A DNA stretch of 64,000 nucleotides from the NCBI GenBank assembly GCA_025928155.1, contig JAICKC010000004.1:1-64000 (forward strand), written 5' to 3'. The notes under the pieces were generated by a model, which was not told the DNA's origin, did not search any database, and worked only from the letters and a program-made list of their open reading frames with translations. Positions 1-64,000 of the stretch are shown here, one piece after another. The translations under genes and the position numbers were made by a program. The stretch comes from Candidatus Saccharimonadota bacterium. Its GTDB lineage: Bacteria; Patescibacteriota; Saccharimonadia; Saccharimonadales; UBA4665. The first letter of the stretch is position 1; the number at the start of each line of letters is the position of its first letter.

Positions 1-176
1 ACCGTCAACTCTTTGCCGGCAAGATCTTTTTGGAAGTCAGCCAGCCCCTCCTCGGCGTTCTTCGGATAATACGACGTGTCGAGTATTTTGCTGTCCGGAA
101 AGACCAACACGTAGTAGTCGACTGCCTCTTTGGCGTTGCCGTCAAACCATAAATTTGGTGTAATCTTTTGCTGCAT
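1..176 (-). CDS. PhnB-like VOC-family protein (partial, 3' end outside window)
   Basis: Only the first ~59 codons are present; the rest lies left of the window. The visible N-terminus reads MQQKITPNLWFDGNAKEAVD, followed by YY...FPDSKI. This is the opening strand-helix pattern of PhnB/3-demethylubiquinone-methyltransferase-like members of the VOC (glyoxalase/bleomycin resistance) superfamily. They are small soluble dimers whose substrate is usually unknown. The start at 176 is supported by an AGGGG ribosome-binding sequence just upstream on the minus strand. The family call rests on the N-terminal pattern only. Confidence 0.75.
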   Translation of the reverse strand, partial: MQQKITPNLWFDGNAKEAVDYYVLVFPDSKILDTSYYPKNAEEGLADFQKDLAGKELT

Positions 177-267
177 AGTTCCCCTATTGTCTACTTACTA
201 GTGTCTTCATGATATCAAAAGGCGCGGCAACGCAGATGTTCGGCGGATTATAGGCCAGCTGCCGGTA

Positions 268-1683
268 CTACGCCGTCGCTGAGGTGGCGTGGCGCATGCT
301 GGCTAGCGCCAGCAGCGACTGTATCGCGACTTGCTGACTAAGGGGGACCACGCGCGTTGGTCCAATAATCTCTGCGCCCCGCCGGATGTGTCGCGTGAGT
401 TCCTGCTGGAGGGCTACGTTGCCGGCCTGGCGTGCCAAGCGGCGCGCGTTCCCAACGTACATCAGCGCTTCAGTGGCAAATAGACCAAGTATTTGGGCGT
501 ATTTAGCTTTACTCAGAAGTACGTCGGCTTTGCCTGTGCTTGCCTCTGTCTCAATTATCTTCAAGTGTCCTTGAACGAGTTCAGCCGATACTTCGCGGTA
601 CCATGCGGCTGCGTTGTAGAGTCGCTGTACACGTGGCTGGATCATGTTGTCGGTAAGCCATGGGTTGAGCTGGCCAAGGGCTTGGTCAATGGACGCTGCT
701 GCTGCCTGCGTCATGTTTGCCCGCATTTCAACTGCGTGGCGACGGGTAAAACCGCTCGGTTCATTGCCGGCAGCACTTTCAATCGAAGCAACTTCTGGAA
801 CGACCATAAGGGCGCCCTTGGCTATGTGGTCAAGGGCGTTGGTGCCGCCGCCCTTTGCTGAGATCTCCTGCGGGATGTCTGGAGCATAGACGCTCTCGTC
901 CACATGTGCTTTATTTACAATGTCGAATACCCCAGGGGCGTGAACGAGGGTGTTTGCTGCCTCTGGCAGGTCAAGGTTTAGGTCGAGTCCTGAATTGGAG
1001 AGGATATGCTGCAGGTCGGCGATGAGCGCCTCATCCTGACGTGAGACGAGGACGTAGCTGCTAAAGACAGAGCCGTGGAGGGATCCAAAAAAATCGCGCG
1101 CCTCTTGTAGGAGTTCGAGTGATAGTGCAATCTCTGGGCGAACCAGTTGGCCGGAGGCGGTCGGATAGGCCCATGAGATTTGATCGTAGGCGGACCAACT
1201 GCCTCGCCACCCGTTGAGCGCGTACTCTGCAGTACCGGCCGAGGGCTGTGACCCTCCTTCCTGCATTGACTCACCGACGGGGTCGATGTGGTCACAGATC
1301 AGGAGCTTCTCGTAGCCGGAGCGGTCTAGGATGCCAGGGTAGTGTGCCACGAGCCGCTTGAGTTTCGCGCTCGTCCTTTGTGCTATAAGCTCGTGAGCAT
1401 GCTCTGAACCCTGCAGATACCCGACAGCACCTCCGTTGGTTGCTCCCCGAATGGCAGTAACTCCTATGGGCTGGTCGTTGCTCGCGATGCCGCGCTCTGG
1501 ATCGAAGTCGACATGGTCGAACTCAGCGGCGAGAGCGGCGCTGTCTGAGCGCAGCTCCTCGTAGTTTGGGTATCCGCCCGGCTCGTTGCAGATATGCCAA
1601 AGCATGTCTGCCTCGTCGGGCAACAAACCAATAGCGGCGGCACTCGTTTGAAATGCCTCGTGATAGTCGCGACGGATACTCAC
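268..1683 (-). CDS. Hypothetical protein, 471 aa
   Basis: I do not recognise this protein. It starts with GTG at 1681-1683 with no clear Shine-Dalgarno sequence. No signal peptide or long membrane segment is evident. The C-terminal half (from about residue 300) is rich in Ala, Gln and Arg and looks helical (for example NMTQAAAASIDQALGQLNPW and SLLALASM), while the N-terminal half is mixed and acidic. It lies between the VOC gene and the DUF817 gene, all on the minus strand, and is separated from DUF817 by a terminator, so it is probably its own transcription unit. It could be a lineage-specific cytoplasmic protein; no function is proposed. Confidence 0.6.
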   Translation of the reverse strand: MSIRRDYHEAFQTSAAAIGLLPDEADMLWHICNEPGGYPNYEELRSDSAALAAEFDHVDFDPERGIASNDQPIGVTAIRGATNGGAVGYLQGSEHAHELIAQRTSAKLKRLVAHYPGILDRSGYEKLLICDHIDPVGESMQEGGSQPSAGTAEYALNGWRGSWSAYDQISWAYPTASGQLVRPEIALSLELLQEARDFFGSLHGSVFSSYVLVSRQDEALIADLQHILSNSGLDLNLDLPEAANTLVHAPGVFDIVNKAHVDESVYAPDIPQEISAKGGGTNALDHIAKGALMVVPEVASIESAAGNEPSGFTRRHAVEMRANMTQAAAASIDQALGQLNPWLTDNMIQPRVQRLYNAAAWYREVSAELVQGHLKIIETEASTGKADVLLSKAKYAQILGLFATEALMYVGNARRLARQAGNVALQQELTRHIRRGAEIIGPTRVVPLSQQVAIQSLLALASMRHATSATA

Positions 1684-1709
1684 CTAGAGTGTTTGTTTTA
1701 GCAAATAAA

Positions 1710-1731
1710 TACAGAAACCGCCCGAAGGCGG
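1710..1731 (-). terminator. Intrinsic terminator after the DUF817 gene
   Basis: On the minus strand, CCGCC-TTCG-GGCGG is followed by TTTCTGTATTT. It begins two bases after the stop codon at 1734-1736. A GNRA/UUCG-like tetraloop and T-rich tail are typical of a Rho-independent terminator. Confidence 0.8.
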
Positions 1732-1733
1732 AG

Positions 1734-2549
1734 TTAGTTTTTTTGTCTAGCGCGCAGATAGTATAGCATATCAACCATGGTGAAACTGATGACCATCAGC
1801 AGCAGCCACGAGCCAAGTTTCTGGACACCCACTACATGCCAATGCACGCGCTGGGTCGGATACAACCAGACGCTGCTATAGGTGGAGATGTTCTCGCCTA
1901 GCCAGATAAATAGCGCTACCAGCGCAAAGCCTGCGACGAGCGGCATATGCCGAATTTTTTCGTTTACAGCATAGCTGACCTGCACTCTGCCAAACAGTAC
2001 CAACAGGCCTGCAAACAGCAAATAGCGAATGTCGTATCCATAGTGGTCCAAAAAGAAGTTGCCGTAAATGGCAGCGGCTAGCATCACGGTAAACTTGCGC
2101 GGCGGATAATGCTTAAACGAAAGGTTCAGAACGCGCCAGGCACGGGCAATGTAACTGCCGACTGCGGCGTACATAAACCCCGAAAACAGCGGCACGTTAC
2201 CGAGCTTAAAAAACGCGTCACCGGGGTATGACCACGAGCCGACGCCGCTCGAGGTCTTAAAAAGTTCCATGCCCAGGCCGGTCAGGTGGAATAAGCAGAT
2301 GGTGATAACTTCGTGGGGCTTTTCGAGCCTGGCGGCCAGCATAAAAAGCTGCACAAAAATGGCAAACAAAAACAGCCAGTCATAGCGACTCAAGCCGGGC
2401 AGCCCGACGTAGTGGGTAAAAATAATGGCGCCGAGCATCAGGCCGCCGAAAAGCGCCGCCCAGCCTTGTTTGATGGCGAAGGTCCAGAGCGCTCCGCCGG
2501 GCAGCTGTCTGGTTTTTTGCAAGAAGTCGTGTTTGGTCAGTTTCGTCAA
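1734..2549 (-). CDS. DUF817-family integral membrane protein
   Basis: A 271-aa hydrophobic protein with about seven or eight predicted membrane segments. Features matching DUF817 (YoaT-like) proteins are the central stretch GMELFKTSSGVGSWSYPG and the late pattern WLGENISTYSSVWLYP. The family is widespread but its function is unknown; location is the cytoplasmic membrane. The only start giving this reading frame is TTG at 2547-2549, without a convincing ribosome-binding site, so the true N-terminus could differ slightly. The gene ends directly in a terminator. Confidence 0.8.
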   Translation of the reverse strand: MTKLTKHDFLQKTRQLPGGALWTFAIKQGWAALFGGLMLGAIIFTHYVGLPGLSRYDWLFLFAIFVQLFMLAARLEKPHEVITICLFHLTGLGMELFKTSSGVGSWSYPGDAFFKLGNVPLFSGFMYAAVGSYIARAWRVLNLSFKHYPPRKFTVMLAAAIYGNFFLDHYGYDIRYLLFAGLLVLFGRVQVSYAVNEKIRHMPLVAGFALVALFIWLGENISTYSSVWLYPTQRVHWHVVGVQKLGSWLLLMVISFTMVDMLYYLRARQKN

Positions 2550-2602
2550 TGTGTGGATACGGTTAATGAACGTTTAGTATGACGGATTTTATTGTTCGTC
2601 GC

Positions 2603-3196
2603 CTACTCCAGCGAGTCGGGGTTGATAGACACTTCGCCTTGGCGCAAGAGTTCGATTTTGAATCGGATGATAGTAGAAGCCAGCGGCGCTTCCAGACGCC
2701 CGCTGTCCACATAGAAAGCCACACGGTTGCCGAATATTGCCTGCGCTTCCTTGACATCTTTGACCATTGGCTCATTGGGGCGGTTGGCGCTGGTGGTCAA
2801 AAGCGGCCCGACTTTTGTGAGCAGCTCGTTGAGTGCTTGGTGCTTGGGCACGCGCACCGCCAGTGATGCCATGCCAAGGTCAAGGTATTCGAGGTCCGGC
2901 TTGGTGGGCAGCACCACGCTCACTGGACCCGGCCAGAACTGTTCGGCGGCTTTGACGTGCTCGCGCTGCAAACCAAGGTCAAGTAGTTGTTGTACATCGG
3001 CAGCAATGAGCGTTCCCGGTTTGTACTTGCGGCCCTTGGTATCAATAACCTTGGCGGCAGCTTCAGGGTCGGTAGCAAGGCCGACAATACCATAGACCGT
3101 GTCTGTTAGCAACACGCCTACCCCGCCACCGCGTAATATGTCGGTGAGGGCTGGGTCTGACAGGCTGGTAAAAACAGGGGGTGTTATTTTTGACAT
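2603..3196 (-). CDS. Sua5/YciO/YrdC-family threonylcarbamoyl-AMP synthase
   Basis: A 197-aa soluble protein of the YrdC fold, which makes threonylcarbamoyl-AMP from Thr, bicarbonate and ATP for t6A modification at position 37 of ANN-decoding tRNAs. Matching patterns, in order, are LLTDTVYGIVGLATDP near the N-terminus, KGRKYKPGTL, FWPGPVSVVLP, LAVRVPKH and PLLTTSANRPNEP. The ATG at 3194-3196 is preferred because the YrdC domain begins soon after it; a longer frame upstream adds 14 unlikely residues. Length fits the short TsaC/YrdC form without a Sua5 extension. A YciO-like paralogue is the alternative. Confidence 0.88.
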   Translation of the reverse strand: MSKITPPVFTSLSDPALTDILRGGGVGVLLTDTVYGIVGLATDPEAAAKVIDTKGRKYKPGTLIAADVQQLLDLGLQREHVKAAEQFWPGPVSVVLPTKPDLEYLDLGMASLAVRVPKHQALNELLTKVGPLLTTSANRPNEPMVKDVKEAQAIFGNRVAFYVDSGRLEAPLASTIIRFKIELLRQGEVSINPDSLE

Positions 3197-3278
3197 AATA
3201 AAATATCGGTCCTTGTTACTGGACCGGTAAGCGGGCAACAGTATACTAAACTAACAGAGATAGTGCAAGCCAAGTCGT

Positions 3279-3962
3279 TTAATAGTTATCTTCGTTGTAG
3301 TTCGGGAAGAAGTCTTGCTTGAGCTGTGTTGCCGGCAGGCCGTTAGCTTTGAGTTCGTCGCCAAGTGCTTCGACCATCGGCTCTGGGCCGGAGAGGTACA
3401 CAAGCGAGCCGTTAAGGTTGGGTAGCAGCGACGCCAGTTTCTCGGCATTCAGACGTTCGCCGACGACATACTCTACCTTAAGTTGATTGTCGCTGGCCGT
3501 CCATTCAGCCAGCTCGTCCTTAAACGGTACGTCGGTAGTGCGGCTGCTGTAGATAAGGGTGACGTTTAACGGCAGCTTGTCGTAGGCGCGCTGCTTTAAA
3601 ATGCTGCGGAATGGCGTGATCCCGATACCGCCGGCGACAAATACCAGAGGGAACCCTGAATCGTCCCACACAAAATCACCGTCAGGTCTGGCGATGAGCT
3701 GTAATTCGTCGCTGGCCTCAAGTTTGGACAGCGCTTGCTTGAAGGTGCTTTCGGTCACGCGCGTGGTGATTTGCATAATACCTTCAAACGGGGCTGCGGA
3801 GTTAGTGAACCAGCGCTTCGTGCCCTCAGCGTCCGGGCTGTCGTGCGGTAGTTCAACTTGGACAAATTGGCCGGCTGTCCACACGAGCGGCTCACTTGGC
3901 TGGAAGCGAAATGCCCAGACGTTATCCACCAGATGTTCTTTTTCTATAAGTTTTAGGACCAT
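3279..3962 (-). CDS. FAD/NAD(P)-binding oxidoreductase (ferredoxin-NADP reductase superfamily)
   Basis: A 227-aa protein with the two-domain ferredoxin-reductase fold. The N-terminal FAD domain has WTAGQFVQVELPH and RWFTNSAAP (the RxxS-type flavin motif in altered form). The NAD(P) domain has VFVAGGIGITPFRSIL, the classic GGxGxTP dinucleotide motif, YSSR, and YLSGPEPMVEAL near the end. There is no [2Fe-2S] or globin domain, so it is a stand-alone reductase with an unknown electron partner. The start at 3960-3962 is firm because AAGGAGG precedes it at ideal spacing; a longer reading frame to 4223 is spurious. Confidence 0.9.
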   Translation of the reverse strand: MVLKLIEKEHLVDNVWAFRFQPSEPLVWTAGQFVQVELPHDSPDAEGTKRWFTNSAAPFEGIMQITTRVTESTFKQALSKLEASDELQLIARPDGDFVWDDSGFPLVFVAGGIGITPFRSILKQRAYDKLPLNVTLIYSSRTTDVPFKDELAEWTASDNQLKVEYVVGERLNAEKLASLLPNLNGSLVYLSGPEPMVEALGDELKANGLPATQLKQDFFPNYNEDNY

Positions 3963-4020
3963 GTAAACCTCCTTAGTCGGTATCTGACTTACATGATAGC
4001 AAGTTTGAAGCCGCACGTAA

Positions 4021-4407
4021 TTATTGTGGGTGTCGAATAGTGACGAGTTGAGCGATACCCCACGCGATGAGGGCGTAAATAGCCATCGCGACGAGGGTAG
4101 AAAGCTCGAACTGCGAAATGCCGTAGCGTATCGTGTAGCCAAAGATGCCGAAGAACGGTGCGGCAAAGGGATAGGACGCACTATATATGAGGTCGACGAA
4201 GCCATTACCCCTGTTGGCGCCAAGCAAAATGAATACGAACCGGATTGCTAGCAGTACGATGATGGCTCCAGCAATGTACCAGGCCACTCGTGCTGCAGTG
4301 TTCGTAGGAGATTGTGCGTCTGTGCCGTCGTTGGTAATGGTGCGGGTGGTTTCGATTTCTACGCCATCGTTCCGTAGGCGCCTCACTTGTTGAACATGTT
4401 CAGTCAT
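4021..4407 (-). CDS. YggT-family membrane protein
   Basis: A 128-aa protein with a polar ~40-residue N-terminus and then three hydrophobic segments. The middle carries the YggT signature: RFVFILLGANRGNGFVDLIY followed by SASYPFAAPFFGIFGY. YggT proteins are small cytoplasmic-membrane proteins linked to osmotic tolerance and cell-envelope or division functions in other bacteria. A GAGGAA sequence lies upstream of the ATG. It is the distal gene of a minus-strand series that includes the two small genes and membrane protein to its right. Confidence 0.82.
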   Translation of the reverse strand: MTEHVQQVRRLRNDGVEIETTRTITNDGTDAQSPTNTAARVAWYIAGAIIVLLAIRFVFILLGANRGNGFVDLIYSASYPFAAPFFGIFGYTIRYGISQFELSTLVAMAIYALIAWGIAQLVTIRHPQ

Positions 4408-4470
4408 AGCAGTTCCTCGCTTACCACCTATGAGTGTAAGCGGTATGCAGCAATTTGTAAGTAAGAGAGG

Positions 4471-4734
4471 TTACTTGATCCGTGAGCCGCGCGCCACCTG
4501 CTCGAGCTGCCCAATATATTCTTCCACGATCTGGCTATTGTCGGTCAGAAGCGACATGGCGAGCCGTATCCAATCTATAAGACGCACGAGGTCTTTTGTG
4601 GTCATATCCTCAGGCGCTTTATGTAAATGGTTACGGACTTGCCGGTTGATGAAACGGCTGGCGGCCGGCCCCAAGTATGCATAGGTAATACGGACTGCTT
4701 GGTCGTAGATGCTGTCGCGCGTCTGCGTCGACAT
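4471..4734 (-). CDS. Small hypothetical protein, 87 aa
   Basis: Helical, soluble and unrecognised. The pattern AYLGPAASRFINRQVRNHL followed by TTKDLVRLIDWIRLAMSLL and VEEYIGQL vaguely resembles a ~70-residue helical domain found at the ends of some bacterial kinases and cyclases, but this is weak. Its start overlaps the stop of the upstream membrane-protein gene at 4734, so the two are translationally coupled and probably act together. The end ('VEEYIGQLEQVARGSR') resembles the end of the 96-aa protein at 5778-6068 ('VEGYISNLKLMTRIR'), suggesting distant paralogy. Confidence 0.6.
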   Translation of the reverse strand: MSTQTRDSIYDQAVRITYAYLGPAASRFINRQVRNHLHKAPEDMTTKDLVRLIDWIRLAMSLLTDNSQIVEEYIGQLEQVARGSRIK

Positions 4735-5663
4735 CAGGCTTCCTCGATTTTCTTGAGCTTCTGAGCACCGAGTGCCATCAAAATGAGGCCTACAGCAACG
4801 GTGACCAATAAGGCATATTCGGCAAGCAATAAGGACCCGAGTGAACGGCTGACTTTTCCCGCGAAGGTATTGCTCACGAATTGACTTGCCACCGAACCTG
4901 CTATTGCCACCACGATGCCATACGAAAACTGACGTAGCGCGCCGCGGTACAGCAGCCCCTTGGCAAATTTGGCGTATAGCCCGAACTCATAGGCGCTCAA
5001 TAGCGCAGCGAACCAGGCGAACAGCTCGGGGATAATGAAGGTGGCGATGAGTAGCGGCGTGTTGAGGTAATACACTTCATGGTGTCTCGCGTGGTAGGTC
5101 GTGACAAGTCTGGTAAAGACCACGGCGAGGCTGATGAACAGGAGTGCAAAAATACGTAAGCCTGTCAGCCTTGGCCGGTTTTTGCCGAGCCTGGTAAGCA
5201 GATGCGTGCCGCTGTTGATGTACATAAAGGCAACAAGTCCCACTAGCACGTCAAGATAGTTGTCAATGATAACGGATGCGGGCTTGAACCCGTGGTTATG
5301 GCTGGCAATATCCCCCATGATGATTGAGACGGCCGCTTGTGATATGAGCCCAAAGGCCAGCACACCCATTCCGACCGTAATACTATGGAAGGCTTGGCCG
5401 TCGTCGAAGCCTTGTATCGTTCGCGAATACTCCTTGAGCTTGGCAAAGGCATAGAACGCTGCGTACCATATGACGCCGTAAGGTACGAGCAGGACCAGGA
5501 CAGCCACATGATACGCTAGGCTAGAGATGTGTAAGCGGTGTAACGCCTGCGGGTCCGGTGGCAATCCGAGGGCTAGCCCAACAGTAATCACCGCGAGGAT
5601 GATAAACCAGAGCATGGGCGTGAATTTCTTAGACGTAAGGGTACCTCTTACTTTAGGGCTCAT
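4734..5663 (-). CDS. Polytopic membrane protein, 309 aa, unknown function
   Basis: About eight hydrophobic segments are spread along the protein (for example FIILAVITVGLALGL, VAVLVLLVPYGVIWYAAFYA and LLVTVAVGLILMALGA). A short basic N-terminus precedes the first segment and the C-terminus is charged (KLKKIEEA). No transporter or enzyme motif is recognised. The ATG at 5661-5663 is the natural start. It is overlapped at its 3' end by the 87-aa gene and follows the 96-aa gene, giving a three-gene minus-strand group in which the two small soluble proteins may be partners of the membrane protein. Confidence 0.65.
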   Translation of the reverse strand: MSPKVRGTLTSKKFTPMLWFIILAVITVGLALGLPPDPQALHRLHISSLAYHVAVLVLLVPYGVIWYAAFYAFAKLKEYSRTIQGFDDGQAFHSITVGMGVLAFGLISQAAVSIIMGDIASHNHGFKPASVIIDNYLDVLVGLVAFMYINSGTHLLTRLGKNRPRLTGLRIFALLFISLAVVFTRLVTTYHARHHEVYYLNTPLLIATFIIPELFAWFAALLSAYEFGLYAKFAKGLLYRGALRQFSYGIVVAIAGSVASQFVSNTFAGKVSRSLGSLLLAEYALLVTVAVGLILMALGAQKLKKIEEA

Positions 5664-5777
5664 TGTATAGTATTCGAAGTCTAAAATACATTGCCCGACG
5701 GAAAGTCTGTAGGGGATTCAGTGTTCCGAAACAGCCGTACGACAGCGACATCAGTTCTACGCCTGGTTTGTGTGTAT

Positions 5778-6068
5778 CTACCTGATTCTTGTCATGAGTT
5801 TGAGGTTAGATATATACCCTTCAACAAGCGTGGCGGGGTGGGTGCTTAGGTAGTATAAGTGTCGGTCGATAAAGCTCAGCTCGTTTCCGCTAAAGTAACT
5901 TGAGTCTGTGTTGTATTGTGGGTTATCGACCATCTGCTGTAGGGCCATGTGTGCAGCCGTGCATTGCTCAGAGGCATAAAAGCGCCTTTGGGCGGGGGTC
6001 AGAAGGGTCTCGTCGGTATCTATGTGCTGCGTGACGCCAGCTCCATTGTCTTGTGTGTCTAACGCCAT
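5778..6068 (-). CDS. Small hypothetical protein, 96 aa
   Basis: A soluble, mostly helical protein with an acidic N-terminal 20 residues and the core LLTPAQRRFYASEQCTAAHM. I recognise no family. The closing VEGYISNL segment resembles that of the small protein at 4471-4734. It lies 110 bp upstream of the membrane-protein gene on the same strand. Confidence 0.5.
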   Translation of the reverse strand: MALDTQDNGAGVTQHIDTDETLLTPAQRRFYASEQCTAAHMALQQMVDNPQYNTDSSYFSGNELSFIDRHLYYLSTHPATLVEGYISNLKLMTRIR

Positions 6069-6144
6069 ACTGGTGTCGCTAGCTTTCCTTTGGATTTCTG
6101 GTGGAGCCGAGTAAACTTTTGCGGGCGGCTGTCATAACTAAAAC

Positions 6145-6195
6145 GCTCCCTTATATGGTTGCTTTGCTGGTAGCAAATTTCGCATATTTGGGAGC
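6145..6195. other. Structured intergenic hairpin between convergent/parallel genes
   Basis: GCTCCCTTATATG pairs with CATATTTGGGAGC (two T/T mismatches) around an inner stem TTGCT/AGCAA. It lies in a 225-bp gap downstream of the RRM gene on the minus strand. No T-tract follows on either strand, so it is not a classic terminator. It may be a 3'-UTR structure or a small RNA. Confidence 0.4.
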
Positions 6196-6293
6196 ATCTT
6201 AGTGAATGCTTCTGTTTGTACGGGACTTACTAACTATCAGTATACGCTTATGTAGACTGATTGCCCTACTCGATTTTGTGTTTGGAGACGAAA

Positions 6294-6629
6294 CTACCGG
6301 TAAGAACGGCGGAAATTGTTGCCCAAGTTACCGCGGTTATCACGGTTGTTGCCACCACCAAACGAACGCTGAGGACGGTCTTCGCGCGGTCGTGCCTCGT
6401 TTACGGTCAAAGGACGACCATTCATGTCTTTGCCATTCAGACCTTGGATAGCATTCTTGCTTTCCTCTTCCGTGCTCATTTCGACAAACCCAAAGCCTTT
6501 TGAGCGGCGCGTCTCGCGGTCTGTGATAATCTGTGCTGAAGTTACCGTTCCGTAGTCTGCGAAAAGATTACGCAGCTCGTCGTCAGTCATGTCATATGAC
6601 AATCCTGCGACAAAAAGTTTAGTTGCCAT
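6294..6629 (-). CDS. RRM-type RNA-binding protein
   Basis: A 111-aa protein made of one RNA-recognition motif and a short Gly/Arg/Asn-rich tail. RNP2 is KLFVAGLS at residues 4-11 and RNP1 is KGFGFVEM near residue 45; the aromatic RNA-contacting residues are present. The tail (RSFGGGNNRDNRGN and so on) resembles the glycine-rich tails of cyanobacterial and CPR Rbp proteins. It probably acts as an RNA chaperone or translation regulator. ATG at 6627-6629 has AAGGAG upstream. A longer reading frame to 6812 would translate the leader and is rejected. A second RRM gene lies at 14734-15033. Confidence 0.92.
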   Translation of the reverse strand: MATKLFVAGLSYDMTDDELRNLFADYGTVTSAQIITDRETRRSKGFGFVEMSTEEESKNAIQGLNGKDMNGRPLTVNEARPREDRPQRSFGGGNNRDNRGNLGNNFRRSYR

Positions 6630-6888
6630 TATTATTGCTCCTTGTTCTCTGCTCAAGGAGTCTAACAACGTTGAGTCATTAGCCAGCTGCTTCCCTAAAC
6701 GAAATTTGATTGTAAATACTAGGACGTTTTTGCTTAGGAAACACCAGCAGCTATACCTAGTAGCAGTTATTATATCACAAAAAATACTTTTGAGAACTTT
6801 TTTGCCGTACATTATGAAACCTAGGTGGATTTTGGCCGCATAGAGACAGAACCGGATAACATTTCGGCTGATATACTATACTACCCAG

Positions 6889-7767
6889 ATGTGGTTTATC
6901 TATGCCTTGCTGGGTGCGTTCGGCAAGTCATACTCAGGCTTCTTTCGCAAGAAAATGGCCGGCAATATCAGTCCGGCCATGTTCATGTGGTTCAGCTATA
7001 CGTTAATGCTCGTATTGCTCATACCCTTTGTGGTAACACGCTTCTCAGTCATTGAGCGCGCGTTAACCACTACGAACTCGCTGCTGATATTATTTGGGGC
7101 TGCGGTGTCACTGATGATTGCGACGCTCCTCAATCTGGAGGCGCTGAAACGAGAAGAGCTTTCCTACACTGCGCCGTTAAATGCATTCGTCCCTGTTTTT
7201 GCCCTGGCTATCGGTTACATATTCCTCGGCGAACATCCGCCGCTGCCGGGCTTCGCCGGTGTGGGAGCTGTCTTTGTCGGAGCATATATTGTCAGCTTAC
7301 GGTCGGGACGAGTTCGGTGGTATGACCCGATCACGCATTTGGTTACTAGTCCTGGCGCGCAGCTCAGTATTGGCGTTGCTCTTGGCTATGCGATCAATAG
7401 TGCGTTTTTGAAAGCCGCTTCCAATCAAGGCTACGATCAGTTTGTGCTGATGTTCACCACAACTGCCATCGGCTGGTTACTGCTGTGCTATGTGCCGTTC
7501 ACTAAAAAAGCCGAGCTGCGTAATACGCTTCGCTCAAGCAAAGTGGTCTTAGCAGGGGCAATTATCAGCTCGTTTGCCGGTAACTTTTTTAACATACTAG
7601 CTATCGCAGGTACCTACGTCAGTTATGCCGTTGGTGTCCGGCGGTTTGAAGCAGTCATCTCGGTACTCCTCGGCTGGCGCTATCTCAAGGAAACAAACAT
7701 TCGGAGTAAGCTCATTGGCAGTATCATTATGACTGCCGGTGCAATTATTATGGCAGTGGGTCGTTAG
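6889..7767 (+). CDS. EamA/DMT-family transporter
   Basis: A 292-aa protein with ten hydrophobic helices arranged as two five-helix EamA repeats. Repeat one ends with the EExxTAPLNAFVPVFALAIGYIFLGE-like pattern (pieces EELSYTAPLNAFVPVFAL and YIFLGEHP). Repeat two ends with VGVRRFEAVISVLLGWRYLKE and IIMTAGAIIMAVGR. Members export or import metabolites; the substrate cannot be read from sequence. It is divergent from the RRM gene across a 260-bp gap that must hold promoters for both. Confidence 0.85.
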   Translation: MWFIYALLGAFGKSYSGFFRKKMAGNISPAMFMWFSYTLMLVLLIPFVVTRFSVIERALTTTNSLLILFGAAVSLMIATLLNLEALKREELSYTAPLNAFVPVFALAIGYIFLGEHPPLPGFAGVGAVFVGAYIVSLRSGRVRWYDPITHLVTSPGAQLSIGVALGYAINSAFLKAASNQGYDQFVLMFTTTAIGWLLLCYVPFTKKAELRNTLRSSKVVLAGAIISSFAGNFFNILAIAGTYVSYAVGVRRFEAVISVLLGWRYLKETNIRSKLIGSIIMTAGAIIMAVGR

Positions 7768-7801
7768 AATGACTCAACGAACTTGCAAAGCAGCACGCTT
7801 A

Positions 7802-8101
7802 TCAAATGATCTTGTCGAGATCCTCGGTACCGGTTTTGACATCCCAGACAAGCAACTCATATTGTGCGAATTTATGTTTCGTGAACGGATCTTCATCCCG
7901 AATCCGATCCAGCGCTTCGTTAGCATCCGCATCCGATACCCGTAGCAGAAAAGCACCGCCGAAGTGCGGCTCAAACGGGCCGGAAGCAATCAACAGGCCC
8001 TGTTTTTTCAGCTCGCGCAGGTAATTACGGTGCGCTTCCCGGTAAGTTTCATCAACTTCCTCCAAAGACAGCCGATAGCGAACTATAGCAAGTGCATACA
8101 T
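7802..8101 (-). CDS. YciI-family protein
   Basis: A 99-aa ferredoxin-like fold protein. The pattern YREAHRNYLRELKKQGLLIASGPFEP, with the conserved His and the SGPF turn, then GGAFLLRVSDADANEALD, identifies the YciI (YCII) family, whose conserved His/Asp pair suggests an enzymatic role of unknown substrate. AGGAAG precedes the ATG at 8099-8101. It is convergent with the EamA gene. Confidence 0.85.
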   Translation of the reverse strand: MYALAIVRYRLSLEEVDETYREAHRNYLRELKKQGLLIASGPFEPHFGGAFLLRVSDADANEALDRIRDEDPFTKHKFAQYELLVWDVKTGTEDLDKII

Positions 8102-8218
8102 ATAAACTTCCTTTCGCTACCATGATAAAGCATGCTGCTCAAAAATACTGTTAGATATCTTTCCCTCGAGTGAATCGTGCCTGCTTCTAAAACATGGTTA
8201 AGCCGGCAGGACTTGAGT

Positions 8219-8947
8219 CTACAGCATGTCTACGAGCTCACTTAACTTATGGATACTAATAGTTGGTTGATATCTATCATCAAGCTCGTCGTTGTCTTTG
8301 TTGAACCAGCATGAATCAATGCCGACGTTCATGCCAAATCCGACGTCAGACTTTAACGAATCACCAATGATTAGGTAATCACTACGATTGAAGTCGGCGT
8401 ATTTCTTCTCTATCGCTTCAAAGAATTCAATCTTTGGCTTCATATATCCGAACATATCTGCAGATAATATTTCCGTAATGTACTGCCGGCAACCGATCTT
8501 CTCGAGTTTTTGCTTGGTTGCGATCTTAGGACCATTGGTAGCAACCAACAGCTTATATCTCTTAGAGAGATATTGAAGCGTACTGTGTGTCCCATCTATC
8601 GCATGAATCGTTTCACCCAGCGCTTTCATAAAAACATTATTTAGCTCGATCGCGTACTCTAATCTAATTGAATTATTAAAGTATAGCAGTACGCGTTGTG
8701 CTCTTACCCAATCCAGATATTCATGGCTTTTCTTACCAACCTCATGCTTGAAACGGGCGGGCAGTTCGACTAGGCCGTCTTGCCAATCACTCCAAAACCT
8801 TTTGTCGATGCCGTACCAGTGTTCAAATTCACTCCCTGAATACACGAGGCCTCGGTATGCAAGCATCCTCTTAAAAGCTGCACGGACGTTTTCCTTGTTA
8901 TCAATAAGTGTATCGTCTAGATCGAATATAAGAATTTTGTACTTCAC
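8219..8947 (-). CDS. HAD-superfamily hydrolase (YjjG/YfnB-like)
   Basis: A 242-aa phosphatase of the haloacid dehalogenase superfamily. Motif I is FDLDDTLIDN at residues 8-17 (nucleophile Asp), motif II is LLVATNG around residue 135, motif III is the Lys of YMKPKIEFFE, and motif IV is IIGDSLKSDVGFG with its acidic pair. A helical C1 cap lies between motifs I and II. Order and spacing match YjjG/YfnB-type nucleotidases, which remove phosphate from nucleoside monophosphates, but substrate is not determined by these motifs. Confidence 0.88.
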   Translation of the reverse strand: MKYKILIFDLDDTLIDNKENVRAAFKRMLAYRGLVYSGSEFEHWYGIDKRFWSDWQDGLVELPARFKHEVGKKSHEYLDWVRAQRVLLYFNNSIRLEYAIELNNVFMKALGETIHAIDGTHSTLQYLSKRYKLLVATNGPKIATKQKLEKIGCRQYITEILSADMFGYMKPKIEFFEAIEKKYADFNRSDYLIIGDSLKSDVGFGMNVGIDSCWFNKDNDELDDRYQPTISIHKLSELVDML

Positions 8948-9157
8948 CGTCTGTATTATACAGAGGAGTAGCAGCTTCGAAGTGTCGGGACGACATCGCT
9001 AGACAGTAGAAATGTCTAAAGAGAAACCATGGCGTCGATGCTTACTAAGCCTAACCTCAACTCCATACTTGTAGCTAGTCTTGATTCAGTTTGCCGGACT
9101 TGGGACATTTATCTAACCATTTGTAACCTTATGTCTATAAAATGCATATACCTAGGT

Positions 9158-9676
9158 ATGAAGCAAGATGAACCAGAGCTCATAGCCCGCAGTATGGACG
9201 ACGACGAACAGGCATACGCAATACTCGTTAATCGTTACAAACAAGGCTTGTATCATCACTGTTTCAACATTACGCACGACGAAGATCTGGCGGAAGACAT
9301 TGCCCTCGATGCATTTGTCGAAGCTTTCCTGCACCTCGATCGATACGATTCGCGCTTCCGGTTCAGCACCTGGCTGTACAAGATAGCTACCAATCTTGCA
9401 TTAATGCATATGCGTAAACGGCACGACGTCCGTATGGACGAGGACGAGTTGGACCGAATCGTGGGCGAGTTGCCGGACGGGGAGCAGTTTGCTCTTTACC
9501 GCGAACTGCACGAAGCAGTCGATACATTGCCGGTGCAATATCGCACGGTTGTCACCATGCACTATTGGCAAGGCAAAAGTTATCGCGAAATTGCCAGCAG
9601 TATGGGCACGACCGTGGGTTCGGTAAAGGGCTGGATGTCTCGTGCCAGAAAACAATTAAAGGAGGTACTCTCATGA
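9158..9676 (+). CDS. ECF-type RNA polymerase sigma factor
   Basis: A 172-aa sigma-70-family factor of the extracytoplasmic-function group. Region 2 contains the ALVNRY-like YAILVNRYKQGLYHHC and DLAEDIALDAFVEAF, then the -10-recognising segment FRFSTWLYKIATNLALMHMRK. Region 4 contains LPVQYRTVVTMHYWQGKSYR, EIASSMGTTVGSVKGWMSRA (helix-turn-helix). The ATG at 9158 is chosen because region 2 begins right after it and AGG lies upstream; a 43-residue longer frame is unlikely. Its stop overlaps the start of the next gene (ATGA), so the downstream protein is probably its anti-sigma partner. Confidence 0.92.
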   Translation: MKQDEPELIARSMDDDEQAYAILVNRYKQGLYHHCFNITHDEDLAEDIALDAFVEAFLHLDRYDSRFRFSTWLYKIATNLALMHMRKRHDVRMDEDELDRIVGELPDGEQFALYRELHEAVDTLPVQYRTVVTMHYWQGKSYREIASSMGTTVGSVKGWMSRARKQLKEVLS

Positions 9677-10584
9677 GTCACATAGATGTTGGCGGGTACG
9701 GTGAAGGCATTCAGCCAAGCCGACCGCTCCGTTCGGATTTTACTGGGCGAGTGCTTCGGAGCACACTGAGAGCGAGGCGACGTCGAATTATGAAGAAACA
9801 GTATGAGGTGCTCTCTAAGGAGCTATTTTCTATGACGCCAATCAAACTTTTACGTACCGTGCCGGGTGCGGCCTCGGCCATGGCCGTAGTAGCGGCTGGT
9901 AGTGTGGGGGTCTATGCGTTGAGTAACTGGTTTGGCGGCAATATAGAGGTAAAGCAATACGCTTCACTTTTTTCGGTGGACCTATCTTCATGCAAAGGCA
10001 ACCTGCCGCCAGGGGTTAATGAGGGAGATAACCGGCGTGATGTCCGATTTAAGATTACGGGTAGCCCGCACATTTCTGCCCAAGCCTTACAGCAGGACTT
10101 GCTGGGGGAATGCGAATACAACGCGGTAACCGACTTCTATGCGGCGAAGTTCCCGGAGGCTGGTTTGTCGAGTACTGCCTCTACGAGCACTACACAGGGT
10201 TTTAAGTATATGATAGTGCCTGCAAAGATTGCCGGTATTAGCAACGGGAGTATTGCCCTGAGTTCTACGGGCGGCAAGGCTGCTTCGTTTGGAACCCGTA
10301 CTATCGAGTTTGCTTCTGACGTGTCAGTCTATGATATGGGTAAAGCCGCCGTCCTACCGGACCTGAAGCCTGGTGACTACGTAATCTTCGTCGCCTACTC
10401 GGCCACCGCTGACGGCCCCCTAACTGAAGGTGCTACTATTCTCGATGCTAGCGACACCAGGATATTGAGCATCTTTAAGACTCAATATAACGACGGCACA
10501 AGTACAAGCTTTAATTACCAGACGAGCAACGTTGTACCGCTTGATACTTACAGCCAGCTGTCAAACCGCAAACAGAACAAATAA
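9673..10584 (+). CDS. Single-pass membrane protein, putative anti-sigma factor
   Basis: A 303-aa protein starting at the ATG that overlaps the sigma-factor stop codon, with GGAGG upstream. The first ~50 residues are basic and cytoplasmic, then one membrane segment (AASAMAVVAAGSVGVYALSNWF, residues ~58-79) and a ~220-residue Ser/Thr-rich outer domain ending in polar residues. There is no recognisable zinc-binding HxxxCxxC anti-sigma motif. The role is inferred from the coupled ECF gene and the membrane topology. A perfect-stem terminator follows, closing a two-gene operon. Confidence 0.6.
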   Translation: MSHIDVGGYGEGIQPSRPLRSDFTGRVLRSTLRARRRRIMKKQYEVLSKELFSMTPIKLLRTVPGAASAMAVVAAGSVGVYALSNWFGGNIEVKQYASLFSVDLSSCKGNLPPGVNEGDNRRDVRFKITGSPHISAQALQQDLLGECEYNAVTDFYAAKFPEAGLSSTASTSTTQGFKYMIVPAKIAGISNGSIALSSTGGKAASFGTRTIEFASDVSVYDMGKAAVLPDLKPGDYVIFVAYSATADGPLTEGATILDASDTRILSIFKTQYNDGTSTSFNYQTSNVVPLDTYSQLSNRKQNK

Positions 10585-10592
10585 CGACTCTA

Positions 10593-10632
10593 GCAAATAA
10601 AAGACCGCCTCCTTAAGCGGTCTTTTATTTGC
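10593..10632 (+). terminator. Strong bidirectional terminator
   Basis: A 16-bp perfect stem, GCAAATAAAAGACCGC with its complement, and an 8-nt loop. The T-rich 3' arm serves the sigma/anti-sigma operon on the plus strand and, by symmetry, could also stop leftward transcription. Confidence 0.85.
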
Positions 10633-10652
10633 GGCACGTTCACTATATAGCG

Positions 10653-10714
10653 AAAAATCCAACGGCATCAATACTTATTGGACTTTCACTCAAACCTGTA
10701 CTGTAGTTAGGCTC
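10653..10714. repeat. Composite boundary repeat, copy A (CCAG-type hairpin)
   Basis: AAAAATCCAACGGC...ACTTATTGGA hairpin, then a conserved stretch with CTGTACTGTAGTTAG ending in AGGCTC. It is the most divergent and leftmost copy of the family that separates gene modules to 33.6 kb. Read on the minus strand, the hairpin ends in TTTTT and would terminate leftward transcription. Confidence 0.6.
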
Positions 10715-10792
10715 GTTCTGACAGATGGATGGCGGTGTCACAAACTACCTGCTACGGATTCTCGGCGTTGGCCCTGAGTTCAAAGAAAGTGC

Positions 10793-11254
10793 TCACGCTT
10801 CTGCCTCTACACGTACATCAATAAAATGACCATTTTTCTCGCTATCCTGATTAATCCATATATTCTGCGGTATTGCTCGGTAGAGGCGTCGAGGCCTATC
10901 ACCCATAAATTCATCTGGTGGCTGGTTCGCGTCTGGCACACGTAGCCTACGAAGCTCGCATACCTTGGCTATTTCATTCGGGTCGGTAACCTCTGCGGCC
11001 ATGGCCTGCATAAATACGCCCCTACCCGTACCCCACGGCACTGTGGAATCATACACAACTATGAACACCTTACTATTAGTATAAATATTCTGAGAGTGCT
11101 GACTTTTAACGTATGAAGCCCAATAAAAAGTGTAAAGTTCGTCGTATACACAGTATACGGGGCTGTTCCAAGGGCTACCATCGGCGTCTACAGTCGAGAG
11201 TGTTGCATAGTAGATGCTGTCAAGGATGGACTTGGCTTTGTCGTTTGGTTCCAT
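10793..11254 (-). CDS. Pyridoxamine 5'-phosphate oxidase-family (FMN split-barrel) protein
   Basis: A 153-aa protein of the split-barrel flavin/F420-binding fold. The opening YYATLSTVDADGSPWNSPVY and the FYWASYVKSQHSQNI segment match the FMN-contacting strands of PNPOx-like proteins; VFIVVYDS continues the barrel. These proteins are usually small FMN-dependent reductases or oxidases, and this is not a full PdxH. It lies 6 bp downstream of the RidA-family gene in the same operon. Confidence 0.85.
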   Translation of the reverse strand: MEPNDKAKSILDSIYYATLSTVDADGSPWNSPVYCVYDELYTFYWASYVKSQHSQNIYTNSKVFIVVYDSTVPWGTGRGVFMQAMAAEVTDPNEIAKVCELRRLRVPDANQPPDEFMGDRPRRLYRAIPQNIWINQDSEKNGHFIDVRVEAEA

Positions 11255-11260
11255 AGCCTA

Positions 11261-11638
11261 CTACTTCACTGCTATAACACTCATTTCGATGCTGGCGCCG
11301 AGCGGTAGTGCCTGTACGCACACGGCCTCTCGGACGGGGAACGGTTTCCTGAAATAGGTCGGATAAACGGTGTTAAGTTCCGGCATGATAGACATGTCGG
11401 TAACGTAAATGACTACCTTTACAATGTTCCTGAACGAGACATCTCCGGCCTTGAGGATGGCTTCGATATTTTTCATAATTTGAGCCACTTTATCTTCCGT
11501 CGACTCACCTACCAGTGTGTTATCTGGTAGCGCGTGGATTTGGCCAGAAACATAAATAGTGTCGATGCCTTGCACTTTGATACCCTGCGACAAAAAGGGT
11601 GCATCGGGGGCGTCATCTGTAGTAAGCGACTGTTTCAT
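11261..11638 (-). CDS. RidA/YjgF-family protein
   Basis: A 125-aa protein of the RidA superfamily, which hydrolyses reactive enamine/imine intermediates from PLP enzymes or acts as a related deaminase. Recognisable elements are YVSGQI, QIMKNIEAILKAGDVSFRNIVKV, YVTDM and PVREAVCVQALPLGASIEM, including the conserved Arg of the VREAV strand. The ATG at 11636-11638 is chosen because GAGGAGGG sits just upstream; an apparent upstream start would translate that ribosome-binding site. It is first in a two-gene operon with the PPOX-like gene, suggesting shared detoxification or flavin/PLP-linked chemistry. Confidence 0.88.
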   Translation of the reverse strand: MKQSLTTDDAPDAPFLSQGIKVQGIDTIYVSGQIHALPDNTLVGESTEDKVAQIMKNIEAILKAGDVSFRNIVKVVIYVTDMSIMPELNTVYPTYFRKPFPVREAVCVQALPLGASIEMSVIAVK

Positions 11639-11752
11639 ATCCCTCCTCACTTATATTATTTCCTCATGATAGCAGGCATCCATACTGGCACAGAAGTGAA
11701 TAACGCCTCAGGGCTCGGTTTACTAGGTTTGAACTCGTTTGGTACTCTACCG

Positions 11753-12562
11753 CTAGCTGGTAGTCTTGCGGCGAAATAGCCATGAGGCGATGGGCATCGC
11801 GACGATAAGCGTGCTAATACTCCAGACTACGGCCAGCCAGCCGTGATTGCCGAGCGGCGTACCGAGGATCAAGGCCCGCACGGCGTCCACAACTTGGGTT
11901 ATGGGTTGGTTTTCGGCGAAGGCTCGTAACACGCGATTCATACCTTCAGCCGGAACGAACGCGGTACTCGCAAACGTCAATGGGAGTACTAGCACAAAGG
12001 TTAGCCATTGCACGCCCTCGACGCTTTTGGCCAGAACGCCAACAATAGCCGCCAGCCATGAGAACGCCAGAGTGAACAAGAAAAGAATACCGGCAATCTC
12101 CAGCCAACCAATGAGGCTGGCATGGGGCCGAAAACCGATGGCCAGTCCGGCGAGCAGCATGACAATCGTCGAGATACTGTTACGAAACAGGTCGGACACA
12201 ACGTGGCCATTAAGTACAGCTAGGTTTGACATCGGGAGTGAGCGAAAACGATCGACGATCCCCTTCTGCAAGTCATTACAAACAGCAGTCGCCGTCGTGG
12301 TACAGCCAAAGGCTGCAGTCTGCACGATAATCCCTGCCATTAGGAAGTTGAGACAGCTGACGCTGGGCGGCAGCGCCTTGGAGATTGCGCCACCGAACAC
12401 CGTTGAGAACAACACCAAAAACATAATCGGTTGAAAAAACGCGCCCAATAGCTGATCCCGGTTGCGGCTGCTGTGCCGGCTGCTGCGCTTGACCATAATG
12501 AGTGAATCCCGCACGCTCATGAAGGGCCTAGAACGCTTCTCGAATACGAGCTTAACTGCCAT
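11753..12562 (-). CDS. ABC-2 type transporter permease (DrrB-like)
   Basis: A 269-aa protein with six hydrophobic segments and the ABC-2 signature: QPIMFLVLFSTVFGGAIS in helix one and two, GIVDRFRSLPMSNLAVL in the cytoplasmic loop, and FASTAFVPAEGMNRVLRAFA then NQPITQVVDAVRAL. This matches the DrrB (daunorubicin resistance) export permease. It starts at the last base of the neighbouring ATPase C-terminus (12562), so it is translationally coupled. Its ATPase partner is frameshifted in this sequence. Confidence 0.88.
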   Translation of the reverse strand: MAVKLVFEKRSRPFMSVRDSLIMVKRSSRHSSRNRDQLLGAFFQPIMFLVLFSTVFGGAISKALPPSVSCLNFLMAGIIVQTAAFGCTTTATAVCNDLQKGIVDRFRSLPMSNLAVLNGHVVSDLFRNSISTIVMLLAGLAIGFRPHASLIGWLEIAGILFLFTLAFSWLAAIVGVLAKSVEGVQWLTFVLVLPLTFASTAFVPAEGMNRVLRAFAENQPITQVVDAVRALILGTPLGNHGWLAVVWSISTLIVAMPIASWLFRRKTTS

Positions 12563-13532
12563 TATTGCTCATCCTCCTTTCGAGCCTCTTTTTGCTTGCC
12601 AGTGAGTGACAGGAAGACGTCGCCGAGGGTGGGTTTGTGGATGGCCATGGATTGGATGGTAATCCTTTCCTCGGCAAGTATATCGAGGGTTTTTCTGATA
12701 TCCGTACTGGTATCTTTGATCACCACAGTTATGGTATAGACCTTCTCGTCGGTATCGATAATATCTTTGCCAAGCACCTTGACCGCGCGGGCCAGCGATG
12801 AGCTATCTATTAAACGTCAGCTCTAGCCGATCTTTGTCGACCTTGCTCTTTAGCTCTGTAGCGGTGCCTTCCGCAATAACCTTACCTCCGTCTATGACAA
12901 CGATACGGTCTGCTAGCTGATCTGCTTCTTCAAGATATTGCGTCGTCAAAAGGATGGAAGTTCCGGCAGCCATCAGGTTCTTGATAATCTCCCACATCGC
13001 TAGGCGCGAGCGCGGATCGAGGCCGGTTGTCGGCTCGTCAAGGAATATGACGGGTGGTGCAGCAATCAGACTTACCGCTAGATCGAGCCGACGACGCATC
13101 CCGCCAGAGTAGGTTTTGGCGGGGCGATCGGCCGCTTCAATTAAGTCGAATTCTTCCAGCAATTCTTGCGTGCGCGCCTTGGCGCTATCTGCCGTCAGCT
13201 GGTAGAGCCGACCCCATCATTACCAGGTTTTCACGGCCCGTTAGGAGGTCGTCGACAGCGGCAGACTGTCCGGTTAAGCCAATGACTCCGCGGACTTTAT
13301 CGGGTTCGGTGGCTACATCGTGTCCCTCTACGGTCACGGTACCACCGTCAAAGGCCAACAGCGTGCTCAAGATGCGTACAGTCGTCGTTTTACCGGCGCC
13401 ATTCGGGCCCAGTAAAGCAAGCATGGTCCCGCGTTCTAGCTTTAAGTCGATGCCCCGAAGGACTTGATTGGAGCCGTACGACTTCGTCAGATTTTTTGCT
13501 TCAACAACGTATGTATCCAGTTCCTGCGCCAT
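12562..13532 (-). pseudogene. DrrA-like ABC transporter ATPase broken by two frameshifts
   Basis: Three reading-frame pieces together make one full DrrA-type ATPase. The first runs from the ATG at 13530-13532 and has Walker A GPNGAGKTTT. The second has the signature KTYSGGMRRRLDLA and Walker B VIFLDEPTTGLDP. The third is the C-terminal DrrA domain ending PTLGDVFLSLTGKQ. Frame is restored by removing one base near 13200 (in GGGTCGG on the minus strand, recovering GRLYQLTADSAKA) and one near 12804 (TTTAATAGATAG, recovering SSSLARAVKVLGK). Either the gene is dead or the sequence has two single-base errors; the intact coupled permease favours errors or recent decay. Confidence 0.85.
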
Positions 13533-13790
13533 GAATCCTCTCTTAGTTTTACCGTGTGAAGTGGTACTTAATGATAAGTAGTATAGACGAGTAGCGGGCG
13601 ACTCGCCAATATAACTACCTGCAGGAACGGTCAAATGGTTTGGTCGTTCTCAAGGAGTGAATTATAAACAGCTCTTGATGTTGCCGTTTCTGAGGCTTGC
13701 GACTTAAGGAGGCGTTATAAGAGTCATGGTACTACGAGGAGAGGTAATCCCTCTTTAGATCTCGGAACTCTCTAACGTCAAGGCTTTAAA

Positions 13791-13817
13791 ATATACCTCC
13801 TACCTTAGGAGGTATAT
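13791..13817. terminator. Hairpin upstream of the ABC operon
   Basis: ATATACCTCC and its perfect complement around a 7-nt loop. It lies between the ATP-grasp gene end and the ABC operon start. There is no good T-tract on either side, so it is either a weak terminator or an operator-like palindrome. Confidence 0.45.
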
Positions 13818-13874
13818 CGGCGTACTATTTCTTGGCCTAGTCTACGGGCCCTTCGAACCTTTTATGAAGCTCCG

Positions 13875-14753
13875 CTATCGGACATTTTCACCCAAAGCGC
13901 CAGTAATTGCAGCGGGCTCCTTTACGAGTGAGTTGAGCTGGCGGCTTAAGATGGTATTTACGGGTAGTACAGGAAGATCATCTGTCGGAGCCGCGGCTAT
14001 GAACGCCTCTAAAAAACGGCTGGCTACATCGACTGGCGGGCCGGAACTCGGGGCAGGAAACCACTTGAGGTCGGGGGTTGTATTGACCTCAAGTATGTAG
14101 TGGCTTCCTTCGGGGGTAATGAGATAGTCGACCGCAGCGAATCGGAGCCCGAGCACTTGGCAGACCCGTGAGGATAGCTCCACTAAGGACGTATCCCATG
14201 TAGCTTCAGGATACGAAATTACCTGTAGCGGGCGGTGCTCGTCGACAGAAGTACCATATTCACTTTGGTATACGCCTAGGATACACCCTTGTAATACTAG
14301 ATAGCGCATTTCTTTGCCTGCCACGTATTTCTCAAGGATGTACTGTGTTATCCGCAGTTCTTTGAGCTCCACCGGTCGGGTGATGATGTGAATGTCATGT
14401 GCACCAGAACCACACACGGGCTTAGCGATAATTGTACCGTAGGTTCCCAAAAACTCCACAGCCTCATCTAGCGTATGCGGCTTTAAGAACGGTATATTAG
14501 GCAGGCTATGTCGCGCTAGAATTAGGCGTGTCGCGTACTTATTTTTCGCTAGGCTGGCGCTCGTGTGCGTATTCAATGGGCTGCGTCCAGAGTTGATATA
14601 GCGCTCGACATTGTTATGTACGATAGCGAACAGCCCATTTGGTACGATCCATGTTGGTTGTAGCCCCATTTGGTGGGCAGAGCGGAACAGTAGCTCGGCC
14701 GTGCTTAACTTCCGAGCTGCGGGTCTATTGGGCTTAGCGACGCTGGAATCCAT
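13875..14753 (-). CDS. ATP-grasp fold protein (RimK-like ligase)
   Basis: About 292 aa. The N-terminal half leads into the ATP-grasp domain: NKYATRLILARHSLPNIPF (preceding helix), TIIAKPVCGSGAHDI (ATP-binding Lys and glycine-rich loop), YILEKYVAGKEMRYLVL, and the metal-binding end RFAAVDYLITPEGSHYILEV followed by NTTPDL. The D...E.N acidic/amide triad is intact. It would form an amide or ester bond using ATP; substrate is unknown. The start is uncertain: ATG at 14751-14753 overlaps the RRM gene end by 20 bp, GTG at 14787-14789 by more. Confidence 0.82.
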   Translation of the reverse strand: MDSSVAKPNRPAARKLSTAELLFRSAHQMGLQPTWIVPNGLFAIVHNNVERYINSGRSPLNTHTSASLAKNKYATRLILARHSLPNIPFLKPHTLDEAVEFLGTYGTIIAKPVCGSGAHDIHIITRPVELKELRITQYILEKYVAGKEMRYLVLQGCILGVYQSEYGTSVDEHRPLQVISYPEATWDTSLVELSSRVCQVLGLRFAAVDYLITPEGSHYILEVNTTPDLKWFPAPSSGPPVDVASRFLEAFIAAAPTDDLPVLPVNTILSRQLNSLVKEPAAITGALGENVR

Positions 14754-15033
14754 TGCTGAAGCCGCTCCGACCTTGAGGGCGATCTTCACGCGGGCGAGCT
14801 ATGTTGACGGTAATTGCTCGACCCTCGAACTGTTGCCCATTCAATGCTGTAATGGCTGCGTCTGCACTTGCTTGATCTTCCAGCTCCACGAAGCCGAATC
14901 CTTTGCTGCGGCCGCTGTCGCGGTCCATGATAACCTGCGCGCTTACGACAGTACCGTACTGTGCAAACAGGTCTTGCAAACTGCTGTCAGTTGTATCGAA
15001 TGATAGTCCGCCTACGTATAATTTAGTAGCCAT
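14734..15033 (-). CDS. RRM-type RNA-binding protein
   Basis: A 99-aa single-RRM protein. RNP2 is KLYVGGLSF (residues 4-12) and RNP1 is KGFGFVEL (near residue 45); the domain ends with RAITVNIARPREDRPQ and a short basic/glycine tail. It is about two-thirds identical to the RRM protein at 6294-6629. AAGGGA lies upstream of the ATG. A long leader (15034-15180) with a TATAGTATAGC-like promoter suggests leader-mediated or cold-responsive control as known for cyanobacterial Rbp genes, by analogy only. It overlaps the ATP-grasp gene downstream. Confidence 0.92.
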   Translation of the reverse strand: MATKLYVGGLSFDTTDSSLQDLFAQYGTVVSAQVIMDRDSGRSKGFGFVELEDQASADAAITALNGQQFEGRAITVNIARPREDRPQGRSGFSNGFQRR

Positions 15034-15320
15034 AATTAAGTGTCCCTTTCTATAAGACTTGTATTGTGCGAGATAGGGTCTTTGCCGTAGCCGAGAATAG
15101 AATGGGCTTTGTTAGGGCGCACTATACACAGGGATCGAGTGTAGAATAACTTGCTAACTTATAGTATAGCATATTACATGCACGTTTTCTATTGTAAGTG
15201 TGATTGGCGACGGACCGCCAGTGGGGAGCGTTTTTTGAGTATGTTCGGTCTTCTGTTAATGCCAACTCTAGTCCGATAGCTTCAGTGCTTGCAGGGCTTG
15301 AACGGGGGCTAATTTCTCAT

Positions 15321-15371
15321 AGGTCGGCATAGCGGGAATATCACCGTATTCCCGCTATGCTGCGGCCTTTT
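15321..15371 (+). terminator. Long intrinsic terminator with no assigned plus-strand gene
   Basis: GCATAGCGGGAATA pairs perfectly with its complement around a 6-nt loop; an outer GGTCG/CGGCC extension follows, then CCTTTTTAG. Polarity is plus strand. The 337-bp gap 15034-15370 contains no plus-strand ORF, so the transcript it ends is unassigned. It also directly abuts the minus-strand Nudix gene end. Confidence 0.7.
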
Positions 15372-15955
15372 TAGACGCTCACTACACCGCGCATACCGCC
15401 AATGCCAAGCGCGTAAAGCGTTGCCGGCTGTGGTGCGTGGAGTCGTGATGACTTATCGCTCATTAGATCCCGTTCAAGTTGCTCAATTGGATACCACCGA
15501 GCACCTTGTACCTCGCTGTCCTGCAGCTGTAGATTGTCCAGCGATAGTCCTGGTTCATAGGCAACAAAGTTATCGCCTACAATATTGTGCGCGTGCTCCC
15601 AACCGGGAAACATCAACTGCGTTGCCACTAAGCCGATACGCCTGAAGTGCTTCGCTGTCCGCAGCAGGCCGAGCTCTTCATGGGTTTCACGAACGGCAGC
15701 GTCAAGGTACGATTCGCTGGCACTTACATGGCCGCCGACCGAGATGTCCCAGGTATCCGGCATGATGGATTTATCTGCATTTCGCAGTTGTTGCAATACG
15801 TCACGTCCGTTAGTGATCCAGACGTGGACGTCACGGTGTCGCAGCCCCTGGGCATGAATCGTTCTTTTGTCGAGTGTCTGGCCCGTTGGTTCGCCCCACT
15901 CATTAACAATGTCTAATAGTTCGCCGCTTGTCTGCGACGGCTTGTGTTCACTCAT
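15371..15955 (-). CDS. Nudix hydrolase (IPP-isomerase/YfcD-like subgroup)
   Basis: A 194-aa Nudix protein. The Nudix box is complete: GGHVSASESYLDAAVRETHE then ELGL, giving G-x5-E-x7-RE-x2-EE-x-G with all metal-binding Glu residues. The N-terminal segment LDIVNEWGEPTGQTLDKRTI followed by HRDVHVWI resembles the YfcD / isopentenyl-diphosphate isomerase-like subgroup. Start at ATG 15953-15955 has AAGGAG upstream. It is divergently transcribed from the winged-helix/Nudix-like regulator at 16092, with a palindromic operator between, so it is the likely target of that regulator. Confidence 0.9.
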   Translation of the reverse strand: MSEHKPSQTSGELLDIVNEWGEPTGQTLDKRTIHAQGLRHRDVHVWITNGRDVLQQLRNADKSIMPDTWDISVGGHVSASESYLDAAVRETHEELGLLRTAKHFRRIGLVATQLMFPGWEHAHNIVGDNFVAYEPGLSLDNLQLQDSEVQGARWYPIEQLERDLMSDKSSRLHAPQPATLYALGIGGMRGVVSV

Positions 15956-16043
15956 ATGTTCCAACTCCTTACGTTGATAGTTGGAAGCGCTTCCATGTGT
16001 ACGATACAGGGCGAAATTCTGCAAATATAGACAGGGCGATTTG

Positions 16044-16061
16044 TGTCAATATATTTTGACA
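16044..16061. promoter_or_regulatory. Palindromic operator between divergent Nudix genes
   Basis: TGTCAATATATTTTGACA consists of perfect inverted half-sites TGTCAA/TTGACA with a 6-bp AT spacer. It lies 31 bp upstream of the winged-helix gene start and 89 bp upstream of the Nudix gene start, in the shared promoter region. The AT-rich centre may overlap a -10 element. Confidence 0.65.
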
Positions 16062-16091
16062 ACTCATAAATGAGGAAGGTAAGATGCAAAA

Positions 16092-16760
16092 ATGCACCAT
16101 ATCCAGCGTAAGATTCTCCGGCAGCTTATGTATGCGCCATCACTGAACTATGCCAAGATACGACCACTGGGAGTGGAGAGTAACCATTTTGCATACCATT
16201 TGGATCAGCTCATGCGCGAGAAGCTTATCGTAAAAGATGGGCGTAGCTATTCGCTAACAGACAAGGGCTTGATGTTCGTTGATCGTGTCAGTCACGAGAC
16301 TATGAACCCGCGCCCGCAGCCTCATATTGTGACGTCGCTGTACATTACAAATGACCGGGGCCAAATGGTTTTGCACAAGCATGGCTTTCAGCCCTACCTT
16401 AACCTCTATGGGCCGCCGCAAGGTAGAGTTCATTATGCAGAACATATCGCTGAGGCTGCCGAGCGTGAGTTATTGGAAAAATCGGGGTTGAGCGGCATAT
16501 CACTTACCCACCGAGGCATCGTGTATATTCATGCCACGAAACCCAGTGCCGATGTCAGCAAAATCCTGGCTCACATATTTAGCGGTACGGTAACAGGCGC
16601 GCCGGAACTGACAGCAGCGCGTGACGGCACGGCAGTATGGGAAGACCTGGCGTTGCTAACCACAGGTCAGTGCATGCCTGGCTTCGTAGAGGTACAAGAG
16701 CTGCTCTCTACTCATATCCATAGCTTCTTTTTTGCCGAAATCGAAGCGCTGATGGTATAG
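16092..16760 (+). CDS. Winged-helix regulator fused to a degenerate Nudix-like domain
   Basis: A 222-aa two-domain protein. Residues 1-65 form a winged helix-turn-helix (HHIQRKILRQLMY, FAYHLDQLMREKLIVKDGR, YSLTDKGLMF). Residues ~75-215 are Nudix-like, but the box reads GRVHYAEHIAEAAERELLEK followed by SGL: the second Glu of the REUxEE motif is Lys. Catalysis is therefore doubtful and ligand sensing is likely. NrtR regulators have the opposite domain order (Nudix then winged helix). GAGGAAGG lies upstream, and the palindrome at 16044 is its probable binding site. Confidence 0.78.
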   Translation: MHHIQRKILRQLMYAPSLNYAKIRPLGVESNHFAYHLDQLMREKLIVKDGRSYSLTDKGLMFVDRVSHETMNPRPQPHIVTSLYITNDRGQMVLHKHGFQPYLNLYGPPQGRVHYAEHIAEAAERELLEKSGLSGISLTHRGIVYIHATKPSADVSKILAHIFSGTVTGAPELTAARDGTAVWEDLALLTTGQCMPGFVEVQELLSTHIHSFFFAEIEALMV

Positions 16761-16864
16761 TGAACATCCGTATTGAGATGGAACCGAATAATACCTTCGG
16801 TCGGAAAATATTCTACGAAGGCTCGCTCAACCTTGATGATCTCAGGGTAGGTTCTTGCTGTTAG
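16760..16864 (+). pseudogene. Remnant of a PLD-like gene
   Basis: A 34-codon frame beginning GTG and overlapping the preceding stop. It contains GRKIFYEGSLNLDDL, which closely matches DRKILYEGSLNILSQ of the PLD-like protein at 33756-34238; the DNA is also alike (TCTACGAAGGCTCGCTCAAC). The His-x-Lys catalytic part is missing. It is a short fragment left by duplication or recombination. Confidence 0.6.
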
Positions 16865-17002
16865 ACGATCGATAATGCTGTTCTAACCCTTTTCTTGCCA
16901 CGGGTTAAGGTGTCTACTGGCAATCCGTCCCTATCTTTTGTGTTGCAGGTAACGAATGTACGCTCAAATCGTGCTGCTGTGGTGGCAGTCTGGCTATCAA
17001 AG

Positions 17003-17689
17003 TTAAGGTAAAGCCTTGCATGCAACTATCGACATAAGCTGCCACTGGCCGTGTGCGGGTAGTTTCTGGGTGGTGTAGTTGTATGAGCCGTAGCCCTTGT
17101 CGTACGTCATTGTGCCTTTAACGGTATTGTTTGTGTAAGAGTTGATGGTTAGGTGGTAGTTCGTACCAGCTGGTATATCTGCAATGGCACCGCCCTCCAC
17201 CTCTTCAAAAGTAGAGAATTTTTGTCCCTTAAACTCCGTAAAGCTGTCGTCGCGTTTGACTGCGTCGGTAGCGCTGCTAACATTTGCCAAACAGGCAGTT
17301 TTCTTGCCTTTAGACAGCTCGCGGACCTGTTTAAGCCATGTGCCTGGCTGGATGGGTTGTGCCACGGTGGTAGGATGATTATTGAGCAGGATGGCTGTTG
17401 CGATGATACTGATGCTAACCAAGCTTACGCCAATAACAACTTTTGGCCTGTTTGCTTTTATATTCATGACTACCTCTTGTACACGTTCCGTTAGTATGCC
17501 CGCCACTGTCTCGGCGTATATTTTGTATGTAAAGCTGCGCGTATTTTTGCCATTCTGGTCGAGTTCCCTGCACATGTCGGCAAACATTTGATGCATGGGT
17601 TCCGCAAATCGCTGCCGGTACGATTTGGGGTAAAACCGCAGCAGTTTTGCGTAGGTGGCCTCGTAGCGCTTGATATTACCCCGCGCCAT
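17003..17689 (-). CDS. Membrane protein co-transcribed with PadR regulator
   Basis: A 228-aa protein. The N-terminal ~60 residues (YAKLLRFYPKSYRQRFAEPM HQMF-type segment) match the prefix found on proteins encoded next to PadR regulators. One membrane helix follows (VVIGVSLVSISIIATAILL, ~85-104), then a ~120-residue outer domain rich in Thr, Tyr and Gly. It starts 3 bp after the PadR stop codon. It is the probable effector controlled by PadR, perhaps an envelope-stress or permease-like component that has lost its transport part; function is not known. Confidence 0.65.
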   Translation of the reverse strand: MARGNIKRYEATYAKLLRFYPKSYRQRFAEPMHQMFADMCRELDQNGKNTRSFTYKIYAETVAGILTERVQEVVMNIKANRPKVVIGVSLVSISIIATAILLNNHPTTVAQPIQPGTWLKQVRELSKGKKTACLANVSSATDAVKRDDSFTEFKGQKFSTFEEVEGGAIADIPAGTNYHLTINSYTNNTVKGTMTYDKGYGSYNYTTQKLPAHGQWQLMSIVACKALP

Positions 17690-17691
17690 GG

Positions 17692-18039
17692 CTAGGTTGT
17701 CACACCAGATGCAGGGCGTTTAGTGAGAGATACGACACGCCGGTAACGTTCTAATTCGGCTTCTAGGGCTTGCTTGCCCGCTCCGGTAATTTTGTAATAA
17801 ATGCGCCTCTGATCGTCCATATCTGGGTCGATTTTTTTCTCACTTTCGGCCACCAAGCCAGCTTCAAGCATGCGCTTGAGTGAGCCGTACAAGGTACCGG
17901 GACCCATGGAAACTTTACTTTCCGAGTCTGCCTCAACCTGTTTCATAATGGCGTAGCCATGCTTTTCGCTATCTGCCAGCGCCATCAATATGTAGAGGAC
18001 TGCTGGGGTGAGCGGTGTATAGGCTTTACTATTGGACAT
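17692..18039 (-). CDS. PadR-family transcriptional regulator
   Basis: A 115-aa winged-helix repressor. Diagnostic stretches are VLYILMALADSEKHGYAIMK (helix 1-2), GPGTLYGSLKRMLEAGLV (recognition helix) and RRIYYKITGAGKQALEAEL (wing and C-terminal dimerisation helix). PadR proteins repress neighbouring membrane or efflux genes and release DNA on binding small molecules. A perfect 19-bp palindrome at 18050-18068 overlaps its promoter, suggesting autorepression of this two-gene operon. Confidence 0.93.
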   Translation of the reverse strand: MSNSKAYTPLTPAVLYILMALADSEKHGYAIMKQVEADSESKVSMGPGTLYGSLKRMLEAGLVAESEKKIDPDMDDQRRIYYKITGAGKQALEAELERYRRVVSLTKRPASGVTT

Positions 18040-18049
18040 GTATTGATAC

Positions 18050-18068
18050 TATATCCGCGGCGGATATA
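18050..18068. promoter_or_regulatory. Palindromic operator of the PadR operon
   Basis: TATATCCGCGGCGGATATA, a perfect 9+1+9 palindrome 11 bp upstream of the PadR start codon. Its position and symmetry are typical of a PadR autoregulatory site. Confidence 0.75.
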
Positions 18069-18238
18069 TGTCAAATAAATATAAGCACCCTAATGTATGT
18101 CCTTGAAACCCATCAGCCAATCTTAGTACAAGCAGAAGACACTCTATCGTGCTGGTCGCTGGCCCAGACCAACCTGAGAGTCAAATAACCACCTTCGAGG
18201 CAGCTTTTATTTGGCTCAACTTGCTGGCCACGAACTTT

Positions 18239-18985
18239 TTAGCGATACTCGGGATTCTCGCTTTTGGCGTTGGAAACATGCCCCCAACCATCGGTAGTGT
18301 TGCCGATAGCAGGAATGCCGTCGTTATCTTTAAGAAGGCGGGCAGTATGCATCAAATTCCAGGCCATGAATGTTGTGTTTCGATTGGTGAAATCGTTGGC
18401 GAAACCAAGGGGTATGTGACCATCGCCAATTGGTTTTCCATTCCACTCAGTGTCACCATAGCTTGGACCGGGCCCGGCTTCGCCGATCCAGCCGCAGTCT
18501 GCTTGCGGCGGAACCATATAGCCGATGTGCTGCATAGCGTATAGTATGTCCATTGCACAGTGTTTAATGCCATCTTCGTTCCCTGTAATAACGCAACCCG
18601 CAGTCTTACCGTAGTATAGATACTGCCCTTTACTGTTGCGGTCGCCGCTATAAGCGTACATTCGCTCAATGACCTGAGTAGCAACGCTCGATTTCACCCC
18701 AAGCCATATTGGCGTACCGATCACTAATATGTCGGCGGCCATAATCTGTTTCTGGATAGCGGGCCACTCATCCTTTTGATTTTCCTCGGCACCATCTTTA
18801 ATCATGCCAAAGGCAATAATGTGATCGAGTGCGTATACCTGTTCAACCTTAACACCCTCAGCCTCCATGATATGGACTGCCTTGTCCATTAGTAGTTGCG
18901 TATGTGACTTTGTCTTATCTTTTTTAATCGAACAGTTAATAAACAGTGCTCGCAAATCGTCAAAATGGTGTTGCAGCTGGTCCAT
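18239..18985 (-). CDS. Flavodoxin-like NAD(P)H-dependent FMN reductase family protein
   Basis: A 248-aa alpha/beta flavoprotein. The first strand and phosphate loop read ALFINCSIKKDKTKSHTQ, the middle ADILVIGTPIWLGVKSSVAT holds the flavin-contacting GTPIWxG turn, and GKTAGCVITGNEDGIKHCAM holds the third flavin loop. This is the NADPH-dependent FMN reductase/flavodoxin family; electron acceptor unknown. It is the first module of the accessory region, with boundary repeat B upstream of it. Confidence 0.85.
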   Translation of the reverse strand: MDQLQHHFDDLRALFINCSIKKDKTKSHTQLLMDKAVHIMEAEGVKVEQVYALDHIIAFGMIKDGAEENQKDEWPAIQKQIMAADILVIGTPIWLGVKSSVATQVIERMYAYSGDRNSKGQYLYYGKTAGCVITGNEDGIKHCAMDILYAMQHIGYMVPPQADCGWIGEAGPGPSYGDTEWNGKPIGDGHIPLGFANDFTNRNTTFMAWNLMHTARLLKDNDGIPAIGNTTDGWGHVSNAKSENPEYR

Positions 18986-19050
18986 ATGTCTCCTGTCCCT
19001 TAGGTATCTAATTTCAGTATACAGCTAATGGGGTGCCGTATCGCCGCAGC

Positions 19051-19119
19051 AAAAAAATCCAGCAGCCTGAATGCTTGCTGGAGCTTTACTCAAACTTGTA
19101 CTGCAGTTAGCCTTGGCTC
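19051..19119. repeat. Composite boundary repeat, copy B (CCAG-type hairpin)
   Basis: A7 then TCCAGCAGC...GCTTGCTGGA, then CTTGTACTGCAGTTAG and the core CCTTGGCTC. It serves as a minus-strand terminator after the COG4705-like gene. Its tail (CCTCTAGTG...) differs from the other copies. Confidence 0.75.
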
Positions 19120-19163
19120 CCTCTAGTGTTGGAAGTTAGAACCAACCTAGTACTTGGCTCTAT

Positions 19164-19937
19164 CTAATTGGTGCTTTGGTCGGTGTTGCTCTCCAGCCGT
19201 CTTTCCCGCCTATTAAATGTCATGTATGCAATACATAGGAGTATAAATACGGTCAAGGCAATGCTGACAGTTCCATCCCCGTAACCCAATCCATTTGGAG
19301 CCGGCTTCCCAATCCAGTCGGCGAACGAAGCTCCGACGGGTCGTGTGATTATGTAAGCAAACCAGAAAGTAAATATCTCATTCATTCCGAAACGGCGACC
19401 TGCAACTGGAATAAGAATCAAGCCGGTGAAAAATATGCCAGAGCTAAGATAGCCAAGTCCCAGGCTAATAGCCATCCAATCACCGACTGCTGTGCCGAGT
19501 GCAAAGGTCGTAACAACACTTAACCAGTAAAACAGCTCGCGCGCGCGGCTATTAATAGTATGAATGGAGAGGCTGCGCCCAAATTTTTGCCAAAAATAGA
19601 ATATCAGTGCTAAAGATGCTGCAAAGAATGCGGTTGTGGCAACATACGGCACGCCGAACTGTTTATGCAAAACGTCAGCAGCCATAGTGCCAAATACTGC
19701 TACCATCGCAACCGTAAGCCAATAAACCCAAGGTATGTAACGCTTGGCCCTAAGTTGAAGCCACAAGCTAAAAACAAAGACGCCAAAGCCAATCACTACT
19801 GCCACGTAAGGGTTGATAGTATTTGCTAAGAAGTCAGATGCTGCCTCTCCCATCGCAGTAGTACATAATTTAGTAACCCAAAATATTGCGGTTATTTCAG
19901 GAACTTTACGTAGCAGATACTTTTTGTTCTGAATCAT
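19164..19937 (-). CDS. COG4705-like polytopic membrane protein
   Basis: About 257 aa and seven or eight hydrophobic segments with an internal duplication: KVPEITAIFWVTKLCTTAMG then EAASDF in the first half, and WLSVVTTFALGTAVGDWMA in the second. A third acidic motif (GASFADWIG) appears later. This matches the uncharacterised COG4705 'membrane-anchored protein' family; the repeated G-E/D-xx-(S/D) motifs inside membranes hint at metal or ion binding, which is inference. The ATG at 19935-19937 fits the family N-terminus; a GTG at 19983-19985 would add 16 residues. Confidence 0.75.
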   Translation of the reverse strand: MIQNKKYLLRKVPEITAIFWVTKLCTTAMGEAASDFLANTINPYVAVVIGFGVFVFSLWLQLRAKRYIPWVYWLTVAMVAVFGTMAADVLHKQFGVPYVATTAFFAASLALIFYFWQKFGRSLSIHTINSRARELFYWLSVVTTFALGTAVGDWMAISLGLGYLSSGIFFTGLILIPVAGRRFGMNEIFTFWFAYIITRPVGASFADWIGKPAPNGLGYGDGTVSIALTVFILLCIAYMTFNRRERRLESNTDQSTN

Positions 19938-20150
19938 CCCTTTATTATAAACAGTCGGAATTCTAGCCTTGTCTACTATGCCCACCCAAAATAAAAAACA
20001 GAAGCAAATACCTCTGTTAATCTTCGTTATAACTTTGGCTCACCATGCCGGGCTTGGACTCTTTACTCTCGGCGCCTAGGAGCCTAGGCAACGCTTAACA
20101 AAAAGGCAGGAGATCTCATACTAGCTTTTATTGATAAATGAGTTAGTATA

Positions 20151-21038
20151 TTGGCTGTGTCAGTTCATGAAGTCCTGCCCACCTTAGACTCTCTCGTTAG
20201 CCCGGCTCCGGCTGATGTTGTTGCTTCCACTAATCTAAGGATTGACGCGGTGTCCATGCCGGATATGGTTTGGATGGCCCCTTTCTTACCTGCTCAGACT
20301 TATAGCGGCTACGATGACTCTAATGCTGAATCCCCAACCATAATACCCGATATAAGTGCGGGGCGGTGGGTTGGTAGGGCGGCATTGCGGCCATTCTTTG
20401 CCGATGAGGCGACGCCGGCTGCAAGAGTTGCGGAAGTGGTACGGATGCCCGACCAGCTCACGAGGGCTTTGGGGGAGTGCCTTTTGCAAGGTACATTCGG
20501 GGATGATGGCATAGGCAATGGTGATACGAGTGAAATGCGGAAGATCATTTCAGATATGGGTGGTGAGTTCAATCGAATAACGCTGTCGCAGCCCGGCGAG
20601 AAAACCACCACGGTAATCCCGCTGGCTAGTGGCGCTCCTGGCGCAGGAAAAAAGTCGGGCGCGCATATTGATGGGCGATGGCGAGGCGCCCATGATAAGG
20701 CGCTGGGGGAATGGCGCTTGACCAGTCCCCGTCGGCTTATAGGTAATGGCGGACCAGGCATGCGTATGACTTTCTTCTGTCCAATTGATGTGCTTACGAT
20801 AGCCTCGGTGGCTGGTGTTTCAGAAGATATTCCGCACGCATACCTTGCATTTAGAGAGTATCACCGTAAGTACCCAGGTAGCATGTATTGTGTAGGCATA
20901 CCGGTACGGCCGGGTTATGCCCTTGTGGCGCCTACCGAGCTCTGTCTTCATGACGGTTCAACCTTTTTTGCCAGTGAGCCTTCTGTCTCTATCCAGGCGC
21001 ACGGCGAATGGGGTCGTGGCGCGACTCCTATAGTTTAA
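20151..21038 (+). CDS. Hypothetical protein, 295 aa (possible 2-oxoglutarate/Fe(II) dioxygenase-like fold)
   Basis: Not confidently recognised. The start is TTG at 20151 or GTG at 20157, close to a TAGTATATT promoter-like sequence, so the mRNA may be leaderless. The C-terminal half contains GAHIDGRWRG and, about 110 residues later, GYALVAPTELCLHDGS. This HxD...H spacing is reminiscent of Fe(II)/2-oxoglutarate oxygenases, but the rest is not diagnostic. No membrane segment or signal peptide. It is one of few plus-strand genes in the accessory region, flanked by repeats B and C. Confidence 0.5.
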   Translation: MAVSVHEVLPTLDSLVSPAPADVVASTNLRIDAVSMPDMVWMAPFLPAQTYSGYDDSNAESPTIIPDISAGRWVGRAALRPFFADEATPAARVAEVVRMPDQLTRALGECLLQGTFGDDGIGNGDTSEMRKIISDMGGEFNRITLSQPGEKTTTVIPLASGAPGAGKKSGAHIDGRWRGAHDKALGEWRLTSPRRLIGNGGPGMRMTFFCPIDVLTIASVAGVSEDIPHAYLAFREYHRKYPGSMYCVGIPVRPGYALVAPTELCLHDGSTFFASEPSVSIQAHGEWGRGATPIV

Positions 21039-21127
21039 TTTTTTATGTGGTAATACTTGCAGTAGAACTCACGCTTGCGCGTTCATCCTTGTTAGGCTAG
21101 ACAAGTTTTCATGACTTAAGGCAAAAC

Positions 21128-21173
21128 AAAAAGACTTCGATGAAGTCTTTCGTTGCGCTTATGCTTGGCTCAG
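21128..21173. repeat. Composite boundary repeat, copy C (GACTTC-type hairpin)
   Basis: AAAAAGACTTCGATGAAGTC hairpin, then GCGCTTATGCTTGGCTC core and an AGCTGGCCGGTCTTGAATC tail resembling an antisense tRNA T-arm. On the minus strand it is an intrinsic terminator after the kinase gene. Confidence 0.75.
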
Positions 21174-21194
21174 CTGGCCGGTCTTGAATCTTCA

Positions 21195-21710
21195 TCAAGA
21201 TACTAATACCGGCATGCCAGTCGTTTCTATGATCAACTGGCATGCCTGCTCTGGGCTAGCTACCTCGGGAATAATACATTCATCCGGATATTCAGCCGGA
21301 CCTGTTCGCGAGTAGAGTTCCTTCATTCTCTCTATAGTGAGCTGCGAACCCTTTTGTCGTGTGCTATGTCGTCGAAGTGTTTCATCAAAACTTATGTCGA
21401 AATAAAAGAAATAATTCTCTGTATGATGATGTCCAAGCAGCTCATCAAAATATGCTTTGTATTTACCCATGCCTAGAAAGCCTTCGACGATAACATCGTA
21501 GTCATGATCTAGTGCGGCTTGAATGCCTGCGAACATTACGTACCTTGGGGCTTCAAGGTCGCTATGTAAATTATTGAACATAGTATGACGATAATAATCC
21601 TGATCAATCAGGGCAGTTTTATTTGTAACGCGGCCATGTAGCAATTTTGCTACTGTGCTCTTACCGGCGCCGGAGGGACCGCGTAAGACGACGAGTTTAC
21701 CGTCTAACAT
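21195..21710 (-). CDS. P-loop kinase (AAA/zeta-toxin-like small-molecule kinase)
   Basis: A 171-aa single-domain kinase. Walker A is LRGPSGAGKSTVAK at residues 9-22; a DQDYYRHTMF segment provides the acidic substrate-side residues; VIVEGFLGMGKY is the Walker-B-like strand; and RRHSTRQKGSQLT is a plausible lid with arginines. This fits small nucleotide or sugar kinases and zeta-like kinases; the substrate is unknown. It stands alone between repeats C and D. Confidence 0.78.
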   Translation of the reverse strand: MLDGKLVVLRGPSGAGKSTVAKLLHGRVTNKTALIDQDYYRHTMFNNLHSDLEAPRYVMFAGIQAALDHDYDVIVEGFLGMGKYKAYFDELLGHHHTENYFFYFDISFDETLRRHSTRQKGSQLTIERMKELYSRTGPAEYPDECIIPEVASPEQACQLIIETTGMPVLVS

Positions 21711-21728
21711 ACACTAATCATAGCAAAG

Positions 21729-21794
21729 AAAAATCCAGTAGCGTGAATGCTTGCTGGATTTAACTTCAACTTTGTGCGGCACCTAATCTGGCTC
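21729..21794. repeat. Composite boundary repeat, copy D (CCAG-type hairpin, ACCGCAG-type tail)
   Basis: AAAAATCCAGTAGC...GCTTGCTGGATT, then ACTTTGTGCGGCACCTAATC (with a GTG/CAC mini-stem) and the core TGGCTC. The tail ACCGCAGTAGAGG...AGTTATAATCG recurs at 29264 after a different hairpin. Confidence 0.8.
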
Positions 21795-21874
21795 ACCGCA
21801 GTAGAGGAAGTTATAATCGCGATAAAGCTAGACTTTGCCCATTAAGGTGCGTCGCTTCCCTGTCCTCCAGAAAG

Positions 21875-23212
21875 CTAGTCCCTCGTAGAGAGGACTTCGA
21901 TCGGACGCTTACGGGCAAGCAGTATGCTAGGCACAACGAGCCCCATGGCAACGATAGCAACCGTCAGAGTGATCCCTCCAACGATTACGTTCAGTGGAAG
22001 GTACGGTATCCATGCCCCGAACTCCTTGTGGATCATAGGAAACACCGTAAGGCACGCAATTATCGACCCTATTACAACTCCAAAAAGTGCAATGATTAGA
22101 GACTGCACCCAGAAGATAGTCGTGATTTGTCGCCGACTGCCGCCAGCCAGCTGGATGATGGCCAAGTTGCGCCGCCGAGCTATGCTGAGCGTTATGAGGC
22201 AGTTAAGGGCCGCTATAGCCGCAAACAGTACACAGATAAACGTACCGGAATAGGTAGTAAAGGCATCTTCGGATGTCGTACCTTGTCCGAAGTGGGCGCT
22301 GGTGGCAATAGTTGTGATCTGTACGCCCGTAAAAGCGATAGCCAGTACCAACGGAATGATTGCTCCTGACAAAGACCGCGTTATGGTCGTAAGATCATCC
22401 ACTGCTAGACGCAAAGTGTTTGACAAGCGTAGGCGTCTTGCATTTTCGGTTAGTACATGGAGTAGGTAGGGTGTGAGCATGCCTATGCCAATGGACTCAG
22501 CGAAGATAATCGTAATCGCAGCATCCCCCGCGTTAGCCGGGTCGAGCTGCGATATTATGCCAGATGCAATTATTCCACCCACTACCATTATGGCGCCTAC
22601 GACCAGACGAAGACGGCTAATCGGTCGGTTGCCGATTTGCGAATCCACCAGAGCCGTATTCGCTGGCCTGCGAGATGTACGCAAAACGCCTAAGAACGTA
22701 CCGACAAGTGCCGTTGATAACGCAATAGCAAGGGATATGAAGAGAGCGGCTAGCCCGGCCGAAAAGTGAGTATTCCCGGGTATGCCTGCATGGGATTTCA
22801 GTAGCGACAACCAAAACGCCCCGGCAGGAATTGCTAGAAAATAGCCAAGTGCAACAGACGGTATTGTTACGATTCCGGCCTGCCATACCATGCAGCGTCG
22901 GACCTGACCGGGCGTTGCGCCTATTGAGCGTAAAAGAGCGATGTCGCGCATTTGCTGGATCATGGCAATATGCATGGTCACGGCTATAACCGCGATTAGC
23001 ATGTATATTGTCGTGCCGAGGAAAACTTCAGCCGAGTCAAGGACATCTTCTATCGGCCCTATACGCTGGGCGACCGGTACGGCATGGTTTATAGATGCGG
23101 AGACCATAATCATCGCCGAAATAATGCAAGCTCCCAGCATCTGCGTAAATGCCGGTCCCAGCAACGACCCTCGGTGTCGTCTCAATGCTTGCCTAGTAAT
23201 ACCGCTGAACAT
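21875..23212 (-). CDS. FtsX/MacB-type ABC transporter permease
   Basis: A 445-aa membrane protein with two FtsX-like blocks. Block one has YMLIAVIAVTMHIAMIQQMR then DIALLRSIGATPGQVRR, the coupling helix of the family. Block two has RRRNLAIIQLAGGSRRQI and closing helices ending LLARKRPIEVLSTRD. It is a full-length permease with eight or so helices. Such permeases with a LolD-like ATPase move lipoproteins, peptides or antimicrobials or act as mechanotransducers. It begins 4 bp after its ATPase gene on the minus strand. Confidence 0.88.
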   Translation of the reverse strand: MFSGITRQALRRHRGSLLGPAFTQMLGACIISAMIMVSASINHAVPVAQRIGPIEDVLDSAEVFLGTTIYMLIAVIAVTMHIAMIQQMRDIALLRSIGATPGQVRRCMVWQAGIVTIPSVALGYFLAIPAGAFWLSLLKSHAGIPGNTHFSAGLAALFISLAIALSTALVGTFLGVLRTSRRPANTALVDSQIGNRPISRLRLVVGAIMVVGGIIASGIISQLDPANAGDAAITIIFAESIGIGMLTPYLLHVLTENARRLRLSNTLRLAVDDLTTITRSLSGAIIPLVLAIAFTGVQITTIATSAHFGQGTTSEDAFTTYSGTFICVLFAAIAALNCLITLSIARRRNLAIIQLAGGSRRQITTIFWVQSLIIALFGVVIGSIIACLTVFPMIHKEFGAWIPYLPLNVIVGGITLTVAIVAMGLVVPSILLARKRPIEVLSTRD

Positions 23213-23215
23213 TTT

Positions 23216-23971
23216 TTAGTCTTCGCCCTGTGACGCCTGAGCCAAAAGTTGTGTGATGGCTCCCGTGTCGGGCATTGGGCGGTCGTCCACAATTTTACCT
23301 GCGTGAAGCAATACCAACCGATCGGCAATCGCAGCCGCTTTAGGGTCGTGGGTCACCATGACGACAGTACATTTATCTTTGTCAGCAGCTTGTCGTAACA
23401 GTGTAAGAATATGTGCGCCCGTAGTCGGGTCGAGTGCGCCAGTCGGCTCATCTGCAAAAATAATCGCTGGCTTAGTAATAAGTGCTCGTGCAATTGCTGC
23501 GCGCTGCCGTTGGCCCCCAGACAATCCTGCAACGGCACGGTTTGCGAATTCGCCGAGCCCAACGGCATCAAGCACCTCGGCCAGGTTTCGGCCCCCTGAT
23601 TCACCGAGACGTAGTGGCAGAAGTACATTTTGCTCGACAGTCAATTCGGATAAAAGGTTATACGACTGGAAAACAAAACCGACATTTTTACGCCGAAAGT
23701 GGCTGAGTTTGCGCTCGCTCATATGCACAATATCCTGGCCAAGTAGGCTAATCGCGCCAGTGTCCGGATTTTCCAGCCCCGCCGCACAGTTGAGCAATGT
23801 ACTCTTGCCCGACCCTGTCGCACCCATAACTGCTACAAAAGTCCCTCGCTGCAATTTCAGGCTTACCCCATCCAACGCCACCATGCGCTGACCGCCTTCG
23901 AAAAACGTGCGGTGCAGGTCTTTCAGGACAATAGTTGTCGCTTCTTGACTGGTTGTTTGTGTTGCTTGCAT
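23216..23971 (-). CDS. ABC transporter ATPase (LolD/MacB family)
   Basis: A 251-aa ATPase. Walker A is GATGSGKSTLLN, Q-loop VFQSYNLLSELTVEQNV, signature LSGGQRQRAAIARAL, Walker B IIFADEPTGALDP, H-loop VMVTHDP; all key residues are intact. Sequence style (RTFFEGGQRMVALDGVSL, YNLLSELT) is that of LolD/MacB ATPases that pair with FtsX-like permeases, here the adjacent downstream gene. Start chosen at ATG 23969-23971 with AAGG upstream. The pair stands between repeats D and E. Confidence 0.92.
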   Translation of the reverse strand: MQATQTTSQEATTIVLKDLHRTFFEGGQRMVALDGVSLKLQRGTFVAVMGATGSGKSTLLNCAAGLENPDTGAISLLGQDIVHMSERKLSHFRRKNVGFVFQSYNLLSELTVEQNVLLPLRLGESGGRNLAEVLDAVGLGEFANRAVAGLSGGQRQRAAIARALITKPAIIFADEPTGALDPTTGAHILTLLRQAADKDKCTVVMVTHDPKAAAIADRLVLLHAGKIVDDRPMPDTGAITQLLAQASQGED

Positions 23972-24071
23972 GCCTTGCTCTAGGGTTACTTCTGAGATAT
24001 ATCGTATCACGTAGTAGACGTGCCACGCAGCGTCGGCTACTTATACAGCAAGCACCTAGTTTCAACTCTAG

Positions 24072-24134
24072 TTTGGGTATACAAAAAGTCAGAACTGAAT
24101 TAACAATTCTGACTTCATCTATTTTGCCTTGGCT
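24072..24134. repeat. Composite boundary repeat, copy E (AGTCAGAA-type hairpin)
   Basis: TTGGGTATACAAAAAGTCAG, hairpin AGTCAGAAYTG...CAATTCTGACT, then CTTCATCTA and core TTGGCTG. It is nearly the same as copy J (29852) from TTGGGTATAC to TTCATCTA, but the tail differs. On the minus strand the hairpin is followed by TTTTTG. Confidence 0.75.
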
Positions 24135-24176
24135 GGACGGTAGATCTAGATCATCCACCGACTATCCACGAGAGAG

Positions 24177-26081
24177 CTATGCGATGGTTTCGATCAGGTA
24201 TGACGCGTCTGGTGGAAGTGTGAAGGATGCTTCCAAGTCGATAATCTTTGGCCTGCGTTCGCGTCCTCTTGTTGAGGTGAGCGTAATTACGCCGTTCGCT
24301 TGGTGGGCATCTAATAGTGAAACTGAGATGGTATTCTGAGAAAAGTTAGTAACTGAGATAATCTGTCGTCTGGGGTTTTTAGGATCGTTGCGGGCAAATG
24401 CGAGCACATCCCCATGGTCGGCATGAAGTATCCGTATCCCTCCTCCGTGCAGCGCAGAGTCATACTTGCGCTGCCTCAGAATTTCCCTGGCGAGTCGGTG
24501 TGGTGAACGTGGGTCACGTTGCTGTAGTTCGATGTTATCGCTTCGATAGACTTTTGGATCAACCGCCGGTAGCCACAGTTCCTCTGGTTGAGCATCGGAA
24601 AAACCACCATTCTTGGACGCGTCCCATGGTAGGGGCACACGTGCACCATCACGTTGTCCACTATCACCATCTTGTTGACGATCTTTAGGGACGATTATGT
24701 TGGCCCGTCCCAGCATGTCGCCCTGCCACATATAAAGAGCCCCTGGTAGTGCGCCCAGCAAAACACATACTGCCCGTGCGGTGGCTGCTGAATTGAGTCG
24801 TTTACGCAGCGGATCAGTGTCATGATTTCCCGACACTTGGTTCGGTACAGCACCCTCTAATGCGGACATCCGCGTATAGTAGTCCACGATTATGCGGCCG
24901 ATATTATGAGCCGTCCAGCGCGTACGATTTGTATTGAGTAGCATTTCGAAGTTAAACACATTTGCTCGGTCAGGTCGCAGATTATCTAGCCGGCCATCCT
25001 TATCGAGCGCAGACATCCAATCCTCAAAAATAAACCTGATATTCTTGCTCCGATACTTTGGTTCATCAAGGACTGAAACCAATTCATTGGCATAGTCACC
25101 CAGCTCCGGCCAATGACTCACTAATTTCTTCTGTTCCCATCGGTCATGAGGGTTTGTTACGCCGGGGTTGTATTCACCGATCTCCGTTCCGACAGGAGCA
25201 AGCTTCTCGTCACCGAAGTCAGGATCTTTGCCGATGTGGTTCATGACGTCAACCCGGAAGCTGTCTACGCCTCGATCAAGCCAGAAACGGACAACCTCTT
25301 TGATCTCTTCACGCACGGGAGGATGATTCCAGTTCAGCGATGGCTGCCCTTTCATAAACTCTGCGAGGTAGAACTGTCCGCGCGACTTACTCCATACCCA
25401 AGCTGTCACTGCGGGAATATCTGTAGCTCCCGGAACTTTGCCGGGGTTATCTTTCAGGAATTTATCTATCTCAGGTAACGAGAAAATGCTTGTCCAATTA
25501 TTTGGAACCGTGAAGCCGTCCGGTAAGTCTTCGAGTCGGTCGTTACCCACGATACCTTCTGGTAATTCACCTTTGACGGGCTTATGCCAGATGTAATAAT
25601 TTTTGTATGTATCAAAAAGTTCATGGGTCGGATCGCTGGATATTTTGAACCACTCGCTTTGGTCTGATGTATGGTTCGGAACGAGATCAAAAATAATACG
25701 GATGTCACGCTTATGTGCCTCACGAATAAGTTCCTCGACATCTTCCATTGTGCCAAGCTTGGGGTCGATCTTGCGGTAGTCCGAGATATCGTAGTTTCCG
25801 TCACATCCAGGTGACTCGTAGATGGGTCCAAGCCAGAATGCCGTTATGCCTGACTCTTGCGCCCAGTCTAGTTTTTCTGTGACACCAAGTATCGAGCCAA
25901 CGCCACAGTAACTCTCATTGTCACGCCGTACCTCATTGAATGTGTAAGGGTAGACGTGAAGTACATTCTCACTCCAGTCTCGATTAAGATAGGTCTCGTT
26001 TTGGACCGATTCGAACTCCGACGTTCGCTCTAAAAGCTGAACTGATTCAGGGCTAGACAGAGTAGTATGCCATGCAGCAAT
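24177..26081 (-). CDS. Glycoside hydrolase family 13 (alpha-amylase/alpha-glucosidase type), unusual start
   Basis: The open frame runs from a stop at 26091-26093 to 24177, about 634 aa. GH13 regions are clear: I DLVPNHTSD; II GVDSFRVDVMNH (nucleophile Asp); III IRFIFEDW (general acid Glu); IV VSGNHDTD. The early (beta/alpha) segment FWLGPIYESPGCDGNYDISD is also present. It probably cleaves or transfers alpha-glucosides in the cytoplasm. No ATG, GTG or TTG occurs in frame before the residue preceding EDVEEL (25746-25748), which would remove region-I-side strands. Options are ATT at 26079-26081 with AAGAGAG upstream, or a frameshifted start at ATG 26141-26143. Confidence 0.85.
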   Translation of the reverse strand: MAAWHTTLSSPESVQLLERTSEFESVQNETYLNRDWSENVLHVYPYTFNEVRRDNESYCGVGSILGVTEKLDWAQESGITAFWLGPIYESPGCDGNYDISDYRKIDPKLGTMEDVEELIREAHKRDIRIIFDLVPNHTSDQSEWFKISSDPTHELFDTYKNYYIWHKPVKGELPEGIVGNDRLEDLPDGFTVPNNWTSIFSLPEIDKFLKDNPGKVPGATDIPAVTAWVWSKSRGQFYLAEFMKGQPSLNWNHPPVREEIKEVVRFWLDRGVDSFRVDVMNHIGKDPDFGDEKLAPVGTEIGEYNPGVTNPHDRWEQKKLVSHWPELGDYANELVSVLDEPKYRSKNIRFIFEDWMSALDKDGRLDNLRPDRANVFNFEMLLNTNRTRWTAHNIGRIIVDYYTRMSALEGAVPNQVSGNHDTDPLRKRLNSAATARAVCVLLGALPGALYMWQGDMLGRANIIVPKDRQQDGDSGQRDGARVPLPWDASKNGGFSDAQPEELWLPAVDPKVYRSDNIELQQRDPRSPHRLAREILRQRKYDSALHGGGIRILHADHGDVLAFARNDPKNPRRQIISVTNFSQNTISVSLLDAHQANGVITLTSTRGRERRPKIIDLEASFTLPPDASYLIETIA

Positions 26082-26318
26082 GCTACTCTCTTAGTTTTAT
26101 AAATCAAATCCGGATCTTCACCTTCTAGGAAGAAAAACTTCATGCCCAAGTGCATAGATAAAACATAATGCCATTGAAACGGTATTGCTATAAGTTAACT
26201 TTTGTCTACCTATGGAGTGCTTGATTAAAGCCCAAATACATACCGGATATGGCTACAGTAAAACTCCTGCTGATAAGCAGTACGCCCATACCCTGTCCAG
26301 CATGCAAAGGTTCCAGAC

Positions 26319-26942
26319 TTAGATTCCATCTGTGCAAACTTTTGATTTTATGAACGTTTCCTGTTCCAGTACTTGGAGTGCGGCGTCGGCGACCTCTTCC
26401 CGGCTGACGTACCATTTGGGAGGCCCGTGCTCTTGTAAGGTAAAGGGTTTTGGCGCAGTGTTCTGTAACTTCAGAACGCGCAACACTGTCCAATCAAGAC
26501 CACTTTGCTTCAATATCTCTACGTGTTCTATGCCGTCACGCACTCGCGTTGGATCGATCAGCCGGATGCTCGTATTCAGTATTCTGTCGATAAGAGTAAT
26601 ATGGTCACCCGGGAAACGTACGCCTGTTCCTGTCAGGCTGACGATGCGCGTAAGGTTTTGTGCTTTCACTACAGAAGCTAAGGATCGAATGGCTTCGGTT
26701 TGTACGTGCAGCGGAGAACCTTTTACATGGCCGATGAAGCTAACGACGGAATCTTGCTCGCTAATTAACTTTGCCAGATCATTCCTGTTGGTCGCATCAC
26801 ACGGCATAACAGTGAGACGTTCATATGGGGACAAATTATTAGTGTGGTGCACTCCCGCTTGCACAGAATGCCCGGCTGCCAGAGCGCGCTCTACGAAGAT
26901 TTTACCCGATCGTCCATTTGCGGCGATGACAGCTAATTTCAT
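26319..26942 (-). CDS. NAD(P)-binding SDR/NmrA-like protein
   Basis: A 207-aa atypical short-chain dehydrogenase-like protein. The N-terminal nucleotide loop is KLAVIAANGRSGKIFVERAL (AxNGxxG in place of GxxGxxG); VMPCDATNRNDLAKLI is the acidic 'DxxD' strand; SVVSFIGHVKG and IVSLTGTGV follow. It resembles BLVRB/NmrA-type reductases that sense or reduce with NAD(P)H. Start chosen at ATG 26940-26942 with AAGG upstream; a longer frame would run through repeat F. The module lies between GH13 and repeat F. Confidence 0.82.
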   Translation of the reverse strand: MKLAVIAANGRSGKIFVERALAAGHSVQAGVHHTNNLSPYERLTVMPCDATNRNDLAKLISEQDSVVSFIGHVKGSPLHVQTEAIRSLASVVKAQNLTRIVSLTGTGVRFPGDHITLIDRILNTSIRLIDPTRVRDGIEHVEILKQSGLDWTVLRVLKLQNTAPKPFTLQEHGPPKWYVSREEVADAALQVLEQETFIKSKVCTDGI

Positions 26943-27037
26943 CCATACCTTTTTGTTAACGATAACTATTAGAAGCATAAGCTTCGCGGGCTTGACTTGC
27001 AAGCAAACGCACTCCCAATAGATAAACGGCTGCAAAT

Positions 27038-27104
27038 AAAAAACCAGTAGCGTCAATGCTTACTGGATTCTTTCTCAACTCTGTACTGTAGTTAGTCTTG
27101 GCTC
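27038..27104. repeat. Composite boundary repeat, copy F (CCAG-type hairpin)
   Basis: AAAAAACCAGTAGC...GCTTACTGGATT, then CTCTGTACTGTAGTTAG and core TCTTGGCTC with AGCTTAGTGG tail. It sits just after the stop of the alpha/beta-hydrolase gene and acts as its minus-strand terminator (stem then TTTTTT). Confidence 0.8.
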
Positions 27105-27135
27105 AGCTTAGTGGACGAGCTTCGCAATTCACGAA

Positions 27136-27663
27136 TTAACTTTTCGGAAGCTGAGCTGCAAATTCTTTTATTACAGCAAAGTCCAAATAGTTGTGGGTTT
27201 CGCCCGGAAGTGAGTGTACGGAAACATTCTGGCGCTCAATCTTTTTAAAATATGCGGCAACATCATTGAATGAGCCAAGTGGATCGTGCTCATTTTGAAG
27301 AATAATAACGGGAAACTCGGTAGCTCGTAACCAATCGTCAGCGGGCAGGTTGTGATTTACGACCATTTCAAGGGGGAACCCGGTAAATAGACACGCCTTT
27401 GGTTGAAGTGTCGTCTCGGCTGCCGCTTTACTAGCTAATATACTTCCAGCAGACTTTGCAAAAACGCAATAGGGGCCGAAATTTTCCATTACTGTTGATA
27501 GTTGTTCCACCTCACGCGCTAGATCGATTTCGCTATCCCCGGTGTCCCAGTGCCTGTAATTTTGCGCGTAAGTCTGACTGAAAAGCGGAGCAAGTTCGCG
27601 CTCCACTTCTGTGATCCACTGTTTATGGCGCTTGCTGTTTCCGGGTAGTAAAAGTAAGTTCAT
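27136..27663 (-). CDS. Alpha/beta-hydrolase-like protein
   Basis: A 175-aa short alpha/beta hydrolase. The first strand is MNLLLLPGNSKRHKQW (oxyanion-side loop), the nucleophile elbow is CVFAKSAGSILA (Ser in AKSAG), VIILQNEHDPLGS supplies the acid, and LPGETHNY the His. It is close to RBBP9/YdeN-like or 'alpha/beta hydrolase of unknown function' proteins. Its ATG (27661-27663) follows immediately on the T-tract of a terminator hairpin (repeat G), so expression would need readthrough, a promoter inside the hairpin, or leaderless initiation. Confidence 0.75.
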   Translation of the reverse strand: MNLLLLPGNSKRHKQWITEVERELAPLFSQTYAQNYRHWDTGDSEIDLAREVEQLSTVMENFGPYCVFAKSAGSILASKAAAETTLQPKACLFTGFPLEMVVNHNLPADDWLRATEFPVIILQNEHDPLGSFNDVAAYFKKIERQNVSVHSLPGETHNYLDFAVIKEFAAQLPKS

Positions 27664-27715
27664 AAAAAAATAATGCCACAAATGTGACATTATTCATATT
27701 GCTTATGCTCGACTC
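27664..27715. repeat. Composite boundary repeat, copy G (AATGTC-type hairpin)
   Basis: AAAAAAATAATGCCACAAAT with its complement AATGTGACATTATT form the hairpin, then ATTGCTTATGCTCGACTC core variant and an AGCTTATCGGTCTCGAATC tail (antisense tRNA T-arm-like). Minus-strand terminator with seven T residues. Confidence 0.7.
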
Positions 27716-27755
27716 AGCTTATCGGTCTCGAATCTGATGAGTTGCAATGAATCAT

Positions 27756-27928
27756 ATGAGCTATATTGAAGACAGCATCACTAAAGCAGGGCTACATGAT
27801 GTTTTTCGAAAACTGCCTGCGTCGCATCAAAAGAGTACACAGAGTGGATTGAAGAAGCTAAGAAATCTGAAATTCGAGCCAGAAGAATTCAAGAAATGTT
27901 GGAAATGCTAAACCAAAAAATCCAGTAG
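27756..27928 (+). pseudogene. YdeI/OmdA-family C-terminal remnant with frameshift
   Basis: ATG at 27756 opens MSYIEDSITKAGLHDVFRKL then PASHQ; one missing base in the A-run near 27828 separates it from KEYTEWIEEAKKSEIRARRI followed by QEMLEML. The latter is the conserved C-terminus of YdeI/OmpD-associated proteins (PF13376-type, WIEEAKxxETRxRRI). Only this short part of the protein exists here. The stop codon lies inside repeat H, so the repeat truncates or borders the gene precisely. Confidence 0.75.
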
Positions 27929-27973
27929 CATGAATGCTTGCTGGTTTCTCTGTAAAATATATGCTCTTGGCTC
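27915..27973. repeat. Composite boundary repeat, copy H (CCAG-type hairpin)
   Basis: AAAAAATCCAGTAGC...GCTTGCTGG, then a shortened spacer and core TCTTGGCTC with AGGTTGCCGGTCTGGGACC tail. It terminates the minus-strand gene at 28015 and overlaps the end of the YdeI remnant. Confidence 0.75.
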
Positions 27974-28014
27974 AGGTTGCCGGTCTGGGACCTTCGGAAA
28001 GATAAACCAGCCTC

Positions 28015-29064
28015 TTAAGAGTCTAAGCTTATTAAACCCGGTACGACAATTGATGACCACTGGAACACTGAGCTTTCTCGCGGTGGACTTTCTTGCGGTC
28101 TCGCAGAGACTGCTATGTCTGCGTATTCTCCATATTGCTCATCAGTTATAATGCCTCGAGCATTCAACGCTTCAGCTATAGCGTCAACGTGCGCGAGGCC
28201 GAGCACCGTTAACTTGTGGGGAGTATCTTTTTGCCCCCAACCGTCTAGCATGAGGTGGATAAAGCGTTTGTCTCTCAGGAAGTTATATAGCAGCGTGACC
28301 TTTTGGACCTGATTCAGAGGCACTTCGTCACTTTTTAGCAGATCTATTACGGGTCTAATGGTGGACTGTTCAAGGAAATGATTCAGCACGGACGCTTCTT
28401 CTTGCCAGGTTATGCCTGCGTCAGTGAGGGAAGACTGTATGGACGCCAGAGCATGTGTAAGGTTCAGCGTGAACGTTTCGTCGCCCAGCATTTCTTTATA
28501 GCGCTTAATAACGTGAGACTCAATATAGCTCTCGAATGGGGGACGCTCGTGGGTTCTTATGTAGAGGTAATTGGTAACCTGTCTAAATAAGAGATACGTC
28601 TGAATATCTTCGCTGCCTATTTCAGGCTTCACCATAAGGTGCTCGATAATACTCTTATCATCTTCGCCGATAACTGTGACATCGCAACCTTCATACAGGT
28701 ATGTGGCGGCAGTGCATACTAATGCTGCCCGTTCACCGTCAATGTCGATTGCGCTGGCCATGTCTCCGGCGTCGAGTCGCACATGACTAAACTCTCCAAA
28801 AAAATCAGTGCCTCTACAGGTAACTCGGGGAGTGGGACCCTCATTAACTACGGTGATCGGTTGATTCCTGCCTATAACTTCTCCGCTGGTTGTAAGTGTC
28901 AGATCTACTTCACGACTTCCTGTGATAGCTGCTTCGTGGTCTACGGCAATAGCTGTAACAGTTTGCCCGGTTTCGTTGTGCAAAAGAGAAAGCGCAACAG
29001 CGCCTCCTCCTAGTTGAATAAAGAACCGAGATTGTGCCGCTGAATCTGTAGGAAGTATTTCCAT
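28015..29064 (-). CDS. Hypothetical protein, 349 aa
   Basis: Not recognised. The N-terminal half is beta-rich (RFFIQLGGGAVALSLLH, TAIAVDHEAAITGSREVDLT). The C-terminal half is helical (VTNYLYIRTHERPPFESYIE and so on), ending near a Pro-containing tail. No signal peptide or membrane segment. The GGGAVALS start could reflect a small-molecule methyltransferase-like or ASKHA-type opening, but no motif is complete. It stands as a single-gene module between repeats H and I. Confidence 0.55.
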   Translation of the reverse strand: MEILPTDSAAQSRFFIQLGGGAVALSLLHNETGQTVTAIAVDHEAAITGSREVDLTLTTSGEVIGRNQPITVVNEGPTPRVTCRGTDFFGEFSHVRLDAGDMASAIDIDGERAALVCTAATYLYEGCDVTVIGEDDKSIIEHLMVKPEIGSEDIQTYLLFRQVTNYLYIRTHERPPFESYIESHVIKRYKEMLGDETFTLNLTHALASIQSSLTDAGITWQEEASVLNHFLEQSTIRPVIDLLKSDEVPLNQVQKVTLLYNFLRDKRFIHLMLDGWGQKDTPHKLTVLGLAHVDAIAEALNARGIITDEQYGEYADIAVSARPQESPPRESSVFQWSSIVVPGLISLDS

Positions 29065-29149
29065 ATGGGGTGTTGTAGTCTAATTCTTCGCTGATAATAA
29101 GGCATGTCGTTGTCCGCACAAGCTGACGTATCGCCATATTCTAGCATGG

Positions 29150-29215
29150 AAAAATCCAGTAGCATCAGTGTCTACTGGATTTGACTTCAACTTTGTACCA
29201 TACCTAGTCTGGCTC
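29150..29215. repeat. Composite boundary repeat, copy I (CCAG-type hairpin)
   Basis: AAAAATCCAGTAGC...TCTACTGGATT, then ACTTTGTACCATACCTAGTC (GTA/TAC mini-stem) and core TGGCTC with a GCGTTGCAAG tail. A second hairpin element follows at once (29231). Confidence 0.75.
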
Positions 29216-29230
29216 GCGTTGCAAGACAGA

Positions 29231-29300
29231 AATAAAAGACCTCCGACTAATGGGGTCAAAATACTTATGGCTCACCACAATAGGGAAAGTTATAATCGTG
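29231..29300. repeat. Composite boundary repeat, copy I2 (GACCTCC-type hairpin, ACCACAATAG-type tail)
   Basis: AAAAGACCTCCGACTAATGG GGTC forms a short hairpin related to copy K; ATACTTATGGCTC is the core; the tail ACCACAATAGGGAAAGTTAT AATCG matches copy D's tail. A different hairpin with the same tail shows the mosaic nature of the family. Confidence 0.65.
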
Positions 29301-29319
29301 ATTAAGCAGGATTTTAGGG

Positions 29320-29787
29320 TTATTCAGATGTGCTAATCGACGAGGTACCGCCCTCGGCAGTAATAATCGCTGCCGTTGCGTTGATCGAAACAGAATTTGA
29401 GCGAGTGCCATTTGAAGCGGTACGATTTAATATCTGTGGCATGAGTTGCATGTGTACGTCTTCAGGTGATAAGTAATCATCCTCGTAACTAATTTTATGT
29501 TCTTCAGCTTTTGACTTCAAAAACGTCATACCTTTTTGGAGTTTCTCAGTGTCATCTAGACCATACCCAATATCGACTGGGTTCTTGTCGTTTTCGTACA
29601 TGTGCGCATGATATGTGGCGTGACATGTCTGATCTATATGCCCCATACCGACCAATTTAAGCTTCCCATTTACTTCATGTTTGTGCTGCCATGCGATTAC
29701 CAGATCATTATGATCGTCCTGAACTAATATTCTCCAATTACTATGGGCAAAAGAGTGCGTGTATTCGGCTGCATTTTTATGAACCAT
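29320..29787 (-). CDS. Hypothetical protein, 155 aa
   Basis: Unrecognised. The N-terminal ~70 residues are rich in His, Asn and aromatic residues (SFAHSNWRILVQDDHNDLVI, HATYHAHMYEND) and look like a small beta-rich domain. The C-terminal ~50 residues are Ser/Thr/Ala-rich and probably disordered. No signal or membrane segment. Single-gene module between repeats I2 and J. Confidence 0.5.
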   Translation of the reverse strand: MVHKNAAEYTHSFAHSNWRILVQDDHNDLVIAWQHKHEVNGKLKLVGMGHIDQTCHATYHAHMYENDKNPVDIGYGLDDTEKLQKGMTFLKSKAEEHKISYEDDYLSPEDVHMQLMPQILNRTASNGTRSNSVSINATAAIITAEGGTSSISTSE

Positions 29788-29851
29788 ATTTATATATTAC
29801 GCTTAATAATTAATCTTATCTCCGACTTTGACATACGGTTTCAATACCATC

Positions 29852-30022
29852 TTGGGTATACAAAAAGTCAGAACCGAATCAACAGTTCTGGCTTCATCTA
29901 GTACGGCTTGGCTCGGCGTTTGCTTCGGGAATATAACCTTTACAGAAGATAAAGAAGTTGATGTCAACAGCCTCCATCTACTGCTTGGAGAATATAAAGG
30001 AGAAGCGGTAGACAAAGGTTGA
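29852..30022 (+). repeat. Composite boundary repeat, copy J, with GGCGTTTGC-type tail and ORF fragment
   Basis: The hairpin portion (29852-29900) matches copy E; the core is CTTGGCTC at 29907-29914; the tail GGCGTTTGCTTCGGGAATAT AACC is shared with copies K and M and runs on as a coding-like fragment, FGNITFTEDKEVDVNSLHLL then a stop at 30020-30022. The amino-acid sequence is better conserved among the three copies than random drift would predict. Confidence 0.7.
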
Positions 30023-30024
30023 GA

Positions 30025-30636
30025 TCAAGACAGCGCCTGAGTCTGTATTGGTGACACTATTCTTTTGAACATTGTCTCCAGACCCGACAGATCCATAGCC
30101 TCAGCGGCAAGTCGAGAAGCTTCATCATTCTCTCCGTCCATAACGGCATCCCAATTTATCGTATAACCAGCGTCACGGGCTACTCTCGACCAAAATACGC
30201 GTTGTGTCCGGCCATTGCCTTCTCGAAACGGGTGGATGTAGTTTAGCTGGTCGTAATAATAAGCAAGGCGTTTTACAAAGGCATCTTCACCCAAATCCTT
30301 TAGGTGGTTTTCCTTGGCGAGCTCCGTGAAAACATAGTTCCCGGCGTCTAGAATTTTACTAACCACCAAGAAGTACTCAGTATCTTCTCCGTTCTTCCTG
30401 ATGTCGACAGTCCTGATTTGACCAGCCCAGTCATATACTCCTTTGAAGAGCTGTCTGTGAATGGCGAGTACTTCATTCAGGTCATTGGAGCGAGGAATGG
30501 ACGCGCTTTCGAGCTCTAGCTCGTTCGCAAAAACCACTTGTGGTTCTAGCTTGCTTAATTCCTGAGAGGTCTTTGCGTTTAGAAGATTCCTCAGATCGCC
30601 GATACTTTTATCAAAGTACGGGTCGATGAATGTCAC
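30025..30636 (-). CDS. Fic/DOC-family AMPylator toxin
   Basis: A 203-aa Fic-domain protein. The catalytic motif is complete: HPFREGNGRTQR (HxFx(D/E)GNGRxxR), with the flap region GAGQIRTVDIRKNG-like segment (WAGQIRTVDIRKNGEDT) upstream. Fic toxins transfer AMP to targets such as gyrase and topoisomerase IV or EF-Tu. GTG at 30634-30636 starts directly after the antitoxin stop codon, so the two form a toxin-antitoxin pair on the minus strand. A class I arrangement (separate inhibitory helix) is implied. Confidence 0.92.
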   Translation of the reverse strand: MTFIDPYFDKSIGDLRNLLNAKTSQELSKLEPQVVFANELELESASIPRSNDLNEVLAIHRQLFKGVYDWAGQIRTVDIRKNGEDTEYFLVVSKILDAGNYVFTELAKENHLKDLGEDAFVKRLAYYYDQLNYIHPFREGNGRTQRVFWSRVARDAGYTINWDAVMDGENDEASRLAAEAMDLSGLETMFKRIVSPIQTQALS

Positions 30637-30813
30637 CTATAGAACTCCGTAGCGAGCTCGTATTTTCTCAGCTGCTTGCTTAGCCGAGACCTTCCCTACG
30701 ACATAGCTGTCCGCAATCTTCTTAGATTCTGCAGAAACCCTTAACCCCTCAAGCCGTTCATTCGCAACGGCTTGTTTTACGATGTTTTTTCGTTTTTCGT
30801 CAGTTGTTTTCAT
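30637..30813 (-). CDS. VbhA-like antitoxin of the Fic toxin
   Basis: A 58-aa protein starting at ATG 30811-30813. It has the antitoxin layout VKQAVANERLEGLRVSAESK then ADSYVVGKVSAKQAAEKIRA. The inhibitory helix motif of class I Fic antitoxins, (S/T)xxxE(G/N), appears as NERLEG: the Glu that blocks ATP positioning is present, but the first residue is Asn rather than Ser/Thr. Stop codon abuts the Fic start. Function is inferred from position and this pattern. Confidence 0.85.
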   Translation of the reverse strand: MKTTDEKRKNIVKQAVANERLEGLRVSAESKKIADSYVVGKVSAKQAAEKIRARYGVL

Positions 30814-30828
30814 GCTTATATTATACAA

Positions 30829-31010
30829 CAAAAAAGACCTCCGATGAAGTCTTTCATTGTGCTTATGCTTGGCTCGGCGTTTGCTTCGGGAATATAACCT
30901 TTACACCAGAAGAGGATATTGATGTCAAACGGCTTAATATGTTAATCGAGGGCCGTGAATATATTGACGGTGAGAGTGCTGCATGGGACGATGCCAGGAC
31001 CAAGTTTTGA
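30829..31010 (+). repeat. Composite boundary repeat, copy K, with GGCGTTTGC-type tail and ORF fragment
   Basis: Hairpin AAAAAAGACCTCCGATGAAG TCTTT is like copy C; then GTGCTTATGCTTGGCTC core and the J/K/M tail, continuing as FGNITFTPEEDIDVKRLNML then IEGREYIDGES and a stop at 31008-31010. On the minus strand the hairpin sits just upstream of the antitoxin start. Confidence 0.7.
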
Positions 31011-31080
31011 TTAAAGTACCTTCTTCCTGGTTGGTTATATTCTGAGTATCTGCTGCTTTCTTATTCCCCAATCCTGTAGT

Positions 31081-32052
31081 ATGGTTTGGGGTATAGAATG
31101 TATATCATCCATCGAAGCCTCTGCTTTTGTTCCGGAAGAAATATTCCGTGCCAGTATTGATGCAACTTATCGTCATGTACCTGACACGGAAATCGGGCTT
31201 ATGCGAGACCCGGGCGTTTTCTTAAAGCGACTTACTATCGGCCAAGAAGATGCTCCCACGCGACAACTATTTGTACTGGGTACATCGCATACGAATACCG
31301 CAAGCGAGTTGTCTTTGGTTCAAGGTGCCTGCAGACTAATGTTTGGCTCTCCAGACATGACGCTAGAGAACCCGAGCCTAATTGTAGAAGAGCGAGAACG
31401 AAATCCCGACATGGGCTCTTCCGATGAGTATACTTTTCAGAAAGAGGGTGAAATTGCAGTGGTAGAAAAGTATTTTAGAGGAACAACGGGCAAAAGAGTG
31501 CTGAGTTTTGGCCTAGACCCAGGGACATGGACAGCATTAGCTAACAAGTACGGTGTCGAAAGGGCGCGAAAGTACGTGCAATATCGACTCGGGCCACAGT
31601 GGAGCGCTATCCCTGATAGCGAGAGGCCAACGCTCGACCAATACTTCGCTGAAGCGCTTGGGCGCTACCCGGAAATTACAATGTCACTTCCAAATAATTA
31701 CCCGGTATCTACCGTCAGGCGACTCTCAGAGTTGGTTCTCAAGGTATCTGATGTTATGGAACCGGCAGACCGGCGGTACTTGGCCGAATGGTTGCGTCGT
31801 CAGACGATTGCTCCTTACGCTCTCCGTGAGAAAGAAGCAAAGCTAACCCCGATGCAGTACTTTTCAATAATAGTGAACAAAGAACGTGCTATGGCTCTGC
31901 TCCGTACTACTCTCCAAGAGCTGCGAAGTGGTCATGATGTGTGCATTGCTGGCGGAGAACTCCATGGAGTGACAACCACAGAAGCTATAGACAGGGCGCA
32001 GGGAGAACTCGGTTGGCACGTCATTCAAGAGGACTTAGCGCTCGTTGCGTAG
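31081..32052 (+). CDS. TraB/PrgY-like (GumN/TIKI superfamily) protein, tentative
   Basis: A 323-aa soluble protein. Near the N-terminus LFVLGTSHTNTASELSLV has the GTSH pattern; near the C-terminus HDVCIAGGELHGVTTTEAID has a second His motif and is followed by GWHV. This pair of His-containing ends around a helical middle is the layout of TraB/GumN/TIKI metallohydrolase-like proteins. The middle has no diagnostic motif. Start ATG 31081 lacks a clear ribosome-binding site. It is a plus-strand module between repeats K and L. Confidence 0.5.
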   Translation: MVWGIECISSIEASAFVPEEIFRASIDATYRHVPDTEIGLMRDPGVFLKRLTIGQEDAPTRQLFVLGTSHTNTASELSLVQGACRLMFGSPDMTLENPSLIVEERERNPDMGSSDEYTFQKEGEIAVVEKYFRGTTGKRVLSFGLDPGTWTALANKYGVERARKYVQYRLGPQWSAIPDSERPTLDQYFAEALGRYPEITMSLPNNYPVSTVRRLSELVLKVSDVMEPADRRYLAEWLRRQTIAPYALREKEAKLTPMQYFSIIVNKERAMALLRTTLQELRSGHDVCIAGGELHGVTTTEAIDRAQGELGWHVIQEDLALVA

Positions 32053-32150
32053 TTACTACAAAGCCTCCGAGGTCTAGCCGTTACGATTTATATCTTGTGG
32101 TGAGGACAAAACTGGATTCGAACTTTCGTAACAGAGATAGAAATAAAGAT

Positions 32151-32215
32151 AGATCAGAAAACCAAACGTTCCTGATCTGTTATTTTTCTTGGCTCAGCTT
32201 GCCGGTCTCGAACCT
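32151..32215. repeat. Composite boundary repeat, copy L (GATCAG-type hairpin)
   Basis: GATCAGAAAACCAAACGTTC CTGATC hairpin, TTATTTTTCTTGGCTC core and an AGCTTGCCGGTCTCGAACC tail. This is the best antisense match to a tRNA T-loop and 3' end, with CCA-equivalent and TTCGA spacing as in the real tRNA-like gene at 36089. It encodes the last residues (TGSRPAS) and stop of the GT4 gene. Confidence 0.7.
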
Positions 32216-33186
32216 GTATGCACTGATTCTAGAGGAAGATACTTTAAAAGCGAGTCAACCGACTCAGCCAGAGTGAACTCATGTACGGCAGCTTTCCGTT
32301 CCTTCGTGGTCGATAATCCGAGGGCCACCGCTTCGCCTATTGCAGTTATTAATGCTTGGGGATTGCGTTCTTCGACCAAAGTCAGTAAGCCACAATTAGT
32401 CTCTGATAGTCCCCCTAGGCTACTTGCAATAACACGACAGCCACTATGTTGGCCTTCGACCGATAGCATTCCAAATGGCTCAGCAAATACCGAGGGCATT
32501 AGCAAGATGTCCGTTTTTGCGAGCAGTGCTGCCATGGATGCAACGTCCCTGCGTGGCTCTAACAGTTTCGCATATTTATAGCCGTGTAACATCTTTGCGA
32601 TCGTTCGTCCTTCTTCGACATGTTGCCCCGCCATAACGATACTCATATGCACGCCGAGCACACCCATTTCGTATTGGTGCATCATCTCGAGTATCGTATA
32701 AATTCCCTTTTCCGGATGGAGCCGACCAGCATATAGAACGTTAACTTTCTTTCCTGGCTTTGATCGCCGCGAATTTCCATATATAGGATCCGCAAATGGC
32801 ATTACCACCTCGATTGCGCTGCTTGGTATCTGTAAATACAGCGCCCATTGCTGTGCATTGTAAATACTGGTCGCGATAATTACCTTGCCTTCAACATCCT
32901 TTTTTCTTTCGTGCTGTTCCACTTTTGACGGAACGGCGCAGTGTAAGATGATGGCTGCCTTATGTCGTGTGGGTATGTCGTATGCTCGATTAACAAAGAC
33001 GACTGCGCCCGCTAATCGACTAATTTCTAATTTATCAACTAGGCCTAAAAATGGGACGCCCGGGAAGTCGCGTTTGCTTTGTGTGATTGCTGCGCCGACT
33101 ATAACTATCTGTGCATCAATTCCTCTGCGAATAAGCTCACGTATAGTGGCCTGCAGTGAAAGTCTCGGATCCACCTGTGCCAGCAA
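32194..33186 (-). CDS. GT4-family glycosyltransferase
   Basis: A 330-aa GT-B glycosyltransferase. The donor-side half has VNVLYAGRLHPEKGIYTILE, DILLMPSVFAEPFGMLSVEG (the EPFGxxxxEG nucleotide-sugar motif) and VIASSLGGLSE. The acceptor-side half is somewhat short. Start is TTG at 33184-33186, six bases after GAGGAGG; no ATG is available in frame. The last ~7 residues are encoded by the tail of repeat L, so the original C-terminus was probably altered when that element arrived. It may glycosylate a lipid or envelope component. Confidence 0.85.
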   Translation of the reverse strand: MLAQVDPRLSLQATIRELIRRGIDAQIVIVGAAITQSKRDFPGVPFLGLVDKLEISRLAGAVVFVNRAYDIPTRHKAAIILHCAVPSKVEQHERKKDVEGKVIIATSIYNAQQWALYLQIPSSAIEVVMPFADPIYGNSRRSKPGKKVNVLYAGRLHPEKGIYTILEMMHQYEMGVLGVHMSIVMAGQHVEEGRTIAKMLHGYKYAKLLEPRRDVASMAALLAKTDILLMPSVFAEPFGMLSVEGQHSGCRVIASSLGGLSETNCGLLTLVEERNPQALITAIGEAVALGLSTTKERKAAVHEFTLAESVDSLLKYLPLESVHTGSRPAS

Positions 33187-33580
33187 GCATAGCCTCCTCG
33201 GAAGGCCATATGAATGAGATCATATTTTTATGGCTAAGGCTTTCTAACTTGCTTGGGTTTTTTAATGGCCTTACGGCCTTTATCCGTCGACATTATTTAT
33301 AATCCGTGATGATATATTGTGAATAATGGACTTTCGACGGATTCTTCAATTTTTTAGTAGCGAATAAAGACACGATGTGATCCTTTCAGGAAATTCGGAA
33401 GACTTTACCGACCAACATCAATCTTTTCGCCTGCTCCTGGCTGGAAATTTAGTGTTAAAGTGATCTTATATGTAGTATGCGCTCATTTACTGTGATTGCC
33501 TAATCGAATGCCGGATAAAAACACTTTCTTGGTTCCTAAAAACCGTTACCCATGGAGCAGTAGAACATATTTTATGTAAG
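33187..33580. other. Intergenic gap without recognisable gene
   Basis: About 390 bp between the GT4 start and repeat M. It holds a short hairpin GGCCTTACGGCC near 33265-33285 and AT-rich promoter-like stretches. No reading frame longer than about 50 codons looks coding. Confidence 0.5.
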
Positions 33581-33645
33581 AAAAATCCAGTATATCAATG
33601 CTTACTGGATTTAACTTCAAATCTGTACTGTACCTAGTCTGGCTC
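33581..33645. repeat. Composite boundary repeat, copy M (CCAG-type hairpin, GGCGTTTGC-type tail)
   Basis: AAAAATCCAGTA...TACTGGATT, then AATCTGTACTGTACCTAGTC (GTA/TAC mini-stem), core TGGCTC, and the tail shared with J and K. It is the rightmost copy. A small ORF starts in its hairpin loop. Confidence 0.8.
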
Positions 33646-33759
33646 GGCGTTTGCTTCGGGAATATAATCTTTACAGAAGATAAGGAGCCGGATGTCAAAC
33701 AGGTCAATCTGTTAATCGAGAGCGGTGAGGATATTGAAGACGAGGAGGTGTCGCAATGA
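33598..33759 (+). CDS. Small protein, 53 aa, spanning repeat M and coupled to PLD gene
   Basis: The ATG lies in the loop of the repeat hairpin; the N-terminal 20 residues encoded by the repeat are hydrophobic (MLTGFNFKSVLYLVWLGVCF), followed by an acidic tail (EDKEPDVKQVNLLIESGEDI). The stop overlaps the PLD start (ATGA) and GAGGAGG lies just before it, so translation coupling is likely and this frame is probably real. Copies J and K carry related tails without the PLD gene. It could be an immunity or antitoxin-like partner; that is inference. Confidence 0.5.
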   Translation: MLTGFNFKSVLYLVWLGVCFGNIIFTEDKEPDVKQVNLLIESGEDIEDEEVSQ

Positions 33760-34238
33760 TCCTCCGACTTCCCTGCCGCTTCAAAAGTAGCTCGCCTGAA
33801 TTTCTGACGTCACGACTTTACAACGAGCGGACATTTTATGGCGCTTTTGCGGATGACCTGGCTTGCTGCCAACGCGAGGCCTTGATTGAGAGTCCGTTCC
33901 TCACAACTCGACGAGTGAGAGAATTACTCCCGATAATACGAGAGATAACCTCTCGCGGTATCCAAGTCACTGTAAACACTCGCCATCCCCAAGAGCATGA
34001 GGTCTACTTGCGAGCGGAAGCTGAAAACTGGATTGGTCTATTGCAAAGTTCCGGTGTTGAAATTCTTTTCACTGGCGGACACCACCGGAAGTTCGCGATA
34101 TTTGATCGTAAAATACTCTACGAAGGCTCGCTCAACATACTCTCTCAGAACGATAGCTCGGAGATTATGCGGAGGACTGAATCGGTGGAACTTACGCAGC
34201 AGATGATTGAGTTCATCGGGCTGGGTAGATTTATATAG
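33756..34238 (+). CDS. PLD-like (phospholipase D/nuclease superfamily) domain protein
   Basis: A 160-aa protein with one HKD-type motif: GGHHRKFAIFDRKILYEGSL followed by NILSQND (HxK...D/N with the GSxN turn). Upstream ALIESPFLTTRRVRELLPII and VTVNTRHPQEH are the usual preceding strands. A single motif means it would act as a homodimer, as in Nuc-type endonucleases or restriction/repair enzymes. GAGGAGG precedes the ATG. It is coupled to the 53-aa gene. A fragment of a sister gene lies at 16760-16864. Confidence 0.82.
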   Translation: MILRLPCRFKSSSPEFLTSRLYNERTFYGAFADDLACCQREALIESPFLTTRRVRELLPIIREITSRGIQVTVNTRHPQEHEVYLRAEAENWIGLLQSSGVEILFTGGHHRKFAIFDRKILYEGSLNILSQNDSSEIMRRTESVELTQQMIEFIGLGRFI

Positions 34239-34320
34239 AGCGTACAGCGAAGTACGAGAGTAGAATTCGCATAATATAAAAATAGTGATATAATAAATAT
34301 ATTCGTTCCTGTATATTCCT

Positions 34321-35019
34321 ATGCCAAGATCAATCGACCATTATAATTCTGGTGCTAGGCCCGATCGCTACCCAAGTGATGAGTTTTCGAGACCAAACAG
34401 GGTTTGGTATGGCGGAACTTTTCGCTTCTACGAGCTAGGCCGTGTAGTGTATGCTCACACTACCATTGCTCAATCTGTACTACTCCCTCAGATTGAGCAT
34501 CGATCACTTGTTGATAGTGGGGTACTGACGTCTGATGGAGTTGCAGAGGTGATACCCGAAGCTCATTTAGATGATTTGAAGAAACGGGCTGTAGAAAAGG
34601 CGGCCTATTTAAGGTCGCTCCGTGAGCAAGGCCCTCCAGTCGGCACATTTCCCTACCTACGAAAACTTACGGTTGCCTCAGACGGTCTCTTGTGGGTTTG
34701 CGCTCCTGAGGAGGGTATACGGATGGATCAGGATCATCCGCAGGATGCTGTTTGTTCAGCATCGGCCTTAGGGGATATTACTATTGCTTCCGCCAGATAT
34801 GGTGGCCATCCCGTCGACTCTCCTCGTTATGACCAAGCTGACCTTATCGAGTTTGTTCCCGGAGAGCTAGCCGATCGAGCAAATGCATATGCTTTTATGG
34901 GCGCAGGACATGGATGGCGAGCGGTGGTTGGTGAAGGCGACTCCGAATACCGGATAGCCCAAGTTCGACTGTTTGAAGTTACGACCGACTTAGAGCATCA
35001 GCCTTTCATAGGACAATAG
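34321..35019 (+). CDS. Hypothetical protein, 232 aa
   Basis: Unrecognised. Soluble, with a charged N-terminus, a helical stretch (LDDLKKRAVEKAAYLRSLRE) and a beta-rich second half (LRKLTVASDGLLWVCAPEEG and others). Both halves contain many aromatic and acidic residues. It is followed five bases later by the lipoprotein gene, so they form an operon. No signal peptide. Confidence 0.55.
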   Translation: MPRSIDHYNSGARPDRYPSDEFSRPNRVWYGGTFRFYELGRVVYAHTTIAQSVLLPQIEHRSLVDSGVLTSDGVAEVIPEAHLDDLKKRAVEKAAYLRSLREQGPPVGTFPYLRKLTVASDGLLWVCAPEEGIRMDQDHPQDAVCSASALGDITIASARYGGHPVDSPRYDQADLIEFVPGELADRANAYAFMGAGHGWRAVVGEGDSEYRIAQVRLFEVTTDLEHQPFIGQ

Positions 35020-35024
35020 GTATC

Positions 35025-35936
35025 ATGACAAATCCTAATTATAAAAGCCCCGAAACTCAGCCGCAGAAAAATAGGCCAGCACCTCGCCATGCTGGCAAGG
35101 TCGCTTTGGTTAGCGTTGTATCTTGTGCTGCCTTCTTGACCGCGTGCAGTAGTCCTACAAGTAGGACAACGGCTGGTGAGATGGCGCCCACGCCCTTAAG
35201 CTCGTCGGCTGCTGCAAAGGCAGGGGTGCGTATAGTAAATGGACAGACAGTTGGGGGTGTTTCGTCACAGGCTGCTATTGGTGTAAGTACCAAAGAGCCG
35301 CTAGGCGGTGTAGCAATGGACATTAGGGTGCCGCAGATAGACTGTGGGCGTAACCCAGGGTCAACGATCGGTTTCTGGGGTGGCCTGACAAGCGCAAGTG
35401 ATATGCTTGACCCAAATGGGGTCATTGAACAGACTGGTGTCAATGCTGAATGTCTAACGGGTAAGACTACGCCAGAATACAAGCCATTTACTGAAAACTA
35501 CCCACAGCCTCCTCAGTATTACTCCGGGAAATTAGGATCAATAGCGGCTGGTGACGTTCTTAGTGTGAGCATCCGTAACGATGGCGACAATAAAGAGTTC
35601 ACTCTTTCGCTTACGGACATGACGACCGATAAAAGTATTACCAAAACTTTGCCCTGCCCGACAAAGGACTGTAACCTTACGATGGCAATAGGTGATGTCG
35701 AAAACCCCTCACCAAATGAAGCACCGCTCACTGCAATCTTTTCACCCGTACGATTCTCGAACGCAGTGGCCGTTGTCGGTAGTAGGGATATTCCATTCGG
35801 AGATTTTTCCGCCAACGAAACGACCGATTACTTCATGACGAGCAACTGGGAACCAGGAGCTCCGCTGGCAGAAACGACTGTCCTTGTTGGCGGAATGTTT
35901 AGTGTTGTACGTGTCAATGATGGGGTGAGATATTAG
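35025..35936 (+). CDS. Putative lipoprotein, 303 aa
   Basis: A secreted, membrane-anchored protein. After a polar ~25-residue N-terminus comes the signal VALVSVVSCAAFLTACSSP with lipobox LTAC; the Cys would be lipidated. A Ser/Thr/Ala-rich linker follows, then a beta-rich domain with several Cys (DCGRNP, NAECLTGK, LPCPTKDCNLTM) that could form disulfides. No enzyme motif is recognised. It is second in an operon with the 232-aa gene, just left of the integrated phage. Confidence 0.75.
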   Translation: MTNPNYKSPETQPQKNRPAPRHAGKVALVSVVSCAAFLTACSSPTSRTTAGEMAPTPLSSSAAAKAGVRIVNGQTVGGVSSQAAIGVSTKEPLGGVAMDIRVPQIDCGRNPGSTIGFWGGLTSASDMLDPNGVIEQTGVNAECLTGKTTPEYKPFTENYPQPPQYYSGKLGSIAAGDVLSVSIRNDGDNKEFTLSLTDMTTDKSITKTLPCPTKDCNLTMAIGDVENPSPNEAPLTAIFSPVRFSNAVAVVGSRDIPFGDFSANETTDYFMTSNWEPGAPLAETTVLVGGMFSVVRVNDGVRY

Positions 35937-36048
35937 ATATCTTGACCCCCATTGAAGATTTACGCCGTCTACGCAGTGTTTAATTACGCTGGTCTTGTGG
36001 AGCGGACAGGGTCGAAAAGTTTGATTTCCAGTCCGCCCTACATAAAAC

Positions 36049-36073
36049 AACGACCCCTTTAACAGGGGTCGTT
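36049..36073 (-). terminator. Terminator of the tRNA-like gene
   Basis: AACGACCCCT and its complement around TTAACA (minus strand: stem then TTGTTTT). It lies 15 nt from the tRNA CCA end, the same layout as in the composite boundary repeats. It may also end the lipoprotein operon from the other side. Confidence 0.75.
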
Positions 36074-36088
36074 CTGTGGATAACTATT

Positions 36089-36169
36089 TGGCTCCGGGGA
36101 CTGGATTCGAACCAGCGACCTAGTGGTTCGCGTGTTCTTCGGTAGTGTAAACCACCGCAGCGCCCCGGA
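36089..36169 (-). tRNA. tRNA-like gene with encoded CCA; anticodon not resolved
   Basis: The ends are those of a tRNA: acceptor TCCGGGG/CCCCGGA (7 bp), T-arm GCTGG-TTCGAAT-CCAGT, discriminator G and CCA. Total is 81 nt. The middle 46 nt does not fold, in my hands, into a normal D-arm plus a 7-nt anticodon loop; instead it forms GGTGG-TTTACA-CTACC or a GTGGTT/AACCAC stem. It may be an altered tRNA, a phage-remodelled att site, or a tRNA with an insertion. It lies next to the integrase gene. Its 3' end points away from the phage. Confidence 0.55.
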
Positions 36170-36242
36170 GCCGTGCATTTTTCTGTGTTTGCTGGTTTTA
36201 AAGTTCGGTTGAATTCACTATTAGTGTAGCAAAAAATACCGC

Positions 36243-37187
36243 TTATGTCAACATACTTGTGGCATGACCGGACTCTAATGCTTGCCCGAACTTTGCGTAA
36301 CCGCGCCGTGACTGAATGGCTGATATTTCGTTAGTGTAGACTCGCTGCGTCACAACACTGTCCTTGTGCCCGAGATGGGCAGCCAGGACTGGTAGTGGCA
36401 TGCCCTCTACTGCAAGCAGCGTGGCGTTCGAGTGTCGAAATACATGTTGTGTCACCACTTTGCCGAGCTGCGCCTTGGCAGCGGTCACATGCAGCATATG
36501 GCTAATGGTATGGTAACTGATACGCCGATTCTGTTGGGATATAAAAAGGGGACGATAAACATCGTCCCGGGTCTCTAAATACCTCTGTACTGCCACATAT
36601 GCCCGACTGTGAAAGTGAGTAGCACGATATTTTTGGTTTTTGCCTTGCACCTGTAACTCGTAGATGGGCTCTGCCCTGTGGTGAACGACATCATACTCGT
36701 TCACTATGGTAACAGCTTCCCAGTCCCAGCGGTCGAGACTGGTAAGCTCCGCCGAGCGTATGCCGCTATTGAATAGCAGCTCTATTATCGCTTTAGCGCG
36801 CAGGCTTGGCGCTACACTCACGAGTTTGTCTACTTCCTCGGGGGTAAGTAACGTTTTTGGTTTGTTCTGCTCTTCTCGTTCGTACCGGATTGTTTGATAG
36901 TCCATTACGGGCAACCGCGTAGTTTCCCCTACCCATTTAAGCAACCAGCGTAGGCTGCCTAAACAATCGTTGATATAGCCAGCCTGCAACCCTTGGTCTC
37001 GCATATGCAGTTTCCATGCCAGAATATGTTGGGGGTTTATGGCTTCTATCGGTATGTCACCGGTAACAGTGAGTAACCCGTTTTTGCCGACAATCCGCGT
37101 GCGATACTCACTGTGGGTTTTCTCGCTACGGTTAAGGTCAAGCAAATAGTAAATGTCAAAAGCACGATGCGCTTCAGTAATCGTCAT
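36243..37187 (-). CDS. Tyrosine recombinase / phage integrase
   Basis: A 314-aa integrase. The N-terminal SAM-like core-binding domain (HSEYRTRIVGKNGLLTV, IEAINPQHILAWKLHMRDQ) leads to the catalytic domain: NSGIRSAELTSLDRWDW (Arg I), HVFRHSNATLL (HxxR), HLGHKDSVVTQRVYTNE (His/Tyr nucleophile). All catalytic residues are present. It would integrate and excise the phage at the adjacent tRNA-like gene. Start chosen at ATG 37185-37187; an upstream frame adds 33 unlikely residues. No integron-integrase extra domain is visible. Confidence 0.93.
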   Translation of the reverse strand: MTITEAHRAFDIYYLLDLNRSEKTHSEYRTRIVGKNGLLTVTGDIPIEAINPQHILAWKLHMRDQGLQAGYINDCLGSLRWLLKWVGETTRLPVMDYQTIRYEREEQNKPKTLLTPEEVDKLVSVAPSLRAKAIIELLFNSGIRSAELTSLDRWDWEAVTIVNEYDVVHHRAEPIYELQVQGKNQKYRATHFHSRAYVAVQRYLETRDDVYRPLFISQQNRRISYHTISHMLHVTAAKAQLGKVVTQHVFRHSNATLLAVEGMPLPVLAAHLGHKDSVVTQRVYTNEISAIQSRRGYAKFGQALESGHATSMLT

Positions 37188-37324
37188 TATCGGAAAGTCC
37201 CCTATAACACCTCTTAATTTACAAGTCCCACCATTCCGATGTGGCCTGTCCCCATTTCCCCGCGCGCCGGTAACTCCATAATACAAGCTAAGTCACAGGC
37301 GCAACGTGACATATGACACGGCGT

Positions 37325-37822
37325 TTAATCGGAATTTATGCTAACTTTTTTCGAGACAAGCCAACAGAAATAACGGAATGGATTAGTCCCGGTCTCCTGA
37401 GCGGTCACAGCCTTTTGTACAGCGGCCGCACCAAAACGCCAGCACGCCTTGTATACCACGCGCATTTGCGCTGGTGTGGCTTTGATACGCTGAGCTATTT
37501 CCTCCGCTGCTCGCATTACCTCACGCAACTTAGCGAGAAATGCTAATGTACGCTCCCACTGCGCTTTACTGGCCGCTTTGGCAAACCAGTTTGCCTGGTT
37601 GCCCTTTGTCGCCGCCGTTTCTGCAAGCAGCATCAGGTTTTGTAGCTGCCCCTCTCGGATGAGCTTTTTGTACCGGTTTTCTTTGGCACGTCGCCAGTAG
37701 TCGGAGCCGGTAATGAGCCGTTTGATTTCCTCCGGTAGTTCTATAGAAGTGTTGCCGTTGGTTTTAGTAGCTTCATTTCTATAGAAGCGCCGGCTGGCTA
37801 TTGTCGTTGATATCTGTTCCAT
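37325..37822 (-). CDS. Hypothetical phage protein, 165 aa
   Basis: A basic, helical, soluble protein (IKRLITGSDYWRRAKENRYK, NWFAKAASKAQWERTLAFLA) ending TGTNPFRYFCWLVSKKV. The ending resembles the C-terminal 'NPFxYF' tails of some plasmid/phage replication or helper proteins, but this is weak. It is transcribed leftward with the integrase, so it may be a lysogeny or excision module member (repressor, excisionase or RDF are alternatives). Confidence 0.5.
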   Translation of the reverse strand: MEQISTTIASRRFYRNEATKTNGNTSIELPEEIKRLITGSDYWRRAKENRYKKLIREGQLQNLMLLAETAATKGNQANWFAKAASKAQWERTLAFLAKLREVMRAAEEIAQRIKATPAQMRVVYKACWRFGAAAVQKAVTAQETGTNPFRYFCWLVSKKVSINSD

Positions 37823-37897
37823 TTTTTGCTATCCTATACTTGTTTTTGAGCACACTAAATAGAACCCCGTAAACGTTCTACGAAGTGAACCAATCGA

Positions 37898-38076
37898 AAC
37901 TGTCGTTTTTACGGAACGGCAGTTTTTTTGTTATTGTGTTTTGCCCGCAGCCGTAACTGTGGGCAAAAAGCTGCACATCACCCTATTTCGGTAGCAAACA
38001 ATGGTGTGCAGCTTTTTAGTTAGTTCTTGACAGTTTTTCGAGCGCAACGAAAAAGCCCTGACTTACGCCAGGGCTT
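37898..38076. terminator. Cluster of four hairpins in a gene-free gap
   Basis: Four strong hairpins follow one another: 37898-37929 (AACTGTCGTT/AACGGCAGTT then T7, plus polarity), 37939-37968 (TTTTGCCCGCAG/CTGTGGGCAAAA), 37965-38017 (AAAAAGCTGCACA/TGTGCAGCTTTTT, bidirectional) and 38053-38076 (AAGCCCTG/CAGGGCTT, T5 on minus). No protein gene ends here. The stretch 37823-38360 otherwise lacks genes, so small RNAs or a transcriptional insulator between lysogeny and late modules are likely. Confidence 0.65.
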
Positions 38077-38195
38077 CGCCACGTTACGCAGCCCTGCTGT
38101 CAAGCAGGAGCCGCATATTCACCAAGTATCGTCATCAGGATAACAGCACTGTTTCGCAAAAAGCAAGTAGCTTTCTACTTTGCATACAGTTGTTA

Positions 38196-38222
38196 GAAAC
38201 TATGTATATTTTTGCGTGCTTG
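38196..38222 (+). promoter_or_regulatory. Putative phage promoter motif, copy 1
   Basis: AACTATGTATATTTTTGCGT, nearly repeated at 52317-52337 in the only other long gap of the late region. AT-rich with an extended -10 look; it precedes the terminase operon. Confidence 0.4.
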
Positions 38223-38250
38223 CATTGTTATCATTCGCTCAAGCTCTACG

Positions 38251-38366
38251 GTTTATGAGTGAGGTGCATGCAAATGCACTTGTACATTCCGACAAAACCC
38301 AAGTAGGGGCGTACTAAGCACAAGAAAGGATTACCCTCCTGACATTTGTGCGCCTCACTTATGAAC
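38251..38366 (+). promoter_or_regulatory. Structured leader of the late operon
   Basis: GTTTATGAGTGAGG (38251-38264) is complementary (12 of 14) to CCTCACTTATGAAC (38353-38366), and inside is a perfect hairpin GTGCAT-GCAA-ATGCAC (38264-38279). The long stem would sequester the ATG of the 50-aa ORF at 38361. Confidence 0.45.
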
Positions 38367-38513
38367 CAAAAGCCAAACCAGCAAAAACACATACCGACAC
38401 CGCGACACATCGTACCCTGCTATCCGCAAACCGTTGCGCCGCCGCCGCGCAAACTTTCGGAATGGCTATTGAGACGTGATATAGCGCGCGAACGACACAT
38501 GAGCGCGGGGTAG
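38361..38513 (+). CDS. Small phage ORF, 50 aa
   Basis: ATG at 38361 opens a basic, Pro-rich 50-aa frame (QQKHIPTPRHIVPCYPQTV, then WLLRRDIARERHM) that stops 4 bp before the small terminase gene. There is no good ribosome-binding site, and the start codon lies in a predicted stem. It may be a DNA-binding accessory protein or not translated. Confidence 0.4.
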   Translation: MNQKPNQQKHIPTPRHIVPCYPQTVAPPPRKLSEWLLRRDIARERHMSAG

Positions 38514-38517
38514 ATTC

Positions 38518-39021
38518 ATGGCGACACAAAAGCAGTTAAAAGCAGCCGAAAAACTGGTGGAAAATGGTGGAAACGTCTCGCAGGCTATGGTTGATGCGGG
38601 CTATAGCGAAGCCACAGCGCACACGCCGGGTAAACTCACGAACTCGCAGGGCTTTAAGTCCGTAGTAGAGGAATTGCAGCATGAACTCGGCAGCGTTGGC
38701 GTGACGCCTAAGCGCATTGCTCGCGTCATCAAACAGGGCTTGGCCGCTAAACAGCCGTTCAAGATCATCACCATTGATAAAAGTGATGGCGACACCAAAG
38801 TGTCTCGCAAGACCGTCGAAAAAGCTGACCACAAAACGCGCCACATGTACCTCGATACCGCGGTAAAAGTTATGGGCGGCTACCCGCAGCAAGACACATC
38901 ACCAACTACGCTTATACTCGCCCAATTCAAGGCACAAATGGGTAACTACATGGAAGATGAGCCGCAGCCAACCAAAGCCGACAACGCGCAGGAAGCGGAG
39001 GTAGTACGTGTCGAGGCTTAA
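38518..39021 (+). CDS. Terminase small subunit
   Basis: A 167-aa protein with the N-terminal helix-turn-helix typical of small terminases: ATQKQLKAAEKLVENGGNVS, QAMVDAGYSEATAHTPGKLT, then SQGFKSVVEEL. The middle is helical (oligomerisation) and the C-terminus acidic. It recognises phage DNA and delivers it to the large subunit. The gene overlaps the large-terminase start (GTG 39008) with GGAGGT nearby, so the two are coupled. Confidence 0.9.
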   Translation: MATQKQLKAAEKLVENGGNVSQAMVDAGYSEATAHTPGKLTNSQGFKSVVEELQHELGSVGVTPKRIARVIKQGLAAKQPFKIITIDKSDGDTKVSRKTVEKADHKTRHMYLDTAVKVMGGYPQQDTSPTTLILAQFKAQMGNYMEDEPQPTKADNAQEAEVVRVEA

Positions 39022-40015
39022 TTACCGCAAGCTCATTCAAGATAATTTCCTTATCAAAGACAAGGACGGCGTTATCGGGTCGTTCATATTCAATGACACC
39101 CAAAACTATTACTACGACCTCATACACCGGGACTACCCGAGCTGGGATGGTATACGCGAAAACATACTCAAAAGCCGACAGCCGGGCTTTAGCAGTCTGA
39201 TTGATGCCATATTCGCTGTGGACTTCATAGCAAGTGAGATGTCGTGGATTCCAATTATCGACAGCGACATTTATAGCTATATCGACCAGCAAACACTCGT
39301 ATTGTTCGAACGCACTAACATGTATCTCGAAAGCTGGGCGGCTAAAACTGCCGGCGTCCCCTACGAAGAAAATCAAGACCTGATACGCAAATTACTCAAG
39401 TTCGAGCTGTTGGAAACAGACCAAGGCAAGATGATTAAAGGCAAGCGTGGCGCTCAAATCCACGTACAGACCGCCAGTGCGAAAGTTTCCGGGCGCGGCG
39501 GCACAAAGCAGAATATACACGAAAGCGAGCCTGCATTTTATCCGAACACCGAAATACTGAACGCCCGCCAACTGATTACAGGTATCGAAGAACAGGTACC
39601 AATGGGCAAAGGCAAGATATTCCGCGAAAGCACCGGCAACACGACTGATGACTTTTTTGGCGAAGAATTTGAAGCTGGACTAAAACCAAACTCAGAGTTC
39701 AAAAGCCGTTTTCTTGGCTGGTATATCCACAAAGAATACTCGCTTACACCACCTGCCGGCTGGACACCACCACCCTACTACGATCAGGTACGCCGCGAGT
39801 ATGGTGCTACTGAAGCGCAGTGTTACCGCCATTTTGTGAAAACCAAGGGCCTCACTGACAAGCTGCGCATGCGCGAAAACCCAACCTACCCAGAGGAAGC
39901 GTTTTTGATGGCGGGCGACCCATATTTTTCGGCGGATGCCCTACTTGATTACCAGAACAAAGTAAAACAGCCGCAAAAGAAAGGCGAGTATGTTTCGGAT
40001 ATACAGACAGCCTAA
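39008..40015 (+). CDS. Terminase large subunit, ATPase part (frame 1)
   Basis: 335 aa. The packaging ATPase: ILKSRQPGFSSLID is the deviant Walker A, TKQNIHESEPAF holds the Walker-B-like acidic pair, and FRESTGNT is the coupling motif; QCYRHFVKTKGLTDK and NPTYPEEAF follow. It ends at 40015 just where the nuclease domain should begin. The nuclease domain continues in the +1 frame (39990-40622). GTG start at 39008 is supported by overlap with the small subunit. Confidence 0.88.
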   Translation: MSRLNYRKLIQDNFLIKDKDGVIGSFIFNDTQNYYYDLIHRDYPSWDGIRENILKSRQPGFSSLIDAIFAVDFIASEMSWIPIIDSDIYSYIDQQTLVLFERTNMYLESWAAKTAGVPYEENQDLIRKLLKFELLETDQGKMIKGKRGAQIHVQTASAKVSGRGGTKQNIHESEPAFYPNTEILNARQLITGIEEQVPMGKGKIFRESTGNTTDDFFGEEFEAGLKPNSEFKSRFLGWYIHKEYSLTPPAGWTPPPYYDQVRREYGATEAQCYRHFVKTKGLTDKLRMRENPTYPEEAFLMAGDPYFSADALLDYQNKVKQPQKKGEYVSDIQTA

Positions 40016-40622
40016 GCGCGGCGAGTTCTTTCTGCTCGGTGGGGACACGGCCCAAGGCGGCAGTGACAGCAACATGGGCGGCGCACTCTCGTACAGCCAG
40101 CTGGACTTCCCTATTGTGTGGGACTTTCCATTTACTGTTGCGGCAACAGTTACACCGCAGCTGCACCAGCTGCTCGAATGGATATATAGCGTTACGTTAA
40201 TCGCTCCAGTTATTGCGCTTGAGCGCCAAAACGGTGGTGCAAGCGAAATGGAACGCTTGCGTGTAATGAATCGGTGGGGCCACTACCGCCTCTATGTCAG
40301 CCGGAAGTTTGGCACCGAGGACGGCGAGGAAGAAACCGAAAAACTTGGCTGGGACACGAACAATCTCACCCGCCCGAAGCTTATAGGAGATTGGCGTGAC
40401 GCGTTTGATGGTGAGGTTTGCGTGATATACGACGGCCCCACGATTTCGCAGCACAAGACGTTCATCAGCAACAAGCGCGGCCGGCCTGAAGCTGCTGCGG
40501 GCAAGCATGACGACGGCGTTATCTACTCAGCTATTTGCTGGCAAATGTACCAAACCGAACGGCCGCCGGTGGTGCGTGACGATTACGAGCAGCCGTATCA
40601 ACGAACGAATTTTATGGTGTGA
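39990..40622 (+). CDS. Terminase large subunit, nuclease part (frame 2)
   Basis: About 210 aa in the +1 frame. RIYRQPKRGEFFLLGGDTAQ then GGSDSN is the first RNase H-like metal site (GGDTAxG); ALERQNGG and KHDDGVIYSAICW provide later acidic residues. It cuts the concatemer at the end of packaging. The apparent ATG at 39990 lies in the middle of the protein with no ribosome-binding site, so it is probably read by frameshifting from the ATPase part, or the sequence has a one-base error near 39985-39995. Confidence 0.85.
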   Translation: MFRIYRQPKRGEFFLLGGDTAQGGSDSNMGGALSYSQLDFPIVWDFPFTVAATVTPQLHQLLEWIYSVTLIAPVIALERQNGGASEMERLRVMNRWGHYRLYVSRKFGTEDGEEETEKLGWDTNNLTRPKLIGDWRDAFDGEVCVIYDGPTISQHKTFISNKRGRPEAAAGKHDDGVIYSAICWQMYQTERPPVVRDDYEQPYQRTNFMV

Positions 40623-40649
40623 CGCGACTAACAGAAAGGACAAAAATCA

Positions 40650-41015
40650 GTGTGCAAATGTACTCCGAATATTAGAACCCCGTTTTGCGGTAAACCCGGC
40701 TGTGAGTGGCCGAAAGAGGAAACTGCAATAACAGACCGCGTAAACCTGTTACAACGGCCGCCATTTGGAAAAATGGTCGAGACGCGTAGCTTCGCCGGCG
40801 GCAGGCTTGTATCGACCAAATCCGAATATACGCGTAGCTTTGAGGTCAACGGCGCGTTCGAAGCTTTGAGCGTTATTGGTAAGGCGCTTACCGAACTCGG
40901 CGATACCAACAATCACCAGATGACATTTGCGGTATTCGGCGATCATCAAACCGCAGACATAACACGCGTGGCGCTTACATACGCCATAGCTGGAGGTGAC
41001 TCCCATGTCGGCTAA
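40650..41015 (+). CDS. Hypothetical phage protein with N-terminal Cys cluster, 121 aa
   Basis: The N-terminus has CKCTPNIRTPFCGKPGCEWP, four Cys in a C-x-C...C-x4-C arrangement that could bind zinc. The rest is alpha/beta with no motif. GTG start at 40650 follows GAAAGGA. It overlaps the next gene start. Unknown role; small genes between terminase and portal are usually accessory. Confidence 0.6.
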   Translation: MCKCTPNIRTPFCGKPGCEWPKEETAITDRVNLLQRPPFGKMVETRSFAGGRLVSTKSEYTRSFEVNGAFEALSVIGKALTELGDTNNHQMTFAVFGDHQTADITRVALTYAIAGGDSHVG

Positions 41016-41451
41016 GCTAACACTAGACCAGAAGGCAGCAGCGCAAAAAGCAGCACAAACTGGCCGCGCAATTACCAAAGTCGTAAAGCGTGTGATTGCG
41101 GAAGGCTATGAACCTATACCGGGCCGCGAGGTGCTAACCCTATCAATCACCGTGCAGCCGAATCTTGGCAGTTATGTGAACCTAGTCGTTGCTGGCAAGG
41201 ATGACGAAAAGGACAAAGAGGGCAAACCTAAACGCTTTGGTATTACCGTAGGCCTGAACGATATGATTTTCAGCCACAACTTTGCGCGCCTGCTTTGGGG
41301 TGAAGGTTTAAAGCCAACACTCGCTAACATCAACAAACCTCTACAGCTAGGCTGGCAGCACCATTTGCGGCAGCTCACCATGATTGAAGATGATGAAGAT
41401 CGTGTTGCGTACTTGGCCGAGACTGTACCAAAGAAAAGGGCCAAAAAGTGA
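41005..41451 (+). CDS. Hypothetical phage protein, 148 aa
   Basis: Unrecognised. Basic N-terminus (KAAQTGRAITKVVKRVIAEG) and a central beta-rich part (LTLSITVQPNLGSYVNLVVA). ATG at 41005 is preceded by GGAGGTGA, so the true start is there and not at 40996. Ends in a Lys-rich tail and overlaps the next start (GTGA). Confidence 0.6.
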   Translation: MSAKLTLDQKAAAQKAAQTGRAITKVVKRVIAEGYEPIPGREVLTLSITVQPNLGSYVNLVVAGKDDEKDKEGKPKRFGITVGLNDMIFSHNFARLLWGEGLKPTLANINKPLQLGWQHHLRQLTMIEDDEDRVAYLAETVPKKRAKK

Positions 41452-41708
41452 TTGGTCAACTCTCAACTAGCGCATTGCAAGACCTTACGATTAAGCTGCG
41501 TGAGCGTTACCCGCGCGCAATGCGTGGGGCTATACGTTTAGGTGCTGTGCAGGAATTAGGCAGAACTGCCATGACACTCATTATCGTATTCGATGACGGC
41601 CGCGAGCGGCGAATTAGCTTTGAAACACCGCAAGATATTCACGACGAACTACAAAAAATCGAAGTAAACCTACGTCCGCGTGAGGCATGGGAATTTCATA
41701 AACGATAG
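41448..41708 (+). CDS. Hypothetical phage protein, 86 aa
   Basis: Small, basic, unrecognised. GTG start overlaps the preceding stop codon, indicating coupling. It has a beta-hairpin-like stretch TLIIVFDDGRERRISFETPQ. Confidence 0.55.
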   Translation: MIGQLSTSALQDLTIKLRERYPRAMRGAIRLGAVQELGRTAMTLIIVFDDGRERRISFETPQDIHDELQKIEVNLRPREAWEFHKR

Positions 41709-41716
41709 AAAGGCAT

Positions 41717-41920
41717 ATGATGGATTTTGACGAACCAAATCTATACAACCATATAACATCATTACTTATGGAGAACGGTGCTAGTGCTACGAAAGAAGCA
41801 GTAAACGCTGTTATTGGACTTATCCAAGACCGTGATAGCCACCTATTCGAACGCCTTAGTGTTCAGCTTGAGCGACACAAACAACAAATCTCACAATACA
41901 CACAAAAGGCTGAGTCATGA
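41717..41920 (+). CDS. Hypothetical phage protein, 67 aa
   Basis: Small, acidic, helical protein (ASATKEAVNAVIGLIQD, QLERHKQQISQY). GAAAGG precedes the ATG. Its stop overlaps the next ATG (ATGA). Confidence 0.5.
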   Translation: MMDFDEPNLYNHITSLLMENGASATKEAVNAVIGLIQDRDSHLFERLSVQLERHKQQISQYTQKAES

Positions 41921-42162
41921 CAGGCTCACTACTGCCCGACCCCTACCGTTTGGTACTGCACAAATGTTGGGACGATAGTGCAGCCGACTACGAACGTTGG
42001 TATACCCTCCAGCGTTACACCCGCACCATGCTCGGCCGCTATAAATGGAAAACCGTAGGCTATCACACTGAAGTAGGCTTGATAGCAATTCGCGGTAATG
42101 AAGCATGGGCCCAAAAGCAAGCAAGACACTACAACATCTCAATGCCTAAGGAGTCCAAGTAA
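41917..42162 (+). CDS. Hypothetical phage protein, 81 aa
   Basis: Aromatic- and Arg-rich small protein (LHKCWDDSAADYERWYTLQR). Coupled by overlap on both sides. No family recognised. Confidence 0.5.
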   Translation: MTGSLLPDPYRLVLHKCWDDSAADYERWYTLQRYTRTMLGRYKWKTVGYHTEVGLIAIRGNEAWAQKQARHYNISMPKESK

Positions 42163-42422
42163 TGAACATTGATGACAGCAAAATTCTATCAATCGTAATC
42201 GTGAGGTGCCCGCTCGGTTGGCTGGCTCATCTGCGCTTCGCAGACACACAATTTGACGAGGACATAAGCGCCTCCAGCAAGTTTGTACTCAACACGCGTA
42301 TAGACCAAAAAGTATTTCGGGCGCTCGGCTTGAGCCACCAGACAAGCGACGCTGCGGAATTTGAGCGCAAGCGGCGGCTGCCCTCTACCCATTACCAGCG
42401 CCGCATGACAGCGTTTCGTTAG
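42162..42422 (+). CDS. Hypothetical phage protein, 86 aa
   Basis: Small protein of mixed composition with VIVRCPLGWLAHLRFADTQF. TAATG overlap with the previous gene. It ends the small-gene block before the portal leader. Confidence 0.5.
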   Translation: MNIDDSKILSIVIVRCPLGWLAHLRFADTQFDEDISASSKFVLNTRIDQKVFRALGLSHQTSDAAEFERKRRLPSTHYQRRMTAFR

Positions 42423-42427
42423 AAACT

Positions 42428-42500
42428 GCGTATACGCGCGCTAAACGTCTGTGCTATATGTGTGAGTAGAAACGCCACCGGTATCGACCCGGAACGTGAA
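42428..42500 (+). promoter_or_regulatory. Portal leader with repeated CCGGTAYCGACCCGGAA motif
   Basis: A palindrome GCGTATACGC (42428-42437) precedes CACCGGTATCGACCCGGAA at ~42475-42493, 28 bp before the portal start. The same motif returns twice at 52386-52405 and 52462-52481 before another late gene. It may be an RNA structure, a protein-binding site or a late promoter part. Confidence 0.5.
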
Positions 42501-42520
42501 ACACGGAAAGGTCGAAACCA

Positions 42521-44638
42521 GTGGCAACCTATTTAGATGAGAAAGAACTCCTACCCAGCTATACAGCTGCGGTTGAAGAAGCACGTAAGCATACTGACCG
42601 CTTCGACGAATACGACCGGCTTGCCGCAAACGGTATCCGCCCTAACCTTCCCAAGAATTACCCTGAAGTCAACGACGGTACGCTATCATCCATGCTTGAC
42701 GAGAACGTTAAGCGCGTATTCCAGAAGTTGTATAGCGGAAAGTTCTCCGCTTACGACCGCAGCGATGCTTGGTTTGATGAACTCGTAAACGTTCTGTGGA
42801 CGCGCTACATCATCCCGGGCGCAAATACCGATGCCGACTTTTTCACTAAGTTTTGGAACCTGATGTACAGAGCTGAGAAGTACGGTAGTAACCCGTTCTT
42901 CTGCTTTTTCTCTACGCGTGACGATTACACCGGTGGTGACTGGGTGATTGATAACCCACGCGATGTATATCTTGAGCCTGGCAAAGTATCGGCGGATAGC
43001 TCGAACTACCTTTGGCGCAATAGCTACATGACCAAGCTCGATCTGCAAAACCTCATTGAGCAGGCTCAGGCTGAAAATGCCGATGCTGCAAAAACTAAGC
43101 GCGACAGTTTTAACACTTGGGACGTTGAGCTACTACAGCAATATGTAAACGCGGGCCCTGGGGGCAAAGACGACCAAAACAAGAACCGCACCGAGAAGCA
43201 GCGACAGATACAATCGCCGTACTTCACATTTGCTACTGCCTATCACAAAGGCTTCAATGCTCCGTTTCTGACCATCATACCGTCAATGACCGGTCAAGTA
43301 GTGCGTACGCGCGAGAATGAAAACCCGTCAGGCGCTACACCGATTGGTTTCGCCTACCATACCCAAGACCTCGAAAGTCCCTACGGCCGTGGCCTCGTAC
43401 AAAAGGCTGGCCACACACAGAATGTGCTCGATTACTTTAAGGCTGCTGACGTTCTGGCAACGCAGATGGGCGTAGAACCGCCGACAAAAATCAAAGGTTC
43501 CGAGCAGTCACTCACCGGATTCGTGGAAAGCAGCATTATCTATGCCCCTCGCCAGAAGTGGCGCGTAGGCAACGGCGATGCTAATCCGGTTGACCTTAGC
43601 AATGGTGTTTATGACCAGTTGCAAAGCCGCATGAGCAATTACAAAACCGATCTGATGAACCAGCTCGGCATATTTGATACCAGCGTAAGCTCAACCGTTG
43701 GCAATCCGCAGTTCAGTAAAACTCCCGCCGGTGTCGCAAATCTCAATACCCGTACCAACGTCAACGACAATTTCTTTAGCCGTTCAGGCGCTGCCGCATT
43801 TAAGCAACTAGCCGAGCGCCTAATGAACATTCACCTTGCCAACATGGAAGGCACTGAGCCGTACGGCCTGCTCGAAGATGAAGTAGAGCGCCTGCAGAAA
43901 GCTGGATGGGCCGAAGCTAGTAAAAACATCACGCTCGTCTGGAAAAACCTGCGCGGCAAGATGTGCTTCGAAGTTGACGACCCCACTAGCATCAACGACG
44001 AGGAAACCCAGGGGCTCAAAGAAGTCATTACGACCCTGACCGAAAACAACGGCGCGGCAGTCTCGCTTATCGAAGGCGATGGCGATTATAGGGTTGACTT
44101 GGGCGAAGCGTACCGCCAGTACTTCGGCAAATTCCAGCTTCCGAACCTCGATAAGATCATTGTGCCTGTTGACTCTGAGAACTCCGAAGCCGCGAATGGC
44201 GGCCCAGCACCGCAGCCAACACAACCAGGTGCCGCAAATGGTCAAGGCCAAGCTACACCAGCTGGCCGCGCTCCGTCATCCAGCATCAACTACAAAGATG
44301 CCCCGCCTGATATACAGGCTCAAATGGAAGCAGCCGAGGGATGGAGGCCAAGCCCGACACATGCTCCGGCGCTCCAGGCCGCAATGCAACCCCCGCAACC
44401 TCCTGCACCGGCTACACCTGCCCCCACAGCACCGCAAGCACCACAGCATTTGCCTATCACGCCAGAAAACGCCGCACAGCTTAGCCAGGAACACGACGCT
44501 ACCAAACAGCAATACGGTGTCGATGAACACGGTGCGGCAATTATTATGGCCGCCCGCCGCGCCGGCGTGCCGGAAGCAAAGATAGCAGAAGGCATGGCAG
44601 CGGCCCGTGCTAACGCAACGAAAGGAAACCAGCAATGA
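42521..44638 (+). CDS. Portal protein (podovirus type)
   Basis: A 705-aa protein with the size and order expected of a podovirus portal. Recognisable pieces are FFTKFWNLMYRAEKYGSNPF, DDYTGGDWVIDNPRDVYLEP GKVS (portal wing) and SPYGRGLVQKAGHTQNVLDY F (stem/clip region). The C-terminal ~130 residues are Pro/Ala/Gln-rich, probably the barrel/crown extension. Twelve copies would form the vertex through which DNA passes. GTG start at 42521 with GGAAAGG upstream. Family assignment is from pattern and position. Confidence 0.8.
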   Translation: MATYLDEKELLPSYTAAVEEARKHTDRFDEYDRLAANGIRPNLPKNYPEVNDGTLSSMLDENVKRVFQKLYSGKFSAYDRSDAWFDELVNVLWTRYIIPGANTDADFFTKFWNLMYRAEKYGSNPFFCFFSTRDDYTGGDWVIDNPRDVYLEPGKVSADSSNYLWRNSYMTKLDLQNLIEQAQAENADAAKTKRDSFNTWDVELLQQYVNAGPGGKDDQNKNRTEKQRQIQSPYFTFATAYHKGFNAPFLTIIPSMTGQVVRTRENENPSGATPIGFAYHTQDLESPYGRGLVQKAGHTQNVLDYFKAADVLATQMGVEPPTKIKGSEQSLTGFVESSIIYAPRQKWRVGNGDANPVDLSNGVYDQLQSRMSNYKTDLMNQLGIFDTSVSSTVGNPQFSKTPAGVANLNTRTNVNDNFFSRSGAAAFKQLAERLMNIHLANMEGTEPYGLLEDEVERLQKAGWAEASKNITLVWKNLRGKMCFEVDDPTSINDEETQGLKEVITTLTENNGAAVSLIEGDGDYRVDLGEAYRQYFGKFQLPNLDKIIVPVDSENSEAANGGPAPQPTQPGAANGQGQATPAGRAPSSSINYKDAPPDIQAQMEAAEGWRPSPTHAPALQAAMQPPQPPAPATPAPTAPQAPQHLPITPENAAQLSQEHDATKQQYGVDEHGAAIIMAARRAGVPEAKIAEGMAAARANATKGNQQ

Positions 44639-45108
44639 ACAGAAACGACGACAGCATAATGGCGAGCGGTGTTCGCAGCGGCATATTCGGTAACGACATC
44701 ACGACCGAAGCAAACGAGGAAGCCGAAAGAGCCGAACGCGAATTTATAGAAAAAATCGTACCGAACGCCCAAGAGCAAGTCGATGCGCTAAACATTGAAG
44801 TCGCCCAAGCCAACAACCTTGTAGCGTTCGTAAACTCGCTTGGCGGTCATATGCCGAGTGACGTTGATGCCCATACCCTGCAAGTCAAACTCGAAGCCCG
44901 CTACTCGTACATCGTGTACCTGTTGAACCGTAAGGCGGACATCGTGAACATGATGGCCTACAAAGAGCACGACCTGCAAGACAACTGGCCAACTATGCCG
45001 CTGCCGAAAATGAGCGACGTATTTCAGGCGCAAGTTGAGCCTGAGCCCGCTACTGGCCTACGTGCCGTTATTCGCCGGATGTTTGGCAAATGGAGACTGC
45101 CTATGTAG
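44635..45108 (+). CDS. Hypothetical phage protein, 157 aa
   Basis: Acidic N-terminal half with a long helix (TEANEEAERAEREFIEKIVP and onward), then a mixed half ending in a basic tail (IRRMFGKWRLPM). Start overlaps the portal stop (ATGA). It lies between portal and scaffold; a structural or assembly role is possible. A strong hairpin follows at 45121. Confidence 0.55.
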   Translation: MNRNDDSIMASGVRSGIFGNDITTEANEEAERAEREFIEKIVPNAQEQVDALNIEVAQANNLVAFVNSLGGHMPSDVDAHTLQVKLEARYSYIVYLLNRKADIVNMMAYKEHDLQDNWPTMPLPKMSDVFQAQVEPEPATGLRAVIRRMFGKWRLPM

Positions 45109-45120
45109 AGCAGCGCATGT

Positions 45121-45170
45121 GGCGTTGCACTCTGCACTGGTCGGCTGGTTCCAGTGCGGAGTGAAGCGCC
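45121..45170 (+). other. Strong RNA hairpin between late genes
   Basis: CACTCTGCACTGG pairs with CCAGTGCGGAGTG (13 bp, one G-T) around a 10-nt loop, with flanking GGCG/CGCC. There is no T-tract. It could protect mRNA ends, reduce readthrough, or be a processing site. Confidence 0.6.
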
Positions 45171-45280
45171 TCCTGCTTCGCGGCCGCGCCGCCAAAACGT
45201 TGAGGCTCGCCACCTTAAAGGCTGAACATTAACAATCTATATCCCTATCTGCGACCAAGCATCATAGAAGGAGACCTAAC

Positions 45281-45607
45281 ATGGCTGGACATGATGAACA
45301 AGCTATAGAAAAAGAAATTAGTGCAAAGGGTTTGAACGCCCCACGCCTAAAACCCGAAGACATCGACGCCGCAATTGTCGAGGAGAAGTACCACGTATTC
45401 GATGGGACTACTCTCACCGTTTGCTGCCTAGTGCTGAAGAACGGTTTTACCGTTACTGGCGAAAGCGCAGCCGCAAGCGCATCAAACTTTGATGAGCAAA
45501 TTGGACGGAAGATAGCCAAAGAGAACGCACGGAATAAAATCTGGGCGCTCGAAGGTTATCTGCTCCGAAACCGTCTCTACGTAGATAGCCTAAAAAGCGA
45601 TAGTTAA
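45281..45607 (+). CDS. N4 gp49 / Sf6 gene 66-family phage protein
   Basis: A 108-aa protein matching the family: DIDAAIVEEKYHVFDGTTLT, VCCLVLKNGFTVTGESAAAS, NFDEQIGRKIAKENARNKIW then ALEGYLLR. The 'NGFTVTGESA...NFDxxxGxxxAxxxAxxxIWxLEGYLL' pattern is diagnostic. The biochemical role is unknown; it is common in tailed-phage late or accessory regions. GAAGGAGA precedes the ATG. Confidence 0.88.
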   Translation: MAGHDEQAIEKEISAKGLNAPRLKPEDIDAAIVEEKYHVFDGTTLTVCCLVLKNGFTVTGESAAASASNFDEQIGRKIAKENARNKIWALEGYLLRNRLYVDSLKSDS

Positions 45608-45667
45608 TAAACAGTAATCGCTTGGCCGTGGTTATGGGATATGGATTGAAACATAAAGGAGTGACAA

Positions 45668-46564
45668 ATGTCAGAACCAACCTCATCAGCACCGGAAGAA
45701 TCCGCATCACCTACAGGCCAGGACGATTGGCTTAACGACGCGGATGTTGAAACCCCGGAGCAGGACGACCCAGAAGCAGGCGAAAAGCCGGCAGATGAGA
45801 TAAAGCCCGAAGATGGAGAGGACGAGCAGCAGCCAGGTGCTGACGAAAAAGACCCGGAAAAACCCGATGAAGCCGACCCCGAAAAGCCGGCAGAGGGAGA
45901 TGATCCGGACGCTGCAAAAAAGACAGAGGAAGCTGAGGCCGAGCAGAAGCGTTTTAACGACGAGCAGGCCAAGTTGCGCATCCAAGCGCGTGAAGCGGTA
46001 CGAAATGCAGCCCGGCAGCATGCCGAAAATGCGCAAGCCGCCATTGACGATGCTGGTGACGACGAAGTAAAGCGCGAGCTGGCCGAATTAAAGGCCAAGG
46101 ACGCGCAGCGCGAAGCCGACGATTTTGTACGGAGCGTCGAACACAACCAGAGCGTCATGAGTAACGACTATTCACGCGTTGCCCGTGAGATTGGCATGTT
46201 CAGGCCGACCAACGAGGACGGCTCACCGAACCCGGAGTACAACGACCGTGCTTACAATCTCGCGCTTGAGCACCTTGCACCTCACCTGATGACCCAAGAA
46301 ATGACTGACGACAGTGGTAATTCACAGTTAGTCATTCTCGGCAGCAACGTCCCTGTCTACGACTTCCTAAAAACCGAAGCAGAGGCAATGAAAGCAATCA
46401 TGGGCGATGTCGCCGAAAAGTCGGCTATCGAAGGCCGACAAGCCGAGCAGAAAATGCGCGGTCGCGCTGACCCGTCAAACGGTACCACTACGCCTAAGAC
46501 GCGCGAAACTAGCGCCGACGACAAAGAAGCCCGCGAAATGAAAGATGCTTTCGCCGACGTATAA
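45668..46564 (+). CDS. Scaffolding protein
   Basis: 298 aa, very acidic and Pro/Glu-rich in the first ~90 residues (DDPEAGEKPADEIKPEDGED), then long coiled helices (RFNDEQAKLRIQAREAVRNA) and a short basic/polar C-terminus. Composition, size and position just before the major capsid gene are those of podovirus/siphovirus scaffold proteins, which direct procapsid assembly and then leave. AAAGGAG precedes the ATG. Confidence 0.82.
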   Translation: MSEPTSSAPEESASPTGQDDWLNDADVETPEQDDPEAGEKPADEIKPEDGEDEQQPGADEKDPEKPDEADPEKPAEGDDPDAAKKTEEAEAEQKRFNDEQAKLRIQAREAVRNAARQHAENAQAAIDDAGDDEVKRELAELKAKDAQREADDFVRSVEHNQSVMSNDYSRVAREIGMFRPTNEDGSPNPEYNDRAYNLALEHLAPHLMTQEMTDDSGNSQLVILGSNVPVYDFLKTEAEAMKAIMGDVAEKSAIEGRQAEQKMRGRADPSNGTTTPKTRETSADDKEAREMKDAFADV

Positions 46565-46584
46565 ACACGAAAGGCTACTAAGAA

Positions 46585-47430
46585 ATGGGCGCAGTATATT
46601 ACAGCTCAAAAACCCTTAGCACCATTGACGAGCAGTATGCTCTCAAATCAAAAACCAAAGGCATAATCAACAACGGCTTTACGCTGGACTTCACCGGTAA
46701 CGGTACTGTCCAAATTCAGAACGTCGAAACCGTTGACGAAGTTGACTATGTACCTACTGGCTTTAACCGTTTTGGCTCACTCGTAGAGCTCGGCAACGGT
46801 CTGCAAGAGTTCACCATGTCCCAGGACAAGGCGTGGACGTTCAGCATTGACCGCAAGAGCGCTGACGACACCCAGAACGCGCTCGACGCCAAAAAGGCTG
46901 TTGCACGTCAGGTACGGGTTGTTTCTATCCCGAACACCGACAAGTACATTCTGGCCACTGTCCAGGCTTACGCCGTCACCAACAGCCAGGAAACCACTGG
47001 CAGCGGTACCGCTCTGAGCACCAGCAACGCATACCAGCGCTTCCTGCAACTAGGCGAATACCTGACCGACAACGAAATCGAAAACGAGGACGTGGTTGTG
47101 TACATGCCCCGCACTAAGTTGAACCTGTTGCGCCGCGACAGCGAGTTTAAATTCAACAGCGACAAGGCTTACGAAGATGCCAAGGTCGGCACAGTAGTGC
47201 CTATTGACGGTATGCGCATCGTTGTCGTTCCTACTAGCTACCTGCCGGCTAACACCAACTTCTTGGCTCTATCCGTGAACGTTGTTGCAGCTCCTATGAA
47301 AACCAACATGACCCGTACGCTCACTGACGTCCAGGGTATCGACGGCACCGTTGCTGAAGGCCGCCGCCGCTACGACGCATTTATCGCAAGCAATCGCGGT
47401 AAAGCAATCGTAGTTGACATGAACGCCTAA
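46585..47430 (+). CDS. Major capsid protein
   Basis: 281 aa, directly after the scaffold. Elements of capsid proteins of this class are EFTMSQDKAWTFSIDRKSAD (E-loop/spine region), LGEYLTDNEIENEDVVVYMP RTKL, VGTVVPIDGMRIVVVPTSYL and the late DAFIASNRGKAIVV. The 'SIDRKSADDTQ...' segment is typical of HK97-fold major capsid proteins of podovirus-like phages. It would form the icosahedral shell. No decoration domain is fused. Confidence 0.82.
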   Translation: MGAVYYSSKTLSTIDEQYALKSKTKGIINNGFTLDFTGNGTVQIQNVETVDEVDYVPTGFNRFGSLVELGNGLQEFTMSQDKAWTFSIDRKSADDTQNALDAKKAVARQVRVVSIPNTDKYILATVQAYAVTNSQETTGSGTALSTSNAYQRFLQLGEYLTDNEIENEDVVVYMPRTKLNLLRRDSEFKFNSDKAYEDAKVGTVVPIDGMRIVVVPTSYLPANTNFLALSVNVVAAPMKTNMTRTLTDVQGIDGTVAEGRRRYDAFIASNRGKAIVVDMNA

Positions 47431-47451
47431 TAAACCAAGAGAAAGGATATT

Positions 47452-47853
47452 GTGATGGCACAAGCACCACTCCCACCCAAAAATCTGTCACCCGAAAAGC
47501 CGGGTAATGGCCGTAGCGCAAACAAAAAGGGTGTTTACAAACACCCAGAAACCGGCCGCGAGCTCACAGCGCTTAGCGTACCAGCTGCCGACGCATTTGT
47601 GCGCCAGGGCTTCGAGTATGTAGGCCCCGCTCCTGTACAGACTGCCGCTAGGCCCAGCACAACTAGTGCTGTCAGCGATAGCAAAGCTGTAAAGAAAGCT
47701 CAAGAAGCACAGGCCGCCGCCGAGGCTGCCAAGGCTGAAGCCGACGCCAAGCTGGCAGAGGCCGAAAAACGTGCCGAGGAAGCTGAAGCACGTGCACAGG
47801 CCGCCGAAGAAGCTGCGGCTGGCAACAGTAACCCCGAGGAAGGTAACCAGTAA
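47452..47853 (+). CDS. Ala/Glu-rich helical phage protein, 133 aa
   Basis: The N-terminal half is basic and includes KGVYKHPETGRELTALSVPA; the C-terminal half is a long Ala/Lys/Glu coiled segment (KAEADAKLAEAEKRAEEAEA). Start GTG 47452 or ATG 47455, both near GAAAGGA. It lies between capsid and decoration genes and is probably a head protein or minor scaffold; not identified. Confidence 0.6.
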   Translation: MMAQAPLPPKNLSPEKPGNGRSANKKGVYKHPETGRELTALSVPAADAFVRQGFEYVGPAPVQTAARPSTTSAVSDSKAVKKAQEAQAAAEAAKAEADAKLAEAEKRAEEAEARAQAAEEAAAGNSNPEEGNQ

Positions 47854-48278
47854 TGGCTAATCCAGCAAACACTACAGCATACGCACTGCCTGACGGCCGC
47901 ATTGCCGTCGACGTGACTGAGGCTAAAACCCTCACCGTTGATGACTGTGGTTATGTGCAGAACGTTATTGTAGACGGCGTAGTAATTACGCTGCCTGCGA
48001 CCGCAACACTTGGTACGTGGACAATGCGTAATGGTGGCAAGGTTAAGCCGACCGACGACCCGAGTGGCGCCGGCCTTGTAGGCTTCTCGATTGCTCCAAA
48101 CGCCTCAGACCGAATCCAGGGTGGTGTTGCCGGTAGCGCTACTGACAATAAGTCACTCATTAACGCTAAGCTGACCTCTGAAGTGGGCGACCAAATTAGC
48201 ATCGCCAACGTTGGCGAAACTAACGGCCCGCTGGTTATCGGCGGCTCTGTTAAGGGTGTCTGGACGCGCCAAGCGTAG
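47853..48278 (+). CDS. Putative head decoration protein
   Basis: 141 aa, beta-rich: YALPDGRIAVDVTEAKTLTV, DDCGYVQNVIVDGVVITLPA, TRASVGLT-like turns and a closing ISIANVGETNGPLVIGGSVK G. Its position two genes after the capsid and its all-beta look suggest a capsid decoration/stabilisation protein. TAATG overlap with the preceding gene. Annotation by context. Confidence 0.55.
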   Translation: MANPANTTAYALPDGRIAVDVTEAKTLTVDDCGYVQNVIVDGVVITLPATATLGTWTMRNGGKVKPTDDPSGAGLVGFSIAPNASDRIQGGVAGSATDNKSLINAKLTSEVGDQISIANVGETNGPLVIGGSVKGVWTRQA

Positions 48279-48291
48279 CAACCAATGTAAC

Positions 48292-48317
48292 GCGGGGCGG
48301 CAATCCGGCCGTCCCGC
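48292..48317 (+). other. GC-rich hairpin between head genes
   Basis: GCGGGGCGGC pairs with GCCGTCCCGC (10 bp, one G-T) around AATCCG. No T-tract follows. It probably acts as an mRNA-stability or attenuation element after the capsid/decoration genes. Confidence 0.6.
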
Positions 48318-48329
48318 TGGAGCAAACAT

Positions 48330-48530
48330 ATGGAACAAGATAATCAAGCGCCAGAAGCCAGCAACATTGTTGAAACGCAAGTTGAGTCGCAAGTTATCCT
48401 GCCGGAGCACGGCGAGCGTGTAACTGACAGCCTTGGGAACGAAACCGGCGAAACTGTGGTGCATGACCACGATGAAAACGGTAATGTAGTTGGCTGGCAC
48501 AAAGAAGTACAGGAGCCGCAGAATGGCTAG
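48330..48530 (+). CDS. Small acidic phage protein, 66 aa
   Basis: Acidic and polar (QAPEASNIVETQVESQVILP, VHDHDENGNVVGWHKEVQEP). Overlaps the start of the next gene. No family recognised. Confidence 0.55.
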   Translation: MEQDNQAPEASNIVETQVESQVILPEHGERVTDSLGNETGETVVHDHDENGNVVGWHKEVQEPQNG

Positions 48531-49020
48531 TACCCAAACATGGAGTGAGTACAACGGTACATCTGGCTCTCAGGTAGAAACTGGTTCACGCTCCGAAATC
48601 AACTTTAAGAACGTAGACGACAGCACCACAGCATACAGCTCAAGCCCGATTACCGCTGGCAATAACAGCTTTGGCAAGTACCAGGCGCTCAAGTTCGCCG
48701 GTACGTGGAACTCGCTATCTGCTCTCACCTACAAAGTGAGCAATAACGCGCCCGCAACGGGTGTATCAATCGTAGGTGCGGTAGTTACGGCGTACGCGAC
48801 CCCGAGCACGACCGCAACCGGCGATAGCGCGTTTAGTACGAGCGGTGCAAGCGCCAACTTTAACAGCTCGAGCACACCGTTTGGTACCGGCACTAGCAGC
48901 ACAACGGCTGGTGGCACGATGTATGCAAACGCGTTTCGTGCGCAAATGCAGACTACCAGCTCTGCTAGCCCAGGCGACACACCCAGTGTCACCTTTACGG
49001 CAACATGGACAGAGAGCTAG
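48523..49020 (+). CDS. Ser/Thr/Ala-rich beta-structured phage protein, 165 aa
   Basis: A secreted-looking but signal-less virion-type protein: TWSEYNGTSGSQVETGSRSE, NFKNVDDSTTAYSSSPITAG, many Ser, Thr and Ala. ATG at 48523 with AGGAG upstream is chosen over an upstream frame start at 48490. The composition is like that of jelly-roll virion decoration or fibre proteins, and the opening is similar to the fibre protein at 49453. Confidence 0.55.
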   Translation: MASTQTWSEYNGTSGSQVETGSRSEINFKNVDDSTTAYSSSPITAGNNSFGKYQALKFAGTWNSLSALTYKVSNNAPATGVSIVGAVVTAYATPSTTATGDSAFSTSGASANFNSSSTPFGTGTSSTTAGGTMYANAFRAQMQTTSSASPGDTPSVTFTATWTES

Positions 49021-49072
49021 TGACTGGCGCGTCAGTCGGAATCTAACCAGCAAAAAGGAGTAACGCAATCCC

Positions 49073-49453
49073 ATGCGACGATATTTATTCGAGGCCGAAT
49101 ACACTGATGGTTTCGTATACCGAGCCACCCAACGCGATGAAAGCATCTATGAGCCCAAGCGCAATGCTTATTTTGACGTAATGAACAAACTAGCGGCTGA
49201 CCACGGCCGCCTTACTCGTTGGACGCTCCTACCGCAAGGTGGCACTGTGCGTCTCGACATTGATTTTACCCGCTTGCCTGAAAACACGAAGCCAATCTGG
49301 TATATCAAACGGCAGCGTGATCGCACTGTGCAGCGCGTAAATGACACTGACGTAGTTATTTCGGACACTATATTTGAGCTTTGCTATGGCTTTGGGTACG
49401 AATACACTGACGAAGCCGGCAATATCGTCAAAGAGGTACGTGAGGTAACCTAA
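49073..49453 (+). CDS. Hypothetical phage protein, 126 aa
   Basis: A soluble, basic/acidic mixed protein (FVYRATQRDESIYEPKRNAY, IKRQRDRTVQRVNDTDVVIS) with an aromatic-rich end. AAAGGAG upstream. It overlaps the next start by one base. No family recognised; probably virion-related by position. Confidence 0.5.
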   Translation: MRRYLFEAEYTDGFVYRATQRDESIYEPKRNAYFDVMNKLAADHGRLTRWTLLPQGGTVRLDIDFTRLPENTKPIWYIKRQRDRTVQRVNDTDVVISDTIFELCYGFGYEYTDEAGNIVKEVREVT

Positions 49454-51957
49454 TGGCAACGTTTGGCCAGACTGGTAACGGCGGTAGCTCAAGCAGCTCA
49501 AGTGCTGACGCTAATATTGCAAACCGATCTACCGAAGCTAATAGCTCTCCGGCTTCAAACGGTATTCTGGTGTCGGTTCAGGCACGCCTCTGGCTTAGCG
49601 CGGCCGGCTCCACTGTCGCGCAGGCGGCAATTTGGGATAGCTCCGGCAATCTCCTGGCTACTGGTGATGAAATAACCATCACCAACACCACCGAAGCCGA
49701 GTTGACCTTCCCATTCAGCGGCGCAAACGCCATATCACTGACTGCCGGAACCGGTTACACCTATGGTGTCAGCTGGAAAGACCCCGGCACGCCAAGCGTA
49801 ACATGGAGTCGTCAGGCTACCGCATCGACTTCGTTCAAAAATAACGTCGCATATGTCACTGGCTCACCGCAAAACCCGCTTGGAACAGGTACGGTTTCTG
49901 GGCCAATCGACATGTACGTCATCTACAGCACCGGTACGACGCTTACAAAGACGCAAAGTGGTGTGGCAAATATCTTCGTACCGCCACTGGCTAACCAGAC
50001 AGGCAAAGCCCGGCTGCAGAAAACTATCCCAGTCACGCAGCCGGCTATACTGCGAAACGCTACAAACATTGACATTACCCAGGACTTCCAGGGATTAGGC
50101 TATGCGGGTTCACAACGCAAGGTGGCTCATAACTCAACGGGCAGGATATTCGCGGCCTACCGAACGGAAGATTTATCAAACGGCAGCACGTACGAGCCGT
50201 ACGTCGCCTATTCTGATGACGGTGGCAGCACCTGGACAGTTTCAGAAGTAGCCGTTATTACAACTGACCACCAACGTGTGCCAAGCATCTACGTCGATAC
50301 TTCGGACATCATACATATTGCGTGGTACGGCAAAGACCCGTCAAACACTGGCACGAACCAGCGCCAGATTAAATACGCGCACTCAACTAATGGTGGCGCA
50401 ACGTGGAGCTCGTGGGTAAGCGTCGGTGGAGATGTTACCGGCTATACATCATCGTCGCTCTGGCAGGAGCACCCGACAATTATTGCTGACCCATCAAACG
50501 CCAGCAATTTGTACGTCGTATGGGAAGGCCGCGACTCGGTAAATACCAGCTCCCAAATGATTAAGTTCTCCAAGTCAACCGACGGCGGCAGCACGTGGAG
50601 CTCGTGGGTAAACTTGGGCCCGTCAGGGTCGCGGCCGGACATCACTCTAACCTCGAATGGAAATATACACGTTCTCTACTACGACAGTAGTGGCACTACG
50701 GGTAGTGTTCAGCAGCCTTGGCACATGTATAGCACTGACGGCGGCAGCACATGGAGCAGCCCTACTGTTATCGGCGATACCGGCTATGATTCGCGCCACG
50801 TGTCGTTTGTAACAGACGGCACTAATCTATACGCGGTATGGCGCGCGCCAAACGCCACTTACGCAACACCCCAGATTCAATATGCATCGTGGAATGGCAC
50901 CAGCTGGGGAAGTATCTCTACTGTTTCGCCTTCAGCCGGGCTTTACCAGTTCTTCCCGCAGATCGCGCTTATTAGCGGTGTACTGACTGCCGTATGGTTC
51001 GAAACCAGCGACTCGGCAAGCTATCCATCAGAGTCACCTACCACTGGCAATATCCGCATGAGCAAGTATATAAGTGGCGCATGGACTACGGCGACAGTAG
51101 TGACCTCCGGTGGCTTCGACCTGTACGCCAATATTGACCGAACGGCACCGTATATAATCATTGAGACTGGTGCAGCTAGCCCCTACCACATTCAGTTTAT
51201 GAGCTACCAAAGTGCGGCGACTAAGACGGCTACCCAGACCGGAAGCGCGCGCATATCGAAAGGTATAAGTAGCACTCAGTCAGCAATAGGCCGCATACAG
51301 AATACGCTCACGAAAACGCAAGCCGGTAAAGCACGTATCGGGCAGTCGGCTACTAAAACCGTAACGGCTGTTGGCCGCATACTCAACACAGTTACATCAA
51401 CCCAAAGCGCAACCGCTCGCATAATTGCTCTAGTCACAAAAACCCAGGCTGCAAAGGGACGCATATCTAAAACGTTCTCCGCTACTCAAACGGCAATTAC
51501 CCGTATAGGCGTTGGTACCACAAATACGCAGCAAGGTAAGGCCAGAATAGCGAAGGTGCTTACCAAAACCCAGGCAGGAACTGCCCGTATAAGCGCCAGC
51601 CAATCTAGAGTCCAGACGTCGGTAGCTCGACTTGCTAAGGCACTCAACACCACTCAGGCCGGTAAGGGCCACATTGTGGTGCTCGTCACCAAAACCCAGC
51701 AAGCCAAAGGACGTATAGCAATCCTCGTATCGCGTGCGCAAAATGCTGTCGCCCGCATAGGCGATACCCTGACATATACCCAAGCAGGCAAAGGCCGAAT
51801 TAAGGGCCACCCAAGTTATGTACCACTTCCGTCAGTCGTCGGCTCACCTGAAAAGCCGGTAGCCGTTAGCAGTCCAGTCTCTGCGGTAACTGTAGCGAGT
51901 GGCGGGAATGGCACTGCGGTAAACGGCTCCGGTACTGCGGTAAATGTAGAAGAATAA
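49453..51957 (+). CDS. Large fibre/adhesin: BNR beta-propeller plus 14-residue repeats, 834 aa
   Basis: N-terminal ~170 residues are a beta-sandwich (AAIWDSSGNLLATGDEITIT). Residues ~200-590 contain four Asp boxes, SDDGGSTW (~253), STNGGATW (~311), STDGGSTW (~375) and STDGGSTW (~428), which mark a sialidase/BNR-type six-bladed propeller. Residues ~591-786 are about thirteen tandem 14-residue units like TKTQAGKARISKVL. The propeller may bind or cleave surface glycans. No sialidase Arg triad is obvious, so binding rather than hydrolysis is inferred. Likely the receptor-binding tailspike or capsid fibre. Confidence 0.75.
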   Translation: MATFGQTGNGGSSSSSSADANIANRSTEANSSPASNGILVSVQARLWLSAAGSTVAQAAIWDSSGNLLATGDEITITNTTEAELTFPFSGANAISLTAGTGYTYGVSWKDPGTPSVTWSRQATASTSFKNNVAYVTGSPQNPLGTGTVSGPIDMYVIYSTGTTLTKTQSGVANIFVPPLANQTGKARLQKTIPVTQPAILRNATNIDITQDFQGLGYAGSQRKVAHNSTGRIFAAYRTEDLSNGSTYEPYVAYSDDGGSTWTVSEVAVITTDHQRVPSIYVDTSDIIHIAWYGKDPSNTGTNQRQIKYAHSTNGGATWSSWVSVGGDVTGYTSSSLWQEHPTIIADPSNASNLYVVWEGRDSVNTSSQMIKFSKSTDGGSTWSSWVNLGPSGSRPDITLTSNGNIHVLYYDSSGTTGSVQQPWHMYSTDGGSTWSSPTVIGDTGYDSRHVSFVTDGTNLYAVWRAPNATYATPQIQYASWNGTSWGSISTVSPSAGLYQFFPQIALISGVLTAVWFETSDSASYPSESPTTGNIRMSKYISGAWTTATVVTSGGFDLYANIDRTAPYIIIETGAASPYHIQFMSYQSAATKTATQTGSARISKGISSTQSAIGRIQNTLTKTQAGKARIGQSATKTVTAVGRILNTVTSTQSATARIIALVTKTQAAKGRISKTFSATQTAITRIGVGTTNTQQGKARIAKVLTKTQAGTARISASQSRVQTSVARLAKALNTTQAGKGHIVVLVTKTQQAKGRIAILVSRAQNAVARIGDTLTYTQAGKGRIKGHPSYVPLPSVVGSPEKPVAVSSPVSAVTVASGGNGTAVNGSGTAVNVEE
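51227..51810 (+). repeat. Tandem 42-bp coding repeats (14-residue units)
   Basis: About thirteen units with consensus T-x-T-Q-x-x-x-(A/G)-R-I-x-x-x-(L/V). The nucleotide sequence has drifted but the period is constant. It may form a triple beta-helix or coiled fibre shaft. Confidence 0.75.
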
Positions 51958-51972
51958 AAAGAGAGGATATGT

Positions 51973-52299
51973 ATGGCAACAACACTTAAAATCGTCGCTG
52001 GTAACACCGCACCGGCGTGGCAAATAACCTGTGAGCGTAATGGCACACCTATTAACCTGACGGGCTGCACGGTGAAGCTCATTATCGCGAACGGTGCTAC
52101 CATCACCAATAGCAATGCAGCAGCGACCATTAGCAGTGCGGCTAGTGGTGTAATTACATATGCCCCGCTCGCAACTGACTGCCCGACCGCCGGGACATAT
52201 AAGGTGGATGTGAAGATTACCTACGCCGACTTTAGCTACGAAGTCCTGTATGAGCAGCTGAAAGTAAAGACACGCGCCCCGCTCGTGCCGGCATCGTAA
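51973..52299 (+). CDS. BppU N-terminal-like phage protein, 108 aa
   Basis: An Ig-like small protein: LKIVAGNTAPAWQITCERNG, TPINLTGCTVKLIIANGATI, ISSAASGVITYAPLATDCPT then AGTYKVDVKITYADFSYEVL Y. The order matches BppU N-terminal domains of lactococcal/enterococcal phage baseplates and similar decorated tail proteins. It would link or decorate the tail tip. AGAGAGG precedes the ATG. Confidence 0.72.
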   Translation: MATTLKIVAGNTAPAWQITCERNGTPINLTGCTVKLIIANGATITNSNAAATISSAASGVITYAPLATDCPTAGTYKVDVKITYADFSYEVLYEQLKVKTRAPLVPAS

Positions 52300-52316
52300 A
52301 TATACAAAGTGGTGTG

Positions 52317-52529
52317 AATCTATGTATATTTTTGGCCGCATACGCGCTACATTAGGGTTATTGACCGCGTAGTATCTACGCAAGAGCCACTCGTATCGAC
52401 CGGGAACTCATGCGGCAAGTAAAATCGCCGACATCCCGGTCAATCGTTGCATAAGCAGCTCACCGGTACCGACCCGGAAGCTCCGAAGCATCGTAAATAA
52501 CATATTTACACTTTGGAGTTTCTTTATAT
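52317..52529 (+). promoter_or_regulatory. Non-coding gap with duplicated motifs
   Basis: TCTATGTATATTTTTGGCC (52318-52336) repeats the motif at 38199. GCGTAGTATCTACGC (52367-52381) is a hairpin. CGTATCGACCGGGAA (52391-52405) and CACCGGTACCGACCCGGAA (52463-52481) repeat the portal-leader motif. Together these resemble a second late promoter/leader for the internal-protein genes. Confidence 0.5.
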
Positions 52530-53555
52530 ATGGCTAACTCGGTTCAATATGCAGGCCCATACTCACCAGCCGCCTATAGCGCGGCAAGAAGCTTAGCCAA
52601 CGGAGGCAGCGGCGCGCCGAATAGCGCTCCAGTTGTTGCAGCCGCCAAGGCGATTATCTCTAAACAGCCAGCCGCTGCTCCAGTAGCGCCCGTACGCTCT
52701 GCATCTTCGTACGGTTCCGGCTCGTCCAGCACTACCGACCCTGTTGCTGCTGCGTACTACGGCGACCAGGTGAACGCGCTAAAAGGCGTGCTCGGCACAT
52801 TGCCAACCTTACAAGACCAAGGTGTTAATAACATCAGGAATAACGCTAACAAGAGCCTGAATGACCTTAATACCCAGGAAAGCCAAACCGAAAGTAACAT
52901 TGCAGAGTCACGTAATACCGCCAACAAGAACAAGGCGACTAGCTTAAACAACATTGACCAGAACGTCGCCGATACAGTAGACAGTTTTAAGCGGCTTACC
53001 GGCGCAGCGCACGCCGGCGATAGTGCATTTGCACAGGAATTTGTACCGCTCGCCACTGCTCGCCAAGGCTCCACGCAGCGTCAGGGAGTGTTTAACACAT
53101 TTGGCCAGGACATGGGGCAACTCGATACTGCCGAGAATAACGCCAAAACCGCCTACGGCTCCCAAAAAGAGGACATTAACAACAAACTGAACAGCGATTT
53201 GCTGACGTTCCTACAAAACATTGGCCAGCAAAAGGACACGATCAACAACGAAGTCAAGCAGGCACAGTACGCGCAAATCGAAGCCCAAGGTGGTACACCG
53301 GGGCAATTCTCTGCCGCAGCCGCGCCATATAGCACGAACCCGAGTGATGCTACTGCTGCACTGCAAGCGCTATTTAGCCAATATGCGAACCCGACCTACG
53401 CCGTAAACCCGGTAACGGTCAGCTTGCCAAACGTAAGCTCGTACGCGGTTGACCCGCTTGTTGCGCAGTTGAGCGCCGCAAACCCGGATACCCAAACAGC
53501 ATTACTGCCATTCTTACCACAGATAAAGAAACAAACCGCAGGAACAACAGCATAA
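52530..53555 (+). CDS. Putative internal virion (ejection) protein, 341 aa
   Basis: Ala/Ser/Gln-rich ends and a long coiled middle (NNIRNNANKSLNDLNTQESQ, TESNIAESRNTANKNKATSL). A beta-rich Val/Tyr tail (YAVNPVTVSLPNVSSYAVDP) ends it. It stands immediately upstream of the 1686-aa internal protein, the usual neighbourhood of podovirus ejection proteins. Assignment is by position and composition. Confidence 0.55.
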   Translation: MANSVQYAGPYSPAAYSAARSLANGGSGAPNSAPVVAAAKAIISKQPAAAPVAPVRSASSYGSGSSSTTDPVAAAYYGDQVNALKGVLGTLPTLQDQGVNNIRNNANKSLNDLNTQESQTESNIAESRNTANKNKATSLNNIDQNVADTVDSFKRLTGAAHAGDSAFAQEFVPLATARQGSTQRQGVFNTFGQDMGQLDTAENNAKTAYGSQKEDINNKLNSDLLTFLQNIGQQKDTINNEVKQAQYAQIEAQGGTPGQFSAAAAPYSTNPSDATAALQALFSQYANPTYAVNPVTVSLPNVSSYAVDPLVAQLSAANPDTQTALLPFLPQIKKQTAGTTA

Positions 53556-53565
53556 GGAGTCGCGC

Positions 53566-56500
53566 GTGAGTTTTCTCGATGACCTGCGCAAAAAGTTACA
53601 TGGTGCCGTAGCTCAAGCTAACCCTTTTGATAGTGGCCAGACATACAGCACGGTCACTAATAACCGCGTACCGACACCAGCACCGGCTCCTGCCGCCCTA
53701 TCTAAGCCCGTACCGACACCTGCACCCGGCCACGCGAGCTTCTTACATGACGTTCTGCACAATCCGGTTACGCACGCTTTTGGTACGGCTGGCAGCGACA
53801 TAGTAAAACTGGCAGACAGCAGTTATAACCCTACTACTGTAGTCAACAAAGCAGTAGTGACACCGCTGGTCAACCAAGCTGCCGCTGGCGTACGTTCCGT
53901 ATACGACATTGGGCGTGGTGCGGCTGCGAGCCTTACGAATAACCCGGTAGCACTTGCTAATGCTCACAAGGCCAAGGCAACTGATGAACCGCAATTCCTG
54001 GCGCCAGTGACAAGGCCGGTAGCACAGGCAGCAGAAACGGTGCTGCACCCATTCTCGACTCACACAGTCACGCCTACAACCGAAAGCGATAAAAGGATTT
54101 TTGGCTCAGCTCCGATACAGAACGTACAAGCTGGCGTTGCAAGTAACTATGCTGAGCATCCTAACTTGCCTACCCCGGCCCGCGCCGCACTAGCGGGCGC
54201 ATACGGTTTAGGACAGGCCGCGCAGGACATCCTGACACTACTAGGCGGTAAAAAGGTAGCAGCCGATACTGTTGACGCCGCGAAACCGGCCATACGCTCT
54301 GCCGCTGGCACGGCACGTGAAGTAGCGGCAAATCCGGTGCCGCTCGGTGAGACTGGCGCGGTCAAGCTGCCCGGCGGTTCTGCGACGCCCGAGCCAATAG
54401 ACCAAAAGCAGTTTGCCGCTGACTACTTGAAGAACAACCCTGAGCAGGCGCTCAAAGACTACCAAGCCCGCACGATGCAGGAGTTTGGTACCTCTGTACC
54501 GAATGTAGTAAGTGCTGACGAAAGCAAGTTTATTATCCCGAACTTCGGCCCTGATAAGTCTGCCGCCTACCATGAAGCGGCAAGTGCGTATGCAAAGGAC
54601 TACTACAAAAAACTACTGGCCGACGAGAGTACGAAAGACAAGCCCGTGCTTATTACGGCGGGCGGCGCGGGAGCCGGCAAGTCCAGCGGGCTACAACTAG
54701 CTTCGAAAGAAACGCCCGGCGGCCTCGACAGGTACGCTGCTATCAACGATACGAACTTAGCCAATATGGCCTCGGCTGATTCGCGTATCCAGCCAGCGCT
54801 TGACAGCGGGCGTAAGGTGCGCATTTTGTACACGTACCGTGACCCCACGGAAGCTTTTGTAAACGGTAATATACCACGTGCCGCCAGAACCGGCCGTGTT
54901 GTACCCATCGAGCCTCACGCGGATACGCATATTGGGTCGCTACAGACAATCCAGCAATTAGCAGAAAAGTACAAAGACAATCCGAATGTTAGTATAAAGA
55001 TAGTTGATAACAGCAGGGGTAAAGGTAATGAGACATTTGCTCCAGTTGACTTTTTGAAGAATAAGCAGTACAATAAAGATGAACTAATAGCTACGTTACG
55101 GAAGGAGTTAGACAATGCAAAAAACCGCAATCAAGTCAGCCAAGAAGCCTACCAAACGTATCTCGGCCTGGACTCAGGCACTCCTCGACTGGGGCAAGTA
55201 GGTTCCGGTGGGACTCAAGAAGGTGCGGCTAACGCCCAAGCAAAAGGCGTTCAAGAAACTCTCGGACAAGACGGCAAAAGCCTTCGCCAAAGGTCTGAGC
55301 AACCTCGGTTAGCAACTCCTAACGATACAAAAGCTGCCACTGCAGCTGAATTAGGTATACCTAAGGGCATCCCCTACGCCGTTAATAAAGACGGTGTACC
55401 AGTGCTCGATATGAGCGGTGGTAAGACTATTGCTCAGCATGCTCAGGAGATTCTTCGAACTATTGGATCGCCGGCAGCACAGCGTATGTCTGACGAGGAG
55501 CTAGCGAGCTTGGTATCTACTGCGCCTGCCGATTCAGCCGGTTCTCCTGCTCGCGCTCTATCGCAATCCCCTGGCGAAACTGGCTCTGGCCGTACAGCCA
55601 CACCAAACCGCACAGAAGTATCACAAAACACAGCGCCTCAATCAGAAACCATAGGTGGTGCGCAGCATAGTTCCACTCTGTCCCCACAAACGCGCACGCA
55701 AACAGAGATATCAGCGCCCACATCACAATCTTTAGAGTTGCGACAAACGGCTGCGAAACCGGACGCTGTTCAACCTCATTCATCTGCTGCCAGCATAGCA
55801 GAAACATTGGGCGTTTCGCAAGGCAAAACTACAGCCCTTGACCGTTACGCGGCCGAAGCAAGGGGCATCGCAAGCATGACGCCACTCTCGGAGCAGATAA
55901 AAGCTCGTGCAATGCAGGTTAGCCGACTTGGTGAAATGACGCCAGTCGAGAAGTCGCTATATCAGCAGGCCAAAGCGCAAGAGACTGAAATGGCCCGCAA
56001 GGTAAAAGCTGCAGGCAATAGTGCGTTTGGCGGTGATATCCCGACTGGCGTTGATGCGGCACAGTATGATGTTGACCCTACCAATATCAGCAAAAAAGTA
56101 AACATACTCGACTTTTTCCGTACACCGGAGCGTGTACTACGCAAAATTGGCCTCGCGCCAGATGCTGACGCAATACGTGCCGCTGACATGGCCTACAAGG
56201 AAGAACTGCCGCAGCAGATTAACCGCATCAGCCAATGGTATGACGAGGTTGGCCGTAGTAACGCCGCATCACAGCGTATATTCAAGTACCTAGATGGCCA
56301 ACGCGGGGCAAAAAAGGCGCTGCAAGGCAACGAACTGCGTGTAGCTAATGAGATGAAACAGTATTTGAGCGACTGGGCTGATCGACTAAAACTGCCTGAA
56401 GAAAACCGCATCAGCAACTACATCACGCATATATTTGAAAGTGGCTTTATTGAAAAGGAGTTTGACCCTGACCTCGCGAAATTGATTGATGACCGTGTGC

Positions 56501-58626
56501 CAGGCAGTGTGTATGACCCGTTCACACAACACCGGCTTGGCAAGCGTGGCTACAAAGAGGACGCGTTTGCTGCTCTGGACGCATACGCCAAGCGTGCCAC
56601 TCGCAAAGTGAACTTTGACCCTGCCCTGGAACGGCTAAGCGAAAACGCACAGTTACTCGACGTTGACAGCCTAAAGTACGTGAAACAATACGCTGACCGT
56701 ATCAACATGCGTCCAACCTTTGTGGACAACCTGATTGATAACGCCATAAAGCAAACTCCCATTGGGTACAAGCTCGGCCAACGGCCGCTTACTCGCGCCA
56801 GTGGCATGCTGCGCCAAGCTACCTACCGTGCCAGCCTAGGCCTGAACTTCGGGAGCGCTGTGCGCAACCTGACGCAAGGCATTAACACGTATGCAGAGCT
56901 AGGCAATCACTACACCAGCATTGGCTACATAAAAGCCATACAGGCTATTGCGCAGCATAGCGACGAGCTGAAGCGTGCCGGCGTGCTTGATAACTCATTT
57001 ATTGAGGACAGGTCAATGAGTGCCACCAAGAAAGCGATGCAACGTTTCGACGATGGCCTGATGACATTCTTTACGGCAGCGGAGCATATTAACAGGGGTG
57101 CCGCATACTTCGGTGCGAAAGCCAAAGCACTGGCTGAGGGCAAGTCACTTGAGGAGGCAGAGCAGTATGGTACTGATATGGCCCGCAAGACACAGTTCGC
57201 ATTTGGTCGTATAGATACGCCGGTGTGGTTGAACAATGACCTCGCAAAAACACTCGGTCAGTTCCAAAACTACAGTGTCAAACAAGGAGAGTTCCTGTTT
57301 GACATGGCGAAAAACAAAGAGTTCCGCAAGATGCTGCGGTTTACAGGCGCGAGCATTGTTGTGTACGCCACTATTGGTCGCGCACTGGGCTACAAGCCAA
57401 CTGACATGCTCCCGTCCGTACAAATCGGTGGCACAAAACCGTTTAAGACGCCTGGCGACATTGGCAGCGCAATCGTTAAATCGTTCACCGCCAAAGACAC
57501 CACTAGTTCAACACGCGGTACGCAGATACGCAAAGCATGGCAAAAAGTAGGCGGTGATGTAGGCTATTCTACCGTGCCCGGCTTCGCCCAAGGTAAAAAG
57601 ACGGTTGAGGGCATTAAAGCCGTCCTGAATGGCAAGTACCAGCCGTATGGTGGCTCGGCTGAAACAATCGCGCCGACGCCCATGAATTTCGCCAAAGGCG
57701 CTTTATTCGGGCCCACTGTGCTCCAAGGGCCAAAAGCCAATACGTCTACATCAGGAGCTAGCGCATCGGTTACTGGCGGAAATGCTGGCGTCGCAGCTGC
57801 CGAAGCCAGCAACCCACTGCAGGATAAGGCAGCATTGGCCGAAGCATTCGGTAAAGATTTCGCTGCCCTCAAGAGTGACACTGATCGCAAAGCATGGGCG
57901 CAGCAAAGCCCACAGAATAACGCTATCTACCAAGAATACCTGAGCGCCAAGAAAGGTCTCAGTAACCCTAACCTCCCCTACGGCCTCGATACCCAAAGCG
58001 CTGACTTCCTCCATAACTACAACCGGCTCACTCCCGGCGCCCAGCAAAAGAAGCTATACGGCCAGAACGACTATGAATACAGGCTCAACCAGGCCCAATA
58101 TGCCGAAGCCAAGGCAAAGGGCAATATGTCTACCACTGATGAGATCAACTGGCAGGGCAAACTGGACAGGGCCCAGGTGGGTGCAGATTACAACAAAGAC
58201 ACCCGCGACCTCTACGGCCTGTCTAAGACTAAACTATACGACTTCCTGCAAAGTGCCCCTGATAGCGCTGCAAAAACTCAGATGATGGATGACCTCATCA
58301 GCTACGATAAAGCGCTCCACGATAACGGCATAACCACTAGCCTCAAATTCAAGTACGGTTTTGACCCGAACGCTGCAAGTGGTGCGCGCAAGAGCTCAAG
58401 CAAGCTAAAGGCCGATCTCAAAGCACTATCCAGCCCAACTGCCGGCGTAAGTGACGTTGCGAAACTCGGCAAGCTGATTGGCACCACGATGAAAACGCCG
58501 AACTCACACGGCCGCATTGCTGCCGGCAAGCCGCACCTCAAGAGTATGGTTGTCGCAAGAAAATCGGGCGGCTACGGAAATAGCGCCAGAACTACGGCAG
58601 CACTAAAGAGGCTGCTCACAGCCTAG
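53566..58626 (+). CDS. Giant internal/polyvalent protein with zeta-toxin-like kinase domain, 1686 aa
   Basis: The largest phage protein. Residues ~340-545 form a zeta-toxin/P-loop kinase domain: VLITAGGAGAGKSSGLQLAS (Walker A ~363-371), DRYAAINDTNLANM, ILYTYRDPTEAFVNG and a final DNSRGKGNETFAPV. Residues ~640-750 are a low-complexity Ser/Thr/Gln linker. Residues ~820-1300 form a helical domain with YRASLGLNFGSAVRNLTQGI, characteristic of large polyvalent proteins. A C-terminal helical domain (DYEYRLNQAQYAEAKAKGNM) follows. As an ejected internal protein it may enter the host with DNA. Whether the kinase domain acts on UDP-GlcNAc is unknown. Confidence 0.78.
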   Translation: MSFLDDLRKKLHGAVAQANPFDSGQTYSTVTNNRVPTPAPAPAALSKPVPTPAPGHASFLHDVLHNPVTHAFGTAGSDIVKLADSSYNPTTVVNKAVVTPLVNQAAAGVRSVYDIGRGAAASLTNNPVALANAHKAKATDEPQFLAPVTRPVAQAAETVLHPFSTHTVTPTTESDKRIFGSAPIQNVQAGVASNYAEHPNLPTPARAALAGAYGLGQAAQDILTLLGGKKVAADTVDAAKPAIRSAAGTAREVAANPVPLGETGAVKLPGGSATPEPIDQKQFAADYLKNNPEQALKDYQARTMQEFGTSVPNVVSADESKFIIPNFGPDKSAAYHEAASAYAKDYYKKLLADESTKDKPVLITAGGAGAGKSSGLQLASKETPGGLDRYAAINDTNLANMASADSRIQPALDSGRKVRILYTYRDPTEAFVNGNIPRAARTGRVVPIEPHADTHIGSLQTIQQLAEKYKDNPNVSIKIVDNSRGKGNETFAPVDFLKNKQYNKDELIATLRKELDNAKNRNQVSQEAYQTYLGLDSGTPRLGQVGSGGTQEGAANAQAKGVQETLGQDGKSLRQRSEQPRLATPNDTKAATAAELGIPKGIPYAVNKDGVPVLDMSGGKTIAQHAQEILRTIGSPAAQRMSDEELASLVSTAPADSAGSPARALSQSPGETGSGRTATPNRTEVSQNTAPQSETIGGAQHSSTLSPQTRTQTEISAPTSQSLELRQTAAKPDAVQPHSSAASIAETLGVSQGKTTALDRYAAEARGIASMTPLSEQIKARAMQVSRLGEMTPVEKSLYQQAKAQETEMARKVKAAGNSAFGGDIPTGVDAAQYDVDPTNISKKVNILDFFRTPERVLRKIGLAPDADAIRAADMAYKEELPQQINRISQWYDEVGRSNAASQRIFKYLDGQRGAKKALQGNELRVANEMKQYLSDWADRLKLPEENRISNYITHIFESGFIEKEFDPDLAKLIDDRVPGSVYDPFTQHRLGKRGYKEDAFAALDAYAKRATRKVNFDPALERLSENAQLLDVDSLKYVKQYADRINMRPTFVDNLIDNAIKQTPIGYKLGQRPLTRASGMLRQATYRASLGLNFGSAVRNLTQGINTYAELGNHYTSIGYIKAIQAIAQHSDELKRAGVLDNSFIEDRSMSATKKAMQRFDDGLMTFFTAAEHINRGAAYFGAKAKALAEGKSLEEAEQYGTDMARKTQFAFGRIDTPVWLNNDLAKTLGQFQNYSVKQGEFLFDMAKNKEFRKMLRFTGASIVVYATIGRALGYKPTDMLPSVQIGGTKPFKTPGDIGSAIVKSFTAKDTTSSTRGTQIRKAWQKVGGDVGYSTVPGFAQGKKTVEGIKAVLNGKYQPYGGSAETIAPTPMNFAKGALFGPTVLQGPKANTSTSGASASVTGGNAGVAAAEASNPLQDKAALAEAFGKDFAALKSDTDRKAWAQQSPQNNAIYQEYLSAKKGLSNPNLPYGLDTQSADFLHNYNRLTPGAQQKKLYGQNDYEYRLNQAQYAEAKAKGNMSTTDEINWQGKLDRAQVGADYNKDTRDLYGLSKTKLYDFLQSAPDSAAKTQMMDDLISYDKALHDNGITTSLKFKYGFDPNAASGARKSSSKLKADLKALSSPTAGVSDVAKLGKLIGTTMKTPNSHGRIAAGKPHLKSMVVARKSGGYGNSARTTAALKRLLTA
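55517..55807 (-). CDS. Possible antisense membrane protein inside the polyvalent gene, 96 aa
   Basis: On the opposite strand over the low-complexity linker, a 96-aa frame reads like a real protein: two hydrophobic helices (TLKIVMWALISLFACAFVG and WFLIEALCFVILLCGLVWLY) and a charged helical tail (QFRQGIAIEREQENRLN), with the topology of a holin or spanin. No ribosome-binding site is visible and it is antisense to the transcript, so it may be only a shadow of the linker's composition. Confidence 0.25.
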   Translation of the reverse strand: MFLLCWQQMNEVEQRPVSQPFVATLKIVMWALISLFACAFVGTEWNYAAHHLWFLIEALCFVILLCGLVWLYGQSQFRQGIAIEREQENRLNRQAQ

Positions 58627-58639
58627 AAAGGAAACAGAA

Positions 58640-59338
58640 ATGGCTACGCAAAAAACTCTCCAGCAAGTAGTAAATAAAATGCACCGTTGGTACGCCGGTG
58701 ATGCAAAATACCCGACGCCCGGGAGCGCCGACTGGAACATGTACGTCGAAATAGTGAACGACCTCAAAGACACGATGGCACAATCCGGCCCGAGCCTTAA
58801 ATTACGATCATGCTGGGAGGAACGTACCTTTGGTACTGCTAGTGCCGCCAATACCCAGTATGAGCTCGATGATGACGTAACGGGCCTTTCGGACTTCGTA
58901 TACCTTGACCAGACTGATGGCAACAAGCTGGAGTACGGGGTAATTAAGGCTGAGCAGCGTGGCACAATCGGCCGGCACCAGCGAGAGGTATGGAGCAGCG
59001 GCACGATACCGTTGCAACTCAACTTTAGCTATATACCATCCAGCGCAGCTAACGCGACCATCCGGGCAGGCGTTTTCTTCGTGCCTGAGGACGTAAGCAG
59101 CGCTGATGAAGTTGTGCCAGTTGATAACCCGGCGTATATCATTTTCGCCGGCGCAGCCGAGCTCGCCTTTAACGACCCGAGCAAGGAGGACAAATTCCCC
59201 GATCTGAACGGCATGGCAAACGACGAATGGCAGAAGATGGTCGATGCCGCAGTAACTCTGCCTGACGGCCAAGCTAATACCGTACCGATTGCCGGATTCT
59301 ATAACCCTGGCCACATGGACTACGAGGAGCGTGGCTAA
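58640..59338 (+). CDS. Tail adaptor (gp4/gp11-like head-tail connector) protein
   Basis: 232 aa. The N-terminus QQVVNKMHRWYAGDAKYPTP then NMYVEIVNDLKDTMAQSGP is a helical base; a long beta-rich body follows (VYLDQTDGNKLEYGVIKAEQ) and a helical end. Size, layout and position directly before the nozzle protein match P22 gp4 / T7 gp11-type adaptors. GAAAGGAAAC precedes the ATG. Its stop overlaps the next start (TAATG). Confidence 0.65.
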   Translation: MATQKTLQQVVNKMHRWYAGDAKYPTPGSADWNMYVEIVNDLKDTMAQSGPSLKLRSCWEERTFGTASAANTQYELDDDVTGLSDFVYLDQTDGNKLEYGVIKAEQRGTIGRHQREVWSSGTIPLQLNFSYIPSSAANATIRAGVFFVPEDVSSADEVVPVDNPAYIIFAGAAELAFNDPSKEDKFPDLNGMANDEWQKMVDAAVTLPDGQANTVPIAGFYNPGHMDYEERG

Positions 59339-61632
59339 TGTACACCGCTACCCGCCGCGCCGGCAAGAAGCCGCCCATCCAAAAGGAGCGTGTGGGCTGG
59401 CCTAACGGCTATATGTCTACCGCACAGGACGGCACGATACCGGAAACTGCCCTGGCGGACATGACGAACTACGACCTATCGACTAATAGCTTACCGTTTA
59501 TTCGCCAGTCACTCGTACCTTACGGCGCAGATTTTCTTGGCACCTGCATCGGTGTTGGTACGTTCCGCAAAACTATCACCGGCGGAGTGCAAGAGAACTG
59601 GGAAGTATCCACCCAAGTCACAGCGGTAAATGCCGTACAAACGTTATCTATCACGGGCAGTCCGACTGGCGGCACCTTTACCCTGACGTTCGGCGGCCAC
59701 ACTACCAGCACGATAAACTGGAACGCCAGCGCTTCAGCTGTGCAAACCGCCCTGCAGGCGCTTTCGTCCATTGGTACCGGCAACGTAACCTGTACTGGCG
59801 GCGCGCTGCCTACTACGGCCGTAGTGATAACCTTTACCGGCACACTTGCTGACACGAATGTTAGCACTATCACCATCGGCACCAACAGTCTTACGGGCGG
59901 TACGTCACCCGCTCCGCATATTGCAGCCACTACGACCGGCGGCCCAACCGGAAAGTTGTACACTCGCAAAGACGGTGATACCTGGACGCTCATCAGTGGC
60001 AGCTACGGCTACGATAACGCTGCGTGGTCATCGTATTGCCAGGCACATGGCCGCGCGTACATCATCAACGGCGTAAATAACCTAAGCTACTACGACATCG
60101 TCAGTGGTGCCGTGGTGACGTATACGCAGATTAGTAAACCAGCGGCACCTACCGTAACCCAAACCGGCCTGACTGGCAGCACGTATACCTTGTATTACGT
60201 GATAACGGCCACTACTGAAGCCGGCGAGACTGACGGCTCAGTAGAAGGAACGGTAACTGTAAGCGCCCTTCGGGACGCATGGGATGGCAGCACACAGTAT
60301 GTAGACCTGTCGTTTACGCTACCGTCCGGCTCGAATGGTGGCAAGGTGTACGTGGGCACTGCCGCCGGCCAAGAGCAGCTGATAGCTACCGTAAACGCGG
60401 GCGCAACCTCCTACCGTGACTATGGCAAAGCGGCTAGCGTGACACTGCGGCCGCCTATCAGCAACTCGACCGGCGGCCCGATACTCGTATACCTGACAAA
60501 CATCACTGGCCAGCTATTCGGCATAGATGTTGACGGAAAAGTCTGGTATGACGGCGGTAGCGCCGGCACCAGCGGTAACTTTACTATTGCCGGCGGTGGC
60601 GGCTGGGTTGCGATTGACGATAGTGGCCCGACTATCCCTATGGCAGTAGTGGGCTATCCGACAGGTAAGGGCGACCCGGTACCGACCGTAGTGTGTAACG
60701 CCGCTGGCGCATTGGGTGCAGTGCGGCAAATCACGTTTACCCCTCAGCAAATCGGCGACCTGAGTGCGCTAATGCCAAATGTATCTGACGCTAACGGTAG
60801 CGTGGGAACGGTAGCACCCTTTGCAACCGTCGTAGCCGACAACTCTATTCACTTCCCGACCGGCAACGGTTTTGGCTACGAAGGCCACGCCGCGAACATC
60901 CCTAACATCCTGACGCCAAACAGTACGAGTGACTTTATCCAGAAAGACTGCGACCAGCTACTATTGGCCGGTGCACGTGGCTGGCGGGCGCTCGTATACC
61001 AAAACCGTGTCTACTTCGCGGTATCGCGGCAGAGCAACACAAACAACGAAGTATGGATACTCGACCTACGTACGAACCCAGCCCGCTGGATTATGCCCTG
61101 GACGATTGCCGCACAGCACATGTGGCTCTATGAAGATAACGATCACGTAATTCACTTCTGCATGCTCGTGGACGGCACGGAAATGGAGCTTAGCGACAAG
61201 CAGTTTACTACTGACGGCAATACATCTTTCAGTACTCACGTGGCTAGTGGCCCGGTTAAGTGGGATTCGGCCGGTTTGAGTGTGGGGTATGTACAAAACC
61301 AGCGCTTCAGGCTTAACAACGTGCGTGGTGATGCCATTGTGGCTGTAAATGGTACTACCGAGATGCCAAACCGTACAACCATTGAGATAGACCAGGGCGC
61401 GCCAGGGACATTTAGCGGCTGGGGCGATGCAGTGTGGGGGGTGGACGATTGGGGCAGTGAGCCTTCCACGCCGGCTACCATTTTGCCGGGTACACTCGTG
61501 GCAACGGTACCCATGAAAACAAAGCTAAACGGGTTTTCCTGGGAGATAACCACCACTACAAGCGGCTGCGCCCTGGGCTTAGGTGGCGTTGACACTGAGG
61601 GTGTAATGATACCCAGGCTGTATGCGGGATAA
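59338..61632 (+). CDS. Tail nozzle/stabilisation protein (gp10/gp12-like) with inserted Ig-like domains
   Basis: 764 aa. The N-terminus PNGYMSTAQDGTIPETALAD MTNYDLSTN...FIRQSLVPYG is the usual start of tail-tube/nozzle proteins of podoviruses. Between residues ~100 and 200 a beta-sandwich rich in Thr/Gly is inserted (TLTFGGHTTSTINWNASASA), and a fibronectin-like part follows (YTLYYVITATTEAGETDGSV). The C-terminal half is a beta-propeller-like region (WILDLRTNPARWIMPWTIAA). It forms the distal tail nozzle. Confidence 0.7.
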   Translation: MYTATRRAGKKPPIQKERVGWPNGYMSTAQDGTIPETALADMTNYDLSTNSLPFIRQSLVPYGADFLGTCIGVGTFRKTITGGVQENWEVSTQVTAVNAVQTLSITGSPTGGTFTLTFGGHTTSTINWNASASAVQTALQALSSIGTGNVTCTGGALPTTAVVITFTGTLADTNVSTITIGTNSLTGGTSPAPHIAATTTGGPTGKLYTRKDGDTWTLISGSYGYDNAAWSSYCQAHGRAYIINGVNNLSYYDIVSGAVVTYTQISKPAAPTVTQTGLTGSTYTLYYVITATTEAGETDGSVEGTVTVSALRDAWDGSTQYVDLSFTLPSGSNGGKVYVGTAAGQEQLIATVNAGATSYRDYGKAASVTLRPPISNSTGGPILVYLTNITGQLFGIDVDGKVWYDGGSAGTSGNFTIAGGGGWVAIDDSGPTIPMAVVGYPTGKGDPVPTVVCNAAGALGAVRQITFTPQQIGDLSALMPNVSDANGSVGTVAPFATVVADNSIHFPTGNGFGYEGHAANIPNILTPNSTSDFIQKDCDQLLLAGARGWRALVYQNRVYFAVSRQSNTNNEVWILDLRTNPARWIMPWTIAAQHMWLYEDNDHVIHFCMLVDGTEMELSDKQFTTDGNTSFSTHVASGPVKWDSAGLSVGYVQNQRFRLNNVRGDAIVAVNGTTEMPNRTTIEIDQGAPGTFSGWGDAVWGVDDWGSEPSTPATILPGTLVATVPMKTKLNGFSWEITTTTSGCALGLGGVDTEGVMIPRLYAG

Positions 61633-61650
61633 CAAAAAGGAGTTAAGACA

Positions 61651-62469
61651 ATGGCAGCAGATATAACAGATAAAATTACCCACGTGGCGCTCGATACGCT
61701 CACTACGCTCGCTTCGCCGGGCCACACCAACGGCTCAACTTCAGCGTTGCACGTTGCTGATATTTCGGCTTGGCCGACGGCCGACGCGGTATTTTTTGGC
61801 ATAGATGTAGTGGGTAGTGATGGTAAACGCGTGGCAAACACCTACACTGAGTGGAAGGGCGTAATCTCCGGCGGCACAATCACTGATATTGAACTTATTA
61901 ACGGCAGCGACCAGGACTATGCAGCCGGCCCGAATACCCGCGTGTACATGCTCATTACGGCAGCGTGGGCCAATAGCATAGTTGACGCGCTAACAGCCGA
62001 GCACAGCAAAACCGGCACCCACGGAGATGTGACAGCCACTGCAGTAACCGTGAGTGGCGCAGTAACAGCCCAAAAACTAAACCCAACCGGCGCAGTGTTC
62101 CTTGATGGTACTAGCGACGCCACTTTTCGCCATGTACCCACCAGCGCCGAAGCGTCGGCCGGCTACTTTACGGCGGCATTTCCCCACGGACTTGGTTATA
62201 CGCCGTGGGTATCAAAAGCGCAGGTGGTTGATGTGACCGGCGCAAAGCACCCAATGCCTTGGCTGCACACTGCGTCAAACGATCACTTTGGCAGCGGCTC
62301 TGCGGTTAAACCGCCTGACCTATGGATAGAAATTGAAAGCATAGATAGCACGAACATTAACATTGTAGCCACATGGGCCGCTATATCCGGCTTGAGCATA
62401 GTCGCGGCAAATGAGACAGCCCCTGGTTTCCAGTTCCAGTTTTACTGTGAACCGCAGCCGAGCGTGTAG
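61651..62469 (+). CDS. Minor tail protein / receptor-binding fibre, 272 aa
   Basis: A Ser/Thr/Ala-rich beta-structured protein. The middle LTAEHSKTGTHGDVTATAVT resembles the linkers of many phage tail fibres ('EHSKTGTHG'); the C-terminal part is a beta-sandwich (LGYTPWVSKAQVVDVTGAKH, WIEIESIDSTNINIVATWAA) like collar/receptor-binding heads. GGAGT precedes the ATG. No enzyme motif. Confidence 0.65.
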   Translation: MAADITDKITHVALDTLTTLASPGHTNGSTSALHVADISAWPTADAVFFGIDVVGSDGKRVANTYTEWKGVISGGTITDIELINGSDQDYAAGPNTRVYMLITAAWANSIVDALTAEHSKTGTHGDVTATAVTVSGAVTAQKLNPTGAVFLDGTSDATFRHVPTSAEASAGYFTAAFPHGLGYTPWVSKAQVVDVTGAKHPMPWLHTASNDHFGSGSAVKPPDLWIEIESIDSTNINIVATWAAISGLSIVAANETAPGFQFQFYCEPQPSV

Positions 62470-62483
62470 GACAAAAAAATAAT

Positions 62484-62795
62484 ATGGATAACCCTGACAT
62501 CAAACTGCTCATCGACAACTCACTTCTGCAGAATAACGAGCGTATAACCGAGAAGTTTCGCACCGACCTAGACCGGAGCATAGACAAGATGGCGAAAACG
62601 GTAACGGAAAGCAATGGTCAGTTTTTATCGCAGCTTGCAACTGTAATTGAGAAGCAAGGCGCACAGGCAGCTGAAATCGTTAGCCTAAAACTCAAGATTA
62701 GCGGTATGTGGGCCAAGATGATTGCGATAGGCGCGGCGTGCGCCACCATAGGTGGATTTTTGGGCGTAATGATTGAACAAGTAATCAGCAAATAA
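62484..62795 (+). CDS. XhlA-like / holin-accessory membrane protein, 103 aa
   Basis: A helical cytoplasmic N-terminal part (ERITEKFRTDLDRSIDKMAK) and coiled coil up to ~residue 75, then a C-terminal membrane helix (MIAIGAACATIGGFLGVMIE). This layout is the haemolysin XhlA or type-III-like holin pattern. It lies directly before the endolysin gene. A lysis function is inferred from context. Confidence 0.62.
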   Translation: MDNPDIKLLIDNSLLQNNERITEKFRTDLDRSIDKMAKTVTESNGQFLSQLATVIEKQGAQAAEIVSLKLKISGMWAKMIAIGAACATIGGFLGVMIEQVISK

Positions 62796-62804
62796 GGAGT
62801 GAGT

Positions 62805-63668
62805 ATGGAATATTCACAGAACGATCCGGCTTGGAAAAATAATAGGTTAGGTATAAGCGTATCTGCAGGCGATACGATTGGTAACTACGGTTGCTATGTC
62901 ACATCTATAGCAAACGTGTGTAAGTGGGCCGGCCATGATGTGACCCCCCAGCAGGTCAACGACATTTGCGTACAGAATGGATGGTTTACTGAAAGCACGC
63001 CAGGCGACCGTGACCTTGTGGCGCGCGACGATGTCCCTGCACTGTTATGTGGCAACCTGCAATTCGCGGGCCGCACTAACTGGAGCAGCACTACGGATAT
63101 GGCATTTTTCGCGGACGCCAGTGACCCGAATGTCGCATACATAATTAAAATCGACGCCTCTACTAGGCCTGGCGTGCAGACTCACTATGTGATGGTGTGG
63201 GCCACGTATAACAATGGCGACCTCCAGATTGATGACAGCTGGGACGGAGTACGCAAGAAGCTGTCTGCTTACGGGAACCCTAGCCGTATCATCTATAGCG
63301 CCATGAAGTTCGTGAAGGCAACGCCGCCGCCGGCTAACCCGGCACCAGCGCAAGAACAGCAACCGAGTAATCCCGACCCAGCGCCAACGCTGCCCGCCCC
63401 TGTGAGTAGCAGCCCAGATCCAGTACCAACCGCTACTGACGACACACCAACCCAGACACAAGACCCCGGAACCGTAGTCACCCCGACCAATAACAGCGCC
63501 ACTCCGCCTACACCTGACAACCAACCGCCAAGTGCAAGCATGACCCCTGGAACGTCGACGACTACGGCGCCAACCCCAAAACCGAAAGTCATAGCCCCCG
63601 AGCCGAGTGAGTACTACACGCTCTGGGAGCTATTTGTCGCAATGCTTAAAAAACTATTCAACTGGTAA
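62805..63668 (+). CDS. Endolysin-like papain-fold (peptidase C39-like) protein with Pro/Thr-rich tail, 287 aa
   Basis: Residues 1-165 are a C39-like cysteine peptidase: QNDPAWKNNRLG, then GNYGCYVTSIANVCKWAGHD (catalytic Cys), THYVMVWATYNNG (His) and QIDDSWDGVRK (Asp). Residues ~165-265 are a Pro/Thr/Ser/Asn-rich linker. The end SEYYTLWELFVAMLKKLFNW is amphipathic and could insert in the membrane or bind the wall. ATG at 62805 has AAGGAG upstream. It would cut peptidoglycan cross-bridges or peptide stems; such enzymes are unusual as sole lysins. Confidence 0.75.
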   Translation: MEYSQNDPAWKNNRLGISVSAGDTIGNYGCYVTSIANVCKWAGHDVTPQQVNDICVQNGWFTESTPGDRDLVARDDVPALLCGNLQFAGRTNWSSTTDMAFFADASDPNVAYIIKIDASTRPGVQTHYVMVWATYNNGDLQIDDSWDGVRKKLSAYGNPSRIIYSAMKFVKATPPPANPAPAQEQQPSNPDPAPTLPAPVSSSPDPVPTATDDTPTQTQDPGTVVTPTNNSATPPTPDNQPPSASMTPGTSTTTAPTPKPKVIAPEPSEYYTLWELFVAMLKKLFNW

Positions 63669-63680
63669 AGGACAATAAAT

Positions 63681-63935
63681 ATGGATACTAACATGTTCAT
63701 GCAGACCGCCGTAAAACATCCCGGCGCGTTCACTAAAAAAGCTAAAGAGGCCGGTATGCCGGTACATGAATTTGCAAAGCATGTGATGGCAAACAAGGCC
63801 CAGCACGACAACCACACTATAGAACAGGCAAATCTCGCTCTTACATTCGAGAAGTCTGCCGCCAAAATGAAAAAGAAGAACACTCACAAACATCCGACCG
63901 TGAGCCACATAAAAGCAATGCTGGCGGCACACTAA
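63681..63935 (+). CDS. Small hypothetical phage protein, 84 aa
   Basis: A basic helical protein: HPGAFTKKAKEAGMPVHEFA, KSAAKMKKKNTHKHPTVSHI. The 'HPGxxxxKAKxAGM' opening recurs in small proteins of several phages, but no function is known. AAAGGA upstream. TAA stop is followed two bases later by the next start. Confidence 0.6.
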   Translation: MDTNMFMQTAVKHPGAFTKKAKEAGMPVHEFAKHVMANKAQHDNHTIEQANLALTFEKSAAKMKKKNTHKHPTVSHIKAMLAAH

Positions 63936-63936
63936 T

Positions 63937-64000
63937 ATGGAAAGCGTAAAACACGTGTTTAGCGCATTTGCGGGCGGTTTGCGGGCATTATGGGCGAAAG
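63937..64000 (+). CDS. Partial CDS at the right edge
   Basis: The first 21 codons, MESVKHVFSAFAGGLRALW, are hydrophobic after a short polar start and could begin a membrane (holin-like) protein. The rest lies beyond the window. Confidence 0.45.
   Translation, partial: MESVKHVFSAFAGGLRALWAK

Follow-up and report, generated by a model that had tools for sequence, protein, structure and literature searches.

The window (the whole stretch of 64,000 nucleotides that was analysed) contains about 15 units, mostly one- or two-gene cassettes without a recombinase, which are bounded by elements on the minus strand. Read in the direction of the tRNA, a cassette opens with trailer and terminator, often followed by a promoter-like -10 box; one or two genes come next, and the tail closes the unit. 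From the tRNA-proximal to the distal end of the array, the features are as follows:

36088-36128, minus: element N, displaced 3' part of tRNA-Asn(GTT), array start; core GAGCCA 36089-36094; 41-nt block identical to C23:74229-74269, where tRNA-Asn is intact
36045-36078, minus: terminator hairpin of N
33756-35936, plus (opposite strand): three genes between N and M, one PLD-like and two without Pfam match
33575-33665, minus: element M, tail T6, CCAG-type trailer and terminator; core 33640-33645
32194-33186, minus: glycosyltransferase group 1 cassette gene, between M and L
32148-32216, minus: element L, tail T2, GATCAG terminator; core 32190-32195
31081-32052, plus (opposite strand): cassette gene between L and K, no Pfam match
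30826-30905, minus: element K, tail T6, AGCATAAGC trailer, GACTTC terminator; core 30870-30875
30025-30831, minus: Fic and VbhA-type antitoxin cassette genes, between K and J
29855-29935, minus: element J, tail T6, AGTCAGAA terminator; core 29909-29914
29320-29787, minus: cassette gene, 155 aa, no Pfam match
29225-29310, minus: element I2, tail T1; core 29268-29273
29150-29222, minus: element I, CCAG-type trailer and terminator; core 29210-29215
28015-29064, minus: cassette gene, 349 aa, without Pfam or PADLOC match
27916-27995, minus: element H, tail T2, CCAG-type; core 27968-27973
27666-27740, minus: element G, T2-like tail, AATGTC terminator; degenerate core 27710-27715
27136-27690, minus: alpha/beta hydrolase cassette gene
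27032-27125, minus: element F, tail T4, CCAG-type; core 27099-27104
26319-27056, minus: NAD(P)-binding NmrA-like cassette gene
24177-25748, minus: alpha-amylase family cassette gene
24085-24160, minus: element E, AGTCAGAA terminator; degenerate core CAGCCA 24130-24135
21875-24010, minus: two cassette genes between E and D, FtsX-like permease and ABC-transporter ATPase
21723-21820, minus: element D, tail T1, CCAG-type; core 21789-21794
21195-21710, minus: AAA_33 kinase-like cassette gene
21122-21200, minus: element C, tail T2, AGCATAAGC trailer, GACTTC terminator; core 21166-21171
20151-21038, plus (opposite strand): cassette gene, no Pfam match
19985-20070, minus: additional element, T2 tail, own terminator; core 20036-20041
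19164-19985, minus: DUF347 cassette gene
19047-19150, minus: element B, tail T4, CCAG-type; core 19114-19119
18239-18985, minus: FMN reductase / flavodoxin-like cassette gene
18212-18240, minus: additional degenerate element, T2 tail, no clear terminator; core 18212-18217
10653-10725, minus: element A, CCAG-type terminator, last recognisable element; degenerate core 10709-10714

The first-pass annotation had described these elements as hairpins and tails joined at a TTGGCTC core. This motif is found 21 times in the window versus 8.7 expected copies, a number reached in 0 of 100 shuffles, and the shared core is confirmed; however, its invariant part is just the hexamer TGGCTC, which reads GAGCCA on the minus strand, with the variants CTGGCTC in D, I, and M and ATGGCTC in I2, and with degenerate cores in A (AGGCTC), E (TGGCTG), and G (CGACTC). 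Each element listed at that time was read back against the sequence, but the list had left out the members at 20041 (with its own terminator), at 18217 (tail and core only), and at 36089-36094, which is the displaced 3' end of tRNA-Asn and has a layout like that of the other elements. A separate search rule (the core GAGCC[AG], or GAGTCG or CAGCCA so that G and E are included, followed by a hairpin with a T-run), which fails to catch A, H, I2, and 18217, gave 13 matches on the minus strand, all within 19119 to 36094, and three on the plus strand that are unlike family members.

Concerning the tails, a profile trained partly on the loci scanned places C, H, L, 20041, and 18217 in group T2, J, K, and M in T6, D and I2 in T1, and B and F in T4. 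Two tail sets proposed before (J, K, and M; D and I2) coincide with T6 and T1; of the set C, G, H, and L, three members are T2 by profile, whereas G was added by eye, and the two overlooked elements belong here as well. The mosaic of tails and hairpins switching at the core is real, and tail and trailer types combine freely in relatives, too; 36 of 74 trailers fall outside any named type.

The minus-strand hairpins are plausible terminators, and the elements might be regarded as ordinary intergenic terminators or as a dispersed repeat family, fixed in place and with a common motif by chance. The probability of this is practically negligible, since the elements share one orientation even where the neighbouring gene sits on the opposite strand, since in relatives they concentrate 3' of tRNA-Asn, and since close relatives differ in their content after the tRNA (see below). 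Folding of 14 elements yielded terminator hairpins and no tail fold in common, and an inverted-repeat relation between the arms was unsupported on average over 74 sites (offsets -6 to +6, z -1.9 to 2.1). A known RNA family as the identity of the elements was rejected, as no Rfam family reached the gathering score in positions 1-40000, where two chance-like matches had E values up to 5. ARAGORN found no tRNA in the window; the copy at 36088 is just a 3' part.

On the minus strand, the core GAGCCA is the 3' end of tRNA-Asn. The intact host tRNA-Asn adjoins smpB, the array is situated 3' of it, and a 38-kb prophage now stands between the two. The hairpins correspond to the trailer and terminator that each cassette brings along, and the tails are the other half of the attachment site. 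A phage-type tyrosine recombinase gene (36243-37286) lies beside the displaced tRNA-Asn end, on the prophage side, the prophage uses the same tRNA-Asn, with 41 nt identity, and tandem insertion at tRNAs is usual for tyrosine recombinases. Nevertheless, a tyrosine recombinase, whether phage integrase or housekeeping Xer, is very improbable as the enzyme behind cassette insertion at the 3' end of the tRNA: cassettes and tRNA have only about six bases in common; the array-bearing genomes G066 and G075 have a single tyrosine recombinase match each, distant from the array and of a type present in 13 of 14 genomes searched; and in three islands with a large serine recombinase (LSR), a cassette tail forms the end, whereas the only prophage studied terminates in a tRNA copy of 41 nt.

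Among relatives, nearly all of which are metagenome assemblies, one per species, 58 of 80 loci fetched have tRNA-Asn on the strand of smpB, and these 58 Saccharibacteria loci were scanned. GAGCCA with a terminator occurs downstream of tRNA-Asn 33 times on the same strand and once on the opposite one (347.7 kb; 18 of 58 loci), and upstream three and six times, respectively (626.9 kb). A tail profile was trained on 12 window tails only, labelled with an earlier mixed profile and kept apart from the 58 test loci; at a cut of 8, it gave 44 same-strand and 0 opposite-strand sites downstream, and 0 and 1 upstream, in 22 of the 58 loci, with no tail in the other 36, and at the loosest cut (4), 49 and 3 sites downstream and 5 and 5 upstream. 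The search of related genomes for the core with its arms, as suggested by the first-pass annotation, recovered the same elements downstream of tRNA-Asn and in its orientation. A profile trained on relatives only finds nine sites on the minus strand of the window and 0 on the plus strand, and, with at most three mismatches allowed, 16 of 93 family genomes contain the T2 motif, at 21 sites in total (2 in the backward control). A profile trained partly on the scanned loci gave 31 forward matches, one being a tRNA-Asn itself.

The units are compact: the 74 intervals between sites have a median of 957 bp, and 69 of them hold an ORF of at least 60 aa, which runs in the tRNA direction in 55 of these 69. 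In same-strand units below 2.5 kb, genes begin a median of 65.5 nt after the core and stop a median of 42.5 nt before the next one; a promoter-like box is present in 21 of 34 cassette genes versus 140 of 440 upstream control ORFs (Fisher p 0.0006). Alternatively, the cassettes might be remnants of larger LSR islands or prophages at tRNA-Asn, in which one useful gene was left and the small units were never mobile alone. Genome reduction is general in Saccharibacteria, some cores are degenerate, one block with several genes exists (L198, see below), and the LSR islands at tRNA-Asn, about 13-17 kb in size, bear tails as in the cassettes. Erosion should, however, leave ragged remnants, whereas the units are stereotyped, with same-strand genes whose two ends lie tens of bases away from the cores, after a terminator and often a promoter-like box, in many genomes, and we regard this explanation as unlikely.

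Concerning differences in content, the loci L177, L178, and L195 exhibit 80-90% identity over 10.6 kb up to the tRNA end (offsets 0, 0, and +3), with no further BLAST match beyond it. In the close pair L197/L198, L198 possesses 5.76 kb extra at the tRNA end, a block that holds several genes and whose far end is without an intact core; because two more indels (about 2.7 kb and 0.9 kb) are found upstream of the tRNA in this pair, the difference is not confined to the core. Of 1163 pairs, 983 lose homology no more than 5 nt from the tRNA end and 31 only more than 60 nt beyond it; most of the 1163 are distant pairs, with little aligning but the tRNA, such that the weight lies on the few close pairs. 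Cassette identity exceeds smpB identity in 15 of 15 pairs, a weak result, because these pairs were chosen for homology continuing past the tRNA. As to whether the elements are fixed in relatives, without gain or loss of modules, the modules proved not to be fixed (L177/L178/L195; L197/L198), and their differences support the earlier notion of a cassette-like array whose modules hold one or two genes and which would result from site-specific recombination at the core. Exchange at conserved tRNA ends or terminators by homologous recombination or through transformation, with no dedicated recombinase, would agree with the further indels near the locus in L197/L198 and with trailer and terminator types resembling those behind tRNA-Gln, -Lys, and -Arg (by eye; by BLAST, the Gln one only, E 0.12), yet it is highly improbable in view of a common core of six bases, which is too short, of the strict orientation, and of breakpoints at the tRNA end.

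In 6 of 55 readable loci, a reading frame of 491-550 aa continues through the core into tRNA-Asn, and all six of these LSRs carry resolvase and recombinase domains (PF00239/PF07508). Three close LSRs (100, 76, and 71% identity to L139) all end in tRNA-Asn, and the first tail behind each of their islands is T1 (3 of 3), as on LSR-less cassettes, the call being made with a profile trained partly on loci it scanned. Of the 22 LSRs passing a filter, which removed several (e.g., L141, L162, L182) and to which the count is confined, 13 have a tRNA at their 3' end. No LSR was found at tRNA-Asn in the genome studied here, its three LSRs all being situated on other contigs, such that current activity of the array is unsupported. 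In only two of these three does the reading frame pass through the tRNA end, namely at tRNA-Lys and tRNA-Glu but not at tRNA-Gln. At tRNA-Lys, where the LSR frame runs into the tRNA, further copies of the tRNA end lie downstream and point the same way, two of 10 nt (reverse strand 0) and one of 8 nt (reverse strand 1); 10-nt end repeats are found only there among these LSR sites, and the tails read WRAIVDAIAT, WRAIVNAIAT, and WRASVYVIAT in the LSR frame. The array design, LSR included, recurs at this tRNA.

Differences by codon position in the LSR frame amount to 0.15/0.18/0.31 in T1, which looks coding, to 0.40/0.27/0.43 in T4, which is weakly coding-like, and to 0.39/0.41/0.19 in T2, which is not coding-like. 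The view of the tail as the native LSR C-terminus is therefore retained for T1 and for the three tails at tRNA-Lys, but not as a general rule; the three copies of T6 are too few. In viral contigs, three exact tail or trailer patterns and two degenerate C-terminus patterns had no match, and an LSR search found no relative; matches in phages and plasmids (176 and 31 records) all remained below 60% identity, with 22-29% in the 16 matches listed. None of the viral contigs, phages, or plasmids searched yielded an LSR or attP copy in free form.

The best explanation, to which we assign a probability of roughly 0.7, is that tandem, mostly non-autonomous gene cassettes have been inserted at the tRNA-Asn 3' end, most likely by tRNA-Asn LSRs. 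It draws on the direct observation of a common site, position, orientation, and compactness, of relatives that differ at the exact site, and of LSR frames crossing the core; we further infer LSR catalysis, circular intermediates, and movement in trans. The catalyst would be a family of tRNA-Asn-specific LSRs on autonomous islands at the same site, and LSR-less cassettes would be moved in trans. Circularisation would bring the two ends of a cassette, tail and trailer, together at GAGCCA to give its attP, which would recombine with the tRNA-Asn 3' end (attB); the newest cassette would land beside the tRNA, leaving it whole, giving it a terminator, and shifting older cassettes downstream, such that at every boundary, the core would join a cassette's tail to the trailer of the cassette that follows. 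The mosaic had been attributed to exchange at TTGGCTC; the joint indeed lies at the core, but exchange between elements is unnecessary, as tail and trailer of successive cassettes account for the joints. Canonical LSRs need attB, and repeated insertion at an occupied tRNA would therefore presuppose a relaxed demand on the trailer side.

Among known systems, ECCs combine the LSR class with the 3' end of a conserved gene, a circular form, and variable cargo, with multiple attR in 16 of 32 (PMC6222049), and ACME inserts in tandem with SCCmec (PMC5964201). The array resembles SCC and ECC elements in the class of its probable enzyme, large serine recombinases (likened by class alone), in insertion at the 3' end of a conserved gene, and in tandem elements parted by repeated att sites; it differs in that theirs is the rlmH 3' end with ccr, whereas here tRNA-Asn beside smpB is used, in another phylum, by mostly one- or two-gene units without recombinase, each with its own terminator. 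Integrons consist of tandem units, usually one ORF and a site, behind a single entry site; recombinase-free CALIN clusters exist, and some integron cassettes also carry their own promoters (PMC8618304). The likeness, tandem one-gene cassettes behind one entry site, is one of layout only: here, another enzyme class is proposed, the site is a tRNA 3' end, the units bring terminators and often a promoter-like box, and neither IntI nor attI/attC was found (attC judged from the folds of 14 elements), the window's tyrosine recombinase belonging to the prophage side and the single matches in G066 and G075 not lying next to an array. Tycheposons (4-200 kb) use a tyrosine recombinase (PMC10872708); the tRNA end at the border as attachment site is common to them, to tRNA-anchored islands, and to the present array, whereas no tyrosine recombinase was found among the array genes scanned (a subset of ORFs). 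A survey that took islands above 5 kb with an integrase gene reported mixed unrelated half-attPs at one locus and explained them by mosaicism and, for some, perhaps by tandem arrays left unresolved (PMC9580842); mixing at a shared locus is the similarity, and single-gene cassettes are the difference. A literature search, with subscription papers mostly outside it, found nothing on tRNA-anchored gene cassettes in Saccharibacteria. The array is best read, by analogy, as like SCC composite islands in enzyme class and like integron arrays in layout.

At slightly less than even odds, the findings may reflect an integron-like capture system of Saccharibacteria at several tRNA genes, with tRNA entry sites, LSRs whose C-terminus is rewritten on insertion (from the native tail to a tRNA-encoded end), and self-contained one-gene cassettes (own terminator and promoter) moved in trans, which would feed the accessory genome of a reduced epibiotic lineage. 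The data also point to a group of LSRs whose tRNA targets are defined by nature. If true, such a capture system would constitute a second modular gene-capture architecture beside integrons, with another recombinase class and an essential tRNA as anchor, and it would provide a mechanism for the gain and loss of accessory genes in the small-genome, host-dependent Saccharibacteria.

A cassette array anchored at tRNA-Asn is well supported. The heptamer TTGGCTC, which the first-pass annotation had named as the core of the elements, occurs 21 times in the window, where 8.7 copies are expected; on the minus strand it reads GAGCCA(A). The boundary elements listed there, in which hairpins and tails are joined at this motif, all stood on re-reading (A, E and G being degenerate), and two members, 20041 and 18217, are added. 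When a core (GAGCCA, the 3' end of tRNA-Asn, or a close variant) with a hairpin and T-run is required, the minus strand of the window carries 13 sites, all within 19119-36094, and the plus strand three unconvincing ones. The direction of the elements is constant, even next to plus-strand genes (e.g., 20151-21038, 31081-32052).

The window belongs to contig C23 of a 1.30-Mb genome, in which the following features mark the anchoring gene:

C23:74233-74304, intact tRNA-Asn(GTT), adjoining smpB, 3' end ...CCCCGGAGCCA
Window 36088-36128, a 41-nt block of this tRNA-Asn(GTT), found again

Apparently, a prophage that encodes a tyrosine recombinase (36243-37286) integrated into tRNA-Asn and thereby displaced the old 3' end and its terminator. 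With this displaced end in the window, the array therefore sits 3' of the original tRNA-Asn. The 38-kb region between the copy and the intact gene (window 36088 to C23:74304; L031) is phage-like by eye, and its recombinase gene is situated at the displaced tRNA end, not at the intact tRNA. Around the displaced end (36088-36172) a strong fold is predicted (z -6.4), in which the flank pairs with the acceptor end to give a tRNA-like shape; neither ARAGORN nor Rfam made a call there.

Relatives were surveyed by a scan with an smpB alignment, and among the 80 named loci obtained (the best 80 of 143), 58 have tRNA-Asn on the smpB strand. In these 58, GAGCCA with a terminator is found downstream of the tRNA 33 times on the same strand and once on the opposite one (18 loci), and upstream, over nearly twice the length, 3 and 6 times. 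Tail profiles trained on the window gave, at a cut of 8, 44 same-strand and no opposite sites downstream, and 0 and 1 upstream (22 of the 58 loci), and at a cut of 4, 49 and 3 downstream and 5 and 5 upstream (24 loci). Conversely, profiles built from the relatives only hit the window at nine minus-strand sites and no plus-strand site. A further tail of type T2 with a core lies at 7693 of L106 (G000:C19, a 10.3-kb contig of the source genome) and is perhaps a detached piece of an array.

Core-to-core intervals (n = 74, from the 58 loci and the window) have a median length of 957 bp; some are long (window, 5.3 kb; L198, 7.2 kb). Of these intervals, 69 include an ORF no shorter than 60 aa, which follows the tRNA direction in 55 and runs opposite to it in 14; in same-strand units below 2.5 kb, medians of 65.5 nt separate core and gene start, and of 42.5 nt gene end and next core. 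A -10-like box precedes 21 of the 34 genes starting at most 110 nt from a core, compared with 140 of 440 upstream ORFs of the same loci (p 0.0006) and 22% of shuffles. The cargo in the window comprises FMN reductase, DUF347, kinase-like, an FtsX/ABC pair, alpha-amylase, NmrA-like, hydrolase, Fic/VbhA, glycosyltransferase and PLD-like genes, and unknowns. A piece of the PLD-like gene (33756-34238) is found again at 16.8 kb as a 36-nt repeat (16796-16831 and 34101-34136, 89%), perhaps an eroded second copy. An ABC-transporter ATPase (by eye; 12562-13634) extends over three frames (12562-12777, 12803-13162, 13185-13634), possibly as a pseudogene or through an assembly error.

The trailers behind the elements are similar by eye to those of other tRNA genes in the source genome: that of tRNA-Gln(TTG) to the CCAG type (with BLAST support of E 0.12 only), and those of tRNA-Lys(TTT) and tRNA-Arg(TCT) to the AGCATAAGC type. 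In several genomes tRNA-Asn itself carries a trailer of a type found in the window array, as should be the case when the latest cassette sits directly at the tRNA (types by eye):

L163, trailer at tRNA-Asn of the AGTCAGAA type
L190, trailer at tRNA-Asn of the CCAG type
L137, trailer at tRNA-Asn of the AGCATAAGC type

In L175, L189, L203 and L205, trailers starting GACCAAGCA or similar directly follow tRNA-Asn; these may belong to an att site or form a structured RNA. Two groups share homology that continues past the tRNA, one made up of L166, L175, L184, L196 and L205, the other of L169, L189, L203, L208 and L212.

Two sets of close relatives differ at the exact site. L177, L178 and L195 share 10.6 kb of 80-90% identity that stops at the tRNA-Asn end (offsets 0, 0 and +3), and they do not align after it, L178 having only 740 bp beyond the tRNA. 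L197 and L198, whose aligned blocks are 89-95% identical, match to +12 past the tRNA; +19 to +1438 of L197 then corresponds to +5775 to +7190 of L198 (95% identity), so that L198 holds 5.76 kb more at this point, by gain in L198 or loss in L197. L198 has an additional T1-type tail site further along. Since an intact core is absent from the far end of the 5.76-kb block, and two more indels (about 2.7 and 0.9 kb) lie upstream of the tRNA, the change in this pair is not limited to the core. Among 15 pairs of distant genomes, chosen for homology past the tRNA, the shared first cassettes are closer than smpB in every one (e.g., L169/L189, 78.0% vs 66.3%).

Catalysis of cassette insertion by large serine recombinases (LSRs) is the best inference. 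Genes for them occur in 61 of 93 genomes of the family. In 6 of the 55 loci readable for this frame (the other 3 of the 58 end at the tRNA), an antisense frame of 491-550 aa crosses the core into the tRNA (C-terminal end, for example, ...SLSWLRGLDSNQRPKR), and all six proteins have resolvase and recombinase domains. Two enzymes are close to that of L139 (76% and 71%). Each of the three ends in tRNA-Asn, and T1 is the tail that comes first behind every one of their islands; LSR-less cassettes, D and I2 of the window among them, bear T1 as well. T1 is likely the native LSR C-terminus, which would be swapped for the tRNA-encoded end on insertion, because in the LSR frame it reads WLTTIEEVIT.IK, with variation highest at third codon positions. 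T2 exhibits no coding-like behaviour in this frame, and T4 only a weak one. One LSR island at tRNA-Asn (G007; L249 2378-16261) bears IMS-polymerase and SRAP genes, a Mza-like defence set (MzaB-E-like proteins), a cytosine methylase and a methyl-directed restriction enzyme.

The source genome possesses three LSRs, each near a tRNA and two with the frame running through the tRNA end; none was found at its tRNA-Asn. Three same-orientation copies of the tRNA-Lys(CTT) end lie downstream of it: two of 10 nt, at about 11.5 and 13.4 kb, and one of 8 nt, at 16.4 kb; the reverse strand has no copy of the 10-nt and one of the 8-nt sequence. Translated in the LSR frame, the tails at these copies give WRAIVDAIAT, WRAIVNAIAT and WRASVYVIAT. 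From these repeats, tails and LSR, the same design seems to exist twice in one genome, at tRNA-Asn and at tRNA-Lys, with the LSR still present at one of them. The tRNA-Lys locus (L261, G000:C5), an apparent second tandem array with a resident LSR, includes a methylase-bearing island.

Three negative results weigh against this interpretation: no LSR at tRNA-Asn of the source genome, no free (unintegrated) form in viral contigs, phages or plasmids, and no arm symmetry at the sites. The array would resemble an SCC composite island in its way of working, but differs in a defining feature, insertion at rlmH; it resembles an integron array in layout, but the defining intI next to attI was not found. 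For the LSR-less cassettes, compactness makes mobilisation in trans more probable than an origin by erosion from larger islands.

What the first reader, a model, noticed from the sequence alone, without database searches (positions are those of the whole stretch)
53566..58626. Internal virion polyvalent protein carrying a zeta-toxin-like kinase
A 1686-aa late protein has a P-loop kinase domain (GGAGAGKSS) with zeta-toxin-like surroundings, plus a helical domain typical of polyvalent proteins. Zeta toxins phosphorylate UDP-GlcNAc and block wall synthesis. Delivered with the phage DNA, such a domain could poison wall synthesis, competing phages, or act on a host or episymbiont partner.
Basis: partly seen in the sequence, partly recalled or inferred. 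Interest (0 to 1): 0.7.

Follow-up and report, generated by a model that had tools for sequence, protein, structure and literature searches.

The report
Phage virion protein carrying block-swapped zeta kinase
A virus dormant in the genome of a tiny parasitic-type bacterium makes a giant particle protein that carries a rearranged zeta-toxin kinase, probably injected with the viral DNA to phosphorylate sugar-nucleotides used for cell-wall building; it is a new variant of a known phage strategy and not a new system.

Summary
The 1686-aa ORF is real, has a ribosome-binding site, and sits among structural genes of a 38-kb prophage inserted in tRNA-Asn of a ~1.3-Mb genome, inferred to be Patescibacteria. 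Residues ~275-545 are a zeta-type kinase, but not the classical PezT/zeta kind. The substrate-Asp block (D318) lies before the P-loop (K372); in classical zeta toxins it lies after. This swapped order is that of gonococcal ng_zeta1, a "topologically rewired" zeta toxin that phosphorylates UDP-sugars at C4'. The family profile hits ng_zeta1 collinearly (E 3.8e-15). The AlphaFold model (pLDDT 87) fits 6EPH with TM 0.75 but classical zeta with only ~0.46. D318, K372, R438 and R444 are all kept. The C-terminal ~550 aa are a divergent relative of the tail-700/PLxRFG module of giant phage proteins. Homologues of that module carry an ADP-ribosyltransferase, a zincin-like HExxH motif, or no recognised cargo, so the kinase is exchangeable cargo. 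Most likely it is packaged, ejected with the DNA, and drains UDP-sugar wall precursors. Packaging, activity and substrate are inferred. Zeta-like kinases in phage polyvalent proteins were reported in 2017; in the literature searched I did not find the rewired subclass described as virion cargo.

The parts
53554..53559 (+). Shine-Dalgarno AAGGAG, 6 nt before the GTG start
   Evidence: sequence
53566..58626 (+). 1686-aa polyvalent-type virion protein (whole ORF)
53566..54387 (+). residues 1-274: Ala/Pro/Val/Thr-rich N-terminal region, no recognised domain
54388..55200 (+). residues ~275-545: block-swapped (ng_zeta1-type) zeta kinase domain
54517..54519 (+). D318: catalytic/substrate Asp (aligns with ng_zeta1 D56, functional counterpart of streptococcal zeta D67), placed BEFORE the P-loop
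54526..54528 (+). K321: position of ng_zeta1 K59 (Arg in the 17 other non-duplicate rows)
54661..54687 (+). Walker A GGAGAGKSS, residues 366-374; K372 aligns with ng_zeta1 K115
54748..54750 (+). D395 of the INDTN strand (aligned with Glu of ng_zeta1 FEGQL)
54877..54897 (+). R438 and R444: aligned with ng_zeta1 R175 and R181, same spacing of 6
55201..55785 (+). residues 546-740: Ala/Ser/Thr/Gly/Gln-rich flexible linker between kinase and scaffold
56080..57735 (+). residues ~839-1390: all-helical scaffold, divergent tail-700/PLxRFG module, shared with 7 homologues
57736..58623 (+). residues 1391-1686: Lys/Ala-rich C-terminal tail (net positive)
36088..36128 (.). attL: 41-bp repeat; other copy at contig position 74229-74269, at the 3' end of tRNA-Asn
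36243..37286 (-). tyrosine integrase of the prophage
42521..44638 (+). connector/portal-like protein (phrog_332)
46585..47430 (+). major head protein (phrog_422, E 3.6e-39)
59338..61632 (+). tail protein (phrog tail families, E 8e-11); homologue also lies downstream of the scaffold gene in L039 and L040

Best explanation
The gene encodes an internal or tail-associated virion protein of a temperate phage of a Patescibacteria host. The helical C-terminal module anchors it in the particle. The kinase (residues 275-545) hangs on a flexible linker and is ejected with the DNA into the recipient. There D318 deprotonates a hydroxyl of a UDP-sugar (most likely the C4'-OH of UDP-MurNAc, UDP-GlcNAc or UDP-glucose). 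ATP bound at the K372 P-loop donates the phosphate, and R438/R444 stabilise it. The dead-end UDP-sugar phosphate starves MurA/MurC, and wall synthesis slows during early infection. Shown by computation: the fold, the block order, the conserved active site, the scaffold homology, the cargo exchange and the late-gene position. Inferred: packaging, ejection, catalysis, substrate and benefit.
For: Profile of 18 homologues matches ng_zeta1 end to end, E 3.8e-15. AF2 pLDDT 87.3, pTM 0.83; best PDB matches are all ng_zeta1 (E 2.8e-12, TM 0.75, rmsd 3.0), classical zeta/PezT/AvrRxo1 next with TM 0.42-0.49. A classical zeta (L010) matches the family HMM in swapped order: P-loop block at residues 40-60, Asp block at 67-111. 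P0001 keeps 27 of 30 columns invariant in 17 homologues but only 90 of 180 columns overall, the pattern of a working active site. Gonococcal ng_zeta1 biochemistry and swapped blocks: PMC5923241. Scaffold: 6 of 7 rows match tail-700. A homologue (L013) has no kinase, L039 has ART-PolyVal (E 0.0025), L044 an HEFGH motif. Late-gene context. Host genome has a MurA-like protein over the full model length and Mur ligases.
Against: No virion proteomics, no induction data, no assay. The ng_zeta1 residues that hold the lactyl group of UDP-MurNAc are only partly kept (K59 to K321, N75 to S332), and the family has its own invariant YRDP, H455 and DN motifs, so the substrate may differ. P0001 is on a long branch (1.87). 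MurA and MurC matches are below NCBI's equivalog cut-offs. The scaffold model is low confidence (pLDDT 49).
Confidence: 0.55

Rival explanations
1. The block-swapped kinase acts on another nucleotide-linked substrate, for example NAD/ADP-ribose derivatives or a defence signal, so that the injected domain is an anti-defence or nucleotide-signalling effector and not a wall poison.
For: The zeta-fold effector AvrRxo1 phosphorylates NAD at the 3' position (PMC5491322, PMC5087710) and is among the next-best structural matches. The phage family has an invariant YRDP motif not seen in ng_zeta1 and lacks the Asn of UDP-MurNAc recognition. A sibling scaffold carries an ADP-ribosyltransferase-like domain, an NAD-using type of effector.
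Against: Closest by far is a UDP-sugar kinase, with both phosphate-binding arginines at the same spacing.
Confidence: 0.2
2. The kinase is used in the producing cell or lysogen rather than the recipient: it helps lysis from within, or excludes superinfecting phages by inducing stasis.
For: It lies in a late gene cluster, so it is probably made just before lysis; no epsilon-type antitoxin was recognised among the neighbours scanned.
Against: Fusion to a virion scaffold module and swap with other effector domains at that place suit delivery better.
Confidence: 0.12
3. The domain is a catalytically dead relic or purely structural.
For: Long branch, low Pfam score; one homologue does without it.
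Against: 27 of 30 family-invariant columns retained, including all four active-site residues aligned with ng_zeta1, no stops in a 1686-codon frame.
Confidence: 0.08

Closest known systems
ng_zeta1 toxin of the gonococcal epsilon_1/zeta_1 TA system (PDB 6EPG/6EPH/6EPI; PMC5923241)
   Same: block-swapped zeta topology, D56/K115/R175/R181 equivalents, collinear over the whole kinase domain
   Different: there a stand-alone plasmid-borne toxin with an antitoxin and a C-terminal OB domain; here a domain in a 1686-aa phage protein, no antitoxin recognised, N75 replaced by Ser, extra YRDP motif
Zeta-toxin-like kinases in polyvalent proteins and MuF fusions (Iyer et al. 2017, PMC5512222)
   Same: a zeta-type kinase in a multidomain mobile-element protein, predicted to weaken the recipient's wall
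   Different: the passage read does not mention the block swap or the ng_zeta1 relation (that structure is from 2018); here a prophage in an inferred Patescibacteria genome with a tail-700-like scaffold
Classical zeta/PezT toxins (PF06414; PDB 1GVN, 3Q8X, 2P5T)
   Same: P-loop kinase fold, Asp/Lys/Arg site
   Different: Asp block follows the P-loop there; structural match much weaker (TM ~0.45)
tail-700 / PLxRFG C-terminal module (NCBIfam NF032893)
   Same: helical C-terminal module of large phage proteins
   Different: score far below the curated cut-off; a divergent branch
Caudoviricetes sp. ctPCi537, UOF78922 (MW202577), annotated thymidylate kinase
   Same: same kinase family (32% identity) at the end of an 878-aa protein in the structural cluster
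   Different: no recognisable scaffold homology; kinase at the extreme C-terminus

Membership tests
Classical zeta/PezT (PF06414) | Walker A P-loop with catalytic Lys | tested here: met
   K372 in GGAGAGKSS
Classical zeta/PezT (PF06414) | block order P-loop, then substrate-Asp block, then core strand | tested here: not met
   Asp block (D318) precedes the P-loop; classical L010 shows the opposite order with the same HMM
Classical zeta/PezT (PF06414) | C3'-OH phosphorylation of UDP-GlcNAc | not testable with these tools
   needs enzyme assay and NMR
Rewired ng_zeta1 subclass | swapped sequence blocks, collinear with ng_zeta1 | tested here: met
   single collinear profile match over ng_zeta1 40-266, E 3.8e-15; Foldseek TM 0.75
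Rewired ng_zeta1 subclass | D56, K115, R175, R181 | tested here: met
   D318, K372, R438, R444
Rewired ng_zeta1 subclass | K59 and N75 that bind the UDP-MurNAc carboxyethyl group | tested here: inconclusive
   K321 kept, N75 is S332
Rewired ng_zeta1 subclass | C4'-OH kinase activity | not testable with these tools
   needs assay
Rewired ng_zeta1 subclass | partner epsilon antitoxin gene | tested here: inconclusive
   flanking genes 52530-53555 and 58640-59338 match no antitoxin in the libraries used, but ng_epsilon1 binds as an extended peptide and a divergent one could be missed
Polyvalent proteins | multidomain protein of a mobile element, encoded among virion genes | tested here: met
   prophage with att repeats and integrase; head and tail genes around it
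Polyvalent proteins | exchangeable enzymatic domains on a shared scaffold | tested here: met
   kinase here; ART-PolyVal in L039 (weak, E 0.0025), HEFGH in L044, no recognised domain in L013
Polyvalent proteins | delivery into the recipient with DNA | not testable with these tools
   needs virion proteomics and injection assay
tail-700/PLxRFG | score over curated cut-off (100 bits) | tested here: not met
   37.5 bits, E 1e-9; 6 of 7 rows match, best E 4.6e-14

The most novel reading that the evidence does not exclude
The YRDP-bearing block-swapped kinases of phages are a distinct family of injected nucleotide kinases that disable a defence signal or a nucleotide cofactor, not the wall, and are traded between virion scaffolds like warheads.
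Probability: 0.15. Interest if true: 0.8.

Novelty: new variant of a known kind. Interest (0 to 1): 0.5.

Why it matters
It puts a solved enzyme (ng_zeta1) beside a set of unexplained large phage proteins, so the activity of a candidate injected effector becomes testable with known substrates and point mutants. It also gives a glimpse of virion-borne effectors in phages of Patescibacteria, for which very little is known experimentally, and suggests that rewired zeta kinases are widespread on mobile elements beyond the proteobacterial toxin-antitoxin loci in which they were described.

Tried and rejected
Reading the missing half of the Pfam match as a deleted substrate-binding segment (a dead or re-purposed short kinase): rejected when the 21-row alignment showed the segment upstream of the P-loop. 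phmmer of the full protein against PDB found nothing relevant; the family profile did. Single-sequence viral scan with the full protein found nothing. AF2 of the scaffold gave pLDDT 49, so no fold search was made with it. hhalign of the scaffold against the LPD38-bearing C-terminus of L020 gave no support (probability 4%). Apparent tree support for architecture groups is not used, as P0001 is on a long branch with weak placement. A kinship with thymidylate kinase (the annotation in MW202577) was rejected: Pfam and fold say zeta.

Full report
What is there. The ORF 53566-58626 (+) encodes 1686 aa from a GTG preceded at 6 nt by AAGGAG. It lies in a prophage: an exact 41-bp repeat is found at 36088-36128 and at contig position 74229-74269, the second copy at the 3' end of tRNA-Asn(gtt), and a tyrosine integrase lies next to the left copy. 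The prophage is therefore about 38.2 kb and runs past the right edge of the window. A connector (phrog_332), a major head protein (phrog_422, E 3.6e-39) and a tail protein flank the ORF on the same strand. The genome is 1.3 Mb, 98% complete, in a phylum of mostly 0.6-1.5-Mb genomes; I infer Patescibacteria from this and did not confirm the class.

The kinase. Pfam sees only the second half of Zeta_toxin (profile 95-187). A related phage protein (MW202577, 32% identity) gave a two-row alignment that found 19 viral loci. The alignment of 21 rows shows a conserved block GGRVLNTDxARELSPxY..DRTxSAxVHEPASxxxK before the P-loop strand. In classical zeta kinases this substrate-Asp block follows the P-loop. 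The family HMM shows the swap directly: the classical protein L010 matches HMM 69-89 (P-loop) at residues 40-60 and HMM 19-61 (Asp block) at 67-111, whereas the family has them in the opposite order; L009, from a related genome, matches in the family order in one stretch. Each of the two L010 block matches is weak alone (i-E 0.03 and 0.27); the order is confirmed independently by the PDB match below, and Pfam hits of N-terminal fragments agree with it.

Relation to a solved enzyme. The family profile matches the gonococcal ng_zeta1 toxin collinearly over residues 40-266, E 3.8e-15, and no other zeta structure. The authors of that structure describe two sequence blocks that swapped position ('topological rewiring'), D56 as catalytic base, K115 in the P-loop, R175 and R181 as phosphate patch, K59 and N75 as contacts to the lactyl group of UDP-MurNAc, and phosphorylation at C4'-OH of UDP-MurNAc, UDP-GlcNAc and UDP-glucose (PMC5923241). 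In the window protein these are D318, K372, R438, R444 (same spacing of six), K321 and S332. An AlphaFold2 model of residues 305-545 (pLDDT 87.3, pTM 0.83) matches ng_zeta1 with TM 0.75 at rmsd 3.0, and classical zeta, PezT and AvrRxo1 with TM 0.42-0.49.

Is it likely active? Of 30 columns invariant in 17 non-duplicate homologues P0001 keeps 27; over all 180 ungapped columns it agrees with the majority in 90. One of the three changes is Arg to Lys at the K59 position, the residue ng_zeta1 has. This is the pattern of a diverged but functional enzyme.

The scaffold and cargo exchange. Residues 839-1390 are 38-58% identical to proteins in six viral contigs and 45% to one in another genome of the phylum. 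Six of the seven aligned scaffolds match NCBIfam tail-700/PLxRFG (best E 4.6e-14), the window protein at E 1e-9, below the curated cut-off. In front of this module the homologues differ: L013 has no kinase or other recognised domain, L039 an ART-PolyVal match at residues 328-428 (E 0.0025), L044 an HEFGH zincin-like motif with a weak metallopeptidase match. The same kinase family also sits in other proteins: stand-alone (258-361 aa), in proteins of 724-1193 aa, and in giants up to 3301 aa, some of them together with glucosaminidase, InPase, LPD38, LPD22 or ART domains. One is in another Patescibacteria contig (L050) with a different scaffold. The kinase is thus cargo moved among scaffolds.

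Rarity. Of 380 genomes of the phylum only the window's own gave a strong match to the kinase family profile; the best others were E 1.8e-10 and weaker. Among 50,697 phage records one matched, among 72,556 plasmids one weakly. Most members come from uncultivated viruses.

Mechanism. From the paper: ng_zeta1 drains UDP-MurNAc and UDP-GlcNAc and lyses E. coli when expressed, dependent on K115. The host genome here has a MurA-like protein over the full model length (277 bits) and several Mur-ligase matches, all below NCBI's equivalog cut-offs, so UDP-GlcNAc-based wall synthesis is likely. I infer that the protein is packaged through its scaffold and ejected, and that the kinase reduces wall synthesis early in infection, easing DNA entry or later lysis. 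Iyer et al. proposed this role for zeta-like kinases of polyvalent proteins. Substrate identity is the weakest step, because of the S332 change and of the family's invariant YRDP, H455 and DN motifs.

Novelty. The general idea is published (2017) and the enzyme subclass is published (2018) as a toxin-antitoxin component. In the literature searched I found no description of the block-swapped subclass as phage virion cargo; the library lacks most subscription journals. I therefore rate it a new variant of a known kind.

Noticed in passing
39008-40015 and 39990-40622 (+): The putative large terminase appears split into an ATPase half and a nuclease half in overlapping ORFs, the second in the +1 frame; a homologous break with the same offset is in L042 (3469-4269, 4172-4912). 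Programmed frameshift or conserved split terminase; the terminase reading rests on position and motifs.
   Followed up: partly
36088-36128 and contig C23 74229-74269: Prophage attachment repeats at tRNA-Asn next to an smpB-like gene; the prophage extends 10 kb beyond the window.
   Followed up: yes
L041:10015-10424: A scaffold homologue ends in a weak HNH endonuclease match, another possible cargo at the opposite end.
   Followed up: no
L011:17907-20543: The public annotation 'thymidylate kinase' of UOF78922 (MW202577) is misleading: the domain is a block-swapped zeta-type kinase.
   Followed up: yes
L009:1447-2130 (-): A stand-alone block-swapped zeta protein next to a conjugation-type ATPase ORF, in an order-level relative.
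   Followed up: no
49453-51957 (+): 834-aa late protein with a weak BNR/sialidase-like beta-propeller signal, possibly a tail nozzle or fibre.
   Followed up: no
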